Source: Polytrichum commune
Taxonomy: Eukaryota; Streptophyta; Polytrichopsida; Polytrichales; Polytrichaceae
Assembly: GCA_950295325.1 (NCBI GenBank)
Contig: OX485804.1
Span: 22,010,001 to 22,074,000, forward strand
DNA: 64,000 nucleotides
Reading direction: 5' to 3'
Each line of letters starts with the position of its first letter. Position 1 is the first letter of the stretch. Position numbers and translations under genes: made by a program. Shown here piece by piece: positions 1 through 64,000 of the stretch. The notes under the pieces were generated by a model. The model saw only the letters and a program-made list of their open reading frames with translations. It was not told the DNA's origin and did no database searches.

Positions 1-254
1 GGGTTGTTGGCTTTTCTTTTCTTGCAATAGAAGCTATTGCGCCCTAAACTCCATAATACCAACCTCCATAATGTCACTCGCTCTCTAATATCCTGAAACC
101 CTAGGGAACATATGTTCGTAGTTCAATTCTCACTCTTTATTGTCACATTTCTCTTCCTTATCTCACAAATTTTGTCATTAATGCAAACTGCCAAAGAAGT
201 CAACCCACATCCTCGCATTGCGCCATGTGTCAATATGTGGAATGTCACCTTTTT

Positions 255-285
<31 letters not shown>

Positions 286-795
286 TGCCGCTTGTTGAAT
301 GTTGGTGCATGCGTCTGCCACATCGCCCGGGAAGGCCAAGTAGAGTGGACCAGACCAACAAAGATGACTAGAAAACGAATTCGAATTGTCCTCACATCTC
401 CTTTGAGCTCCAAAATGCTCATGCTTCCAGAATCCTCATGCTTAAGAATGGACTTATCTAGTGTAGTCCATTGTAAATTTGGAAGAAAGATGGCAGACAT
501 GTCTTTATAAGGGTATTTTTGAATTTGTTGTAGCCCTGGTCCACTTTAGATTTCATACAATTGTGGTCTGTATGATATTCATTGTGAGATTTTTAACAGA
601 GTTGTTTTGTGTCCAATTTGACTTACGATAAGAGAAGAGCACAAAGCTCTTTACTCGTCACCATTTGCAAAGTGTTCCACATAAGCCAGGGTGGAAAATT
701 CCATTCATCACAAGCCTGCAGACTCACAAACTTCACTAATCTATAAGTATAGATAGACAAGTATAATATCTTAGTTGCTTCTCTCCTGATCACAA
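1..795. other. Intergenic, no gene seen
   Basis: Apart from the TTC tract, I see no recognisable coding or repeat structure. Confidence 0.6.
246..288. repeat. TTC trinucleotide tract
   Basis: A run of TTC/CTT units. It creates false poly-Lys and poly-Phe reading frames on the two strands. Confidence 0.9.
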
Positions 796-1234
796 AACAT
801 TATTCAGATCGGGGCTCCCTAAATACCCCCGACAAGCGTTGCAGCTATCAGGCTCGGAGGCCAAGTTCGGTGGGGTTCATTTTTCTGGCCCTCCCCGTTT
901 TAGCCCCTTGGTGACTTTTTTTGGTTTTTTTTTGCTAAATTTGGGTCCTGTGGCCCCAAATTACCCTAGGGAGCCCCTTATGAGATCAAATAAGGCCCCA
1001 CCCAATTAAAAAAATAGGGGGCATGTTTTATCCCAACCCTGCCACCCCCTCCCGAACCTAGCCTCCGAGCCACGCTCGATGGGGGTTTTTAGGCAGATCC
1101 ATTCAGATCCATCATAGTGTTATGTGGGACTGACAGTATTCTACGGAATATTTCCACATTCAATCTGAATGTGAGGAATATTCTGCAAAATACTGTCAGT
1201 CCCATAGAACAATGTGATAGTTTTGAATAATGTT
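796..1234. mobile_element. Hairpin MITE interrupted by another MITE
   Basis: With the inner element (811-1100) and one copy of its 9-bp duplication set aside, the two halves form one long hairpin of about 140 bp. Both arms start AACATTATTCA and share GGGACTGACAGTATT further in; the turn is near 1167. Mismatches between arms show moderate age. It has no coding capacity and its superfamily is not clear. Confidence 0.7.
811..1100. mobile_element. Mutator-like MITE with 9-bp target duplication
   Basis: A 290-bp element with degenerate inverted ends: left GGGGCTCCCTAAATACCCCC, right (reverse strand) GGATCTGCCTAAAAACCCCC, with similarity continuing through GCTCGGAGGC. It is flanked by the same 9 bases, ATTCAGATC, at 802-810 and 1101-1109. 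A 9-bp duplication points to the Mutator superfamily. GC content is higher than its surroundings. No ORF. Confidence 0.75.
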
Positions 1235-1414
1235 ATGCACGACTTCTCACTTCTCTAGAAACTCAATGTAAGGCTGCAAATTATGTTAGTGGCTCAGACA
1301 AGTTAAAGTTTTCTGGATCCTCGGGAAGGGTCAAGGCAACATTCGAATTTCCCAGTGTAGATATTGATGGAGGCATTTTCAAGATGTGTAGATCACGCAA
1401 TGTGAAGGCACTAA

Positions 1415-1717
1415 CTACACCAAATATGATATTTAGTGTTTGATTAGATTTAGTGTTTTACCACCCTACTCTGCTCAACACTAATTTTCAATTCTTTGAT
1501 AATTAGTGTTAGACATAAATGCGCCGCCGCCGCCTTCCTTGTTGCCACCTCTTTCCTACTAAACACTAAATTCGTGCATGTAACTTTCACATATTACCAT
1601 AGATGATATTTAGTGTTTGAGTTTACATTTAATGTTACTTACTTTCATAGGGTTAGTGATATTTAGTGTAGTGTTCGTATTTAGTGTATCTAACACTAAG
1701 TATCATATTTTGTGTAG
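1415..1717. mobile_element. MITE, CTACACYAAATAT family, copy 1
   Basis: A 303-bp element with ends CTACACCAAATATGATATTT and (reverse strand) CTACACAAAATATGATACTT. The motif TTTAGTGTT recurs inside. The ends match those at 39397, 40773 and 42300. No clear target duplication and no ORF. Confidence 0.65.
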
Positions 1718-2892
1718 CTCAAAGCTGCATAAATCACTTAATAATTTGTAGTGCCAGGAATTGGAAAGTACCCTTGTTGTGATTTCTGCTTTCTCTAAGT
1801 ACATTACACTCGTTGGAATAATATGACTTGTTTAAGAACACCTTGGCTTCACAACATACAATGTTCTAGGAAGTGAAGGGCAAAAAGCATCACTAATAGA
1901 TATTTTTATCCTCATCGGAGTTTTGTACTATGACCTCATATAGTTTTGTAGTATCCATGTCTTGGGAACCGATTTGAGTGACTTGTAGGTGAAATTCACA
2001 TTCTTCTCTCCAACTTTGTTCATGTCACATAATTTGAAGTCGGTTACACTCGCAACATGTGAAATTTTCCACTCATATGAAGGTTGGATTATCTTCCATG
2101 CAAGGGATATACCTTCTTCAGCCATGCTCGGGTTGGCTAGGTATGCTACTAAATCGAGCAAGGATTTTTTACGTAATTCAATATTTTTAATAAAACTATG
2201 TCAAGTTTTTTAGTCCACAACTTGCAGTGGCATCTTCCCTTGTTTGTCTTTCATCAACTAAATATGTTCAAGGATTTTTTGATTATTTCACATAAACCCA
2301 ATATGCAAGTGAATGTTATCTCTGAATAGGAGAGTTGGATTTAAAATCCATGTAGCATGTGTAAGGAGGATCACCCTCTGTCCGATTTTTTTCAATATTA
2401 AGCTTTGTTAAACATATCGAAATAATGTTTAGTTTGTCAACATGTTATTATGGTTAGTCTTGCATCATGCATATGTAGTTTGTTGATTTAATATGGAATT
2501 TGTAGGATCCAACAAAACACGCTGCCATTGATAACTTTATAGTTCATGAGCTTGATGGAACTTGAAACGAATGGAGTTGGTGCATGCAAAAGGTATCATC
2601 ATTTTCCCTTGTTTGAAATCATGCTCACGACATTGATGTTGACAAATTTGGTCATTTTGGCTATATGTATGCACTTTGTTCCTCTCTGTAATATGTATGA
2701 TGCCGTTCTAGCTGAAGTAGGTGGGTTGTCATTTCGAAAATTCATTCTCGGGCAATAGGAGATTATAGTTTATCCTCTAACTCAATATGACTTTTGGTTG
2801 GGTGTCGGTGGTTTTGCATACGTCAACACCTTCCATGTTTGGTAAGTTTCATGTCTTTATTTTTTGTTTGTTGAAATCTGATTCTTTTCAAC
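1718..2892. other. Intergenic, unrecognised
   Basis: Short frames on both strands near 1930-2210 match nothing I know. Part may be the 5' portion of the decayed pogo-type element. Confidence 0.5.
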
Positions 2893-4558
2893 AGGATGTC
2901 AAGGAGTCCATAATTATCTTGAAGAACCCAAGCAAGATGTCTAAACGTCAATGTGTAGAGCTCATGGAGGAGGAGGAGAAGAAAACATGTGAAGTTCATT
3001 TGCAAAATCCTTCGCTAACACGAGCATAACTTGCAGAATTTATGGTGAGACGTCATGGCTATCGATTGGTAGATCAACTACTATATCCAAGATTATGAGG
3101 CAATCTAATAGGTGGCTTCAAGTTCAATATGATGTGCATGAAGGGAAAATAAAAATGGTGAAAGAATTAAAATTTCTTCAAATTGAGAAAGCTCTTATGA
3201 TATGGTTTGGTCATGTTAGAGCAAGGAGGGGCATTGTTATTGATGCAATGCTTACTCAAAAAACTATGGAATTGAGGGATGCTATTGGCATCCTAATAAA
3301 ATGATATGAAACTTTCTCCTGGATGGTTGGGGACATTCAAGGCTAGATACAAAGTTGCATGTCACAATCTCTGTGGTGAATCTAGTGATGTTGGTGCTCA
3401 TGGTGTTGGATTTTCTCAAGCCAAATTGCATGCAATAATTGCAACATATAATCTCGAGGATGTTTTCAATTTTGATGAGACATGCTTCTATTACATGACA
3501 TCTCCCTCAAAAACATTGAATGTAGGTCAGCCTAGGGGGATGAAAACGAAGAAAGATCATATTACTTTAGGGCTTTGTACAAACATTGCAGGGAAAGAGT
3601 GAATGAAGATGGTATTTATTCATAAATCAACATGACCAATGTGTTTTCCTAAAGCCTTTGACCCCAATATGTTGGTGTGTTATTATTTCAATGCTAGGGC
3701 ATGGATGACAGAGGACATTTTTACAAATTGGGTGATGGTTGAAAACAACTTGATGGCAACAAAGAACATAAAAATTCTACTTTTGATAGACAACGCTTCC
3801 AATTATACCGTTCATGGTGTGCCAAGAATCACAATTGGTGTATTTAAAACATTTGTGCTATCAAATATCACTTTGTTATATTTCCAACAGATGTGACATC
3901 GGTGGTTCAACCTTTGGATCAAGGAGTAATTGGTGCTCTCAAATTGCGGTACAAATGGAAATTGGTGGCTTGGATTTTGGAATAGTATGCATCAACAAAT
4001 GGTACTCAAGATTTGGGGGGAACCTAAGCATATTAATTACAATGTATGATATGGGTAGTTGCAACATGGAATGAAATGGAAGATGACACCATTCGCAACG
4101 CTTGGAGGGTATCCAATATCTTGCCTCGGGATTGGAATTCAGACATTCAAAATCTTTAGGAAAGAGTGAAATCACAAATAGATGAAGAAATTTCAAAATT
4201 AGGAAAGTTTATAACAAATTTGAATCTAGGCAATACGTAAGATGGCATGCCCACAGAGAAACTTCATATTGCTAATTATCTTGATATGGTTGATGAAAAC
4301 ATCACAGAAGTTGAGTTTTCAACAACTGAGATTGTTCACTTGGTAAAAAGCAATGATCACATGGCAATTGAAGGTCTTGTTGCAAGCAATGATGAGCACT
4401 TTGACCTAGATGAAGAGCCAAATGCAACAACAAACAAGAATGATATGGAATGCAAGACTATTCACTTGGTGGAAGCGCATGTTGGTGCTAAGAAATTATT
4501 GAACGTCATCATAAGCAAAGGTTCAACAAGTTTTCTTGTTCAGAGGTGTTGCAAGTGA
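2893..4558 (+). pseudogene. pogo/CENP-B-type DDE transposase, decayed
   Basis: A DNA-binding part (about 2920-3300) has NPSLTRA followed by AEFMVRRHGY, then SNRWLQVQYD and ALMIWFGHVRARRG, as in HTH_Tnp_Tc5/CENP-B proteins. The DDE core follows: FNFDETCFYYM at about 3465-3500, LLLIDNASNY at 3778-3807, and the signature VTSVVQPLDQGVIGALK at about 3893-3945. An acidic tail (4240-4558) resembles pogo/jerky C-termini. Stops and frameshifts separate these pieces, at least five of them, so it is a dead DNA transposon gene. I found no terminal repeats, so element ends are unknown. Confidence 0.8.
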
Positions 4559-4891
4559 ACACATTTGTGATAAATTATCTAGAATGTGTGTTGCTCTTAT
4601 AGCTACTACTAAGAAGTCTAACATTAAGAGTTTTATGTTTCAATGTTCTTCAAACATATCCTAGAAAGTTTGAACTTTGCATATGTGTACAAGTTTGGGG
4701 AGATTATCCATGTCCCATGTATGAAATCATCAACTACAACATTAAAATGTTGCACTTTGTGTTATTCCATAATGTCACATGCTACACTAATTCTATAATA
4801 TCACGACTCCATGTTAACACTACAAAACTCCGTAATATTATGTGCACTTTGGTTGCCACATGTGTGATACTACAAAGTTTAGAGTGTACTA

Positions 4892-6476
4892 TAGCAACTC
4901 CAAAAACCGAGTCTATGCAAGGAACTTGAAACTTCAAATGACAATGCCGGAAACAAGAGTGATCGAAATCAAAAGCTATAAAAACAAAAATTGTAGAGTA
5001 TAAAGTTCTACACACCACTGTAATGATAAAATCATAATTTCAATTTAAACAAAGTAGATAAAGATGTTGAAGAAAAGTATGTACATAGACTTGGTTTTTG
5101 CACTACAGTGTAGAAGACACTTAAAAATCTGTCCATCGCCCTTTTGCAGCTAAAACAACTACAATTTGATCAAGCATGCTAGCATACAATCATCTACACT
5201 CCTCTAGACTAATAGAGTTGCAAACTTCTTGCACTCGAACCCATGATTGAAGAATACCAATGGGAGGACTACAATATGAGTTCAATCGCCGTTTCAATAC
5301 AACCCATATGTGCTCAATAAGACTTAAGTCAAGGGATTGTGCAGGCCACTCTAAAACATAGAATGGTTGCTTCCCAAACCATTCTCAAACAATCTTGGTT
5401 GTATGGATGGCAACATTATTTTGTTGAAAAACGATTTCTTTAAGATTGAACCCAAATGCAAGCAATGCACTACACAAATCTTGCTCTAAAATTGCAATGT
5501 AGCCTCTAGCATTCAAGTGCCCTTGTATATAATGCAATGACCCCAATCCTTTACAAGTCAAACAACCCCAAAGCATTATAGAGCCTCCACCATGCTTCAT
5601 AGTTTGGTTCACAACACGCACATGGATGTTTTCTTTGTCCTCTATCCAACACCAAGTCCTCCCATCTGAATCGAAACGACATATTTTAGTTTCATCACTA
5701 AACACCACCCGCTCCCAATCACTCACAGTCCAATCTTTCTGCATTTGAGCAAAGCGAAATCAATCTTTGATGTTCTTCCGACTCAAAGCAAGTTTCTTAA
5801 CCTTCCTAAAAGAAGACAATGATTCCTTGTTCTCTCAACGTATTCCTCAAGGTATTGTCGCACATCTTTACACCCATCTCTCTTTGAAGCACTTTTGATG
5901 CCTCTGTTGCAGTTTCTAAACTGCCAATAGTAACTGGCCGTGAAGCATAAACACTTCTCCCACTCTGTTATGACCTTAGGACAACCTCCTTTAGACAATG
6001 CTATACTTGTAGAAAGCCTCTTTCTTACTCTATTAATTGTAGATTGTGCCAAACCCACACTCTTTGCAATCTCTCTACTGCCCCTCCCCTTCTCTATCAA
6101 GGCTACAATATTTTTCTCTTTCTCTTGTGAAATAGGTCTCATCTTTCTATACAACCTCCACAAAGCCACAAGAAGTATTCAACACAATACACACGAAACC
6201 CTCAAATTTTTTTTTGGCTCAAAACGATGAAGAATCAAGAAAATGAGAGCTCTCAAAGAAGGTAGCAAGCGGCGCCTCAAAAACTTAGTCTATGCGACAT
6301 CGACGTCTCTCTTCCTCTCACCGGAACCCTAGTGAAGTTGATGACATCACCATGAAATCATCCGAAAGTCAACTTCTAGTTCTTTTATAATTATAATTTA
6401 AATATATCAATATCTTTTTGTGAAATGCCCATAAAAGTCCTTGTTTGATGCATAGACTCGGTTTTTGGAGTCATTG
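4892..6476 (-). mobile_element. Tc1-type (DD34E) DNA transposon, decayed
   Basis: A 1585-bp element flanked by TA on both sides (4890-4891 and 6477-6478). The terminal repeats share ACTCCAAAAACCGAGTC and the next six bases; the outermost five bases are TAGCA on the left and CAATG on the right, both one or two transitions from the CAGTG end typical of Tc1. Shorter variants of the terminal motif also occur inside, at about 5085-5112 and 6276-6297, each pointing opposite to its nearest end. The element encodes one minus-strand transposase. Length, TA duplication and protein all agree with Tc1. Confidence 0.88.
5122..6169 (-). pseudogene. Tc1-like transposase pseudogene
   Basis: The N-terminal part (6169-5783) has the paired helix-turn-helix region: ISQEKEKNIVALIEKGRGSR then AKSVGLAQSTINRV. 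The catalytic part follows at 5744-5122. DDE landmarks: first Asp in VVFSDETKICRFDSDGR; second site reads QQNNVAIHTTK where QQDN is usual, so the second Asp is Asn; the Glu lies in LSLIEHIW, giving DD34E spacing. The C-terminus ends AAKGRWTDF, as Tc1 proteins do. There is a frameshift between about 5783 and 5744, a TGA just after HTTKIV and a second in-frame TGA near 5180. With the catalytic change it cannot be active. Confidence 0.87.
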
Positions 6477-7121
6477 TATATGTGTGTATGTGTAAACCAC
6501 CAGACCTAACTTCGTTACCACACATCTTCAATAACATTATTATTTTGATTATCCACTTGATATTTGCACATATCTTTCCCATGCATTCATAGAATGTTTA
6601 CAAATATTACCTATCCTATGACCCACCAAGTATCCAAATCTATACTTTCAATAAACTTACCCAGTCATATTTACATAGAAATATTAATTTCTCCACAACA
6701 TTGGTCATGACATAATACATGTACTAGGAATAAATCTATGGATTTAAAGTACACTAAGCAATTGATTCGGTGTGGCTTTAAAATTGGTACTCCATGTTCA
6801 TTAATTAGAGCTCATAGCCAAATTTAGACCATCCAAGAGCAATTGAGGGATACTAAAACTTGTCACATGTTCTCATCCATATAGGCAAAATATCATCCAT
6901 AATTCTTAAATTATGTCCATAATGTAATCAATCATGTCTGATAATCAACTTGAGTGTATAGTTAACTCATTGCTCTTCCGCTCGTCATCCACTCTCCTCT
7001 TGTTGGTTAACCAATCCAAGATGCAACACCAAGTGTTGTGTGCCACCTAGTCATTGCAAGACATTTATTATCTGTTGATGATGAATAGTGTAGGTCACTC
7101 TCAAGTTATTTGGAAAGTAAA

Positions 7122-7480
7122 GATGAAACCACATATTTAGTCCCAAACTTTGCGCTTAGATAAATTAACACAAAGTCAACCAAGTTTTCTTGAAACTACC
7201 TTATTACACAAAGAGTGGTTAAAAACCAACCTTCTAACTTGTCCTACTAGAATGGGTGGACCAAGCTAGCTTTGCATAGGCAGATCTAGGATCTAGGACA
7301 TCTAGTCCCATGTGCATACCCTATTTTAGATCTTGAAATTTTCTCAAAGTTTGAGAGGTGGAAAGAGGAGTTCCCAAAGTTTCACCCATCAACGTTCAAA
7401 TGGCCTCCGCTGCAAGATGAGCTACCGAGCTCATGATAGGAAAGTTTTCTCGAAAGGAGGATCAAACCCACAATCACGTC
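7122..7480. repeat. Dispersed 0.36-kb repeat, copy 1
   Basis: Aligns along its whole length with 21038-21406 in the same orientation, with shared blocks such as TTAACACAAAGTCA and CTCAAAGTTTGAGA. The ends are weak inverted repeats (GATGAAACCACATATTTAG against GACGTGATTGTGGGTTTGA). Nonautonomous and of unknown class; it lies just beyond the 3' end of arm A. Confidence 0.65.
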
Positions 7481-8119
7481 CGCCTTTGAAGGACTTTGTG
7501 GACAACTCTACTAAATCAGAGGTTTAGTGTAGTCTTGCATTGCAAGCACCCCAAAAAGGACAAATTTTCCCAGCGCTAAGTTTCAAAGAGCAGGAAGCCA
7601 TAAAAACATTTGCATGTGCTCTCTCTTTGCGGATCAGCCATGGCTCCAATGCCTCTTCTGTCTGTCTCCCAACTATACAGTTTCAATCAGGCTGTCTATA
7701 TATGTTCATGTTCAGCATCATGTGCTACTTCTTGCGAAGCACATTGCAGTGTCAATCTGTCAGAACATTTCAAGTGTGGCCATTTGGCAAACTATCGACA
7801 AGAAACTACGGTACATAAGGGTCTGCGTCCACATTCACATCTCCTCTATGTTACACTGTCGCCACTTTCTACAATCACACGTCTCTGGCTGTCAATCTGT
7901 ACAACAGGATTCACTCACTTTTGCTCCTCCACTTGTTTAGGTTACACCTCTTCTCCACCTTGCATCTCTACGTGCCAGAAATGCGGGCTCTGCTTAACCA
8001 AAAGGGTTTGGTTTTGAGAGTACTATTGTGTTTCAAGTCCGGAATGAATTTCTCACCGGTGACAAAACCCCATTGTCTCCCTTAGTTCAGCGCCAACTTT
8101 GGGTAGGAGATGGAAAGAA

Positions 8120-11100
8120 TCAAAACTCTAAGCAACATGATTTATCGTACTTTTGCTTGAGTAAGTTGGGTATACACGTGGACTGAATCAGTTCTTGCGG
8201 CCCACATAACAAGGCTAACGTTTCGTCACAGCACTCGGGTATGTGGTCTTTCACAAGAGCTTCGCATATGCGGCCTCTGCTATATTTCCAATCCTCGGGT
8301 GCCTTGCCACTCAAGGTGTACCACACCTTCAGGTTCTCGTGTGATGCTTGCCACGCATCCAGCTCCTTCCTCAGCATGATGTCCTGCTCATTGCGGTTGG
8401 TATAGAGAAGGAAAACCCTGGTCTCGTCTTCAGGGTCTGACATGATTGCTCGAATGACCTGATACATAGGTGTAATACCAGTGCCGCCTGCCACCCACAA
8501 CCTCATGAGTTGCCGTCACAGAATTACACACACCACACTCTAGTACGCCTGGACATTTCACTTCGTGTCCATGCAATATGGAAGTAGTACCCATATTCTA
8601 CTCAATCCCTGGTCTGCTTCCAGCGCATTGCAATCCAAACATGATTGCCCTCGGAATGAGAAAAACTAATGTAATTCCACCCATACTATTCAAGAACGTA
8701 GAGTGGAACATGAAGTAAATGGTGGTGTACCTGCCAACATGCTGATTTTTCGGACAAACTTTGGCTTGCCATTGATCGTGAAATGTCCTTTTCCTTCGTA
8801 GATGATGTGTCCTACAGGACCCTTCACGTCGATGGTATCACCGATCTCCAGTTCGTCCAAGTATTGGGAAAATAGCCCACCCATTGGGAACTTCGAGTGT
8901 GCGTTTCTGAAATACACTTTGATGAGGAGCTCAAAGTAGCCTACATCTTCGTCCGAGCTGGTGGGCGTGTACGCCCGCATGCAAAACTTGCCATTGATGG
9001 TCGCGCTTAAAAGGATGTGCTTCCCTGTGGGCAGCCCCAGCACATGATTCTCACTTTGGAGTGCAAACCTCAACCTGCCAAACAGTGGGCAAACTTCTCA
9101 TTAACATGATTCCCTTTTTCTTCTAAACCTCAGGCAATCATTTTTGTGAGAGTCTTCTTTCTACCTCGTGCGAGAGCAGTATTTCGGAGATTCAAAGAGG
9201 TTGAGACAACAGAGTTTTAAGGTGACTATGAGCACCTGCGGACATCCGGACTCAGAATCTCCTTCTCAATCAGTCGGAAGGGCTGTCGTTCCTTGGGATT
9301 CAGAGCCACCGGTCTTCCGGTGGAGGACACAAGATTCGCAACAGCGTCCTGTTCGTCGTCGCTGGAGGCCAAGTCGTGGTCGTCTTTGGAGGCCACCAGG
9401 TCACCCACGTAGTACTCCTCCAACATAGCTTGGGCCTTTGCCGAATGAATGGCGTCGAATTCCTCCGTAGCATCCATGCCTCCGTTGATGAGGATACTGT
9501 CTGCACCCCCTGGATGATCCTCCATGAACGGAGTGCAATCATACACTTTGCTGCGGACAACGATCCAGCAAGAATCCGCTTTTCGGTGTTTGCGCACTTC
9601 TCTCAGAGTTATCTGCCGGGCAGGAGGCCCTCCGTGAACAACCTTGGATTCTTTGATCGCGGGCTTTACGTCTGCTTCTGCACCTTGTCCTGGGGTTTTC
9701 ACCATCCATCCTCCTGTGAGGTTGCCAGGCTGAGTCGGGTGCTCGAATGTCAAATTCAGCCCCGTGTCCTCCGTTTTTTTAAGCCCGACCTTCACCCGGA
9801 ACCAGCAATTGTTCATCATACCCTGCATCACACGCACAGATTAGGAGTGTGCTGCACCGTAAAATCACCAAATTGTGAACGAAAGAATATGTGTTTTGCC
9901 CACCACAAACATCAATATAGGGCCTACTGTACGTGAGGATTTAGCAGAGCTCCGGATATCCCAGAACCCTACTCCTTCGCCACTCTTCACAAATTCCTAC
10001 AAATGCACAGGTGGTGCACCGGAAGCAGTAATTGCTGAGATACGTAGCACAGCTGCTTGTCCGAGGCTTACCATGACGTTCCAAGTGAGGTGCTGAGGTT
10101 GAGTATTCATGGCCACGTCCCAAGCACGCACAACGATCTCCTTGCATTTCAACAGCTCCATCATTTCCAAGTTGATTTGCCAGAAGCACCAGCACCAGTA
10201 CTTCCCATATCTGGTGGGTTGCTCGGGGTGCTTCAGATCGCACAGCATCCATGTCTTCCCATCATCAACGGATGCTTCCACCCTCATCACTTTGCGGCCC
10301 CCACCTGCAGGACCAACACAGTTTAATTACAACAGCATAAAGGTCCAGACTCCGTAGCTCATGGAGATTCTACAATGGAATTGCTACTGACGTGTCTTCT
10401 GCATTTTCAAAGGATTCTCCACCAAGGACGGTGATTCCGCTCACCGCTGTAAGCATAGCCCTTGACGAGGTAGGGGTCCTGGAGGGTGGAGAAGTTGATG
10501 GGAAGGGATTCGCCGTGCGCTGGAGAGCTTATGGCGGAGTTGATGTTCAACTGATTGATGATGTAGTCGGGACGGTACCACCAACCTGTCAATCAAACAG
10601 CCATCCAGTACTCAGCACTCGTTCGCTCCCTTCCTTGGCACACGCGAAAGGTGGCCCACTCGTGCAAAACAGGGTTAGGACGGAGATGAGCACCTTCAGC
10701 TTTGGCGAGCTCGGCATCCACGTGCGAAGGCAGCACCCGGTTGTCGTGGAAGTGGTAGTAGTTGCCGGACTCCTGCGAGCTGACCTCGATCTTGGTGAGC
10801 CACTTCACCATGCGGCCACCGATGTAGCCGGGGATGATGAGGCGGATGGGGAATCCGTGGTCCGGCTCCAGAAATTTGCCGTTCTGCTTGTACGCCAGAA
10901 TCACGTCCTGCGCTTCGTCCATTGCAACATCGATGGTGATGCTCGTCCCGTACTTGGATCCTCCGCCACCTGCATCGGTGCGCAAAACACCCCATAAATT
11001 AAACTACAAGTACACAATTCGGTCACTTGCACGAATCGAGCGCATTGATGACGGTGGTTACATCGCAACGTTGTAGATTTCGCTTGCACATAACGTCAGT

Positions 11101-12184
11101 GTTGCAAAGGTTTCCTCATTGCCACCTTCGTACCTGGCAACGTCTCGGCCCCTTCGAAGCACACGTAGAGGGCGCCCTTCTTGCGGGAGAAGACGCCGCA
11201 GTGCCGAAGCACGTCGCACAATCTCACGCCCCGCCAGATCGAGGTGCTCACCGCGGCGGCGCCCCAGTTGAAGCCGATGGACTGCTTCACCATGTTCTCC
11301 TCCTTCCTGCGATTGCCCGCGCACACCAATGTCACCGGCAGCTCGCGTGCGGGGAACCGCAACATGTCCTTCATCGTGTACGACGTCGGTCGCCTCACCA
11401 GCCCCGACACGTCGATCTTCCAGGCATCCCACGCTGCGCGAGGCACTACGCCGTGGTTGCGCACGTAGTGCAGAGAGGTGGGCGTCAAAAATCCAGCCTG
11501 CGCGTCACGAGAAACACATTCAATGCGCCCGTTCGTCAACATTGCACCAGGCAGGAAGCATGCACAAAAGAGGAGATTTCTGGATAGTCCACTTCACATT
11601 CAACCCTCGGATGATGAACACTCGGAGGTCAGCTTGGAAAAGCTCGAGCTATGGCTCCATTGATAAGCGACAGGGGCATGGTGGTTCCGACTCGATACTC
11701 GGCCATGTCAACCCAAATGTCACAAATCTCACACCGTCGTATAATATCGCAAGGAGCAAACCTGAGCAAGCAAATGAAATTACAGGAAGAAGATTTCGGG
11801 GGTTGAGAAGGGAGAGATGAGATTAAGCACCTCCATGAGGGTGTGCAGCGGGGGCTCGCAGTTGAAGGGATGGCGGCCCGTGAGCCGGACCAGCTCGGGG
11901 TGGCGAGGAATCCAGTCATCCGAAGTGTTCTTGTCTCTCTCGTCCACCTTCGTGACCACCACCTCCGGGATGGGCCCCCAATCCTTTTCATCCTCCGACA
12001 ACAGATCCTCCTCGTCGAATTCCTCCACCTCCACGGGAATGCGAAACCCGTTCTTCGACATGGGCGACAGGGCCCCCTCCATTGCTGCTCTGCGAGGAAT
12101 TCCGTTCGCTTGCACTTGCCCTGGCTGCGGAAGGATCTCGTCGAGGGCGGGACCGGAGAGCGGGGAGTCCACCGAGATGCCCAT
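8120..12184 (-). CDS. NIA: Assimilatory NADH nitrate reductase, copy A (8 exons, 888 aa)
   Basis: Reduces nitrate to nitrite with NADH in the cytosol, the first step of nitrate assimilation. Exons, all with GT-AG introns: 12184-11831, 11497-11134, 10969-10694, 10585-10445, 10304-10072, 9822-9236, 9074-8731, 8487-8120. They join in frame to 888 aa, normal for plant NR. Domain order: acidic N-terminus; Mo-pterin domain (HYVRNHG near 128; Mo-ligand Cys177 in [13 protein letters not shown]); dimerisation domain ([17 protein letters not shown]); hinge 1; cytochrome b5 domain with haem ligands His559 (HPGG) and His582 (AIHS); FAD domain ([17 protein letters not shown]); NADH domain ([18 protein letters not shown] near Cys861); C-terminal Phe. 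The start is the ATG of MGISVDSP; further upstream this frame offers only GTG. Hinge 1 has no 14-3-3 serine motif. Near-identical to copy B, from which it differs at about 17 residues plus a short N-terminal indel. Fungal-type NR is unlikely given the plant-type C-terminus and context. Confidence 0.96.
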
Positions 12185-13290
12185 CGTGTCCTCTCTCAAG
12201 TCCCCCGTAGCGCAATGTGCGTTCACCCTCGGCAGGGGGTCAATATGTCCAGGGTCTAAAGGCGTTCTTCACGAAATTCCACCCGCTTGGCTACTCCTAC
12301 AAAGGTACATCGTTGCGCCTGCGGAACACGCACGTCAAGTGAGCGTTAAACCTCCAACGTCCAAGCACCAAAAGCACGGTCACGTATGATTCTCAAAGAC
12401 CTGATTCTCTTGAGCTGCCCAGTGTACACGCCACTCCGAATCACACTGACCGCCCACTCACACAGTTCGCTGGGTCTGGTGGAGGAAACTCCCGCACTGC
12501 AGGCATTTCGACTTATGTATGCTCAATAATCACTAGTGCTAAATGGGAAATTAGCAGATTCCGGAGGGGATGCAATTCCAAGTGCCAGACCCACGACTAA
12601 TTCTTATTGCCTGCAAATCCAATTCGGACGAAGAGAGAACCAAACAAATGCCTCGCACGTTACTGCTTACTCATGATTCATGCTTGCCTGGTAGCCCACA
12701 ACATGATGATAGCAACACACAACACATGCGTTGCCCACAGGGACATGACACCGGTGAACTTTCCCCTCCCCCGCGCCCTTAAGCTTTAGAAAGCAAGCCG
12801 CGCCGCACGAAATCAGTCACTGCCGCGACGGCTTTGAAATAATACCACGCCCATCCTCCACTTTGCCAGACCCCATTAGACACACACAAACACACACACA
12901 CACACACACACACTCTCACAACACACACCCCGACATGCATATATCTCACGCCTGGGCCACCGAACCATACTTATATCCATCCTCCCCTTGCAGCACCAAA
13001 GTTCCTCGAAAACCAAACCACATTTTTTCTTTCCCTCACTCACACACACACGCGCGCGGACTTCGTACCTGCGCCACCAGACCATGAAGTCGCAGTCTCC
13101 TTGCAATCCACCGGAATCCTCGTAACCACGCCAATCCAATTTCCGTCCTCGACTCAAATGTGCAGCTCGGACGCAATTAAATCTGGACACTTGCGAGTGT
13201 GATGAGCAGTAGTGTTCCAACTGCAGAGGTGAATCTCACACGGCTACCTCCACAGCCCCGGATGTCGTCCTGGGAGTTCGAATTATGAGA
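12185..13290 (-). promoter_or_regulatory. 5' flank and probable promoter of nitrate reductase copy A
   Basis: This upstream DNA aligns with the copy B flank but with many substitutions and gaps. It contains a CA/TG microsatellite at 12880-12931, about 0.7 kb before the start codon, and a TTCCC tract beyond it near 13470-13498. I could not define a TATA box or transcription start. Some of it is probably 5' UTR. Confidence 0.5.
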
Positions 13291-15635
13291 TCGTTGCCGC
13301 GATTGCTGATGAATGTGGACTGTGATTATGTGATGAGAGGGCTAATGTGAGCCCAAATATATGAGCGAGATTTTGTGGTAATGAGAAGAGTGGAGTGATC
13401 TTGTTAGCGGCTGTACGCGGCGACCAACCACAGCCTGTTCCCACATACTAGGCGAGCCGCCACACCCCACCCTTCCTTTCCCTTCCCTTCCCTTCCCTTC
13501 TTGCCTCCTCCACCTACCTACCATGTGGCCGTCCCGACCTATCACCTTCTGCCACCTGTGCGGCCCTTGTTTGCAAACACAGGGGATTCCATGGAGTATT
13601 TGTTACTTACACCGATTCACAGGGCCCTCTTTAGTATGGGAAACGCACAAAAGGTCGTGTTGTCGAGGTGTTGTCTTCTCATTACTATGACAAATGGCGT
13701 AAAGTTTTCGTAATATGGAGGGAATACGAAAACATAAGTAAATATGAGCGTAAAAATATATAGGCAGCGAGTTTAAGTAGTATAAGGTAGAAATATCATA
13801 AGTCGTTAACCACCCTCTAGTTGTGCACTAGACCGCTGTCATAATGGTGAAGTGCCATTTCTGAAACGGATCATGGTTTGGCAATAACTTTAATGCGTGT
13901 ACACTTAGTGTAGCCAATGGGAGTCAAGTGTTTGATGTACTCATGAGGTAACCGATTTAGGTGATCTGTATGGAAATGCGGATTACCATGTTCGGTGTAG
14001 GGAAAATCTAGTGAACGAGTAGGGGGTTGAACAAACTATCTTGTTTGAAAAATTGTAGCATTTTTTGTATGGGGCAGTAAAAATATGAAACAACTTGCAT
14101 TCTTCATGAATCCTTCTCATCTATCTTGGAAAATTATCTCATGATTGTCAGACCGGATCTTCAATACGAATCACCTTGTTTTCACGGGTTATGGTATTTC
14201 TACCTTAGATGGTATGAAATAATAATTTGGAACTCCAAATAAATATAAAATGTTCTCATGAACTCTTCAAATAGGAGTCCAAAGATCTATGTTGTTGCCT
14301 ACCCAAGTTAGCAACTGTCATCTTATCTAAATTCCCTACTGACTTTTCAAAACTACTAATTTCATTAACACCAAAATATAAAGAGTTTTCTAATAAGAAA
14401 CTAAACAACAATGATGCATGACATTTAGCACCGACTACTACACTCGTTATTTATCCTGATTCATGGGTGTTACGATTTGGAGTTGTGCAATGCAATAACC
14501 TCTCACTTTGGAGTTCACTTATCTATCTTAATGGGCTCACATTCATGCCGGTACACATGTACGGGGGTTATCTTTTATTTATTTTATTCAATTCTATGAA
14601 CGAAAGTGCAAATAGGTTGTTTTACATGTTATAGAACATGAAAAACTTTGCTTGGTAAAATATTACATTCTCGTTAAGTAGTTGTAGCATTGCATAATTT
14701 TGAATAGTTACACGTACTAGTTGGGATTATCAATGTAGTTATGGATGAACAGGTCCGTTTTCCCAAATTACAAGATCAAAATCAACATTCTACAAAATGA
14801 ACCGAACTATACTCTGGACATGAATAAATATATAAGGAAAAAACCGAAACATTTCAATGAATAACTGGTTGATAATAAACAAGGATTTGTGACCAAGCTG
14901 GCTCACCATTGTCCCCGTATATTGATGTACATATTGCTCGGCCTTTGGTACATTTTAGTACATTTTGTTTCCCAAGTACCTACCATGGGGGGACAATAAA
15001 GACCCACGTTGGACCGGTATAGGTAGGAGAGTGGGAATTATTGTATATGAGTGTACCTCTCGTTCATCCAACATAAACTCTTTGAAATAGTATGCAACCC
15101 AAAGATTGTTTTTTAAAGTTTATTTGACAGTGGGGTTAGTTTTAAAGACTTCAGATTAGTCTACTCAATGCTATTTGAGTTGAATCAACAACAATATATA
15201 TAAGGGGGGGGCAATTTTTATATTGGATGGGTGAGAGGTATCCTCGAATACAATATATACCTCTCTCCATATAGGTATACGTGAATGCATACCAATTAAT
15301 ATACAATATCAGTTAATTAACATCAATTTTCATATTTAGGTGGTTTTGATAAAGGGGCCCACACGCACATGGCTCTGACTCTAAAAGAATAGTGCCACTT
15401 ACTCCTCCTACACCCCTTCGAGATGCTCATTGAAAATTGTTCGTATTCGTTGCAAAAAATATTCAAATCACCGAACTAGTTTTGATGGTGGTACTTTGTT
15501 TGAATTCCCAACTTCTCTTAGTTGGACACAAATCCAAGTATGTTCATGTTCTATGTGGAACTGAGGTCCGAAATAATGTCAGGGTCATAGACCATGTTCT
15601 TAGTACATAGTCTTGCAATTTCTTGTCAACCCTCA
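13291..15635. other. Intergenic, AT-rich, no gene seen
   Basis: Contains a TTCCC tract at 13470-13498 just past arm A. Nothing else is recognisable on either strand. Confidence 0.6.
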
Positions 15636-16130
15636 GGGGCAGTTTACACTATGGACCATGAAGTCGTCCCACGGCCGTCTAAGAGATGTGATTGGACGTT
15701 GAAGTCGTCCCGGGACGACTTGGGTTTACACCAAGGAAAAAATGGCAGAGTGACCACGGAGGTTGAGGTCCACAAATTTGTTTTTTTAAGCCTATTCTAT
15801 CCACTGCCATGGTCCAACGGGTTTTCCGTTGGGACAAGCAAAAGAGGTGGTCTAGGAAAAATAGCAAGGGCCCATGTCAGAAAAATGCCGTTTTAATGAT
15901 TTTTTTGGATTTTTTTAATGATTTTTTTTCAACTTAGTTAATGACTCCACTTTTTGGTGCATGGTCATTCTTCATGGTCCACATTCGGTTTACACCTAGT
16001 GAAGGGCCCACGAACCATGAAAACTAATATTTTAGTAACTCGGACCATGGAAGTCGTCCCATGAAGTCGTCCCACGCAAAATAGGCCTCTTACATGGGAC
16101 AACTTCATGGTCCATAGTGTAAACCGCCCC
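15636..16130. mobile_element. PIF/Harbinger-like MITE
   Basis: A 495-bp element with about 38-bp inverted ends, left GGGGCAGTTTACACTATGGA and right (reverse strand) GGGGCGGTTTACACTATGGA. The flanks are TCA and TTA, a one-mismatch version of the 3-bp TTA duplication of this superfamily. CATGAAGTCGTCCCA recurs near both ends. No ORF of note. Confidence 0.75.
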
Positions 16131-16893
16131 TTACTTGTTGCGGTGAGTTAGAATGACCCTAAATATAAGGTGAACCCTTCTTCACCTAATGCCTAACAAA
16201 TGAACTACCGACGCCCCTTAGTCTTGTGTAGAGTAGTATTTACGTATAGTAAATTAAGACGCGAATGACTAAGGGCACAAGTTGGAGTTGCCTTAATCAT
16301 CATGCGCCAATTGTGTGTTTCATACTCTATCAGACTTGCATGCAGAGATGAAAGTATCCAAATGACACACATCTATATTACCTCAAATAAATTGGTGTCT
16401 AATTTTTTCATGGAATTTTGCATCGTAAATTAATCTAAAATTGTGCTAGAACCTGCAGATAATAAGATTGTGAACTACAACCCATGATCACTGGTTGCCA
16501 AGCTTCTAAAATTTTGTGAATATTTGACCTTTTTAAAGTAGGAAAATCATCACTACTTTATTTTGTTTTGGCTATAGTAAAAATTTAAAATAAATTAAAA
16601 CAAAAAAACCAAAACCTTCTTGAACCTCTTTCCTTACTTTTAAAATTGTTCAACGAGGGTTGGCCATATCGCAAAGGGGTCTACGGTAAAATGTATTAGA
16701 TGTGAACATTGTGAACATTGTAAACTTTCTAAAGTAAGTTTGTCCATACACTTCTAGAGCCATAAACATGGGAAAAAACAAAACTTGTGTTTCATGATGT
16801 CCCATTTGGAATAATGAATACGACAATAGTACTTTATACATCAAGGTTGTTTTCCAAACCAAACTAGCTCACTAGACCATCGTTATCAATCAG

Positions 16894-17042
16894 GACTTTC
16901 TTTTTTGGAACACATGAGGTGTTTGACAACCTTGTTAGTTTTCCATCAAGTAGAGAGACGATTTCACGATCAGGAATTGAACCGCCAACCACTCCATTTG
17001 GTTTCGGTACCTTTCCACTATCATGTGGTAGTTTAAGAACAA
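16894..17042 (-). mobile_element. tRNA-derived SINE-like repeat, copy 1
   Basis: Minus-strand sequence contains GGTTCAATTCC (17 bases after GGAGTGGTTGGC begins), matching a Pol III B box, preceded by an A-box-like GATAGTGGAAAGG about 40 bp earlier. It matches 41300-41447 over about 140 bp. A body derived from a tRNA is the best reading; a repeat with chance B-box similarity is the alternative. Confidence 0.55.
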
Positions 17043-20000
17043 TTATATTCAACATCACTTATCCAAAAAAAATTGACACTCGAAGATTAGTCTAGGAGAA
17101 AAATCCAATATGTTCAGGTGAAGTAATTGATGGCATTTATTTCTTATGATTATTCATATCCATGAATAATTGCTGGTGAATATCATATTTTTCATAAATT
17201 TTATTTCCAAATTAACCACACATTTGCATGTGTCCATTAATCATTTAGCGATTGATCATAATTGCAACAATGAACGCACACTCATACATAACATGTCACT
17301 TTATGTTCATTCCTCAATATATCCTCACAATCGATCCGGTTTGGAAAATACCTCCATGTGGTACCATATCTACTTGGGAGAATGGGAATCTTCATCATGC
17401 ATAGCAACGGGAAGAGTCTAGTGCTCAAGTATCCTCGCCTTTATAACTTCATGATAAAGGTGTGAATGCAATACTCCATCACCATACTACATGTAGCATC
17501 CCGAGTGGACTTGTCATGCTTTTTTGACTAAACACCATGTGGCATTCCATATATCATATTGTTCCATTTTCAATCTACATTGTGTTTCATGATTGTGTCC
17601 AATGTTTGTCCTTTGAATTGTTTGTAAGGTTGTTGTGATTCCACGTGTTGGTGTTGTGGACGTCTAGGTATCGTTTTAGTGAAGGTCTATGGTGCATGAG
17701 CATTGAAACGTATCCATGCCATTAATGCCAAGGTTTCAATTGAAGTGCTCACTGGGTTGCTTGCTTCAATTCCTGCTACCGAAAGTGTTACGACTTTGGC
17801 CCCATCAATCACACAAAAAAGTTGTGGTAATCCCAATGTGACTTTTCGTGTTGCGAATCGACATTCTTGCACTAAGTAACAAATGGTGGATTTGGATTGG
17901 TTGTATATAAAATATCAAGCAAAGACATTATAATGAGCTACATTTGAAGTTTTGATAAAATATGAGTGGAACATGACCATGTGCGACAAATATAAGACTT
18001 AGCCCTATGCTTTTTCTTGTTTTCCTTCTTCTCTAGCATAATGTTAAATGTGCCTAGTTACTACAATGGTCACTTGTAGATGTGACATTAAGCATTATCA
18101 TACCACAAGCCATCATTTCATAGATGATATCGGTTTGACAACTCATAGACTACTTTCATCGGCACTTCATTTGCAATATTGATGCTTCATATTTTAATGT
18201 TTTCACAATCCAATTTAAAACACATGTGTGTATATATATATGCTAGCGCAAAACAACCATGCACTTCATAACAAAATTGAGGCAAGTATGAAACAATTCT
18301 TCGGCATTACCACACCACAAATACTAAACTTGAGGAATTTCTAGCTAGTGTTTTTGTCATACCATAAAATAACAAATAACACCAATGTACAACATACAAC
18401 TTCATGAATATAAAAAATGCCAATATAGACACATGCCCCCCCTACCCCCCCCCCCCAAACCTCCCTTTCATTCATGTGCCTACCCTATTCTACCCTACCT
18501 AAGCCTCAAACCCCCCTATTGCCTCATCATGTTGCTTACATGCCCATTCCCTTTACTTGGATTATTTCACATGCCCATATAAAATTTATAGGGCCTTGGA
18601 AATTTCCAAAATGGACAAAAAATTACATTGCCCTATGCTTATGAAACGTGTTTTGCCCAACACTCACCAACACAAATCAAACCTCCTCTACATTGGGTGC
18701 ACATAACTTGAATTATTATTTGGCACACGCAATCATGCTTGCATTGCTATATGCAATGGTGGTTTGTATGGGACTATATTGACGTTGATTCACTTTGCCA
18801 AAGCCATTGCTCACTGAGGCCATAGCAATTTGGAAAACTAAATGGCCAAGCTCCCCCGCACCCCTCCGTCCATTGCTTTGCATGTACAAAATTTACATGT
18901 TGATCAAAATGGTGTCCAACAAAAAAAAAATGAACAACAGTGCCATCACTTGTAGGTTCGCAACTAGCATGAATAGAGCCTCCTAAGGTGATCCACAACA
19001 TCAACATCTCACATAAATAAATTTTAAAAACCCTATTCTCTAGTTGCCCTCCCATGCTACAATTGTTTCTAAAGTTGCCGCCAATGTTTCTTCCCTCGCA
19101 TTCCGCTCATTGTCCTCCTTTGTGGACACTTCATCTACACATAAAGTTTGTAAATGCATTCAAAGGCCAATAATTTAGACTACGACATGCTAGAAGACCT
19201 ACTAGCACAATCATCTAAGCTCTAGTTGGTTCCTTCTTTTTCCCAACCCTCACATCCATTGTTTAGATCCTTATCATTATTTCATGCATGTATGAATGTA
19301 TTTCTCTATTATGAGTGGAAATTGAAGTTGATTGTATTATTTCCTTGTTACTTTTAGAGTCCAAATCAACATTGTGTTCGCCCCTTGTTCTCAATGTAAA
19401 TTTGCAAACCCCTATGGGCAATGGTTTTGTTCCTCCATTTTCTAAAACTAAATGTGCAACATGAGTTGATTTATGATAGGATCAAAGTATGAATTTGTAG
19501 GTACCCTACACACATAGGGAGGCACTACAACAACCATTTGCACACAGTCAAGCAAAGAGTATGCAACATGCACAAGTGTTGGGAGTCTACATGCATCAAA
19601 ATTAGCTTCCTCCTTACAAAAACCCGAATCACAAATTTTTATAACGCGCATAGGGCAAAAAGTTTGGACGAGATGGCCTCAAAATATCCAATGCACTCAA
19701 AATTTGAAACTAGAAAGCGCACTTGAAGACAAAGTTATAAGTGGGGTGGGAGATGTTTGGGTCTCACATCCAATTGGGCATGACTTGCTTTGCCGTGATC
19801 TTGGGGCGTTGAGTGGGTGTTTGTGATGCCCAACACTTGACACATTACCACATTTCTTATTATCAGGTTGAGCTCCACTTGAGCCAATGTTTGTGTGTGT
19901 GTGTGGGGGGGGGGGGGCAACAACAATTCCTTCTTGGGCGTTGGCGATGGTTTTGACATATGAGGCCATTTTGTCGTTCAAGGTGTCGTTCCCTTCGCCA

Positions 20001-21037
20001 CCCACTCATCACTATGCATAGACAACATCGACAATGTAAAGGAACATGGCAACAACACATTGTTGGGCATGTGGCCATCGTTGCCTCGTTGTGTGGCGGG
20101 GGGGGGGGGTGCATCTTGCCAAAGCAAGTCTTAATTGACCGCCATGTTCACATCACCTAGCAATTCATGTATTCCTTCCAACTAAGAATATTGACGACTT
20201 ACCTCCTAAGAAGCCATCAACAATCTCCAGGAATCCCATGGATGCTCACACCCCACAACAAACGGGCCTCCTCTCATTGAACATAACCTCAAAGTTTAAG
20301 AGGCTCCAAGTTTGTTTGGCCCATAATTCAGTCATGCCCACATCTACAACTAACCACTTCTCAATTGTTGCCCTACCCATTATAATGGGCCATCAATCCT
20401 AAGGGAATGAGATTATAGGTAGAATGCATATTGTAAGAGAACAAGCCAAAGACAAAAGCAGAGAGATTCATGATGGATGACAATGTAAACGATCTCTTTC
20501 TGAATGCAAATGGCATGGGCCTCACTTTCATTATTTGGTGAATTGAGTTGTGGGATTGTTTTTTGCGGCTAAATGTTGGTAGTTGGAGGGGGGGGGGGGG
20601 GGAATCACAAATTATGTAATTTTAGCACGCATTGTGATGGAAAATTTACATGACAACAACAACATAATTGACAAAATGGAGCGTGTCAACGGATGGGCAT
20701 GGCACAGAGGAGTATTTATGTAGAATTCTCAATTTATAACAAATAAGTATATTCAAAATTTTGTGTGTGGAATTTATCAAAGGGGAGTAGAAATAACTAC
20801 ACTCACTCCATACCACATGCATGAATCCTTATCCCAATTGGTGGCCATTAGATCATCTGATGTGTATGGAATCAAAGCAAGTTGTTTATCCTTGCCTAGG
20901 TAGAGTACAACCCGCCCGGTCTCATTCAATTGCTTTGAAAAAAGAAGGATGTATATATATATATTAGTGGTGTAATAAAGGTTTGGATACAAGAATAGAA
21001 ACTATGAAGATAATAGAGTTATTCATAAACTAAAGAA
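17043..21037. other. Intergenic, low-complexity rich
   Basis: Holds C runs near 18450, G runs near 19904, 20099 and 20587, and TA repeats near 18232 and 20951. A minus-strand 61-codon frame at 17687-17872 has protein-like composition but no recognised motif. I see no supported gene. Confidence 0.5.
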
Positions 21038-21406
21038 GATGAAATCGTGGGTTTAGTCCCAAACCTTGAGTTTATGAGAATTAACACAAAGTCACTCAAG
21101 TTTTCTCAATACTTAAACTATTGTACACAAAGACTGGTGTTGGGTTAGTAGAAGTCGGCTTTCTAGCTTGTCCTCCAAGGACGGGTGGCTCAAGCTAGCC
21201 TTGCATAGGTTGATCCGGGATTTAAGACAATGAGTCCCATGCACATACCCTAATTTAGATCTTAAAATTCTCTCAAAGTTTGAGATGTGGAAGGAGGAGG
21301 TCCCAAAATTCTCACCCAACTTCCAAAATAAGCTTTGATATACAACGAGATAACAAGCTCCTAATAGAAAGGTCTCTCAAAGAAGGATCAAACCCATAGT
21401 TTCGTC
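21038..21406. repeat. Dispersed 0.37-kb repeat, copy 2
   Basis: Second copy of the repeat at 7122-7480. Its ends pair better: GATGAAATCGTGGGTTTAGT on the left and GACGAAACTATGGGTTTGAT on the right (reverse strand). That suggests a TIR element. No target duplication was identified. Confidence 0.65.
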
Positions 21407-24400
21407 TCTCATTACAAGTAACTCTAATATGATCAAAATATATCGATTATCACAGACTCAATGCACCAATTATCCCAATTAGTGAAGGTGATACTTTTTT
21501 TTTTACACTAGGAAATTAGTGCCACTAAAAGGTCTAGGAAGCATTGTTCATCCCGACACTATTCACCAAAACACTACTCATAGTAGCACTATTCACTTTT
21601 GCATAGAATATGTTTTTATCACTCTAAAAACACCTTAAAGCACGCACTAATTCTCTTGAAATTTATGGTAGGTAAGCACTTCATGAGTTTAGTACCACTC
21701 AATAAAAAGTTTAGCCCTCACTAATTTTAAGACTTGGCAAAATAGTGTGCGTTTCGGGAATTAATAATACATGCACTAACTGGGTAATCCGTGTAGTTGA
21801 GACAAGTGAGGATGCAATATAACTAATTTGAATGGTTACTTCCTCTAACCAAGGCCTTAACTAGGAAGTGTGAAAATATGTGCGCCTAAAATGCATAAGT
21901 TTCTTAAACAATTACCCAGATTTGCATTCTAAGATAAAAACATTCTAAAAGTATACAACCCACTTTCCAATCAGACACCCTTTGTAATCTCACTTGCCTA
22001 CTTACACACAACCCACATAAAAACTTATCACCCACCACACTATTCATCCCAAATAGCACATGTTACTCCTATACGGCAGTACACAATGCTATAACTATTC
22101 AACAAGAATGCAACATTCTACTATGCAAAGCCATTTGTGTTCTATAATGCGGGAACAACCTATCGAACCTCCGATCGTAAACATTGAACTCATGAATAAG
22201 ATGTCATTGGCACACGACTCCGTTAAAAATCGGAATACGTAACCAGTTGGCCGCTTTGTTTCGCCGAGGTGGCACTACACGATTGGCTCTGAGCACACAG
22301 GTTTGCAGACGATAACCTCGACATCCCAGCCAATTATGATCATCTAAATCGGTTATGGTGACAGGTGACCCACTGTTTAGGTCACCTGCGCGGCTCAACA
22401 AAGTTGCCAACCGGTTACGTCCGGTTCCAATAAAACGATTACCTAATACGTATTCGGGTGTCGTACGAACTACATACGAACGATGCCGTCCCGAAATCAC
22501 ACCACTCGATCGATTGATCGATGCTTCTTTGAATCTCGACGATTCCCGAGTCGGAGATTTAAAGCGAGGTCACGGCCGACTGGCTGACTGACTGACGGAC
22601 GGACGAGGTTCCATGCTTTCATTCTTGGGTCGAATACAAACAAGGATAGTATTGTATATTTACTTTAAAATAGGAATGAATGCATCGATAGGTCGTGAGC
22701 CCAACGGAGAAGATTCTCCTTGCCTTTCTTTGAGGATCATGATACATGCATGAGTGTATCCGAATCGGAAAGGTAGAAGATCTCAGCTGTCACAGTTTTT
22801 GTTAAAAAGGAGTTTTTGTCGTCCTCCGATATTTGACTTCTAGCTTAACTAGAATAGAAGATGCTATCCTAACTAGTCCTAGTCCTAGTCCTAGCCCTAG
22901 ACCTAGACCTAGTCCTAGCCTAGCTTAGCTTACCCCCTTGGGTATTTAGGGCACGGGGATTAGGGCACCTATCGGTGCCCTAATCTTTGAAGTCCCGACG
23001 AGTAGATCACTATGCTAATAAGTGATCCAAAGGTAGGTTTCTAATGGTCCTCCTAGACATTTAGCATTTCGTTCGAGAGGACGTGCTTAACGTACATGAG
23101 AGTGTTATTTGGTTTGTTTTTTTCATGTTCTCCAACTCCTGCCGATTAGGTTTGCAAAATGAAAGTCGTGTTGCATTGGCATCTCCATGATGTAGCACCA
23201 TCAAAATCAGACCCCCCCTCCTCCCAAGTTAGTTATGGTTATGGAAAGTGCATGTTTTTTGTTTTGTTTTTCCTATTGAATGTGTATGGTCTTTTAGTTG
23301 TGTTTACTATGAGTTTGGAGTGGTTAATGTGATTTTAAGACATAATCCAATCTATTTTGAATACAATGTTCAATAAATGTGGGATTACTCAACCTCTTTT
23401 GAATACAAGTTCGTTGTGCGACCCTCGCCCAACGACACTTCAATCAAATATATGTTTTAGATTTAGAAAGGTGATGAATTACACATTCATACTTTAACCT
23501 TTAAGCGTCTATGAGGCCCACATTGGGTCTCTCCATGCACAAAACACATGGTATTTGAGTTACAAACCTTAACAAATAGTTAATTATGTCAAAATCAACT
23601 CATCTTAAATCAACTTGTTCACCAAGTGCACTTTTTGAGTTAGTTGAATACATCGATGTTATTGAAGGTTGAAAGTTCAAATACACATCATGGGTGTCCT
23701 TGGATGCAAAATACATGCATTGTATTTTGATCATCGAGTATAATTTTTGTTTTCTCCTTGACATAAGCCAATGTATAAATTAAGGTTTCAAGCCCATAAA
23801 CATAAGAATTATGAATTATGAACTAGGTGATGCATGCATAAATTTTGTACATGGCCATGTATTGAGAGCAAGCATCCTTTAAGGGTCAGGATCTATGGCC
23901 CAATTGTGTGCACTTCCAACTCCGCATACAACTTTGGCCATCATATTACCTTGTCTCAAATGCAAATATTGAATATTGTCATTTCAAATCTTAGTATCAT
24001 ATTTGAGACCCCATGAATGTTAGAAATCATTCAAAAAAAAAAACGATACCCCACCCCCTCTCATTCTTATAGCCATAACATAAATTTTCCCAATTATGTT
24101 AATTATTAAACCTAGAATGATGAATAAACTTTAAGCACATCGTTCAATCTCATCATAACACGTGTCACCATGGTGTCTGTTGTAAACCACAAACCTTGTT
24201 ATATACCACTTGAATATGGGTGTCCAATTAAGAAGAGTGACATGAGGCCTTTAACATGACATGACATACCTTAAATGTACATTGATAGGCCTTTGTTTGG
24301 AGTCCTTTTGTAAACTACACTAAATTGAACCCTCCATAACCTCCAAAAATTTGTTGAGAAAGTGTCCAAGCGACTTGTAGTATTTGTGGGGCTTCCATGT

Positions 24401-24879
24401 TGATGATCACACCCCCACCCAATATTGTTGGGTTCCAAGTTTTGAGTTACCTAACATACCTCCCATGTGATGGGGTGCAAATGATGATGTGTGATGTGGA
24501 ATAGGGCCTTGTACGTCTCTTCACGACACCTAGAGGCTAGAATTCCACCAACCTCAATATATAGGGGGTACGAATGTGCGATGGCTTTTGTTTTGTTTTT
24601 GTCTTTGTCCTCAAAATGGGGATCTAGAAGAGGAGAAAAATAATAATCTTATGTTTTTGTCAATCATGTGAATCACGGGAAGGAAGCATCATGTGTAGGT
24701 CTCCTAAAATCGACATGTTTATGGTGTCCATAACAAGTAGAGGAAATGACTCCCAATAAGTTAGTCATTGTCACACCTGGATGCTTTGATAATAGAAGGT
24801 GGTCATGTCCTCATTTGAAGACATGAGCAACAATGGCTTGGGTAACATCCTTCCATCTTCAACATCTTCTAAATGAAGT
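21407..24879. other. Intergenic with a CpG-richer island near 22.2-22.6 kb
   Basis: Mostly AT-rich filler. The 22215-22620 stretch has more CpG and ends in GACT/GACG tetranucleotide repeats. It is open on both strands for 60-100 codons but matches no family I know. Confidence 0.5.
22860..22985. repeat. CCTAGT hexamer tract and adjacent perfect hairpin
   Basis: Variants of CCTAGT/CCTAGA/CCTAGC repeat about ten times at 22866-22930. At 22958-22985 GATTAGGGCACC and its exact complement flank a 4-base loop. No gene is seen nearby. Confidence 0.6.
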
Positions 24880-24932
24880 TACACCTCTAATCCATTAATG
24901 TAAGGGGCATCAACAATGACCAAGAAGTAGAA

Positions 24933-25463
24933 ATGATTAGGGATTACCTTAATAATCTTTCTCCTAAGGTTGATGTCCTTTGTTTGCGAGAACATAATAT
25001 CAAGATGATGTGGAGAAGGGGTACTTTTTGGGCTCTAGAAGCTAGCCCTAGTATTGAGGTGGAAGATAGGAGAATAGGGGACATGAGAGGTGGCATTGCC
25101 ATATGCTTCCATCCTAGACTTCAACCTCTTATTTATGACCAAGGTTATGTTGTGGAAAATAAAGTCCAATGGACTACATTTGAAGGATTAGAGGGTGGGC
25201 ATATTGGGAATTTCAATGTATATGCCTCTAAGATGGTTGGAGAAAGGTGTGCAATGTGGAATGACGTCTTTCAACTCCTCCTAATGGGTTGTAGATGGAT
25301 TACGATTAGCGATTTCAACATGGTTGACAGTTCGTTAGATAAATCATTGTCTTCATGTAGCCGAGTCATGGGTTTAAAAGAAGAATTAGCTTGGGCAAAT
25401 ATCAAATATAAATGTAATATTGACGATTATTTTGGTAGAACATGTGGCCTTATCTATTCGTAG
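24933..25463 (+). pseudogene. LINE endonuclease fragment (176 aa)
   Basis: An open segment resembling the AP-type endonuclease of plant LINEs. It begins after RGINNDQEVE-like codons and runs through VDVLCLRE, GDMRGGIAICFHP and ISDFNMVD to a TAG. Beyond the stop, RILARLDKFY and a DHH motif (near 25590) continue the domain in other frames. It lacks an intact catalytic set. Confidence 0.75.
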
Positions 25464-25816
25464 AATTATTTAAGGGATGATGGCATTAGGATTCTTGCTA
25501 GGCTCGACAAATTTTACTCCTTTGCTAGCTCAGTCCAAAGTTCGTCTTCTTGTATTTGCATTATAAAAAACTCGGAGATTTAACTTTTTTTGACCACCAT
25601 CGAATCTCTCTTCTAATTGAACTTAGTAATAGCCATTTAGGTGGTTCCTATTGAAAGGTTAATGCTAGATTTCTTAAGATGCCAAGGACCCTATCAATGC
25701 CTTCTGGGAAGCATCTCCTCCTTACATGCCTTTATTTACTAAACTTAGAAGAGCAAATTGGATTTCATACAATTTTGTATTGTTAAAGCGGTTGAGGCTA
25801 GAATGGAAGGCCGAAC

Positions 25817-28577
25817 GCTAAAGAACCCCTATCGAGCTTTGTCTGCCTAAGAATTAGTTGCCCCTGGCCCATCCATTAGTGCCCATACCAAAAATTATTG
25901 GTGTTGCACACGTTGTTGCCCGTAGCTTGTTTGACTAGAGAGAACCATGGACAGAGTCAACTCCAACCACGTTAGTCATCCTTTGAGCCACATACCTTCA
26001 TTGGACATTGTAAACATTCACTCCTCCCATCTCCTTGAATTTGCATAACATTTGCTAATATGTTATCCAAACCAAATTTGCTAATGTGTTATGCACCAGC
26101 TCTAGATCTAGATCCATAATTGTGTCATGCACCATATCCAAAATCGTATCACGCACCATATCCATAATTGTGTCATACACATGATTTAGAATTGTGTGAT
26201 GCACCAGATCCAAAAATGTGTTATGCACCAGATCGAGATCCAAAAATGTTTCATCCACCAAATAAAAAAGTGTGGTATGTACCGAATTTAACGGATCCGA
26301 AATTGTTAGTGCACACAACTATTTTGTACAAATAATGTTTATAGTCAAGTGGTCTTCCTCTCTAACCTTGTGAGGTTAAGATTTTATAGTTCAGTGTACA
26401 CACCTTCTTGTTTTGTTCCTATGCTCACATGACTTGTAGGTTGTGCATGAGTATTTCTTACCGCACTTAATTTAATTATGTGCTAGTAGTTGACGTGGTG
26501 TTGTGAGATTTTGCTATATCTCATGATTATGTTGATTCGTTATAATCTACCATTCATATCAATGTAGACCTATGATTGTTTTGTATGCATTTGGTCGGAT
26601 TATCACTTAAGAGTTTTGTAAGTCTCTAATCGGTTAGTTAATCCAATTGGTCTACTAACACGAACTTGTTGATATGATAACATATATCCACATATATATA
26701 GCATATTGATTTGATGAGTTTTGCAGTTCCAACACAATTAATCAAACATGGTTGGAATTATGTTGTAGTTTGCTCGAAATACTTACAATTCTTATTACAT
26801 GGGAGTCAACTTCATTGACTTCAAATCCAACTACGAGACAAATGACAAAGGTGTCAGTCTGATCCGGTTCTCTTTATATGAGTCATTACAAATAAAAGGT
26901 GAGGGAGTTGGTAAAGAAAAAGTAACCATTTAATTGTGATAGAAGGTGCAATTTCATAAGAAATAAAATGCAACACAACGATATTTGTTATATGCAATGA
27001 CAACCATTCATTGAAAAAAACATAGAAGTTTTTTTAAAGGAATTACCAGAGGATCATCCAAGAGGCATGTTGCTTACATGGGAAGAAAATAAATGTTGCA
27101 GGGATAAAGTAAAAATGTTGAATGAAATGATATTCATTATTCCCGAAATATATAAAATTAAAAAAATGATACGTATTCATATGTTGTACACAACACATTA
27201 TGTATTACAAATCTTGCATGACACATTTTGCATGACAAATTTGGCATGATTGATTTTGCCAGACATATTTTGCATAACATAAATGACACATTCGGCCAAA
27301 AAACATTACATAACAAGTTTACATAATACATCCAACATGACATATACAAATTAGAAATAATTTTGAATGGAGTTTTTTTATTTCATGGCTGAACATCAAC
27401 TTCAGTTGACGTAAGCAATGAAGTGTATAACTTTAATAAGTAGTCTAGTTTGTAAATGTTGCAACTAAGGTTTCTCCTAAAATCCATCATGATAATCAAA
27501 AAAATTAATTCAGTAGTTTAGTATTATGTTTTGCCCTTGAACACGAAAGATAACTACACCACTAGATTTGCAAACTAGATTGCCAATTGTCCTAAAATTA
27601 AAACACATATAGAATGTCATTGTAAAGAGAACCGGATCAGATTGACACCTTTGTCATTTGTCTCGTAGTTGGATTTGAAGTCAATGAAGTTGACTCCCAT
27701 GTAATAAAAATTGTAAGTATTTCGAGCAAACTACAACATAATTCCAACCATGTTTGATTAATTGTGTTGGAACCGCAAAACTCATCAAATCAATATGTTA
27801 TGTATATGTGGATATATGTTATCATATCAACAAGTTCGTGTTAGTAGACCAATTGGATTAACTAACCGATTAGAGACTTACAAAACTCTTAAGTGATAAT
27901 CCGACCGAATGCATACAAAACAATCGTAGGTCTACATTGATATGAATGGTAGATTATAACGAATCAACATAATCATGAGATATAGCAAAATCTCACAACA
28001 CCACGTCAACTACTAGCACATAATTGAATTAAGTGCGGTAAGAAATACTCATGCACAACCTACAAGTCATGTGAGCATAGGCACAAAACAAGGTGTGTAC
28101 ACTGAACTATAAAATCTTAACCTCACAAGGTTAGAGAGGAAGACCACTTGACTATAAACATTATTTGTACGAAATAGTTGTGTGCACTAACAAGTTCGGA
28201 TCCATTAATTTCATTATATACCACATTTTTTGATTTGGAGGATGACAAATTTTTGGATCTCGTGGATGACACAATTCTGGATCTAAATCTAGAACTTATG
28301 CATAACACATTAGCAGACTTCGTTTGGATAACACATTCACAAATGTTATGTAAATTTGAGGAGATGGGTGGAGTGAATGTTTACAATGTCCAATGAAGGT
28401 ATGTGGCTCAAAGGATGACTAACGTGGTTGGAGCTGACTCCGTCCATGGTTATGTCCAGTCAAGCAAGCTACGGGCAACAATGTGTGCAACACCAATAAA
28501 TTTTGGTATGGGCATTAGCGGGTGGGCCAGGGGCAACATATTCTTAGGCGGGTAGAGCTCGATAGGGGTTCTTTAGC
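25817..28577. mobile_element. Fold-back element with 1-kb inverted arms inside the LINE
   Basis: Left arm 25817-26876 and right arm 27623-28577 are long, closely matching inverted repeats around a 746-bp AT-rich spacer. The outer ends read GCTAAAGAACCCCTATCGAG on both strands. The arms stay similar throughout except at an internal minisatellite. No transposase is seen and no target duplication is obvious. A nonautonomous long-TIR DNA transposon is likely; a local inverted duplication is the alternative. Confidence 0.75.
26080..26300. repeat. About 30-bp minisatellite in the left fold-back arm
   Basis: Degenerate units resembling ATGCACCATATCCATAATTG are repeated about eight times. The right arm has about half as many (28215-28320). 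Read on the minus strand, the array forms an open frame of repeated DLVHxTIL units, which I regard as a by-product of the 30-bp period. Confidence 0.65.
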
Positions 28578-28621
28578 ATCCGGTGAATGGAAGAGGCTAG
28601 GATTAGAAAATCTCCTAAGTC

Positions 28622-29530
28622 TTGCTTCACTCCGCTCCGCATAATGAAGCTAACAAGTCTAACATTAAGGACCACCGGTTTCAACTTCAAACCTTTATGG
28701 ATAGGAAAGAGGATGATCGTAGGATTTGGTCTAGAACCAAATGGATGAAATCCGGGGATAGGATGAATGATTGTTTTTGTTTCTCCTCGGTCAAGGAGTG
28801 TCCGGTGGGAGGCCTTGTCACCGAATTATATGACAAAGACGATACAATGGTTGCAGTGGGTGCCGATCTTGCAAGGGTCTGCAATACTCTCTACTCCAAA
28901 TTGCACGGTACCCCACTATGCAATGAGAGAAGGGATGAAATTTTTGTGGACTTGTTGAACCATGTCCCATGTAAATTCTTCCTAAAAGCTCAAAGGATGT
29001 TGGAGTTCCTATCAGGAAGGAGGAGCTCACCAATGCGGTTCAAACCCTTGCGAAAGGAAAGAACCTAGTTCAGATTGACTCATAGTTGATTTCTTTAAAG
29101 CATAATAGAGCTTCATGAATGTTGACTTCATTACTATGGTGAATGAATCATTGAAATACGATTGATTTCCAAAAGGTGTCACACGTGGACTCATCGCATT
29201 GTTGTTTAAGGAAGGTGATAGATTGAGGTTGACAAATTGATGACCTATTACTCTTCCCAACACTACTACAAGATATTTGTGAAAGCTCTACAAAAATGCC
29301 TTCCACCCTTACTAGTGGAAGTAATTGACAACGGCCAAATTGTTTCTCTTCCTCTTTGGTTTGTTTTGGACAATATTATGCTTACGCGTGAATCAATTCA
29401 ATGGGCTAAAGAGTGGCGCCAAAATTCGATTTTCTTTAAACTAGACTTTAGCAAAGCTTATGATAGAGTTGACTTGACGTTCATTTTCCAAGTTATAGAG
29501 AAGTTAGAAATGCCTAGTTCATATGATTAA
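28622..29530 (+). pseudogene. LINE reverse transcriptase, N-terminal fragments
   Basis: Two open segments, 28622-29068 and 29237-29530, with a broken stretch between. The first carries the linker before RT (RIWSRTKWMKSGDRMNDCF); the second reaches the first catalytic Asp in KLDFSKAYDRVDL. They follow directly after the fold-back insertion. Confidence 0.75.
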
Positions 29531-30346
29531 GTTGTTATTTGAAGACACAACTACCGTAGCTCTCTAGCAGTTGGGGTATAAAATAATTAATTTTGAAGTT
29601 GCCTAAATTTATGGGAAAATAATTTTGTTCAATGTCCAAAAAAAGTGCCTAAAATCACACTAATGCAAGTGACATTCATTGGAGTCCAACAAAGTAGCAT
29701 CAAATAACTTCAACAAGTGACATACAAGTAAAATACAAACTTTAGGGTAAGGAATGCTGGTGAAGGGAAGTGTTTAGGTCAATTGTAGCCGCCATAGATG
29801 AAACTAGGAAAACCATCCATGAATTATAGAAATGACTTGGATGAACATTAAATTTCTTTTTGAGTTTGCCCAATTTTAGAATAATATTTTTGGGTTGCAT
29901 AACTTACTTCTCCACTTCAAGTAATTATTAGGTTGAAAGGTGCCCAAGTTGCTACAAAGCCACAGTATCTCCATTAAAATGTACAATCAAGTGATAGAGC
30001 CTTTTGCGATTCATAGAGGTGTTTGCCATGGTTGCCCTTTTGTCCCTATTTGTTTATTATTCTTGCAAAAACACTCAACATTGCAATTAACATGCAATTA
30101 CGACTAGCCTTATAAAGGGTACTTTCCTTCCTCGATGTAATTCCCAAAAATTAATTAATTAATATGTTGATGGCACCTCGTTTATTGTGAGAACGGATGA
30201 GACTAGTGTGGATAATCTAGTGAAAATGCTACAAAATCGAAATTGCCTTTGGTCTTGAGGTTAACTAGCATAAAAACGTGGTAAACTGGTGCGGTTGAGG
30301 AACTCCACTGGAATGGCTGGAATGATATCAATGGAAATGGGTCCCA

Positions 30347-30922
30347 ATGAAGATCTGCCCAAGTTATTTGGCACCCTTTTTGGTCTACTTTTGGAGTTCA
30401 TATGTCAACCAATTTCTTGTTAAGAGGGTTAAGGCCAAACTTAAATATTGGAGATCCATGCAATTGTCACTAGCGGGACGCACCTTTATTGTGAATCAAA
30501 ACCTAATGCCATCCCTTTGGTATTTCATTGCAATGTGGATTGGCTCAAAGAAAGCATTGTGGAAGATTAAGGTTCTACTACGTAAGTACCTATGGTTTGG
30601 ATCTAAGAACACGGCATGAGCACGAGTGACATGGGACAATTATACGGTGCCGAAGAAAGTTGGAGGCCTTAGCCTTACTTCCCCAGAGGACGCTATGCGA
30701 ACATTGATGAGAAAATGGATCATACAAGCACTCTTCCCTAGACAATCCCACTTGCAACTTTTGTTAAGGTATTGCATCACGCAATTGCAACCCTCCCGTC
30801 ATGGCTGTTGGGCCCATATTCTCACTAGTTATTTTCTTCTAGTTTCTCTATCCAAGGCATATCAAAATTTTGGCGGCACATTGCTTAGTCGTGGTGTCGT
30901 GACCTTTGCTAGCTTCCCGTAA
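30347..30922 (+). pseudogene. LINE post-RT region fragments
   Basis: Segments 30347-30619 and 30626-30922 correspond to the part after the RT core: VKRVKAKLKYWRSMQLSLAG, then TWDNYTVPKKVGGLSLTSP. They are separated by a stop at 30617-30619 and are clearly of the same LINE. Confidence 0.75.
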
Positions 30923-33099
30923 CTTATCTTGATTGTTTCTCGACTCTACTAGGTGTCACGAGCGCTAATCTTGCACACCCCACACGCGCGCATGGTTAGC
31001 TCTCCATACCACGGACTTCCAAGCTCATGGCTTGGTGACCAACCCTTCTACACATGCATTCGGGACTCTCCTCTTAATAGGTAGCCAGTGGTTAGATGTG
31101 GACTTCCATTCATGGAAGTCCAATCTTGAGTTGATCATCGCGCTACCGGAGCAACACTACAACAAACGAAGCATACTTGGCAATTTTGCCCCCATAGGCC
31201 AATGCCTATGAAGGCCATGTGCGTTATGCCACGGGTGGGTGGGTCGGCAAAACCACCTCACCCATATAAGCCTCTAGGACTTTGGGCAGGGCCCCTACCC
31301 CACTGTCAAGTAATATTTTGTCCCTTTCCAAAGAGTTAGGAGACATTTTTCCTTAGCCGTTGGGGCTGGAAGCCCCCAACAACTTCACTCCTTCATACTT
31401 CGTTGTATAGTCTCTGATGCAAGCAAGCAATAAGTGTATTGACATCCACTCTTTGCGCAAATGTCGATAGACTCCTCATTTGCCCCATTTAGGCAAGTAT
31501 GAGGGAGTTATGGTTGTTCTAACCTTGGCAGTCCCGAGTGCCACTCCCAGGTCACTACTGTCCTTGGGCCTCACTCAAATTGCCATATCTCCTAGCTCAC
31601 ACCTCTTATTGGGGAGATCTTGAGCATTCTAGAACTTGCACACCATAAGCTACTCAATGCTTATGGCTTTACCCTCCTGACTCCTAGTCTCTATAGGTTG
31701 GAGGCGTTCTTAGCGCTTGGGGCCCTCATCCACACTAGGATCACTTGGATCTTATGACGGTACAAGTCCCGGGAGTCACTCCAGGGTCCCCCTTGTGCCC
31801 ATGATGTTGCGGACACTCCTCATGGAGAAGTGTGCGACACAAATAATTGTTTTTCTTTCTCCGTCTTGCTTTGAGGATACTTTGCAATTTAACTTTTGGT
31901 GAGGGATGGAATACCAAGGTCTATATTTGGGTGTTACCATGGGTAGGGGTTATGGTCTTTATAAAAAAAGTCTTGCGATACTTTTGCGATATTTGGGATC
32001 CTAGTAAGAATGGTTTTTTGGGGGGATGGGAGGATGCATGCACTAAATTCTCCCTCGAGGTTTATTATGACTTTTGGGTCAAGCTACTGGAGTTTTACAA
32101 AGCCTTATGCAAGAAGATTCTCAATCAACTTGGAGCGAAACTCACATCACATGAATGGGTTGGTTTATACGTTAATTATGACAATGAGTTGCATGCTTGG
32201 GTGGTTTGCACAGGCTATCTTAAGGATTTTAGAAATGACCCAGTGCAATTAAGAGTGGAGCTTATGGGTACCTTTCATATTTCCATGGTTGGGTTGCAAT
32301 ACTTAACTCAAACTAAGATGAAACTAGACACGCGGCATGCCGCTCCTCCCATGGTTTTTTCAAGGTGGTTGTCAAGTGTTAGGGTGGTTGACATGAGGTA
32401 GGGCATAGGTCCAATTCACCTTGTTCTTTGGGAAGTTGGATCAATTTTTCTTTTATTTGCCACGTTGGTGATGGTATGAGGTTACTCCTTATCTTGCGTA
32501 CTCAGCCAAGCTTGGTTGGAAATGGATCACTACTCAAGAAACTCTCAAGAATTCCATCCCGATAAATGGATAAACAAAATTCCTCCCTCCACCTCTCAAG
32601 TTGGAATACCAATTGGCATAAGCACAAGGCTTAGAAGGTTGCAACCTTCCTTTGATCTGTTATTCACAAGGCAGTGGTTGTGAGTGAATGGCGTGGTTAG
32701 ATTTTGGTGGGGATTGAAAAGAATTGTCCCCATTGTGGCTCATCTTTGGTGGAAATGGTGGAGCACATGTTCTTCAATTGCCATTTGGCTCAACATGTTT
32801 GGCACTATGTGGCTAATGTCATTTGGCAATTTTTTGCCAAAAGAGGTAACCTTGGTCCTTGGAGGTTTTTTTCAATGATGCAATAACTTTTTGATCGACC
32901 TCTTCGCAAAACACTAAATTCCTTCAGTTGCATTGGGTTTTTCTTGAGGAGTGGTCTCTTGTGGATTATCTAGCATCAACAAAATTATTTGGTCTTTAAT
33001 GTTCTTCAATGGCCCGTGAAGAAAACACATCGAATTGTGTAGGACTCAGTAGACTTTGGCAAGCTTGATTGGCCATGTGCCCTTCAGGACTTGGAAAAA

Positions 33100-36000
33100 A
33101 TTCTAGATGTTGCCTATGAAGATGTTCTTTGAGATTTTGGTGTGTCCAATATCTCATTGCCACTCATAGCAATGTTGTGGTTACTTAGAAGAGTAGACCC
33201 CATATGAGCATTATTTCTTGAGTCCCCTAAGCTCAATGTTTTCCTCATAGGTGTTTGTTTTCTTCCAATTACAAATGAACTTGTTTCAATTTGTGCCAAT
33301 AACAATAATAATAATACTAAAAGTAGAAGGTGGTCGTTGAGTAGGTCAGTGGCCACAAAGTTTAGATGCTTGAGAAATGGAAGGCATTTCATAACATTAC
33401 TGAACTCCAAAAGAATGCTTTTTGGGTCCATATTTCAATTAGGCATTATGCAACATTTGTTTTGGGCTTGCCTCTGAATCTTGTCCTCTCAAGCTAAGCT
33501 CTTTACACCACCGAGCTAAAGCTACTAGCATATGTCCCCAAAATTGGAATAATAATAATAAAAAAACTTTCCTCAAACGGTAACCAAAATCTTTCTCTCT
33601 CTCTCTTTCTAGTTCTTGAACAATGCCATGTCATTAAAATATTTGATGGTAAACTCTTACATTAATTGGAAAGTGGTCATACTTATCATGATGAAAAGGT
33701 AACAAGGATGTAAATGAATGGAGCAAAATAACCATAGTTATAGTCGTGACCCACGTCCCTAACCCATGATAAAATAGGGTTTGAAAAAACTTACTATAGG
33801 TAAAAACTCCATATATAAACCCCTAACCCTAAAGAGAGCTTTTTTTTTTTATCATTCACGCAAGTGTGAGGTGGGGTTGGCTCCGTGTATACTCACTAGA
33901 GTAGTAGATACGTGTTAAAAGTGAGAGAAATTAAGGCTAGTCACCAAGAGGAGTATTCTACTTGGAGAAACCCAATCATGGCCAAGGAACATGTTTGAAC
34001 ACCCATGTGTCATTCTCCAATCAGTGTTGTAATTTGAAATACTACAGTGCATTGGATGTAGTTTAAATGTGTGCGACATGGATAACAACTATGTCTTGCT
34101 GTTATTTACCTCGTGTACATAACTAATCCTCAAATGCTTGTTGGTTGGTTCCATGGGCACATGTGAGGCATGCCCTTCACACTTTCCATACAATGATGTA
34201 TTGTGATTATAACATTTTATGCATATCTATTGGTTGAAGTTACTAGGAACATTTCCCTTGTAAGTACTCCACACATGTGGTGGATTAGCTATACGTGTTT
34301 TGAGATGAAACGTGAAGATAGGTGATTAAACTTCCAAGGTATGGGACAGTCAAAATCAAACTTTAGTTGTTGGATACCATTTGATAGCATAAACACTAAG
34401 TAAGGTACATATTCTTGCAAAACATATTTAGTGTTATGATGCAACTTGTCTATATTGCACAACACATACAGTTAGGCATAATTGCAAACAACTCTATTAT
34501 GCAAAATGTTATTATGTCAACAAATAGGAAGACACACAAGAGATAGAAAGAGTCTTGTGGAAATTCTCACCCACCCACCCACCCTTGTATTGCAATGAGA
34601 AAGATATTGAAGGATTTGGCCTTTGAAAAGAGGAAGTTCAAACTTTGCAAAAGTTTTGAAAAATCAGCTATATATATATATAATTCAATTTTGGTCAGTT
34701 GCCTGAGCTAGCACATGTCTTGGTGTTGTGCTTATTTGAATGGGGCTCTTTATATGAAATAAAAAGAGCAACAATATGTTGTCGAGTAACGTTATTTTGT
34801 GTGCACACATATAAGCAATCAACCTTTTTTGAGATGACACCTCCTCGGCACTTAAGATATACAACCAACTAATGCTTTACTTTTGTAATGATATGGACCC
34901 CTTGTTATTGTTGTCATCGTCTTCATCAACCTTCCTTCTATTGAACCTTTTTTATCATGGGAAAGGGATACCTGGTAGTTGTAGCAAATCAAGTTTTAGT
35001 AGGAACCCAATAACGATGCATAATTAGGACCTAATATCATGACCTAAGACATTGTTTTAGAGGTCCACATCATTACAAAAGAGAACCTTGCCTTAGAAAA
35101 TTTACAGTAATTTACAGTAATTCTATCATTTATGTATAAAAAAAATTGGGGGCGGAGGGAGGGAGATTTTTGTGATCATTTAACAAGGAAGTTAATATTC
35201 AATTTGATGATGAATAAATTAATCATTTGATTTCCAAAACTTATGAAGAAAATGGCTACAAGTTTGAGTTAGACTTGCTAATCATCTCTTCCTAAATGCA
35301 TGTTCAATAATATACAAAAAATCGGGAGCAAAAGCTATTATTGTTGTTTTAGGCCCACCTTCCTCACAGTCTCAAGTGTCAACAGGGTAATTGAGACAGT
35401 TAATAGATACCTCCAATTTCAAAGTTTGAATTTTTTTAGAAGAAGAAACTTTGACATTAATTGTTTCAAAAAATCATAAAAATTGGGGTTCTCATGAAAG
35501 AACCAACAAACAAATCTAGTGATCTTCTAGATGATTCTCAATATGTGTTTTATAAGATTAAGAAACCTACAAATACGAATCAAATATGAATATTTAGTCG
35601 TTTTTGGAGCCATATTTTGATTTTCAAAAACTAACTTGATATGTAACACGGGTTTGGTAAATCACTAATACTTGCTAAACAACATTTAATTTATCAATTG
35701 TTTTGTGGGAAATTTAGGGGTTTGCCCTATATGTAATGGGAGATATGATAATTCACAGTAGTGACAACATTGGAGTCACCTTTTTTCTTTTCTTTGACAG
35801 ATGAAATGAAAACCACGCAACATGTACAATATGATTTCACTTTTGGAGCAAACTAAGGCATATATTCCTTCCTTCCTTCCTTCCTTCTTTTCTATCTTCC
35901 TCCCATGGTGACTATTGGCGCTCTTTGGTTTGCCTTCTTCCTTCTCACATTGTTGTTACGTTCCTCGCGTGGGTTTGGCGAGTTGCAATTGGTCTCTCAC

Positions 36001-39000
36001 ATTCCCCAATCACAACATTGACACTCCTACTTTCCATGGACCCCCCTTTCAATAGGTGGTGGTACCGTAAGGCACTTACTAGTCCATTTAGAATATAATG
36101 CCAAACAATAATGCCCACGTGGCATTTGAGAGGTGTCAAGCAATGTAAGGTTACCATGTTGTAAATTAATGTGTGTTAAAAGCCAAATTGTGAAACACCA
36201 TGCAACAATTTTAAAGTTGGAATGTACATACATAGCATAATAAGGCAATGAAGAATTAAGGGGCACTTTAGGTTGCAAAAAGAAAAGAAAAAAACATTTG
36301 CAAGCAAGAATGTCCTTTAATAGTCTCCTTGAACACTTGAGATCATGCTCAAATAATTCAAATGGAATGATAAAATGTCGGCAAACATGTAAGGAGACCA
36401 ATGCGATTGAGCTCAAACTTTGAAGACAAGGTAATATTTAGTTTACATATGACTAATGAAACTCAAGGTGGTCTAAATGTAACCACACCTCTCCTCTCCT
36501 CCCCTTTCCCCCCCCCCCCCCCTCCAAAGCAATATAATGTTGAGTGTAGTATCAATCAATGAGATACATTTTCACAGTGTATTGAGCTCGTCCTCCTTCT
36601 ATTTCTAGTCATACAAAGGACTTCGCACTTTCTCAATTGAAAACTAAAGAATCACAACTATTTAATTTGAGCATAACATTTTCCAATTTTCAAGGTCCAC
36701 TATACATGATTTCTAGAATGAATAATGATTTGTGAATATACAAAGTTTAAATAAATGATGGTTGAAAAAGCTATTGTTGCACTTTATGTGACAAAATATG
36801 AAGTCAAATGATCCTCGAATGTACAGTGGTTCCAATATGATGTTATAGAATGAATAGCCATTACATTAAAGTCACACCATTAGAGTTTTATTTGGTTTCC
36901 AAGTAGTTTGACCATGCACATGGGCCAATAATTCTACATTGATCTCATTATTTAATGATTTCCATTGATCAAGTCGATTGCGATTGACCACTCTATTTGA
37001 AGTTGGAATGTTGAGGCTTTCGATGATTAGGGTGGTGGTGAAGGCCTACATTGGCCAAACATTAATTTTTCTAAGCTAGACACCTTGTTTCAAAAACGTT
37101 GGTTCTCCAAGGTCAAACACTTGTCATCCAAGGTTAAATGTTGGATACCATGTTGGGCATCCAAGGCATTCAAAGGTCTAACATAAGGTGAGATTAATTT
37201 GGATGATACTCTCACATACATATATGGCTCACATTACATAAATTGATCAAAATGTAAGTTGTCTCTTCACACTTAACCTAAGGTGTATCTAACAATGCAT
37301 GCACCCCCCCCTCCGACAATTTTCATAAGTGTGTTGTCAACCAATATTAATGTGTTTGTATCTATTAACCTAATAATGTGACTATTATAAACTAAAATAT
37401 AAAAATAATGTGTATACACGTGACAACCCTAAAGACCTACATATATTGCGCACTTAGAGTGCATGCCTCTTTCATGTATTTTGTGGTATAAAATCGCCAA
37501 TACCTTTGTGGATATTTTTTATTTTTACCTTTATATACTCTTTGTGCTAGACATTAGAAGTTAATCAGAGAGTGAAAGGGATTAAAGTGAGGAGCACACA
37601 CTTTTGTCTAATGTTGGAAATTGGGAAGATGCATCAAATAGTGAAGACAATTTTTTTTAGGACTTGGATGAAGAGTCTATAAGCTTCCTTGAGATTATTC
37701 TATTGGGAGCGCAAAAACTTCTTCAATGCCAACGAGTTGGAGGAGAGTGGACAACCTTTTGTGGACCTTACTATAGGTGTATGAGATAAATTGGCTAGCA
37801 TACGGGCTAGCCCTCTTATGTTTAAGAACTCGCCAAATTGTACCATAGATAGATTTGAGGATCTTTCTATAGATGTTTGTTGATTATTGCTCCCCTGTTG
37901 CTTTACATGTTCATACTATTGGCGAGGTAATTGGTCCCGCATGACATCCATACAAACTTACTCTTGATCAACGCTTGCTTGCTTTCCTTCTCTTCTTGAA
38001 GCATGACAACGCTTCCATCTTTGAGGCATTTGAGTAAAATTGAAGTATACATGTAGTAACTAACAACACCGCCTTCATTGCCTTTTGCATCAACCAAAAA
38101 CTTGATCATGAAATGGAGTGGTTAAATGCATACAAGCAAGTGCTCTCAAGTGAAATGCTACATGAAGGTGGAAGAGTGATTGGATGGTGCATTGGCTTGG
38201 TGCATTCCCAAACCTTACAAAGAGCTGAATCATAATGTATGGTTCAATGGGTGTAAAAATATATACTACAACATTAACACCATTATTGTGGATAGAATGG
38301 GTGTTTTATCCACACTTGCATGGGCTACCTTGGGTCATTTGTTGGTGCCACATGTTTGCGGGCTTCTTTTTTATTTTCAATTGGAGGGACTTTTTTTATG
38401 ATTAATTTAAAATGGTGATCATGGACATTGGTTGTGTTGGAGTCGATCAATACAATTTGTGTTGAATCTATGGGTAGAGGTGAAATTGCATCAAGTTCTA
38501 ACATTCCAGCTTGTAATGCATGCCGAGTATAGGGTTAGTGTAGAATTGGGTACATGTGAATTAAAGAGGAAGTTCAAATAAATCATTCTCGTTGCAATTT
38601 TGGGACAATCGACAACCAAAATCCTCTGATCACCAACCAAAATGATTTACTTATACATTTTATCGTACGAGTCACAATGGACAAGTTGCAACATATGGTT
38701 CTAATGGGATAAAATTCTTCTAGTGCATAATAATAATAACGAACATGATTGTTCTAGTGGTTCGGATTTTGGAATGAAGCCAAAATTGAAGTCAATCTAA
38801 AGTTGGCTTCCTTATCTCGTTTGAGTCTCTTCTCACTATCTTTATGTCACTATTCATCTCACACAACACACACAAATGTAGCACGATCGTTGGTCCCGAC
38901 CATGGCCCTAATGTACGTCAAAAAAAACCTTTATTGCACTAGATTTGAGAAGTTGTCTTTACTCCCCACAAACCAACCACCCAACAACCAAAGGAATTTT

Positions 39001-39396
39001 AAAGCTAAGCAAATGCATGGCTCCCCACGACTCTAGTACCACATTTCAATGATGTGGTATACTACCGTACGTGCATGCATTGCATGATCCGGCAAGTTTC
39101 TTAAGACCTAAATGACTTTGGCAACACGTGGTTTCGGGGGAAAAAAGCTACATATTCTCAACACCTATGTGCTATTTGGGATATGTTGAATTCTTAGACA
39201 TGATGAATATGTGCATTGATTCATTTCCATGGATTCCTCAAAGCAAGGTTACTAAGTAAAGCTCTCTCCACATGCTTCCAATTTCATTCTTCAAATGTTT
39301 TTGGGACAAAGATCTTAACAAGGATTTGAGGAATTTCATTGGGATTTGGTCGTACTTCGGTAGCTCCATTCACGAGGGTTTTCTGAAGGGAGGAAA
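33100..39396. other. Intergenic, no supported gene
   Basis: Contains AAT repeats near 33300, CT repeats near 33594, a TTCC tract at 35868-35888 and C runs near 36509 and 37303. A minus-strand frame at 37903-38109 is unrecognised. No transposase or host domain was identified. Confidence 0.5.
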
Positions 39397-39713
39397 GCAC
39401 ACTGAATGTGATATTTGGTGTCACCAACACTAATTGTTAACCAAGCACTATTTGTCGTTCCTTGCTATGTTTTTTAGATAATTATAGATTTACAGTGTTA
39501 CAATTACAGTCACTTACCAAGTGAAATTTCATCCAAGTTTCAATCATCCATCACAAATTGCTGACAAGGGAAAAGGTAGGGTATTGACCAATGGTTGAAC
39601 TCATCCATCATCCATGACAATATTTGTCCACTTATTCATAAGAAGTGTCCTCCAAAGAGTTACCATAGTCACATAAAATACCATAGACACTAAATATCAT
39701 ATTTTAGTGTAGT
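39397..39713. mobile_element. MITE, CTACACYAAATAT family, copy 2
   Basis: About 317 bp. Its whole length aligns with the reverse complement of 42300-42635, including inner stretches such as ATTATAGATTTA and GAACTCATCCATCATCCATG. The left end is more worn than the right. No ORF. Confidence 0.7.
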
Positions 39714-39922
39714 TGATATCTTGAAGGAGGTTCAAAAATATGAATGAACTTAAGTGTCACAAGGCATTATGTTTACCAACTTTCATATAGAAATGGGGTT
39801 CTGTTTCTAGGAACAGTTGTCCTTTACTTGTTATTTTCTCCTTTTCCCACAATTGAAGATTATATATGGGAAATTCATGTGCATGATTCGGGCTACACAA
39901 TCACTGGAATGAGTACCAATGC

Positions 39923-39944
39923 TAAACCCTAAACCCTAAACCCT
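39923..39944. repeat. Interstitial telomere-type repeat
   Basis: Three consecutive CTAAACC-type units, the plant telomere repeat read on the C-rich strand. Too short to be a telomere; possibly a telo-box or a scar of repair. Confidence 0.7.
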
Positions 39945-40772
39945 CCTGTACTAACATGGTGGTCTACTTTTTGGCACATCTCCATGTCTACAAGATTTTA
40001 GAACAAAGATGCTTATGGAATTTTGAGATGGTTAAGGATGATGCCACAATCTTTCCACAAAACTAAATTCTATTTGAATTTTTGTCGAGGTAAAAAATGG
40101 GGTAGAACAATGCACTATCTTCATGAAATTTAGAGGTAGATCTATATGCAACTTTTAAAAATGTAACTATGTGGATGTTAATATAAGCAAGTCTTAACGG
40201 TCTGTGGTCAACTTTCTTCTTTGTGCATGATTACTTGCATAGATAATAGTGGGTGTATATAAGGAGAATGCTCGTGTATAGCCACGCTTCATAAATCCGT
40301 TTTGGGTTTACAAATAGGTTTGCAACCATGATCAAGGATGAAGAGTTTCTCATTTCAGTCAATGTAAGGTTGGCGTTGCCTCCCTCTCCACATAGAATGG
40401 TACATGCTTGACGACTTTGGAGCATGCTTTGACCACCACTCAAAGTGACAAGTTTAGTATAGAATGAAGTCCTCGTATTTTGAAAATAAATTTGAAGTTC
40501 AAAACACCCAAAGTCCGAAGATCTCCCATCAATACAACCTATGCACAAGAATGACATGATAGACGCAAATTAAATATATGTTAAATTTTTGAATTTGATG
40601 GGAGGTGTCAAAACTAACAAATGAGTATATGTTGATTGTTCAATGCCACGAAGAAAATGTAGAACAAGTTTGCGTAATGTTGACATCTTGATTTTTTAAA
40701 TTATTTTTTGGTAAATGCATGTATATCCATAGAAAGTGTCAAACACATGTTTCAAAAAGTACATGTAAGTTA

Positions 40773-41000
40773 CTACACTAAATATTGTACTTAGTGTCAC
40801 TTACTATTAGTTATTATGCCATGCTATAATTAACTAGTCAATGCATATGTCACTTTTTGTCTAGTAAGATCAAATTGGTTATTTGGACATTATAGAACAT
40901 GAACATCTTTATTTAGTTAAACATATACATTCGTAGTAAACGATGTAACATTATGTATCTCCAAATAAGTGAGCAACACTAAATACAATATTTAGTGTAG
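40773..41000. mobile_element. MITE, CTACACYAAATAT family, copy 3 (short form)
   Basis: A 228-bp element with almost perfect 26-bp inverted ends beginning CTACACTAAATATTGTA. The interior does not match copies 2 and 4, so it is a shorter subfamily. The flanks are TTA on the left and TTG on the right. Confidence 0.7.
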
Positions 41001-41299
41001 TTGTGAATATTGGCGTGCTTTTCAAACAAGTCACACACTGTCAATGCATTTTTATGTTTATTTTAGTTTGAAGTATTTGAACAAATTTAGTTGTTGAAAA
41101 GGAAAGAACTACCACAAGTAAGGCAAAGCCCGAGAACCATGGCCCCCATGGCACGCAAAAAAATAAGAATGCTTGAAGCCCGACTTCTAAATTTGTCCGA
41201 TGATCCATATGATTGCTCCCCGTCATCTCTCTAACACACCATATTGCATTGAACCCACGGAGAATAAGCTAAGCGGGCCTAAAACAAACACTTTTAACT

Positions 41300-41447
41300 T
41301 TGTGCTCACTTCTTTTTGGAACACAGGAGGCGCTTGATCACTTGGCTAGTTTTCTGTCAAGTAGAGAGACGATTTCATGGCCGGGAATCGAACCGCCAAC
41401 CACTCCATTCGGTTTGGGTTCCTTTTCCGCTATCATCCAGAAATGTA
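41300..41447 (-). mobile_element. tRNA-derived SINE-like repeat, copy 2
   Basis: The minus strand reads GATAGCGGAAAAGGAAC, then GCGGTTCGATTCCC, which fit A- and B-box positions. After this it shares GTCTCTCTACTTGA and TGTGTTCCAAAAA with copy 1. There is no full tRNA fold, so it is not a tRNA gene. Confidence 0.55.
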
Positions 41448-43229
41448 GGATCATCTCGGACCACTTTGTGCTCACTTCTTGTAATATTTGAAACATGCCA
41501 TTAGTGTGTCACAATTAGCAATTTCACATCATGCCATTAGGCATGTTTCTTATCGTTTTTGGAACTCATATACATATCTTAATCATTATCAAAGTCAAAA
41601 TTCTCTCCCTTATGAATATAGAAACACATGATTTGAAACTACACTATTTGGTGTTCGTTCTTGGATCCACGCCTAACCACATACCGGTTATATAGTTTTT
41701 TTGGGTGGGAAGTAATAAAAGAGACGTGAGAGACCCAAGCTGACCCTACCCTAAGTTTGGCCATTTTTTAAGCACTTACTCTCTATGAATTCTCTTGGAG
41801 CACATAGCGAACTCCAATATGCACCTGCTAGCACAAAATTTTGTGGTATTTGGTTTGCATTTTCAAGTCTAAATACCTCATCAAACTAACATGTTTTCAA
41901 TTTCAAGCAACATTAAAAATTTTCATTTTTTCAAATTTTGGTTGATGACATGGTTGTCTATTTCGTTTTTAGGGTTGAGGGACGATGCCTTGGTCTAAGT
42001 TCGCCTTACACTATGTCTCGTTACCAAGGCTTTGGAAAAAGTGATATAGATTTTTCTTCGAACCGTTGACCATGAGCACGAGATATCCATAATCCTTTTT
42101 CCTCACGGCCCTTGGTCACATGTGTAAAAAAGGGCCTGTTGTATATCACAACCCTTCCCAAACGGAGAAATTACGGTTTGTAAACAAACGGGCACCCGAA
42201 TGCGCTTGCTCCAAGTTACCTTCCTGACAATAGAGCTACGCCGATTATAGCAAGAAATAAGTTACGGGTGTGGTGACTGCGGGATACGATTCACAAACAC
42301 TACACTAAATAAAATAGAAACTAGTGTCAACAAGGGTATTTTATGTCACTATGATAACTTTTTGGACAACAATTCTTATGAACGAGTGAACAAATATCAT
42401 CATGGATGATGGATGAGTTCATCCATTGGCCCAAACCCCTACCTTCTCTCGTCCACAACTTGTGATGAAATATTGTCATAAACGATTGAGAATTTGGATG
42501 GAAAATCACTCGGTAAGTGACAGTAATTGCGACACTCTAAATCTATAATCCCCCAAAACATGTCCATGGAACGACAAATAACATCGTGTTAACATTTAGT
42601 GATGGTGCCACTAAATACCATACTTAAAACTGTAGCAGAACTAGGGCTTCCACCAGGTCCACCTAGGCAAGGCTAGCCTAAGGCATTTGATGAAATTCCT
42701 AATAAGGAAGACTACTAATAAGGCGACAAAGGCTAGGTTAAAAAATTTAGGGTAGCAACAGGCGGCACTGAAGGGTGCCCTGATTCGACTGGAGGACCTC
42801 CCAATTAGGTCTACGTGGCAAAGCATAGAAGGTACGAAGGGGTGCCCCAAAGCGGAGAATCTCCCAGCGAGGTCCACGTGGCAGAGGTGGTCGGTAGGAA
42901 GGGCCCCCGGGAGTGGACGATTCGCCGTAGAGTCTACGTGGCCGAGGAAGGTTGGAAGGAAAAGCGACGAGGACGGTAGGTCAGAGGCGCGGCAGGAGGC
43001 AACAATCCGGGCGGGATGTGGCGGCTCGCCCAGCATGTGGGAACGGCCTGGGGTTGGTGGCTTGCAAAGATCCCTCCGCGCATCATCAATGCACAATGAT
43101 GGTGATGGTGATTCACGGCCACTGCGGGCTGGCTGGAGGGAATGAATGAAGTCATGATGAATATTGTCTCACTACTGAAATTGGCCGCTCTGCCCCCGCA
43201 TCATCAGATTCATCATAAGCATTTCTCAT
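41448..43229. other. Intergenic, apart from the MITE at 42300-42635
   Basis: GC content rises from about 42640 towards arm B. The minus-strand frame at 42641-43096 is Arg/Pro/Ser-rich and unrecognised; I do not support it as a gene. Confidence 0.5.
42300..42635. mobile_element. MITE, CTACACYAAATAT family, copy 4
   Basis: A 336-bp element, inverted relative to its close relative at 39397-39713. The ends are CTACACTAAATAAAAT and (reverse strand) CTACAGTTTTAAGTATGG. No ORF. Confidence 0.7.
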
Positions 43230-44542
43230 ATATTCTATTAACTCCCAGCAGGAGATCCGGGACTGTGTAGCCATGTGAGATCCATCTCTACAGTTGGAAT
43301 ACAAAGTGACTGCATGCTCACGCAGCTCGCACAGGTTTGCCTCGGAGCTGCACGGTTTGAGTCGAGGAGGGAAATTGAATCGGTGTGGTGTGGAGGATTC
43401 CGGGGGGGTTGCGATTAGACTGCGACTTCATGGTGTGGTGGCGCAGGTACGAAGTGAGTGCGTGTGTTGTGTGTGTGTGTTGTGTGGGAGGGGAAGGGGG
43501 GGGGGGGTTATAAGGGTGGTGGTTCATGATGATGTGTTTGGGTGATTTGAGTTGAGGAAAAGGAAAAATTGTGGTGTGGTTTAGAGGAAATTTGGTGCCG
43601 CAAGGAGAAAATAGACATAACTTAAAGTACGGTTCGGCGGCGCAGGGATAAGATACGTGCATGTGGGGATGGTGTTGCGAGGGTGGGTGTGTGCGTGTGG
43701 AATGAGTGTATGGGGTCTGGCAAAGTGGAGGATGGTTTTAATGTTATTTTAAAGGTGTGGCGGCAGTGACTGAATTCGTGCGGCGCGGGTTGCTTTCTTA
43801 AGCTTGAGTGGTGGGTTCGGGAGAGGTGTTGGCTGGGCAGATATAAGTGTGGGTGCGGGGATAGATATTGGGGGGACCATTTCTGGCAGATGCGGGGCAG
43901 TTCGGGAATCCGGACTGCTTCCTATCGGCATTTCAGGAGAGCATGGTACGGTAGGGGCGGGGGGGTTCAGCAGTGTCATGCCCCATGTCTTGTTTGTTGT
44001 TGTTATCATGTCGTGGGCTAGCAGGCAAGCATGAACCAGGGGTGGGCAGGAATGTGTGAGACAGTTGTTTGGTCCCATGGCTCTCTCTTCGTCCGAATTT
44101 AATGGTTACCAATAAGAACCCGCAGTTGTGTGTGACTGGCAGCAGGAATTGCTCCCCCTCCCCGAATCTGCTGTTTACCCATTTACCCTTAGTGGTTCTT
44201 GAGCATTCTTGCGGCGAAATGCCTGCAGTGCGGGAGTTTCCTCCACCAGACCCAGCGAACTGTGTGAGTGGGCAGTCAGTGTGATCCGGAGTGGTGTGTG
44301 CACTGGGCAGATCAAGAGAATTAGGTCGATTCTTTGAGTATACCCTGAGGGTCATACGCGACTATGCTTTTGGCGCTTGGACGTCGGAGCTGTGACGATC
44401 ACGCGAGTTGCGTGTTGCGCAGCACTCCCATGAAAGTTTGTAGGAGTAGCCCAGTCTCTGGAATCTAACGAAAAGCGCCTCCGGACCCTGAGGGGTGGTA
44501 AGGGAGAACGTACATTGCGCGACGGGGGACTTGAGAGAGGAC
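43230..44542 (+). promoter_or_regulatory. 5' flank and probable promoter of nitrate reductase copy B
   Basis: Counterpart of the copy A flank, longer by an insert near 43805-43955. It carries a GT-rich tract at 43457-43487 about 1.07 kb before the start codon. An upstream reading frame at 44364-44468 would lie in the leader if transcription starts before it. No transcription start can be fixed by eye. Confidence 0.5.
44364..44468 (+). other. Possible upstream ORF in the copy B leader (34 aa)
   Basis: An ATG at 44364 opens a 34-codon frame ending in TAA at 44466-44468, 74 bp before the main start. Copy A has GTG in place of this ATG, so the full frame is specific to copy B. A shorter ATG frame inside the same stretch (12-13 codons, sharing CRSS) exists in both copies. 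Transcription across it is assumed, not shown. Confidence 0.3.
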
Positions 44543-47500
44543 ATGATGGGCATCTCGGTGGACTCCCCGCTCTCAGGTCCCGCCCTCGATGACATCGATC
44601 CGCAGCCAGGGCAAGTGCAAGCGAACGGAATTCCTCGCAGAGCAGCAATGGAGGGGGCCCTGTCGCCCATGTCGCCCATGTCGAAGAACGGGTTTCGCAT
44701 TCCCGTGGAGGTGGAGGAATTCGACGAGGAGGATCCGTTGTCGGAGGATGAAAAGGATTGGGGGCCCATCCCGGAGGTGGTGGTCACGAAGGTGGACGAG
44801 AGAGACAAGAACACTTCGGATGACTGGATTCCTCGCCACCCCGAGCTGGTGCGGCTCACGGGCCGCCATCCCTTCAACTGCGAGCCTCCGCTGCACACCC
44901 TCATGGAGGTGCTTAATCTCATCTCTCCCTTCTCAACCCCCGAAATCTTCTTCCTGTAATTTCATCTGCTTGCTCAGGTTTGCTCCTTGCGATATTATAC
45001 GACGGTGTGAGATTTGTGACATTTGGGTTGACATGGCCGAGTATCGAGTCGGAACCACCATGCCCCTGTCGCTTATCAATGGAGCCATAGCTCGAGCTTT
45101 TCCAAGCTGACCTCCGAGTGTTCATCATCCGAGGGTTGAATGTGAAGTGGGCTATCCAGAAATCTCCTCTTTTGTGCATGCTTCCTGCCTGGTGCAATGT
45201 TGACGAACGGGCGCATTGAATGTGTTTTTGGTGACGCGCAGGCGGGATTTTTGACGCCCACCTCTCTGCACTACGTGCGCAACCACGGCGTAGTGCCTCG
45301 CGCAGCGTGGGATGCCTGGAAGATCGACGTGTCGGGGCTGGTGAGGCGACCGACGTCGTACACGATGAAGGACATGTTGCGGTTCCCCGCACGCGAGCTG
45401 CCGGTGACATTGGTGTGCGCGGGCAATCGCAGGAAGGAGGAGAACATGGTGAAGCAGTCCATCGGCTTCAACTGGGGCGCCGCCGCGGTGAGCACCTCGA
45501 TCTGGCGGGGCGTGAGATTGTGCGACGTGCTTCGGCACTGCGGCGTCTTCTCCCGCAAGAAGGGCGCCCTCTACGTGTGCTTCGAAGGGGCCGAGACGTT
45601 GCCAGGTACGAAGGTGGCAATGAGGAAACCTTTGCAACACTGACGTTCTGTGCAAGCGAAATCTACAACGTTGCGATGTAACCACCGTCATCAATGCGCT
45701 CGATTCGTGCAAGCGACCGAATTGTGTATTTTTAGTTTAATTTATGGGGTGTTTTGCGCACCGATGCAGGTGGTGGAGGATCCAAGTACGGGACGAGCAT
45801 CACCATCGATGTTGCAATGGACGAAGCGCAGGACGTGATTCTGGCGTACAAGCAGAACGGCAAATTTCTGGAGCCGGACCACGGATTCCCCATCCGCCTC
45901 ATCATCCCCGGCTACATCGGTGGCCGCATGGTAAAGTGGCTCACCAAGATCGAGGTCAGCTCGCAGGAGTCCGGCAACTACTACCACTTCCACGACAACC
46001 GGGTGCTGCCTTCGCACGTGGATGCCGAGCTCGCCAAAGCTGAAGGTGCTCATCTCCCTCCTAACCCTGTTTTGCACGAGTGGGCCACCTTTCGCGTGTG
46101 CCAAGGAAGGGAGCGAACGAGTGCTGAGTACTGGATGGCTGTTTGATTGACAGGTTGGTGGTACCGTCCCGACTACATCATCAATCAGTTGAACATCAAC
46201 TCCGCCATAAGCTCCCCAGCGCACGGCGAATCCCTTCCCATCAACTTCTCCACCCTCCAGGAGCCCTACCTCGTCAAGGGCTATGCTTACAGCGGTGAGC
46301 GGAATCACCGTCCTTGGTGGAGAATCGTTTGAAAATGCAGAAGACACGTCAGTAGCAAGTCCATTGTAGAATCTCCATGAGCGACGGAGTCTGGACCTTT
46401 ATGCTGATGTAATTAAACTGTGTTGGTCCTGCAGGTGGGGGCCGCAAAGTGATGAGGGTGGAAGCATCCGTTGATGATGGGAAGACATGGATGCTGTGCG
46501 ATCTGAAGCACCCCGAGCAACCCACCAGATATGGGAAGTACTGGTGCTGGTGCTTCTGGCAAATCAACTTGGAAATGATGGAGCTGTTGAAATGCAAGGA
46601 GATCGTTGTGCGTGCTTGGGACGTGGCCATGAATACTCAACCTCAGCACCTCACTTGGAACGTCATGGTAAGCCTCGGACAAGCAGCTGTGCTACGTATC
46701 TCAGCAATTACTGCTTCCGGTGCACCACCTGTGCATTTGTAGGAATTTGTGAAGAGTGGCGGAGGAGTAGGGTTCTGGGATATCCGGAGCTCTGCTAAAT
46801 CCTCACGTACAGTAGGCCCTATATTGATGTTTGTGGTGGGAAAAACACATATTCTTTCGTTCACAATTTGGTGATTTTACGGTGCAGCACACTCTTAATC
46901 TGTGCGTGTGATGCAGGGTATGATGAACAATTGCTGGTTCCGGGTGAAGGTCGGACTTAAAAAATCGGAGGACACGGGGCTGAATTTGACATTCGAGCAC
47001 CCGACTCAGCCTGGCAACCTCACAGGAGGATGGATGGTGAAAACCCCAGCACAAGGTGCAGAAGCAGACGTAAAGCCCGCGATCAAAGAATCCAAGGTTG
47101 TTCACGGAGGGCCTCCTGCCCGGCAGATAACTCTGAGAGAAGTGCGCAAACACCGAAAAGCGGACTCTTGCTGGATCGTTGTCTGCAGCAAAGTGTATGA
47201 TTGCACTCCGTTCATGGAGGATCATCCAGGGGGTGCAGACAGTATCCTCATCAATGGAGGCATGGATGCTACGGAGGAATTCGACGCCATTCATTCGGCA
47301 AAGGCCCAAGCTATGTTGGAGGAGTACTACGTGGGTGACCTGGTGGCCTCCAAAGACGACCACGACTTGGCCTCCAGCGACGACGAACAGGACGCTGTTG
47401 CGAATCTTGTGTCCTCCACCGGAAGACCGGTGGCTCTGAATCCCAAGGAACGACAGCCCTTCCGACTGATTGAGAAGGAGATTCTGAGTCCGGATGTCCG

Positions 47501-48619
47501 CAGGTGCTCATTGTCATCTTAAAACTCTGTTGTCTCAACCTCTTTGAATCTCCAAAATACTGCGCTCGCACGAGGTAGAAAGAAGACTCTCACAAAAATG
47601 ATTGCCTGAGGTTTAGAAGAAAAAGGGAATCATGTTAATGAGAAGTTTGCCCACTGTTTGGCAGGTTGAGGTTTGCACTCCAAAGTGAGAATCATGTTCT
47701 GGGGCTGCCCACAGGGAAGCACATCCTTTTAAGCGCGACCGTCAATGGCAAGTTTTGCATGCGGGCGTACACGCCCACCAGCTCGGACGAAGATGTAGGC
47801 TACTTTGAGCTCCTCATCAAAGTGTACTTCAGAAACGCACACTCGAAGTTCCCAATGGGTGGGCTATTTTCCCAGCACTTGGACGAACTGGAGATAGGTG
47901 ATACCATGGACGTGAAGGGTCCTGTAGGACACATCGTCTACGAAGGAAAAGGGCATTTTACGATCAATGGCAAGGCAAAGTTTGTCCGAAAAATCAGCAT
48001 GTTGGCAGGTACACCACCATTTACTTCATGTTCCACTCTAGGTTCTTGAATAGTATGGGTGGAATTACCTTAGTTTTTCTCATTCCGAGGGCAATCATGT
48101 TTGGATTGCAATGCGCTGGAAGCAGACCAGAGATTGATTAACATATGGGGCCTACTTCCATATTGCATGGACATGAAGTGAAAACCCCGGGCCTACTAGA
48201 GGGTGGTGTGTGTAATTCTATGATGGCAACTCATGAGGTTATGGGTGGCAGGCGGCACTGGTATTACACCCATGTATCAGGTCATTCGAGCAATCATGTC
48301 AGACCCTGAAGACGAGACCAGGGTTTTCCTTCTCTATACCAACCGAAATGAGCAGGACATCATGCTGAGGAAGGAGCTGGATGCGTGGCAAGCATCACAC
48401 AAGAACCTGAAGGTGTGGTACACCTTGAGTGGCAAGGCACCTGAGGATTGGAAATATAGCAGAGGCCGCATATGCGAAGCTCTTGTGAAAGAGCACATAC
48501 CCGAATGCTGTGACGAAACGTTAGCCTTGTTATGTGGGCCGCAAGAACTGATCCAGTCCACGTGTATACCCAACTTACTCAAGCAAAAGTACGATAAATC
48601 ATGTTGCTTAGAGTTTTGA
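44543..48619 (+). CDS. NIA: Assimilatory NADH nitrate reductase, copy B (8 exons, 892 aa)
   Basis: Second nitrate reductase gene, pointing away from copy A. Exons: 44543-44908, 45242-45605, 45770-46045, 46154-46294, 46435-46667, 46917-47503, 47665-48008, 48252-48619. They join in frame to 892 aa. All cofactor motifs are present: Mo-ligand Cys181, haem ligands in HPGG and [12 protein letters not shown] for FAD, GGTGITP and CGPQELIQ for NADH. It differs from copy A by an extra Met at the start, an extra SPM unit (SPMSPMSK against SPMSK) and roughly 17 substitutions, mostly mild ones such as E/D, I/V, T/S and Y/H. The seven introns (333, 164, 108, 140, 249, 161 and 243 bp) match copy A in length. 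An in-frame TGA at 44489 excludes an earlier start. The 3' end faces ELP6, which is convergent. No defect is visible, so it should be active. Confidence 0.96.
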
Positions 48620-49022
48620 TTCTTTCCATCTCCTACCCAAAGTTGGCGCTGAACTAAGGGAGACAATGGGGTTTTGTCACCGGTGAGAAATTCATTCCGG
48701 ACTTGAAACACAAGATTACTCTCACAACCAAACCCCTTTGGTTAAGCAGAGCCCGCATTTCTGGCACGTAGAGATGCAAGGGGGAGAAGAGGTGTAAGCT
48801 AAACAAGTGTAGGAGCAAAAGTGAGTGAATCCTGTTGTACAGATTGACAGCCAGAGACGTGTGATTGTAGAAAGTGGCGACAGTGTAACATAGAGGAGAT
48901 GTGAATGTGGACGCAGACCCTTATGTACCGTAGTTTCTTGTCAATAGTTTGCCAAATGGCCACACTTGAAATGTTCTAACAGATTGACACTGCAATGTGC
49001 TTCACAAGAAGTAGCACATGAT

Positions 49023-50470
49023 CTTGTTGAAATATATGTTCCTGCTTCTGATAATATGCCGTTAAGTGCAACCTCACACAGTCTACTTCCATGTATTACA
49101 ACTCAAGTATAAAAGTAAATACAAGTCCCCATTGTTCCAGACGGATCTTTTTGCTAGATCTATCGTAGTTAGGTGAGGGCACAAAAGTTTATGTGCAAGA
49201 TGTATTGCATGGAGAATCTACTGCATGCATATTTAGTAGATAACAAAAAAATTATTGCATGGATTGTCATTTTCCTACAACAGATGAAGCAAGGACGGGA
49301 CATAAATCTGCATGCAAGTACTACTGCATGGATTATCACTTTTCTACAGCAGATGAGGCTGGGAAAGGACACATGTTAGTTGGCACTCTAGGTTCCACTT
49401 CAACATGCATTGCAGATGTGACATGTTACCCTCCTGGTGTTAATAGGAGACCCAAGGCATCTTATGTCTTTTCTCATTATAACTTACAGTAATGCATGGA
49501 AGTGAGGAAGTGATGCATGGAAGTGATGAAGGTTGTATTACAAAGCTGTGAACAAGCTGATGATAACATGCAATCACGAAATTCACTGAGCACAAATAGG
49601 TTGGATTCGTGAGTGGTGTGGTTAGTGCTGAGTTGGAGAACATATATTCATTGTTCACTGGATAAAGCTTTCCAAATGCCTCTAAACTGACTATCCTGAT
49701 AGCTGGAAAAACACACTTGTGTGGAGGGTACTCTGGTCGTTTTGTGTAAAATTTGCACCACACTGAACTATGTGACTGAAACATTATTGTGGTACAGACT
49801 AAATGCTTCCCAGAATAATGTTAAAAAAAGTGTCGTGGTCATGCTCTAGTTCCTTGTGCCATGTTCGTCTGGAGTTTTTGCAATATACAAATCCTTAGCA
49901 CAAGTCAAACAAACAGAATTTGAGCACTCCTGAATGTTCTAAAAGTGCTGTATTCATAAGGATTGATCTCATCGGGAAAAAATTTCTGCATCCTTTTTGA
50001 GACACATATAGATATGCACTTGATACCACATCTCAATATGAAACATTGAAACTTTGGCTACATCTCAATATGAAACATGTTCAATCTTGATGGTTCAGAA
50101 CTTGACATGGAGATCTTCTTGACAGTGAGAACATGAAGTTTGAAACTTCCATAATAAAAACAAGGGGAGCTGGGCATTTGCGAGGTGAGGTACATGTCTC
50201 TAGTGCATAAAGAGATGCTCACAAAACTGGGCCTTTTCACGTCCGTACAGACTGTGATGACCTCTCCATCAAGTACTCCAACTTGTCTGCCAGAGTGAGC
50301 TATGAGGACTTACATTGTATTCCAATGCTCATATGCTGCAAAATGTCAGAGCTTGCAATTGTAAACTCCAACGTGTACCTTCTGTTATACATTTTTCCTT
50401 GTCTCGGAGTAGTTTTTTTCCTAGGCATATAAACTGCCCCAGTGCTTTAAATCATGTCTTTATGTACGGA
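49023..50470. other. Spacer between convergent nitrate reductase B and ELP6
   Basis: Must contain the 3' UTR ends of both genes. It includes the tandem duplication at 49250-49385. No further gene is supported. Confidence 0.6.
49250..49385. repeat. Tandem duplication of a 65-70-bp unit
   Basis: Two adjacent degenerate units, each beginning near TACTGCATGGATTATCA (or TATTGCATGGATTGTCA) and containing CTACARCAGATGA. They lie beyond the end of arm B. Confidence 0.55.
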
Positions 50471-53046
50471 TCAGAGCTGGCCACCAGGATGGAAGTAGAA
50501 CGTGTTATTCTCCATCAGCTTGAATTGAAGAGTTTGAACACCTTTCCGAGAATCCATTGTTGAGAGCACATCCGTCCAATGAACAATAGTTACCTGCATA
50601 TGATCGGCTTTGATATTAGTATGTCAGTTATACTTTGTATGTTAGATCAGGAAGAGAACAATTGGTACAAACATGTTGACGATGGCTCCACAAAGATGAT
50701 CTATAATTGTAAGCTCTTCCCAGTTGTAAATTAGAATTGAATGAAACTTACAAGCTGGAATACAGTAAGGAGCAATACAATACGTTTACTCTATAGATTG
50801 AACAAAACTTGAATGCTCTCTTGCCTTAACAATAAGTTTCTGGAGATTCAGACCTGACCATGCACATCTGCAGCAAGACCTGTGGCAAGTGGATCCACAC
50901 AAATGACCACATCAACAATGTGGTCAAGCTCTAGTGCTAGTGATGCTGGCATTTCTTCATGCCTTCTTGCGTAATCTGTAATTCCTCCACTATCCATTCC
51001 TGTACGGCCTGTATATGTATCTGTATCTCCATGGACAAGCACCACAACCGAGCATCTCTGCACCATTACCAAAATTGGTTAGCTTGACTTTCATCTAAGG
51101 ACACAGAATTCATTTCCTTTGAACTGAGGGGCCACCATACACTATGGCCAAGGGCTGTGACCTTGAATTTGTAAGGGCCCTTTGAAACTCATGCAAAGGC
51201 TATAACATGGCAAATCAAAATTACAATTTGTGTGGTCATTGGCCTTCAAGTGTAGTGTAAGCACATACACAGCTCTCAACCAAACGCTATTTCATAACCT
51301 TCTATTCATGTGGGCCCTTCTATATGGTAAGTTATAATAAAACAAGGGTTGTGAAATTTTGAAGTGTCATGGTCTCCCAGTTTTGTATTAGACGCAGAAT
51401 CAAGTAGACCACTAAATATTATCCACTGCATAAAATTTAGAACTCCATGTAGGTTTTTCATCCATTCAAACTTCCTTGGTCCCTTGGACCCTTGAGCTCT
51501 AGTGTGAACGGAATGGGGACGGTACTGGCATTATCCAACATTTTCAGATTTTAAATTTCAATGGTCACAGGCCTTCAAGCTTTAGTGTAAAGTTTCCATA
51601 AGAGGTGATACTAATAAACCTAGTACAACAATACCTAATATCACCCAACAATGCTTGCCAGAACCAGTCGACCTAGTAACCCATGACCGGCACAACATGC
51701 ATTCAACATTAAACTAGAATGAATTGCTCACAACCCATCCCACAAGTATACAGAAATACATGAAGCCTTCAGGCTCATTATGAAGATCCACAGTCAAGTG
51801 GTTCATGTGACCAAATCTAAGTGCAACTTACTTACAAGCAGAGATACAATATAAGGGAAGTGCTCAGGACTGGAAAGGGCAGAGCGAACAGGGGAGTGCA
51901 ACTCACATGTTTGCCTGAATAGAGAGCCTTGCAATATTGTAAGAAAGAAAGAACTTCTTCCTGTCTACCACCAGCAATGACTTCCAGTAGAGATGCATCG
52001 TCTATCATGATCACTGTTCTCTCATCTCCCTGTGCCTGCATTCTTCTCACACTTTCACTTAAAGTTTGATAAAGCCTGTGAAGAGGTGTTTTTGCTGGAG
52101 CCCCCATATCTGCACCTGCACCCTCACAAATTCCATTCCAAGCTGAGAGTCCATTACCTGCTGCAATTCCTTGAATGACGATGGCAAGGACCACAAATGC
52201 TATGAGTTGTATGTTTGCACAGTAAATAGATTCTGTAAAAAGAACGAAGAATTGGGTCGAGGAATACCAGATTGCCCGACATTCAAGTCTGCCAGATTAG
52301 CAGCAACCATATCAAGGAACACCAATTGCCCACTCTCCCGACACCCTATCAGATTGCATCCCTGCCTTCATAACAACAGTCTTCACATTATAGGACATCC
52401 CAAAACAACATCATATTGTGATTACATTTTCTTATTTAAAAATTTATTGAAAAAAAATCCTGTCAAATTGAGAGTGTCCATAGGTTTACTCTTCGACCTG
52501 AAAAGGTGGCACAATTTCATATGACGAATTGATGTGTATAAATTACCATGTCCTGGCACCTATTCGGGAAATACAATAGGCCGCCGTTTGTTTAGCGAAA
52601 AAAATAATCACACACCATCTCATGAAATTCGGCATATTTAACAGCCCCATTATCATCCTGTAATGCAAGGACAAAGTACACAATCGAGTCAACCAGATCG
52701 TTCAGAATCCAAAATTATATGTAGTTGAAAATTTCCAATACTGGGTTGAAAATTCTTTACTTGGGGACCACAATTCTATATATGAATTTTGTGCAAGCAC
52801 CTGTTTCTTGGAGATCCGATGATAGTGAGAAAATGGCTCAGCAATCGCCACGAACAGCACCCGTGTCATTGCCGGCTGGCGATGAGCGATGACGTTGTTG
52901 CCATCGCCAGGGTTATTAGAAGCCAGAAGCTTCTTGAGAAAGAACGTAAGAAGAAAACCTCCTTTCGCAGCTACGCAATCCTTGATTGCAACGAGAGCAC
53001 CCGGAGGCAAGCTCCCACCCCGCCAATCCAACGCTTCTTCCATCAT
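50471..53046 (-). CDS. ELP6: Elongator complex subunit 6 (5 exons, 305 aa)
   Basis: Elp6 belongs to the RecA-like Elp4-Elp5-Elp6 ring of Elongator, which binds tRNA and supports wobble-uridine modification. Exons: 53046-52801, 52361-52268, 52157-51907, 51057-50854, 50593-50471, with GT-AG introns and an open frame throughout. Family signatures in order: LPPGALVAIKDCVAAKGGFL; VAIAEPFSHYHRISKKQ spliced to GCNLIG; GQLVFLDM; RTVIMIDDASLLEV followed by VLSFLQYCKAL; CSVVVLVHGD; LALELDHIVDVVICVDPLAT leading to GLAADVHGQ; and a C-terminus with LQFKLMENNTFYFHPGG. A TGA lies three codons before the ATG pair, fixing the start. It is somewhat longer than the roughly 260-aa Arabidopsis protein, mostly through a loop in exon 4. 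No Walker A motif is seen, as expected for this subunit. It is convergent with nitrate reductase copy B. Intron 3 holds a repeat-like stretch. Confidence 0.9.
51130..51596. repeat. Possible worn MITE in ELP6 intron 3
   Basis: The left edge has ATACACTATGGCCAAGGGC then TGTGACC; the right edge on the reverse strand has TTACACTAAAGC then CTGTGACCATTGAAATTT. The pairing is imperfect and no target duplication is visible. The left edge resembles the PIF/Harbinger ends found at 15636 and 55053. Confidence 0.35.
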
Positions 53047-53560
53047 CTTGCTTCACAACATATCATCCTGGAATAAGCTATCCCTCAAGAACTGCTCGAC
53101 AGAATGACCCTCTTGATACAATTACCGTTTCAAACAAACTCGACACATCAAAAGATGCTTCTCCGCAAGAACCGATGTTGGGAATTGATGAACCTCAGGA
53201 AGCCTGTAAAACCCTAGAAGTAGGATTTCAGTTTGAAGGGGTTGAAGTAAGGGTGGGTTTACTCTAGGGTCCAAGGCCAAAGAAACTCCAAAATCGAGCG
53301 ATTCTATTGGTCGAGAGAAATTCTTTGGGACCCAAGGAGTTTATACTAGGGCTTGGGTCCAAGGTATGAAGAGTTAAAGTGGTGTTAACATGGCATCGAA
53401 TTTCAGCCAAAACCTGATGATCTCAACTCAAGAAAATAATCCTCTTTATTAGTTTGAGAAATCAATCAGCAAGCTTGGGTTCAATCTTACATTTGAAAGT
53501 AAGGTTCATTAAGGGGTGTTTTGGACCCCAAGTTCCTTGGACCTGGAATCAAGTAATAAA

Positions 53561-53808
53561 CACTAGAAGAAAACTTGTCCATTATAATCATCCATTGCAA
53601 CTTGGCCATTACGACTCATAAAGAGAAAATGCGTAAACAAATCATATTGGTTGACAACCGGAGGCCATTGGTTGGCAACTGCCCAAAAAGTGCAACAAAA
53701 AGCCTTTTGATTGATAAACCAAATGATTCAATTATGCATTTTCTCACTATGAATCGCAAGTGGCCAAATTGCAATGGATGGTTGTAATGAATAAGTTTTC
53801 TCCTAGTG
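53561..53808. mobile_element. CACTA-type MITE upstream of ELP6
   Basis: A 248-bp element with about 75-bp inverted ends starting CACTAGAAGAAAAC on the left and CACTAGGAGAAAAC on the right (reverse strand), flanked by AAA on both sides. CACTA ends and a 3-bp duplication identify the En/Spm superfamily. It lies about 0.5 kb before the ELP6 start codon and could lie near its promoter. Confidence 0.8.
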
Positions 53809-56800
53809 AAAGACACCCTACGGTATGTGGACTTTATGGGTCACTCTTCTTGATTGGACATCTTATTTGAGTGGTATATGGCAAGGTTTGTAATTGAGGA
53901 TGGAGATAAAAAAGAGAGGCGTGTGTTACGATGAGATTCAACTATGTGTTCATAATGTATTAACCATTCTTGGAACAATTATCATTGACACAATTTGGGG
54001 GGCTTGTGTGATCAATTCAAGAGAATGAGATTTTTCACTTTGACCTCCATAAGTTTTGTATATTGACTCCGATTCTTAAACTTAAAATGACAATTACCGT
54101 AATTGTGTAATTGCTAAGTAATGAGCTCATTCAATAAAGAGGGAAGCTAGGGTGTGAACTAGAAGCAGTGAGAGGTAACATGTGAGCTTTGAGTAGTTTA
54201 TTGGGGATTATCCTTGAAAGTTTGTAAGTCAAAATATGGCACACTCATAAATTTTAGGTTACACATGTGGTTTAAGATTACTAATGTGTTCTCTCTTTTA
54301 CTCACTTGAAAGAGTGCCTATGATTGTGGACTATGACGTGTATGGTCCTTTAACACCAGAAAGTGTATATGTCTATTAACCAATGGCCAAAAGACTTATA
54401 TAATGTCATACAATGTCATACTCAAACACATGTGAGATATGCAAACAACATGCTTGATTGCAGTGCATTGTTTTGTAATATCTAGTGTTAGGATGGGTGT
54501 CTAGGTTTGGAGGTTTTGGCTTACAAAGTATACATATGGGATGTGAATTGTTTCACCTAGTTATGTAGAAAAAACTAAAGTAATACATGAGTTTTGGGGG
54601 AGAGGTAAGTGTACCCTAAGGTCCCCTAAGGTTTTTCACAAGATGAGGTTTTTTAGCCATACGTAAATTTATCCCCCCCTCCCCCTCCCCCTCCCCCCCC
54701 AAACATTTATAAGTGTTAATCTATGAAGCATTATTTGTCATTCTCATGTCATACTTTAATGAATTGTTACCAAGAGTGATTTTTGTACATATATATACAG
54801 GGAACACCTATTTTTCCAATTGCTCATGTTGCAACTACAACATTGAGGCAATTTACACTTTTGAAGTTTAATTTTTATACACAAGATTGTTATGTAGTCT
54901 ATGATATGTATATGTGGTCTTTTGTTTTGGTTGCAAATATTCCTTGTATATAGAATTTTTTAATAAAGGTTCCCACATACACATTGCTCTCACTATCAAA
55001 GATGAATGCCCTTCCTTGTGGTCCCTCGCCTCAACATTGTTTCTTAGAATTAGGGCCGGTTCACACTATGGCCAAACTTCGAGAGGAGAAGCGTTTCGAC
55101 CAATGAAAATGCATAAATGTCCAAAGTCCCTCCTCTCGGCCTTCACACTAGAGGCCGAAGTCCAAAGGATGTCGCCTCCAAAAGAGCCCAGGTGGCAACA
55201 CTTTTAGGAAGTTATGGCGCCAAGAGTTCGGCCTCTCGAGCCAAGTTTGGGTCGAGCAAAATGCTTGACCCAAACTTCCGTCGAGAGGCCGAACCTTTTT
55301 TTCATTAAGATATCAATCATTGACAAGATCTTGACCATTAGATTGGAGGGATTATTTTGAGCAAGGAATCAAGTGGGATGCTTCTTTGGGTTTGGACTTT
55401 GGGCTCGGCCTTTGGAGGCTTCACACTATGCCCGGCCAAAGGCTCCACTTACTATATTTTATTGACTATTTTCAGCTCATTTCTTTGGACTCTCAACAAA
55501 GTTTGGCCACTCAGTCCCACGGCCTCTCGACTTGGACGGCCATAGTGTGAACCGGCCCTTAGATGGCTATTAGAAAGCAACAAATTTGTCTCCACCGCAT
55601 TTGTAGTGTGAGCCACACAATGCTCAACACTTTTTAAAAAAAAGTTGAAGATGTAAGTCAAAGTCAAACAAGACTTCAATTGCGGAATGTAGTCATTCAC
55701 TTTGTGAGGACGATGCAATTGGACCAAATGACAAGTCTAATTGCCTCTTTGCGGACCCAAACAACTCGGGCCGTCAACAATATAGTCCTTAGTGTTAAGT
55801 TGAGGCCTTATGCATTTGAGCATGACTTCACGAGGTTTGCGACTTTTAAGGTCAAGGGTGTTTGGTCATGTCCTTCCAAGGGTGTTTGGTCACCCACCTT
55901 TCAACCAAGACCAACAATTCTTGATATGCATACGCACAAATTGTATCATCAACTTCATAGAGATAGATATCTAATCTCGATAAGTAATTAATTTCTACCA
56001 GATTGTTGCAACCATTTGGTGCATGTGCCTAATTTTCACCAGGTTGCATGAGGGCATCTTCGCACGTTGCTCCAATGACATGTCATGTGTGAAGACTGCG
56101 TGTTAGACATGTAGTGTGATATTAATATTAAAAAACGCGTTGCGATGCTCCGCTAGTCCTTTGATGATATACAAATTAGGTAGTGGAAAAGAAAATCCAA
56201 ACATTTATGGGATATTTAGTTAGAAGTTATGGTTTAATTGACTTTGAGAGAAGTTGGAATTAAGACAATTGGGTTGAATGTTAGATATTGAGATTTGGAT
56301 AATGATATTGTTTGCAAAAATTAGCATTCTTTTATCAATGAGATTTTAATTAGTGAAGTAATAACATTTGAAAAGAGTATCCAAAGGATGATGGATATAT
56401 GTGATATATAAGAATAATCAATCAAATACTTCTATAGGTTTACAAAATATAGGATTTTATAAATTACTTTAACCATTCAATATATCAATGAGATCATGAA
56501 CTATGTTTGAACTATAATTGAATATAAGTTATGTGAATTCTCCGACTACAACATCTATAACGCCCAAACTTACTCATCCTCATACTCAGTTAACCGGGTC
56601 ATGTCAACCTTCCAAAACATCAGATTTATCATGAATCCTAATTTGAATTCTTTACATGAGCAACAAAAATTATTAGATTATTACTTACCATTGTTAGACA
56701 TATGTGAAGTCTCCACTACCACATCTATAAGGCCCAAACATAAGCTTCTTTGAATATTCTTCTTATCTTAATTATGAAATGTAGATACTTGTGTAAATCT

Positions 56801-59800
56801 AAAATACAAAGAGGAGGGGTGTAATCCACATTTTATGGCTCTTCGTAGCTTGTGCTAAGAACTTCCAAAAAATCACCTTTCATCCAAATCTTGGAGATGA
56901 AATTCCCATTTGGAGAATGAAGTGGATGCTATAGCCACTCAAAGTCGGTTACTAAGCCTAACCACCACCTCCCACTCGATCGTCTTTTACAAGAGGAAGG
57001 TTGCCCATGAAGGAGAAATGTTATTTTCTACAAGTAGATATCTTGCATAGTCTCAACATAGTGAAGCAATAGGCTTATTGAACACCAAAACTCAGTGATT
57101 GAGAATGAATACATAGAGATGGGCAAATCCCAAGTAGGAATTGGAGGATAGAGCAATAGCTTGGTAAAACTAAGTGGTTTAGATCCTTGAATTGGTTAAA
57201 CTCTGACATTGAGGGTAAATAGATGAGTCTTTTATGCAACTGCCTTAGTGCATTTCCAATTAAACTATAATTATTATTCTTTGTAGTTCGAAACAAGTGA
57301 TATATGTTAAATGTATATGAACGATGATTATGAATATTAGTTCGTGCAAATAGACTATTGAAGGTATTGAATAAAGTGATTAAAGGTTGTGAGAGTTGAG
57401 GATGAGCATGAACGAGTATGTTCTTGGCAATAAATAAAGAGAGAAAATTTGAGCGCAAGACCAGGCAATGGAGAGAGAGAGAGAGAGAGAGAGAGGCAAC
57501 AAACAGAGAAGTTATTTCACTTAGACTATGAGAGTTAGTGGGGATTAATCGCGTGTAGAAGAGTGATAGTGTGAGAAAGATTAATTCGGTTGAGTGGTCA
57601 ATAGAGTGATCCGCTTAAGTCAAAATCATCGTAAAGGGCAATCAACCAATGTAAAAAAGGCTAAGAGGACCTGAGATGGGATGAGTTGTAATGAACAAAT
57701 TCCCACGGGCTATAACCATGACAAATGACTATATGTTTACAAGAAGAGGAATAGACATTAACCTTGTGGTAGCGACTACGATACAAGTATAGCATGAGTA
57801 GGTCCACGAAATACTGATAGAAGACATAAGGTCTACATGTTGTAATGACAAGGCCCAATGATACTTTATATAGTCTATAAGTTAGCTAGAATTATACCTT
57901 AAGGAGAAGAAGATTTTAGCTTATTGTAGTAAAACTAAACCTTGTGCTAGTGATTTTAATATCAAAACACAGTAATGCATGGGCCATACGCTATAGCCTG
58001 AATTGAAGATATTGTCTAGAGATCTGGAACCATTAGAAAAGCCACATTTCTTTTTTCATGTGAAATGTTCTTTTGAATTAACATGTGTGGGTGATTCTTG
58101 AGATGATACGCTAGATCTATTTGAAGTTGAAGGTGATGATTATAGTTTCAAAAGAGTTGCATGATGGTTGTAAGTTAATCTAGATAGTTTGAATTTAAGA
58201 ATATTGCAAAGCTTGATTCGTGACATTTGAAGACCATATGGTTACTCAAAGACATCACCTTCGATCTACCAAACTATGAGTCAATGACAACTTGCCAAGC
58301 TTTTGAGCTTCATGATTGAACAAGGGCATGATAATAGAGTAACATAAGTCCGTGTGTAGGATTGAATCACACATGGTGGGAGAAACACAAACAAACCACT
58401 TAAGTATGTAATTTAACTTGATAAAGAAGGAATGAAGTAGTCAACAACCCTTAAGAATTTCACGTTGATGTCCATCATGTTAGTGACGGCAATGTGATAT
58501 TGGACCCAAATGTCAATTGACAAGGGGGGGGGGAGTGCAATAGTTGGCCCATGGTAAATTAAGACAATCAACCCCCTGGTCAATAGTTTATCAATTGCAA
58601 AGAATTTAATCCAAAAATTCCAAAAAATAAATTGTATCATTAGATCTTGTTGTTGTAAGATACAACAATCCATTTTTTTTTTGGAATTTTGGGTCTAGCA
58701 ATCAACTAACTAGTTGATTGCCCTAAATCAACTACTATAATCAACCTAAAGTAGTCAACAAGTTGGTCGACCATTACTAACAATTGACCATAAGGAAAAC
58801 CCAAAAAAAATTCCATAAGACTTTGGACTGTTAGATCTTGCATCCATTAAGATGAAATGGTTGAAACAAATTGGATTTTGATAGGTTTATAAGCTTTTCC
58901 TCTTCTAGAATTCGATTGCTAGTAGTAGTCAACTAAAAGGGGAAAAAACCACTAGAATCATTTAAAGAGTAAAGAAAATTACCATGTTAGTGAACGTTAT
59001 GTCTCGATGTGATGGCTAGGGGCCACATCACGTCCATTTGCACATCCCTGACAACCCTACATTGTTATTAAAAACTTTGTTCCAATGTGACATCAATTCT
59101 TGTAGATGTTAAATTAGTCTTCCCTGAGACTTAGTACCTTGAGGCTAGATTTTTGGTTGTTTAAGTGATAGTAAATTTCAATCTACAAGAGGGCATATTA
59201 CTTGCATATTATAACTTTAGTGTTGATGGCCATCTTACTATTGTGCTATGGAATCGAGGCCTTCAAATGACACTCTAAGAACATTTCTATTTTGGGCAGG
59301 TTAAATAGATTGTAATTATTATTTTTAAAATCCATAGATTAGCAATCTATACAAATTTTACAATTAACACTAAAAAAAAATGCAACCTAAAAGAATGTAC
59401 AAAGTTGTTGCAAGAAATGAACCTTTTACTCTCCACTAGGGGTTCATTGATGTTGGATTGTTGGGTGAGAATCACCACAAAATCAACCTTATTGTGGGTG
59501 AGGATCTTCTATCAAATGAAGGAGTTGTCCCCCTTCTTTGTAGATCACTTCTTACACCCCCTTGTTGAGTGGATAAATACTGGATTAGCTATTTTGATTG
59601 GCCAAAGTTGGTGCTTTCTTGGGGCCTATTCCATGTCGAGGCCCAACCCGGTCTCCAAGTCGGGTGACCTAGAGTGCCATAATTGGCTCTATAGAACAAG
59701 GACCTTTCCATGGGAAGCCTATGGACTCTTGCCCAGTCTTCAACAACTATGAATGTGACTTACTTAATGTCCAAAAGTTCCCAATGATCATCCTTTGGAG

Positions 59801-61099
59801 ATCTATCAGGTGTCCTATGTACCTTCATTGGGAATTACAATGAGGAATGGGGAACAAAGGTGTTCACATCAATATAACAACTTATGTAGGAAGAATGAGC
59901 CTTACTTTTAGTGAAGAAAAGTGGTCCGATTTGATTTTCAGGCATGCACACACTTGGTATCAAGCCCAAACATCAAAATAGCCCACCATCTTTCATGAAA
60001 CAAACACATGCTCCAAATGGGCATGAAAAGTATGTTGGCCCAACTAGGAGTGCAAGCTAAGCTTCACATGAAAGGAACCCCTTAGAGCGTTCTTTCATCC
60101 TTTGTCACACCATTACTATGGCCAAAGTGGTACTATTTTGTACTTATGATTTGTTGTGAAATATGTTGTGGGTGTAAGAAAGTTGGATTGCCGCATATGA
60201 TTGATTGCTTTTAACAATGGGTTACTTGATGACACAATTGCACCCACTTGTTGATGGCCTAAGATGAGAAATTAGATGTTGCCAAAAGGAAGGTGTCACT
60301 TTAAGGCCTCAATACCTTAAGTGGTGGTAGATAGATACTCAATTTTGAGGTGTTTTTGGAAGGTCTACACCACTTATCCACCACATCACCCATAAACCTA
60401 AGGAAACCTTTAAATTAAAATGTATAAAAACTGAACATTTTGGGGGGTTTGGGGCATGCCCCATATATTTTTCTCTATATATTTTTTGAAATTTGAAATT
60501 TTATATCCCGTTCTTGAATGTTAATATTCTTATTTTTTAATTAAATATTTAAAAAAGATTGAAACTGAAGTGGTTTGCCCTAGGATCCCATCATTATTGA
60601 AATGTGTAAAATTTAGTTTCTAGTCACCAAAATCTAGAAATGAAACTATCTATCTCATAGAAATTACATTGTTATTCATATATGCCAAATTTAGGAAATA
60701 TAGGCATTAAAATAAACTATACCTTGCAACATTGCACTAAAAATGCATTGGGATTCATTAATTTTTTCATATAATAAAATGGGCATTGCCACCCATGGTC
60801 CTAAAATAGTATGTGGGCCCAACATCATCTTCCATTTGCATAGTTCTAGGTTATACTCCATACAATCATCAGCACTTTACAATATTTGTCATTGGTCATA
60901 TGAGATGCCATTGTTGTCCAATATCTGGAATGTTTGACATGGCCGATCATGATCCATGATCTCTCTATGTGGCTCCCAACTTGCATATGACTCATATCGT
61001 TCACTCCACTATCTTGCACCCATCTTGCAAGTCCATGAACATCTTGAAATCAAAAACTTGTCCACAAATTCTCCATACAAATGTTTGAACAAGCCTACT
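53809..61099. other. Intergenic, no supported gene outside the MITE at 55053-55558
   Basis: Has a C-rich tract near 54680, a GA repeat at 57471-57494, G and T runs near 58525 and 58672, and a perfect 10-bp palindromic arm pair near 58698-58720. Open frames at 55680-55991 and 59405-59752 match no known family. Confidence 0.5.
55053..55558. mobile_element. PIF/Harbinger-like MITE with perfect TTA duplication
   Basis: A 506-bp element with inverted ends GGGCCGGTTCACACTATGGC, flanked by TTA at 55050-55052 and 55559-55561. The ends resemble those of the 15636-16130 element, so the two are probably subfamilies of one group. The phrase GAGAGGCCGAA and variants recur inside in both orientations. Confidence 0.82.
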
Positions 61100-61331
61100 A
61101 GGGTATGTTGCCCTATTTTTGTCATCTACATCTTGAGATTTTTTTCTATTTATGTACATTGGTGTTTAGCATGAAATTTTGTTTTTATGTAGAGGAAGTG
61201 AACAAAAATCTACACCATTTTTTTTGAAATTAATTAATCAATTTCTGAATTAATTATAAAATTATAAATAATTCTGCTACAGTGTTTTCATGGAAAGAGG
61301 GCACCCCTAATATAATTAGGGCAACATACCT
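61100..61331. mobile_element. Small MITE with TACT flanks
   Basis: A 232-bp AT-rich element with short inverted ends: AGGGTATGTTGCCCTA on the left and AGGTATGTTGCCCTA on the right (reverse strand). TACT lies directly outside both ends (61096-61099 and 61332-61335). The superfamily is uncertain. Confidence 0.6.
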
Positions 61332-62327
61332 TACTATTTGTATGAATGAAATTATAGCCTCAAGTCATTGATCTCCCAAGCCAAATCCAATGGTCACCAA
61401 AGCTTATCACGTACCCTACATTTGTCTTACATGTTAAAATATCATTCTATTGAAGGTCGACCACTATATCACTTTTAAGGATACATAAACAATGCCGCTT
61501 TTCCAAGGTCCTATGATTTTTATAATATCTTTGGTTCCATATTAATGCTCCTATATTGTAATTTTTATATTGACCTCTAATGAATATAAAGCACCACTAT
61601 ATTTTTTTCACATGCTAGTATCTAAAAGGACACAATTAACCTACTATGAACTTTGTCTCTAGTGGAGAACTTGGCCTGTATTCTAACAATTTTTGTGTGT
61701 ATTGTGTGACATTGAGGTCATTAGAACCCATTAGTGTGTATAATTTTTCATCTTTTAGCATTGTAGCCTAGAGTCACCCAAGGGTTCGTACCAAACTCTT
61801 GTAGTACGTTGCTTCTCTCTTTGGTCCGTGCTTTTGCAATTGATGTTATAAGGAGATATTGGCAAAACCTTTTGCCACTATATTTGGGAAGATTTCATGA
61901 AATTATGAGTTGTATGTGTATTTTTGATTTGACTCATATTTGATATTACAAGATCATATCATCTTGGGAACAATCTCAATTAAAGACAACTAGGTGCATT
62001 TCTATTAGTAGTTAGCAAATTTTGATGGTAGATGCTATTTGTTACAAATAAATCCATTTAGTTTATACTCAAATCATTTTGAATTGGAAGAATATTAATT
62101 ACATTGTATTCTAGGCAAGTGCACTTGGTGGGATGCACAACTTGGTGCACCGCATTCAATCCTTTTGTTTGCATTTGGATTCATAGGTGGTTGTGTTGAC
62201 ACATGCAGTTTATTGTTGAATATCATTTTATTTATTTTGAACATATAAATAAATCATGGTCATGTGCTATACTTAATTATCAATAACCTACAATCCATGT
62301 TCATTACTTGTACTGGAATTTGTTCTT
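61332..62327. other. Downstream region of the UGT exon
   Basis: AT-rich; should include the UGT 3' UTR just below 62328. Nothing else recognised. Confidence 0.5.
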
Positions 62328-63143
62328 TCACCTTCTTTTTAAAAATAATGCCGTAGAAGCTTTCTGGGTTCGCAATAGTTCCACAAACAACACCATGGAT
62401 TCTTTTGAAGAGCCGCCTAATCGGATTGCCCTCTCAATTGTATCACTTATTTGCACGGCTTTCCTACGTATCATGTCACCTATAGTATTGGCATCCATAT
62501 TCATCAGTGTCCTGATTGCCTTCTCAATTAGCTCCCACCCAATTGTCTCGGCCCACCCTCCTTTCTCCACATTCACTCTAACCGCAACACCTAATATTTT
62601 TTCAAGAAAAATGGCGTTCATCATTTGATCTGCTTGGATTGGCATGGCGACCATGGGCACAGCCAAACACATGCTCTCGAATGCGGAGTTCCATCCGCAA
62701 TGCGAAAGAAAACCCCCAATGGCACGATGTGCAAGGATTTGCAACTGAGGCACCCATTCTACGTAAATGATTCCTCTCAACTTTGTCCTCTCCAAGAATC
62801 CTTCCGGTAGAATGTCGGATAAATCTTGATTCATCTTTTTGATATTTGTGTCTTGATGATCATGTTTGGGACTTGAGGTAACTCCCCGCAAAACCCAAAA
62901 AAATCGTTGCCCACTCTTCTCAAGGCCAAGTGCGAGCTCCTTGATTTGCATGTCCGTGAGCTTCACGACGCTTCCAAAGCAAATATACAATACAGAGGCA
63001 TCTGGTTGCTGGTCCAACCACTCGAAACAAATGTCAGATTGATGATGTTTCTTCGCTTGCACTCGCTCTCGATATGTGAGGGTTTCATCGCCTCCCTCCA
63101 TAAAACCTTCAAAAAGTGGCCCTATTGTCAAAAGAACTGGCAC
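62328..63143 (-). CDS. Family-1 UDP-glycosyltransferase, C-terminal exon (partial gene)
   Basis: Transfers a sugar from a UDP-sugar to small acceptors such as flavonoids, terpenoids or hormones in the cytosol. The exon codes 271 aa after an acceptor site (TTGCAG at 63149-63144) and begins VPVLLTIGPLFEG, close to a common plant UGT intron position. The 44-residue PSPG donor box is complete at 62756-62625: it starts WVPQLQILAHRAIGGF, contains HCGWNS with Trp at position 22 and ends ADQ; a final Gln fits UDP-glucose. Before it lie VLYICFGSVVKL and FFWVLRG. The frame is open to the stop. The N-terminal acceptor-binding exon is not recognisable between 63144 and 64000, so it lies beyond the window or is lost. 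The substrate cannot be inferred. Confidence 0.85.
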   Translation of the reverse strand: MPVLLTIGPLFEGFMEGGDETLTYRERVQAKKHHQSDICFEWLDQQPDASVLYICFGSVVKLTDMQIKELALGLEKSGQRFFWVLRGVTSSPKHDHQDTNIKKMNQDLSDILPEGFLERTKLRGIIYVEWVPQLQILAHRAIGGFLSHCGWNSAFESMCLAVPMVAMPIQADQMMNAIFLEKILGVAVRVNVEKGGWAETIGWELIEKAIRTLMNMDANTIGDMIRRKAVQISDTIERAIRLGGSSKESMVLFVELLRTQKASTALFLKRR

Positions 63144-64000
63144 CTGCAACATAACAAACAAAACACCATCAACATGTGCATTATACAAAACATAAATGAA
63201 AGAGCTTATGTATTTTGTTCTACTTCTAGGTAAACATCAACGAATCTTTATATTGATATATTGCAATGCTTAGAAACCTCTACATGATTTTTGATGTGTT
63301 ATTTTGAGGGCTTTAAACAACAAGTTTTGCAACTTCTCCAAGGCAAGGCATTTCGGCTAGGACCAGTGCATTATGAGCATTTGGAATGCACACTTGCCAT
63401 CTCACCACTATTGGGACCCACTAGTGGCAAGCATGGTGGAAGAATCGGGCATTGAATTTCAAGCTTGGTAAGGCCCAATGCGTTGGGCTTTCAAAAATCC
63501 TACAACCACCCTTGATTTCTAGAAAACCCTCCTATTGATTGTTGGTATATAAGCATATGACCACAAAGAGAAAACCCCAAATCTCTCGGATGAATTTCAA
63601 TTGATGGGCGAATAGTTGTTTGTAGCAAGTAAAGAAAGTGGCTCCCCAAGTAGGTTAGTCGAGGTCTCAACACTTTATCTATGCTTAAGAAATGAATGGC
63701 AGTTGGTTGTTTGCACCACTCATACAACAGAGCAAGCTTATCTAGAGGACTTCTCCTAAGTTTTTACTCGAGTGATATGGCTGAGGAACAATTTACTTTC
63801 ATCATGACAGGGTCATGATGTGGATCAAGTCTTGATAGGGTACCTAACACACCACTTAATATTCATCAATTCCAAGATTGTTTAATGTTGACACTTTAGT
63901 CAATGTCAGGGGCACATATCAATATATGTTGCATTCTTTGGCCATTGAAGATACGGTATGCTACAATTTCTCTGAACTTTCTTGAACACATGAGAAATCA
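63144..64000 (-). other. UGT intron side, no first exon recognised
   Basis: Read on the minus strand this leads into the UGT acceptor site. I find no N-terminal UGT motif such as the early HxxP or HGHxxP region. A 75-codon frame at 63500-63727 is not UGT-like. Confidence 0.5.

Follow-up and report, generated by a model that had tools for sequence, protein, structure and literature searches.

A sharp divergence step within an inverted pair of nitrate reductase genes in the moss Polytrichum commune points to gene conversion

Two intact nitrate reductase genes of Polytrichum commune stand head to head in an inverted repeat, and the silent divergence between the two arms changes in a sharp step inside their continuous homology: K2P rises ~13-fold, from 0.019 in the gene body to 0.251 in the upstream DNA. 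We consider it very probable that the pair stems from an older inverted duplication, in which the gene bodies were later overwritten by gene conversion while the promoters drifted apart. The process as such is known, and the nitrate reductase pair is a new, clearly resolved example of it. In the following sections, we describe the genes and the repeat, the pattern of divergence and its possible explanations, and comparable pairs in this and other genomes.

The gene pair and the geometry of the repeat

The window, by which we mean the whole 64-kb stretch of DNA that was analysed, is part of contig C2 (70.3 Mb) of an assembly that comprises 408 Mb in 64 contigs. Gene A lies on the minus strand (8120..12184, start to stop codon) and is modelled with eight exons (12184-11831, 11497-11134, 10969-10694, 10585-10445, 10304-10072, 9822-9236, 9074-8731, and 8487-8120) that encode 888 aa. 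Gene B lies on the plus strand (44546..48619), and its eight exons (44546-44908, 45242-45605, 45770-46045, 46154-46294, 46435-46667, 46917-47503, 47665-48008, and 48252-48619) encode 891 aa; a further ATG codon of its open frame, at 44543, directly precedes the modelled start. The start codons are 32.4 kb apart. The seven introns of each gene have GT..AG ends and the same lengths in both gene models (333, 164, 108, 140, 249, 161, and 243 nt), and the proteins match at 874 of 888 aligned residues (98.4%), which agrees with the first-pass annotation of a divergent inverted pair of intact genes with equal introns and ~98% identical products.

A Pfam scan of protein A returned the Oxidored_molyb, Mo-co_dimer, Cyt-b5, FAD_binding_6, and NAD_binding_1 domains, all five above cut-off. 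Both genes are thus predicted to encode complete plant-type assimilatory nitrate reductases with five domains in one chain, and the enzyme itself is ordinary. When one nitrate reductase exon was used to search a structure library, only cytochrome b5 domains and their relatives were returned. In seed-plant nitrate reductases, the RxxSxP phosphosite in hinge 1 is the site of 14-3-3 regulation. This motif is absent anywhere in protein A, the protein that was scanned for it.

The near-identical arms of the repeat (7717-12072 and 44667-49022, 98% alike) measure 4.4 kb. BLAST links 7717-12728 with 43984-49022 at 95.3% identity, and a weaker homology continues inward to 13290 and 43224, followed by an extra homologous piece of 53 bp (13420-13472 and 43009-43061). 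The homologous arms therefore extend over ~5.6-5.8 kb, with ~30 kb between them. The structure had been called a giant inverted repeat, of which the inverted repeat holds and “giant” is generous. Past the outer borders at 7717 and 49022, a comparison of 5.7 and 6.0 kb of flanking DNA gave no significant homology, the best match covering 40 bp with E 0.014.

A search of the 408-Mb assembly with a 229-residue piece of the protein, in which the best candidates were scored, gave four strong exon matches, all within genes A and B, and two weak matches of ~30 bits each on C7 and C6. A third nitrate reductase copy or a donor elsewhere was thus not found, the strong matches being confined to the pair, and a search with the upstream region likewise returned five matches from A and B only. 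A mobile element at the outer border was also considered, and searches on both the B side and the A side did not find one: the outer flank of B (49023-50400) matches only itself in the assembly, and a dispersed repeat on the A side stops ~200 bp short of the arm border. Nor did we see a cluster of nitrogen-assimilation genes, as related matches sit on other contigs (C6, C1, C7, and C5). These comprise three nitrite/sulfite-reductase-like matches on C6 and C1 and seven nitrate-transporter-like matches on C7 and C5, none of the latter over the family cut-off.

The divergence step and its explanation

Within the gene body, A 7717-12050 aligns to its partner without a gap and differs by 80 substitutions in 4334 sites (1.8%, K2P 0.0187). 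The 135 sites that follow, from 12050 up to the start codon, add 5 substitutions and a 9-nt indel, which lies in exon 1. The upstream parts of the arms (12185..13290, minus strand, in A; 43224..44545, plus strand, in B; delimited by BLAST and alignment) carry 226 substitutions in 1066 aligned sites and 20 gap events. When non-coding DNA alone is compared, 226/1066 upstream sites differ versus 48/1801 in the body (Fisher p = 6e-59), and the absence of indels from the non-coding DNA of the body gives weak extra support (Fisher p = 0.053). The best single change point of silent divergence lies at A 12135, ~50 bp into the coding sequence (2x log-likelihood gain = 319.5), with 71/2674 silent sites differing on the gene side and 229/1082 on the upstream side, where all third codon positions are counted as silent as an approximation. 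This change point defines the inner limit of the homogenised part of arm A (7717..12135, minus strand), which comprises the gene body and ~400 bp downstream, and its alignment partner defines that of arm B (44595..49022, plus strand).

The homogenised tract includes the introns and is itself a mosaic. In intron 7, 18/243 sites differ between A and B, compared with 20/1155 in the other six introns together (4/333, 4/164, 1/108, 4/140, 3/249, and 4/161 for introns 1-6). The exons vary as well, with the lowest dS in exons 2-6 (0.020), a higher value in exon 1 (0.050), and the highest in exons 7-8 (0.076). The region of intron 7 and exon 7 forms an older island (8180..8920, minus strand), which differs at 30/409 silent sites versus 41/2265 in the rest of the tract, a contrast that was matched in 0/2000 permutations. 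In a cluster scan, the grouping of the 80 body differences was matched in 0/5000 random placements at each of the 150-, 300-, and 500-bp windows, and the longest difference-free gap in the body measures 404 bp (p = 0.033). Three divergence levels in one arm are hard to obtain from a single duplication and easy to obtain from an older duplication that was overwritten more than once.

We infer that homologous recombination between the arms transferred sequence non-reciprocally. An inverted duplication would first have set the two genes head to head, after which the promoters of A and B diverged. Later non-reciprocal conversion between the arms would then have rewritten the gene bodies, including the introns, from the outer end of homology to a point ~50 bp into the coding sequence, and the mosaic suggests that it did so more than once. 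Exons held by selection may retain enough homology for strand invasion, and the conversion tracts would carry the introns along and halt where indels had broken the homology, as in the promoter, or at the outer border of the duplication. If conversion is limited by broken homology in this way, no special signal near the start codon is needed for the bodies to remain alike while the promoters do not.

For Physcomitrium (Physcomitrella) patens, a Ks of 0.85 has been set against 45 million years (PMC1952061). At this pace, which is assumed here and applied to a mixture of K2P and Ks values, rough ages of ~13 million years result for the upstream DNA, ~4 for exons 7-8, and ~1 for the middle of the gene. 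Should conversion once have extended into the upstream DNA as well, the upstream age is a lower bound for that of the duplication. Dating the duplication by its coding sequence would make it far too young, as the promoters record the older duplication and the bodies the later overwriting. If this reading is right, arms ~30 kb apart are still able to convert each other. An unusually efficient homologous recombination is described for P. patens (PMC13120521).

The first-pass annotation had offered a young duplication or gene conversion as explanations of the pair, and the ~13-fold higher divergence upstream together with the patchy silent divergence of the body favours conversion over a single young duplication. 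Both genes are intact, their introns are equally long, and 4.3 kb match without a gap, as would be expected of one young inverted duplication with promoters that have since evolved unusually fast. We nevertheless regard it as improbable. A TG-rich part of the upstream DNA may have a higher mutation rate, but the differences extend beyond simple repeats, and 12185-12569 alone still has a K2P of 0.22. Furthermore, a young copy does not account for the patchiness within the body, and gene-limited plateaus of identity recur at other pairs of this genome (see below).

It is less probable still, and in our judgement very unlikely, that the pair is an assembly artefact, in which two haplotypes or collapsed copies were joined in inverted orientation. 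The join is taken from the assembly, and a join of two haplotypes had been raised earlier as a possible source of the pattern. However, the inner flanks of the genes differ by ~21% and by indels, the outer flanks lack significant homology over the distances given above, the flank 49023-50400 is found only once in the assembly, and the window contains no N bases. Finally, purifying selection alone would fit the constraint on the protein (dN/dS ~0.19; 0.0073/0.0381), but it is hardly credible as the force that holds both genes alike, as the silent sites of exons 2-6 differ by only 0.020, the introns and 3′ DNA are similar as well (the 48/1801 non-coding sites above), and nearly all intron bases would need to be selected; the homogenised introns thus argue against protein selection alone.

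Comparable pairs in this genome and in other species

A light-harvesting-family domain search of the assembly gave 58 matches, and from these, comparison sets of like-scoring, close-lying matches were picked by hand, which makes them a biased and not a random sample. Gene-limited plateaus were observed in all four sets that were aligned with their flanks, namely inverted pairs on C7 and C1, a palindrome on C4, and a direct pair on C7. In the inverted C7 pair (31392011-31392711 and 31394380-31395080), the open frames are uninterrupted and 99.7% identical over 701 bp, and identity spans almost exactly the first ATG to the stop codon, with flank windows at 31-47%, mixed edge windows apart. The members of the inverted C1 pair are ~68 kb apart and differ at 29/447 sites between their two domain matches. 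In 150-bp windows, their identity is 86-100% across the gene and 36-49% upstream; downstream, windows of 55-76% follow before the alignment gives out. In the C4 palindrome of light-harvesting-family genes (5552398-5568410), 250-bp windows of 96-100% alternate with stretches of 48-77%, with edge windows between them. The direct C7 pair has a plateau of 98-100%, flanked on one side by windows of 81-89%.

An array on C5 (1751760-1846160) contains 14 light-harvesting-protein genes, 10 on the minus and 4 on the plus strand, with identities of 96-99% in a 501-bp core, outside of which BLAST similarity ends after 87-166 bp on average. The best BLAST pieces average 95.9% for the 51 same-orientation pairs and 93.7% for the 40 opposite pairs, but the latter pieces also reach further upstream on average (166 versus 87 bp), which depresses their identity. 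Inverted orientation was considered as a condition for conversion and found no support, as same-orientation pairs in this array are no less alike and the direct C7 pair has a plateau. Light-harvesting-family copies on C2 share pieces of 84-99% identity. Two linked nitrate-transporter-like genes in direct orientation on C5, which score below the family cut-off, are not homogenised (pieces 71-86% identical), which shows that linkage alone is insufficient. Taken together, conversion in this genome looks recurrent, not universal, and possible without inverted orientation. On this reading, the nitrate reductase genes and these other pairs form a set on which it could be measured how far conversion tracts extend in a plant.

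Similar systems have been described in several lineages. For tandemly arrayed genes of P. patens, a high similarity is reported, and gene conversion is named as a process that may have homogenised them (Lang et al, 2008, as cited in PMC3045890). As characterized there, they resemble the present genes as linked, near-identical paralogues for which conversion is invoked, whereas the analysis here resolves a single pair at the level of bases and shows that its promoters have diverged, that the edge falls within the coding sequence, and that the interior is a mosaic. Inverted gene pairs of Caenorhabditis likewise consist of divergent paralogues in maintained inverted repeats, and gene conversion has been proposed to keep their arms alike (PMC1803023). 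According to this account, spacers as short as 126 bp occur there, and the similarity includes the intergenic parts of the arms; in P. commune, in contrast, the spacer measures ~30 kb and the promoters have diverged. In dipteran hsp70 genes, which include inverted pairs, conversion is backed by polymorphism data (PMC3071340). The pattern reported for them is close to ours, with homogenised coding regions, similarity that falls with distance from the coding region, and indels in the flanks, but their intergenic distances are of a few kb and their support comes from polymorphism, whereas our reading, across a ~30-kb spacer, is drawn from one assembly. A literature search on gene conversion in moss nitrate reductases, covering titles and the starts of abstracts, yielded only bacteria, a fungus, and an alga. 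No description of this pair was found at that level, although the pair may nevertheless have been published.

In P. patens, the nitrate reductase genes Pp6c10_5150 and Pp6c10_5180 (PMC12917456) are, judging from their identifiers, probably closely linked on the same chromosome, as in the pair analysed here; a count of three NIA genes is also given for this species (PMC4351199), compared with the two found in P. commune. As the P. patens genes appear linked by their numbering, the inverted pair could be ancient and common to mosses, with the P. patens pair as its orthologue, the bodies re-homogenised in each lineage, and each promoter keeping its own identity. We put this forward tentatively and consider it rather unlikely. 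If true, it would mean that a single enzyme evolves jointly in two genes under separate control, and whether the pair is shared across mosses is the most interesting question that it raises.

Among other genes noted in the assembly, a chalcone-synthase-like inverted pair on C5 (18037252 and 18046913) and peroxidase genes on C2 (23.12-23.37 Mb) occur in both orientations with scores that are the same or almost so.

The spacer and neighbouring features

The spacer between the inverted arms (13473..43008, no strand assigned) had been described as packed with old transposons, and some elements can indeed be recognized in it, namely a reverse-transcriptase-like (LINE-like) fragment, a foldback element, and a copy of a dispersed 400-bp repeat, among other repeats. 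The reverse-transcriptase-like open frame (29222-29530) reaches 29.1 bits in Pfam, just below the cut-off of 29.6. The foldback element (25811-28583) has arms that are 98% alike near its centre (26407-26876 and 27623-28092), a similarity that falls outward to 93% and then to 86% at the ends; the element lies between the reverse-transcriptase-like frame and another open frame (24891-25463), which has no Pfam match and which we take by its look to be endonuclease-like. An Rfam scan of the window returned no match at the gathering score.

The dispersed repeat of ~400 bp is present at 7104-7513 and 21017-21396. It has 2340 first-look candidates in the assembly, and among the 40 that were scored, non-self matches are 74-78% alike. 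Outside arm A, an open frame on the minus strand (5783-6178) gives weak helix-turn-helix matches, one of the Sleeping Beauty transposase type and all below cut-off, and is perhaps part of an old Tc1/mariner-like element. Beside gene B, an open frame on the minus strand (51832-52296) has a weak ELP6-like match below cut-off, and beyond it lies a UDP-glycosyltransferase-like open frame, also on the minus strand (62328-63236).
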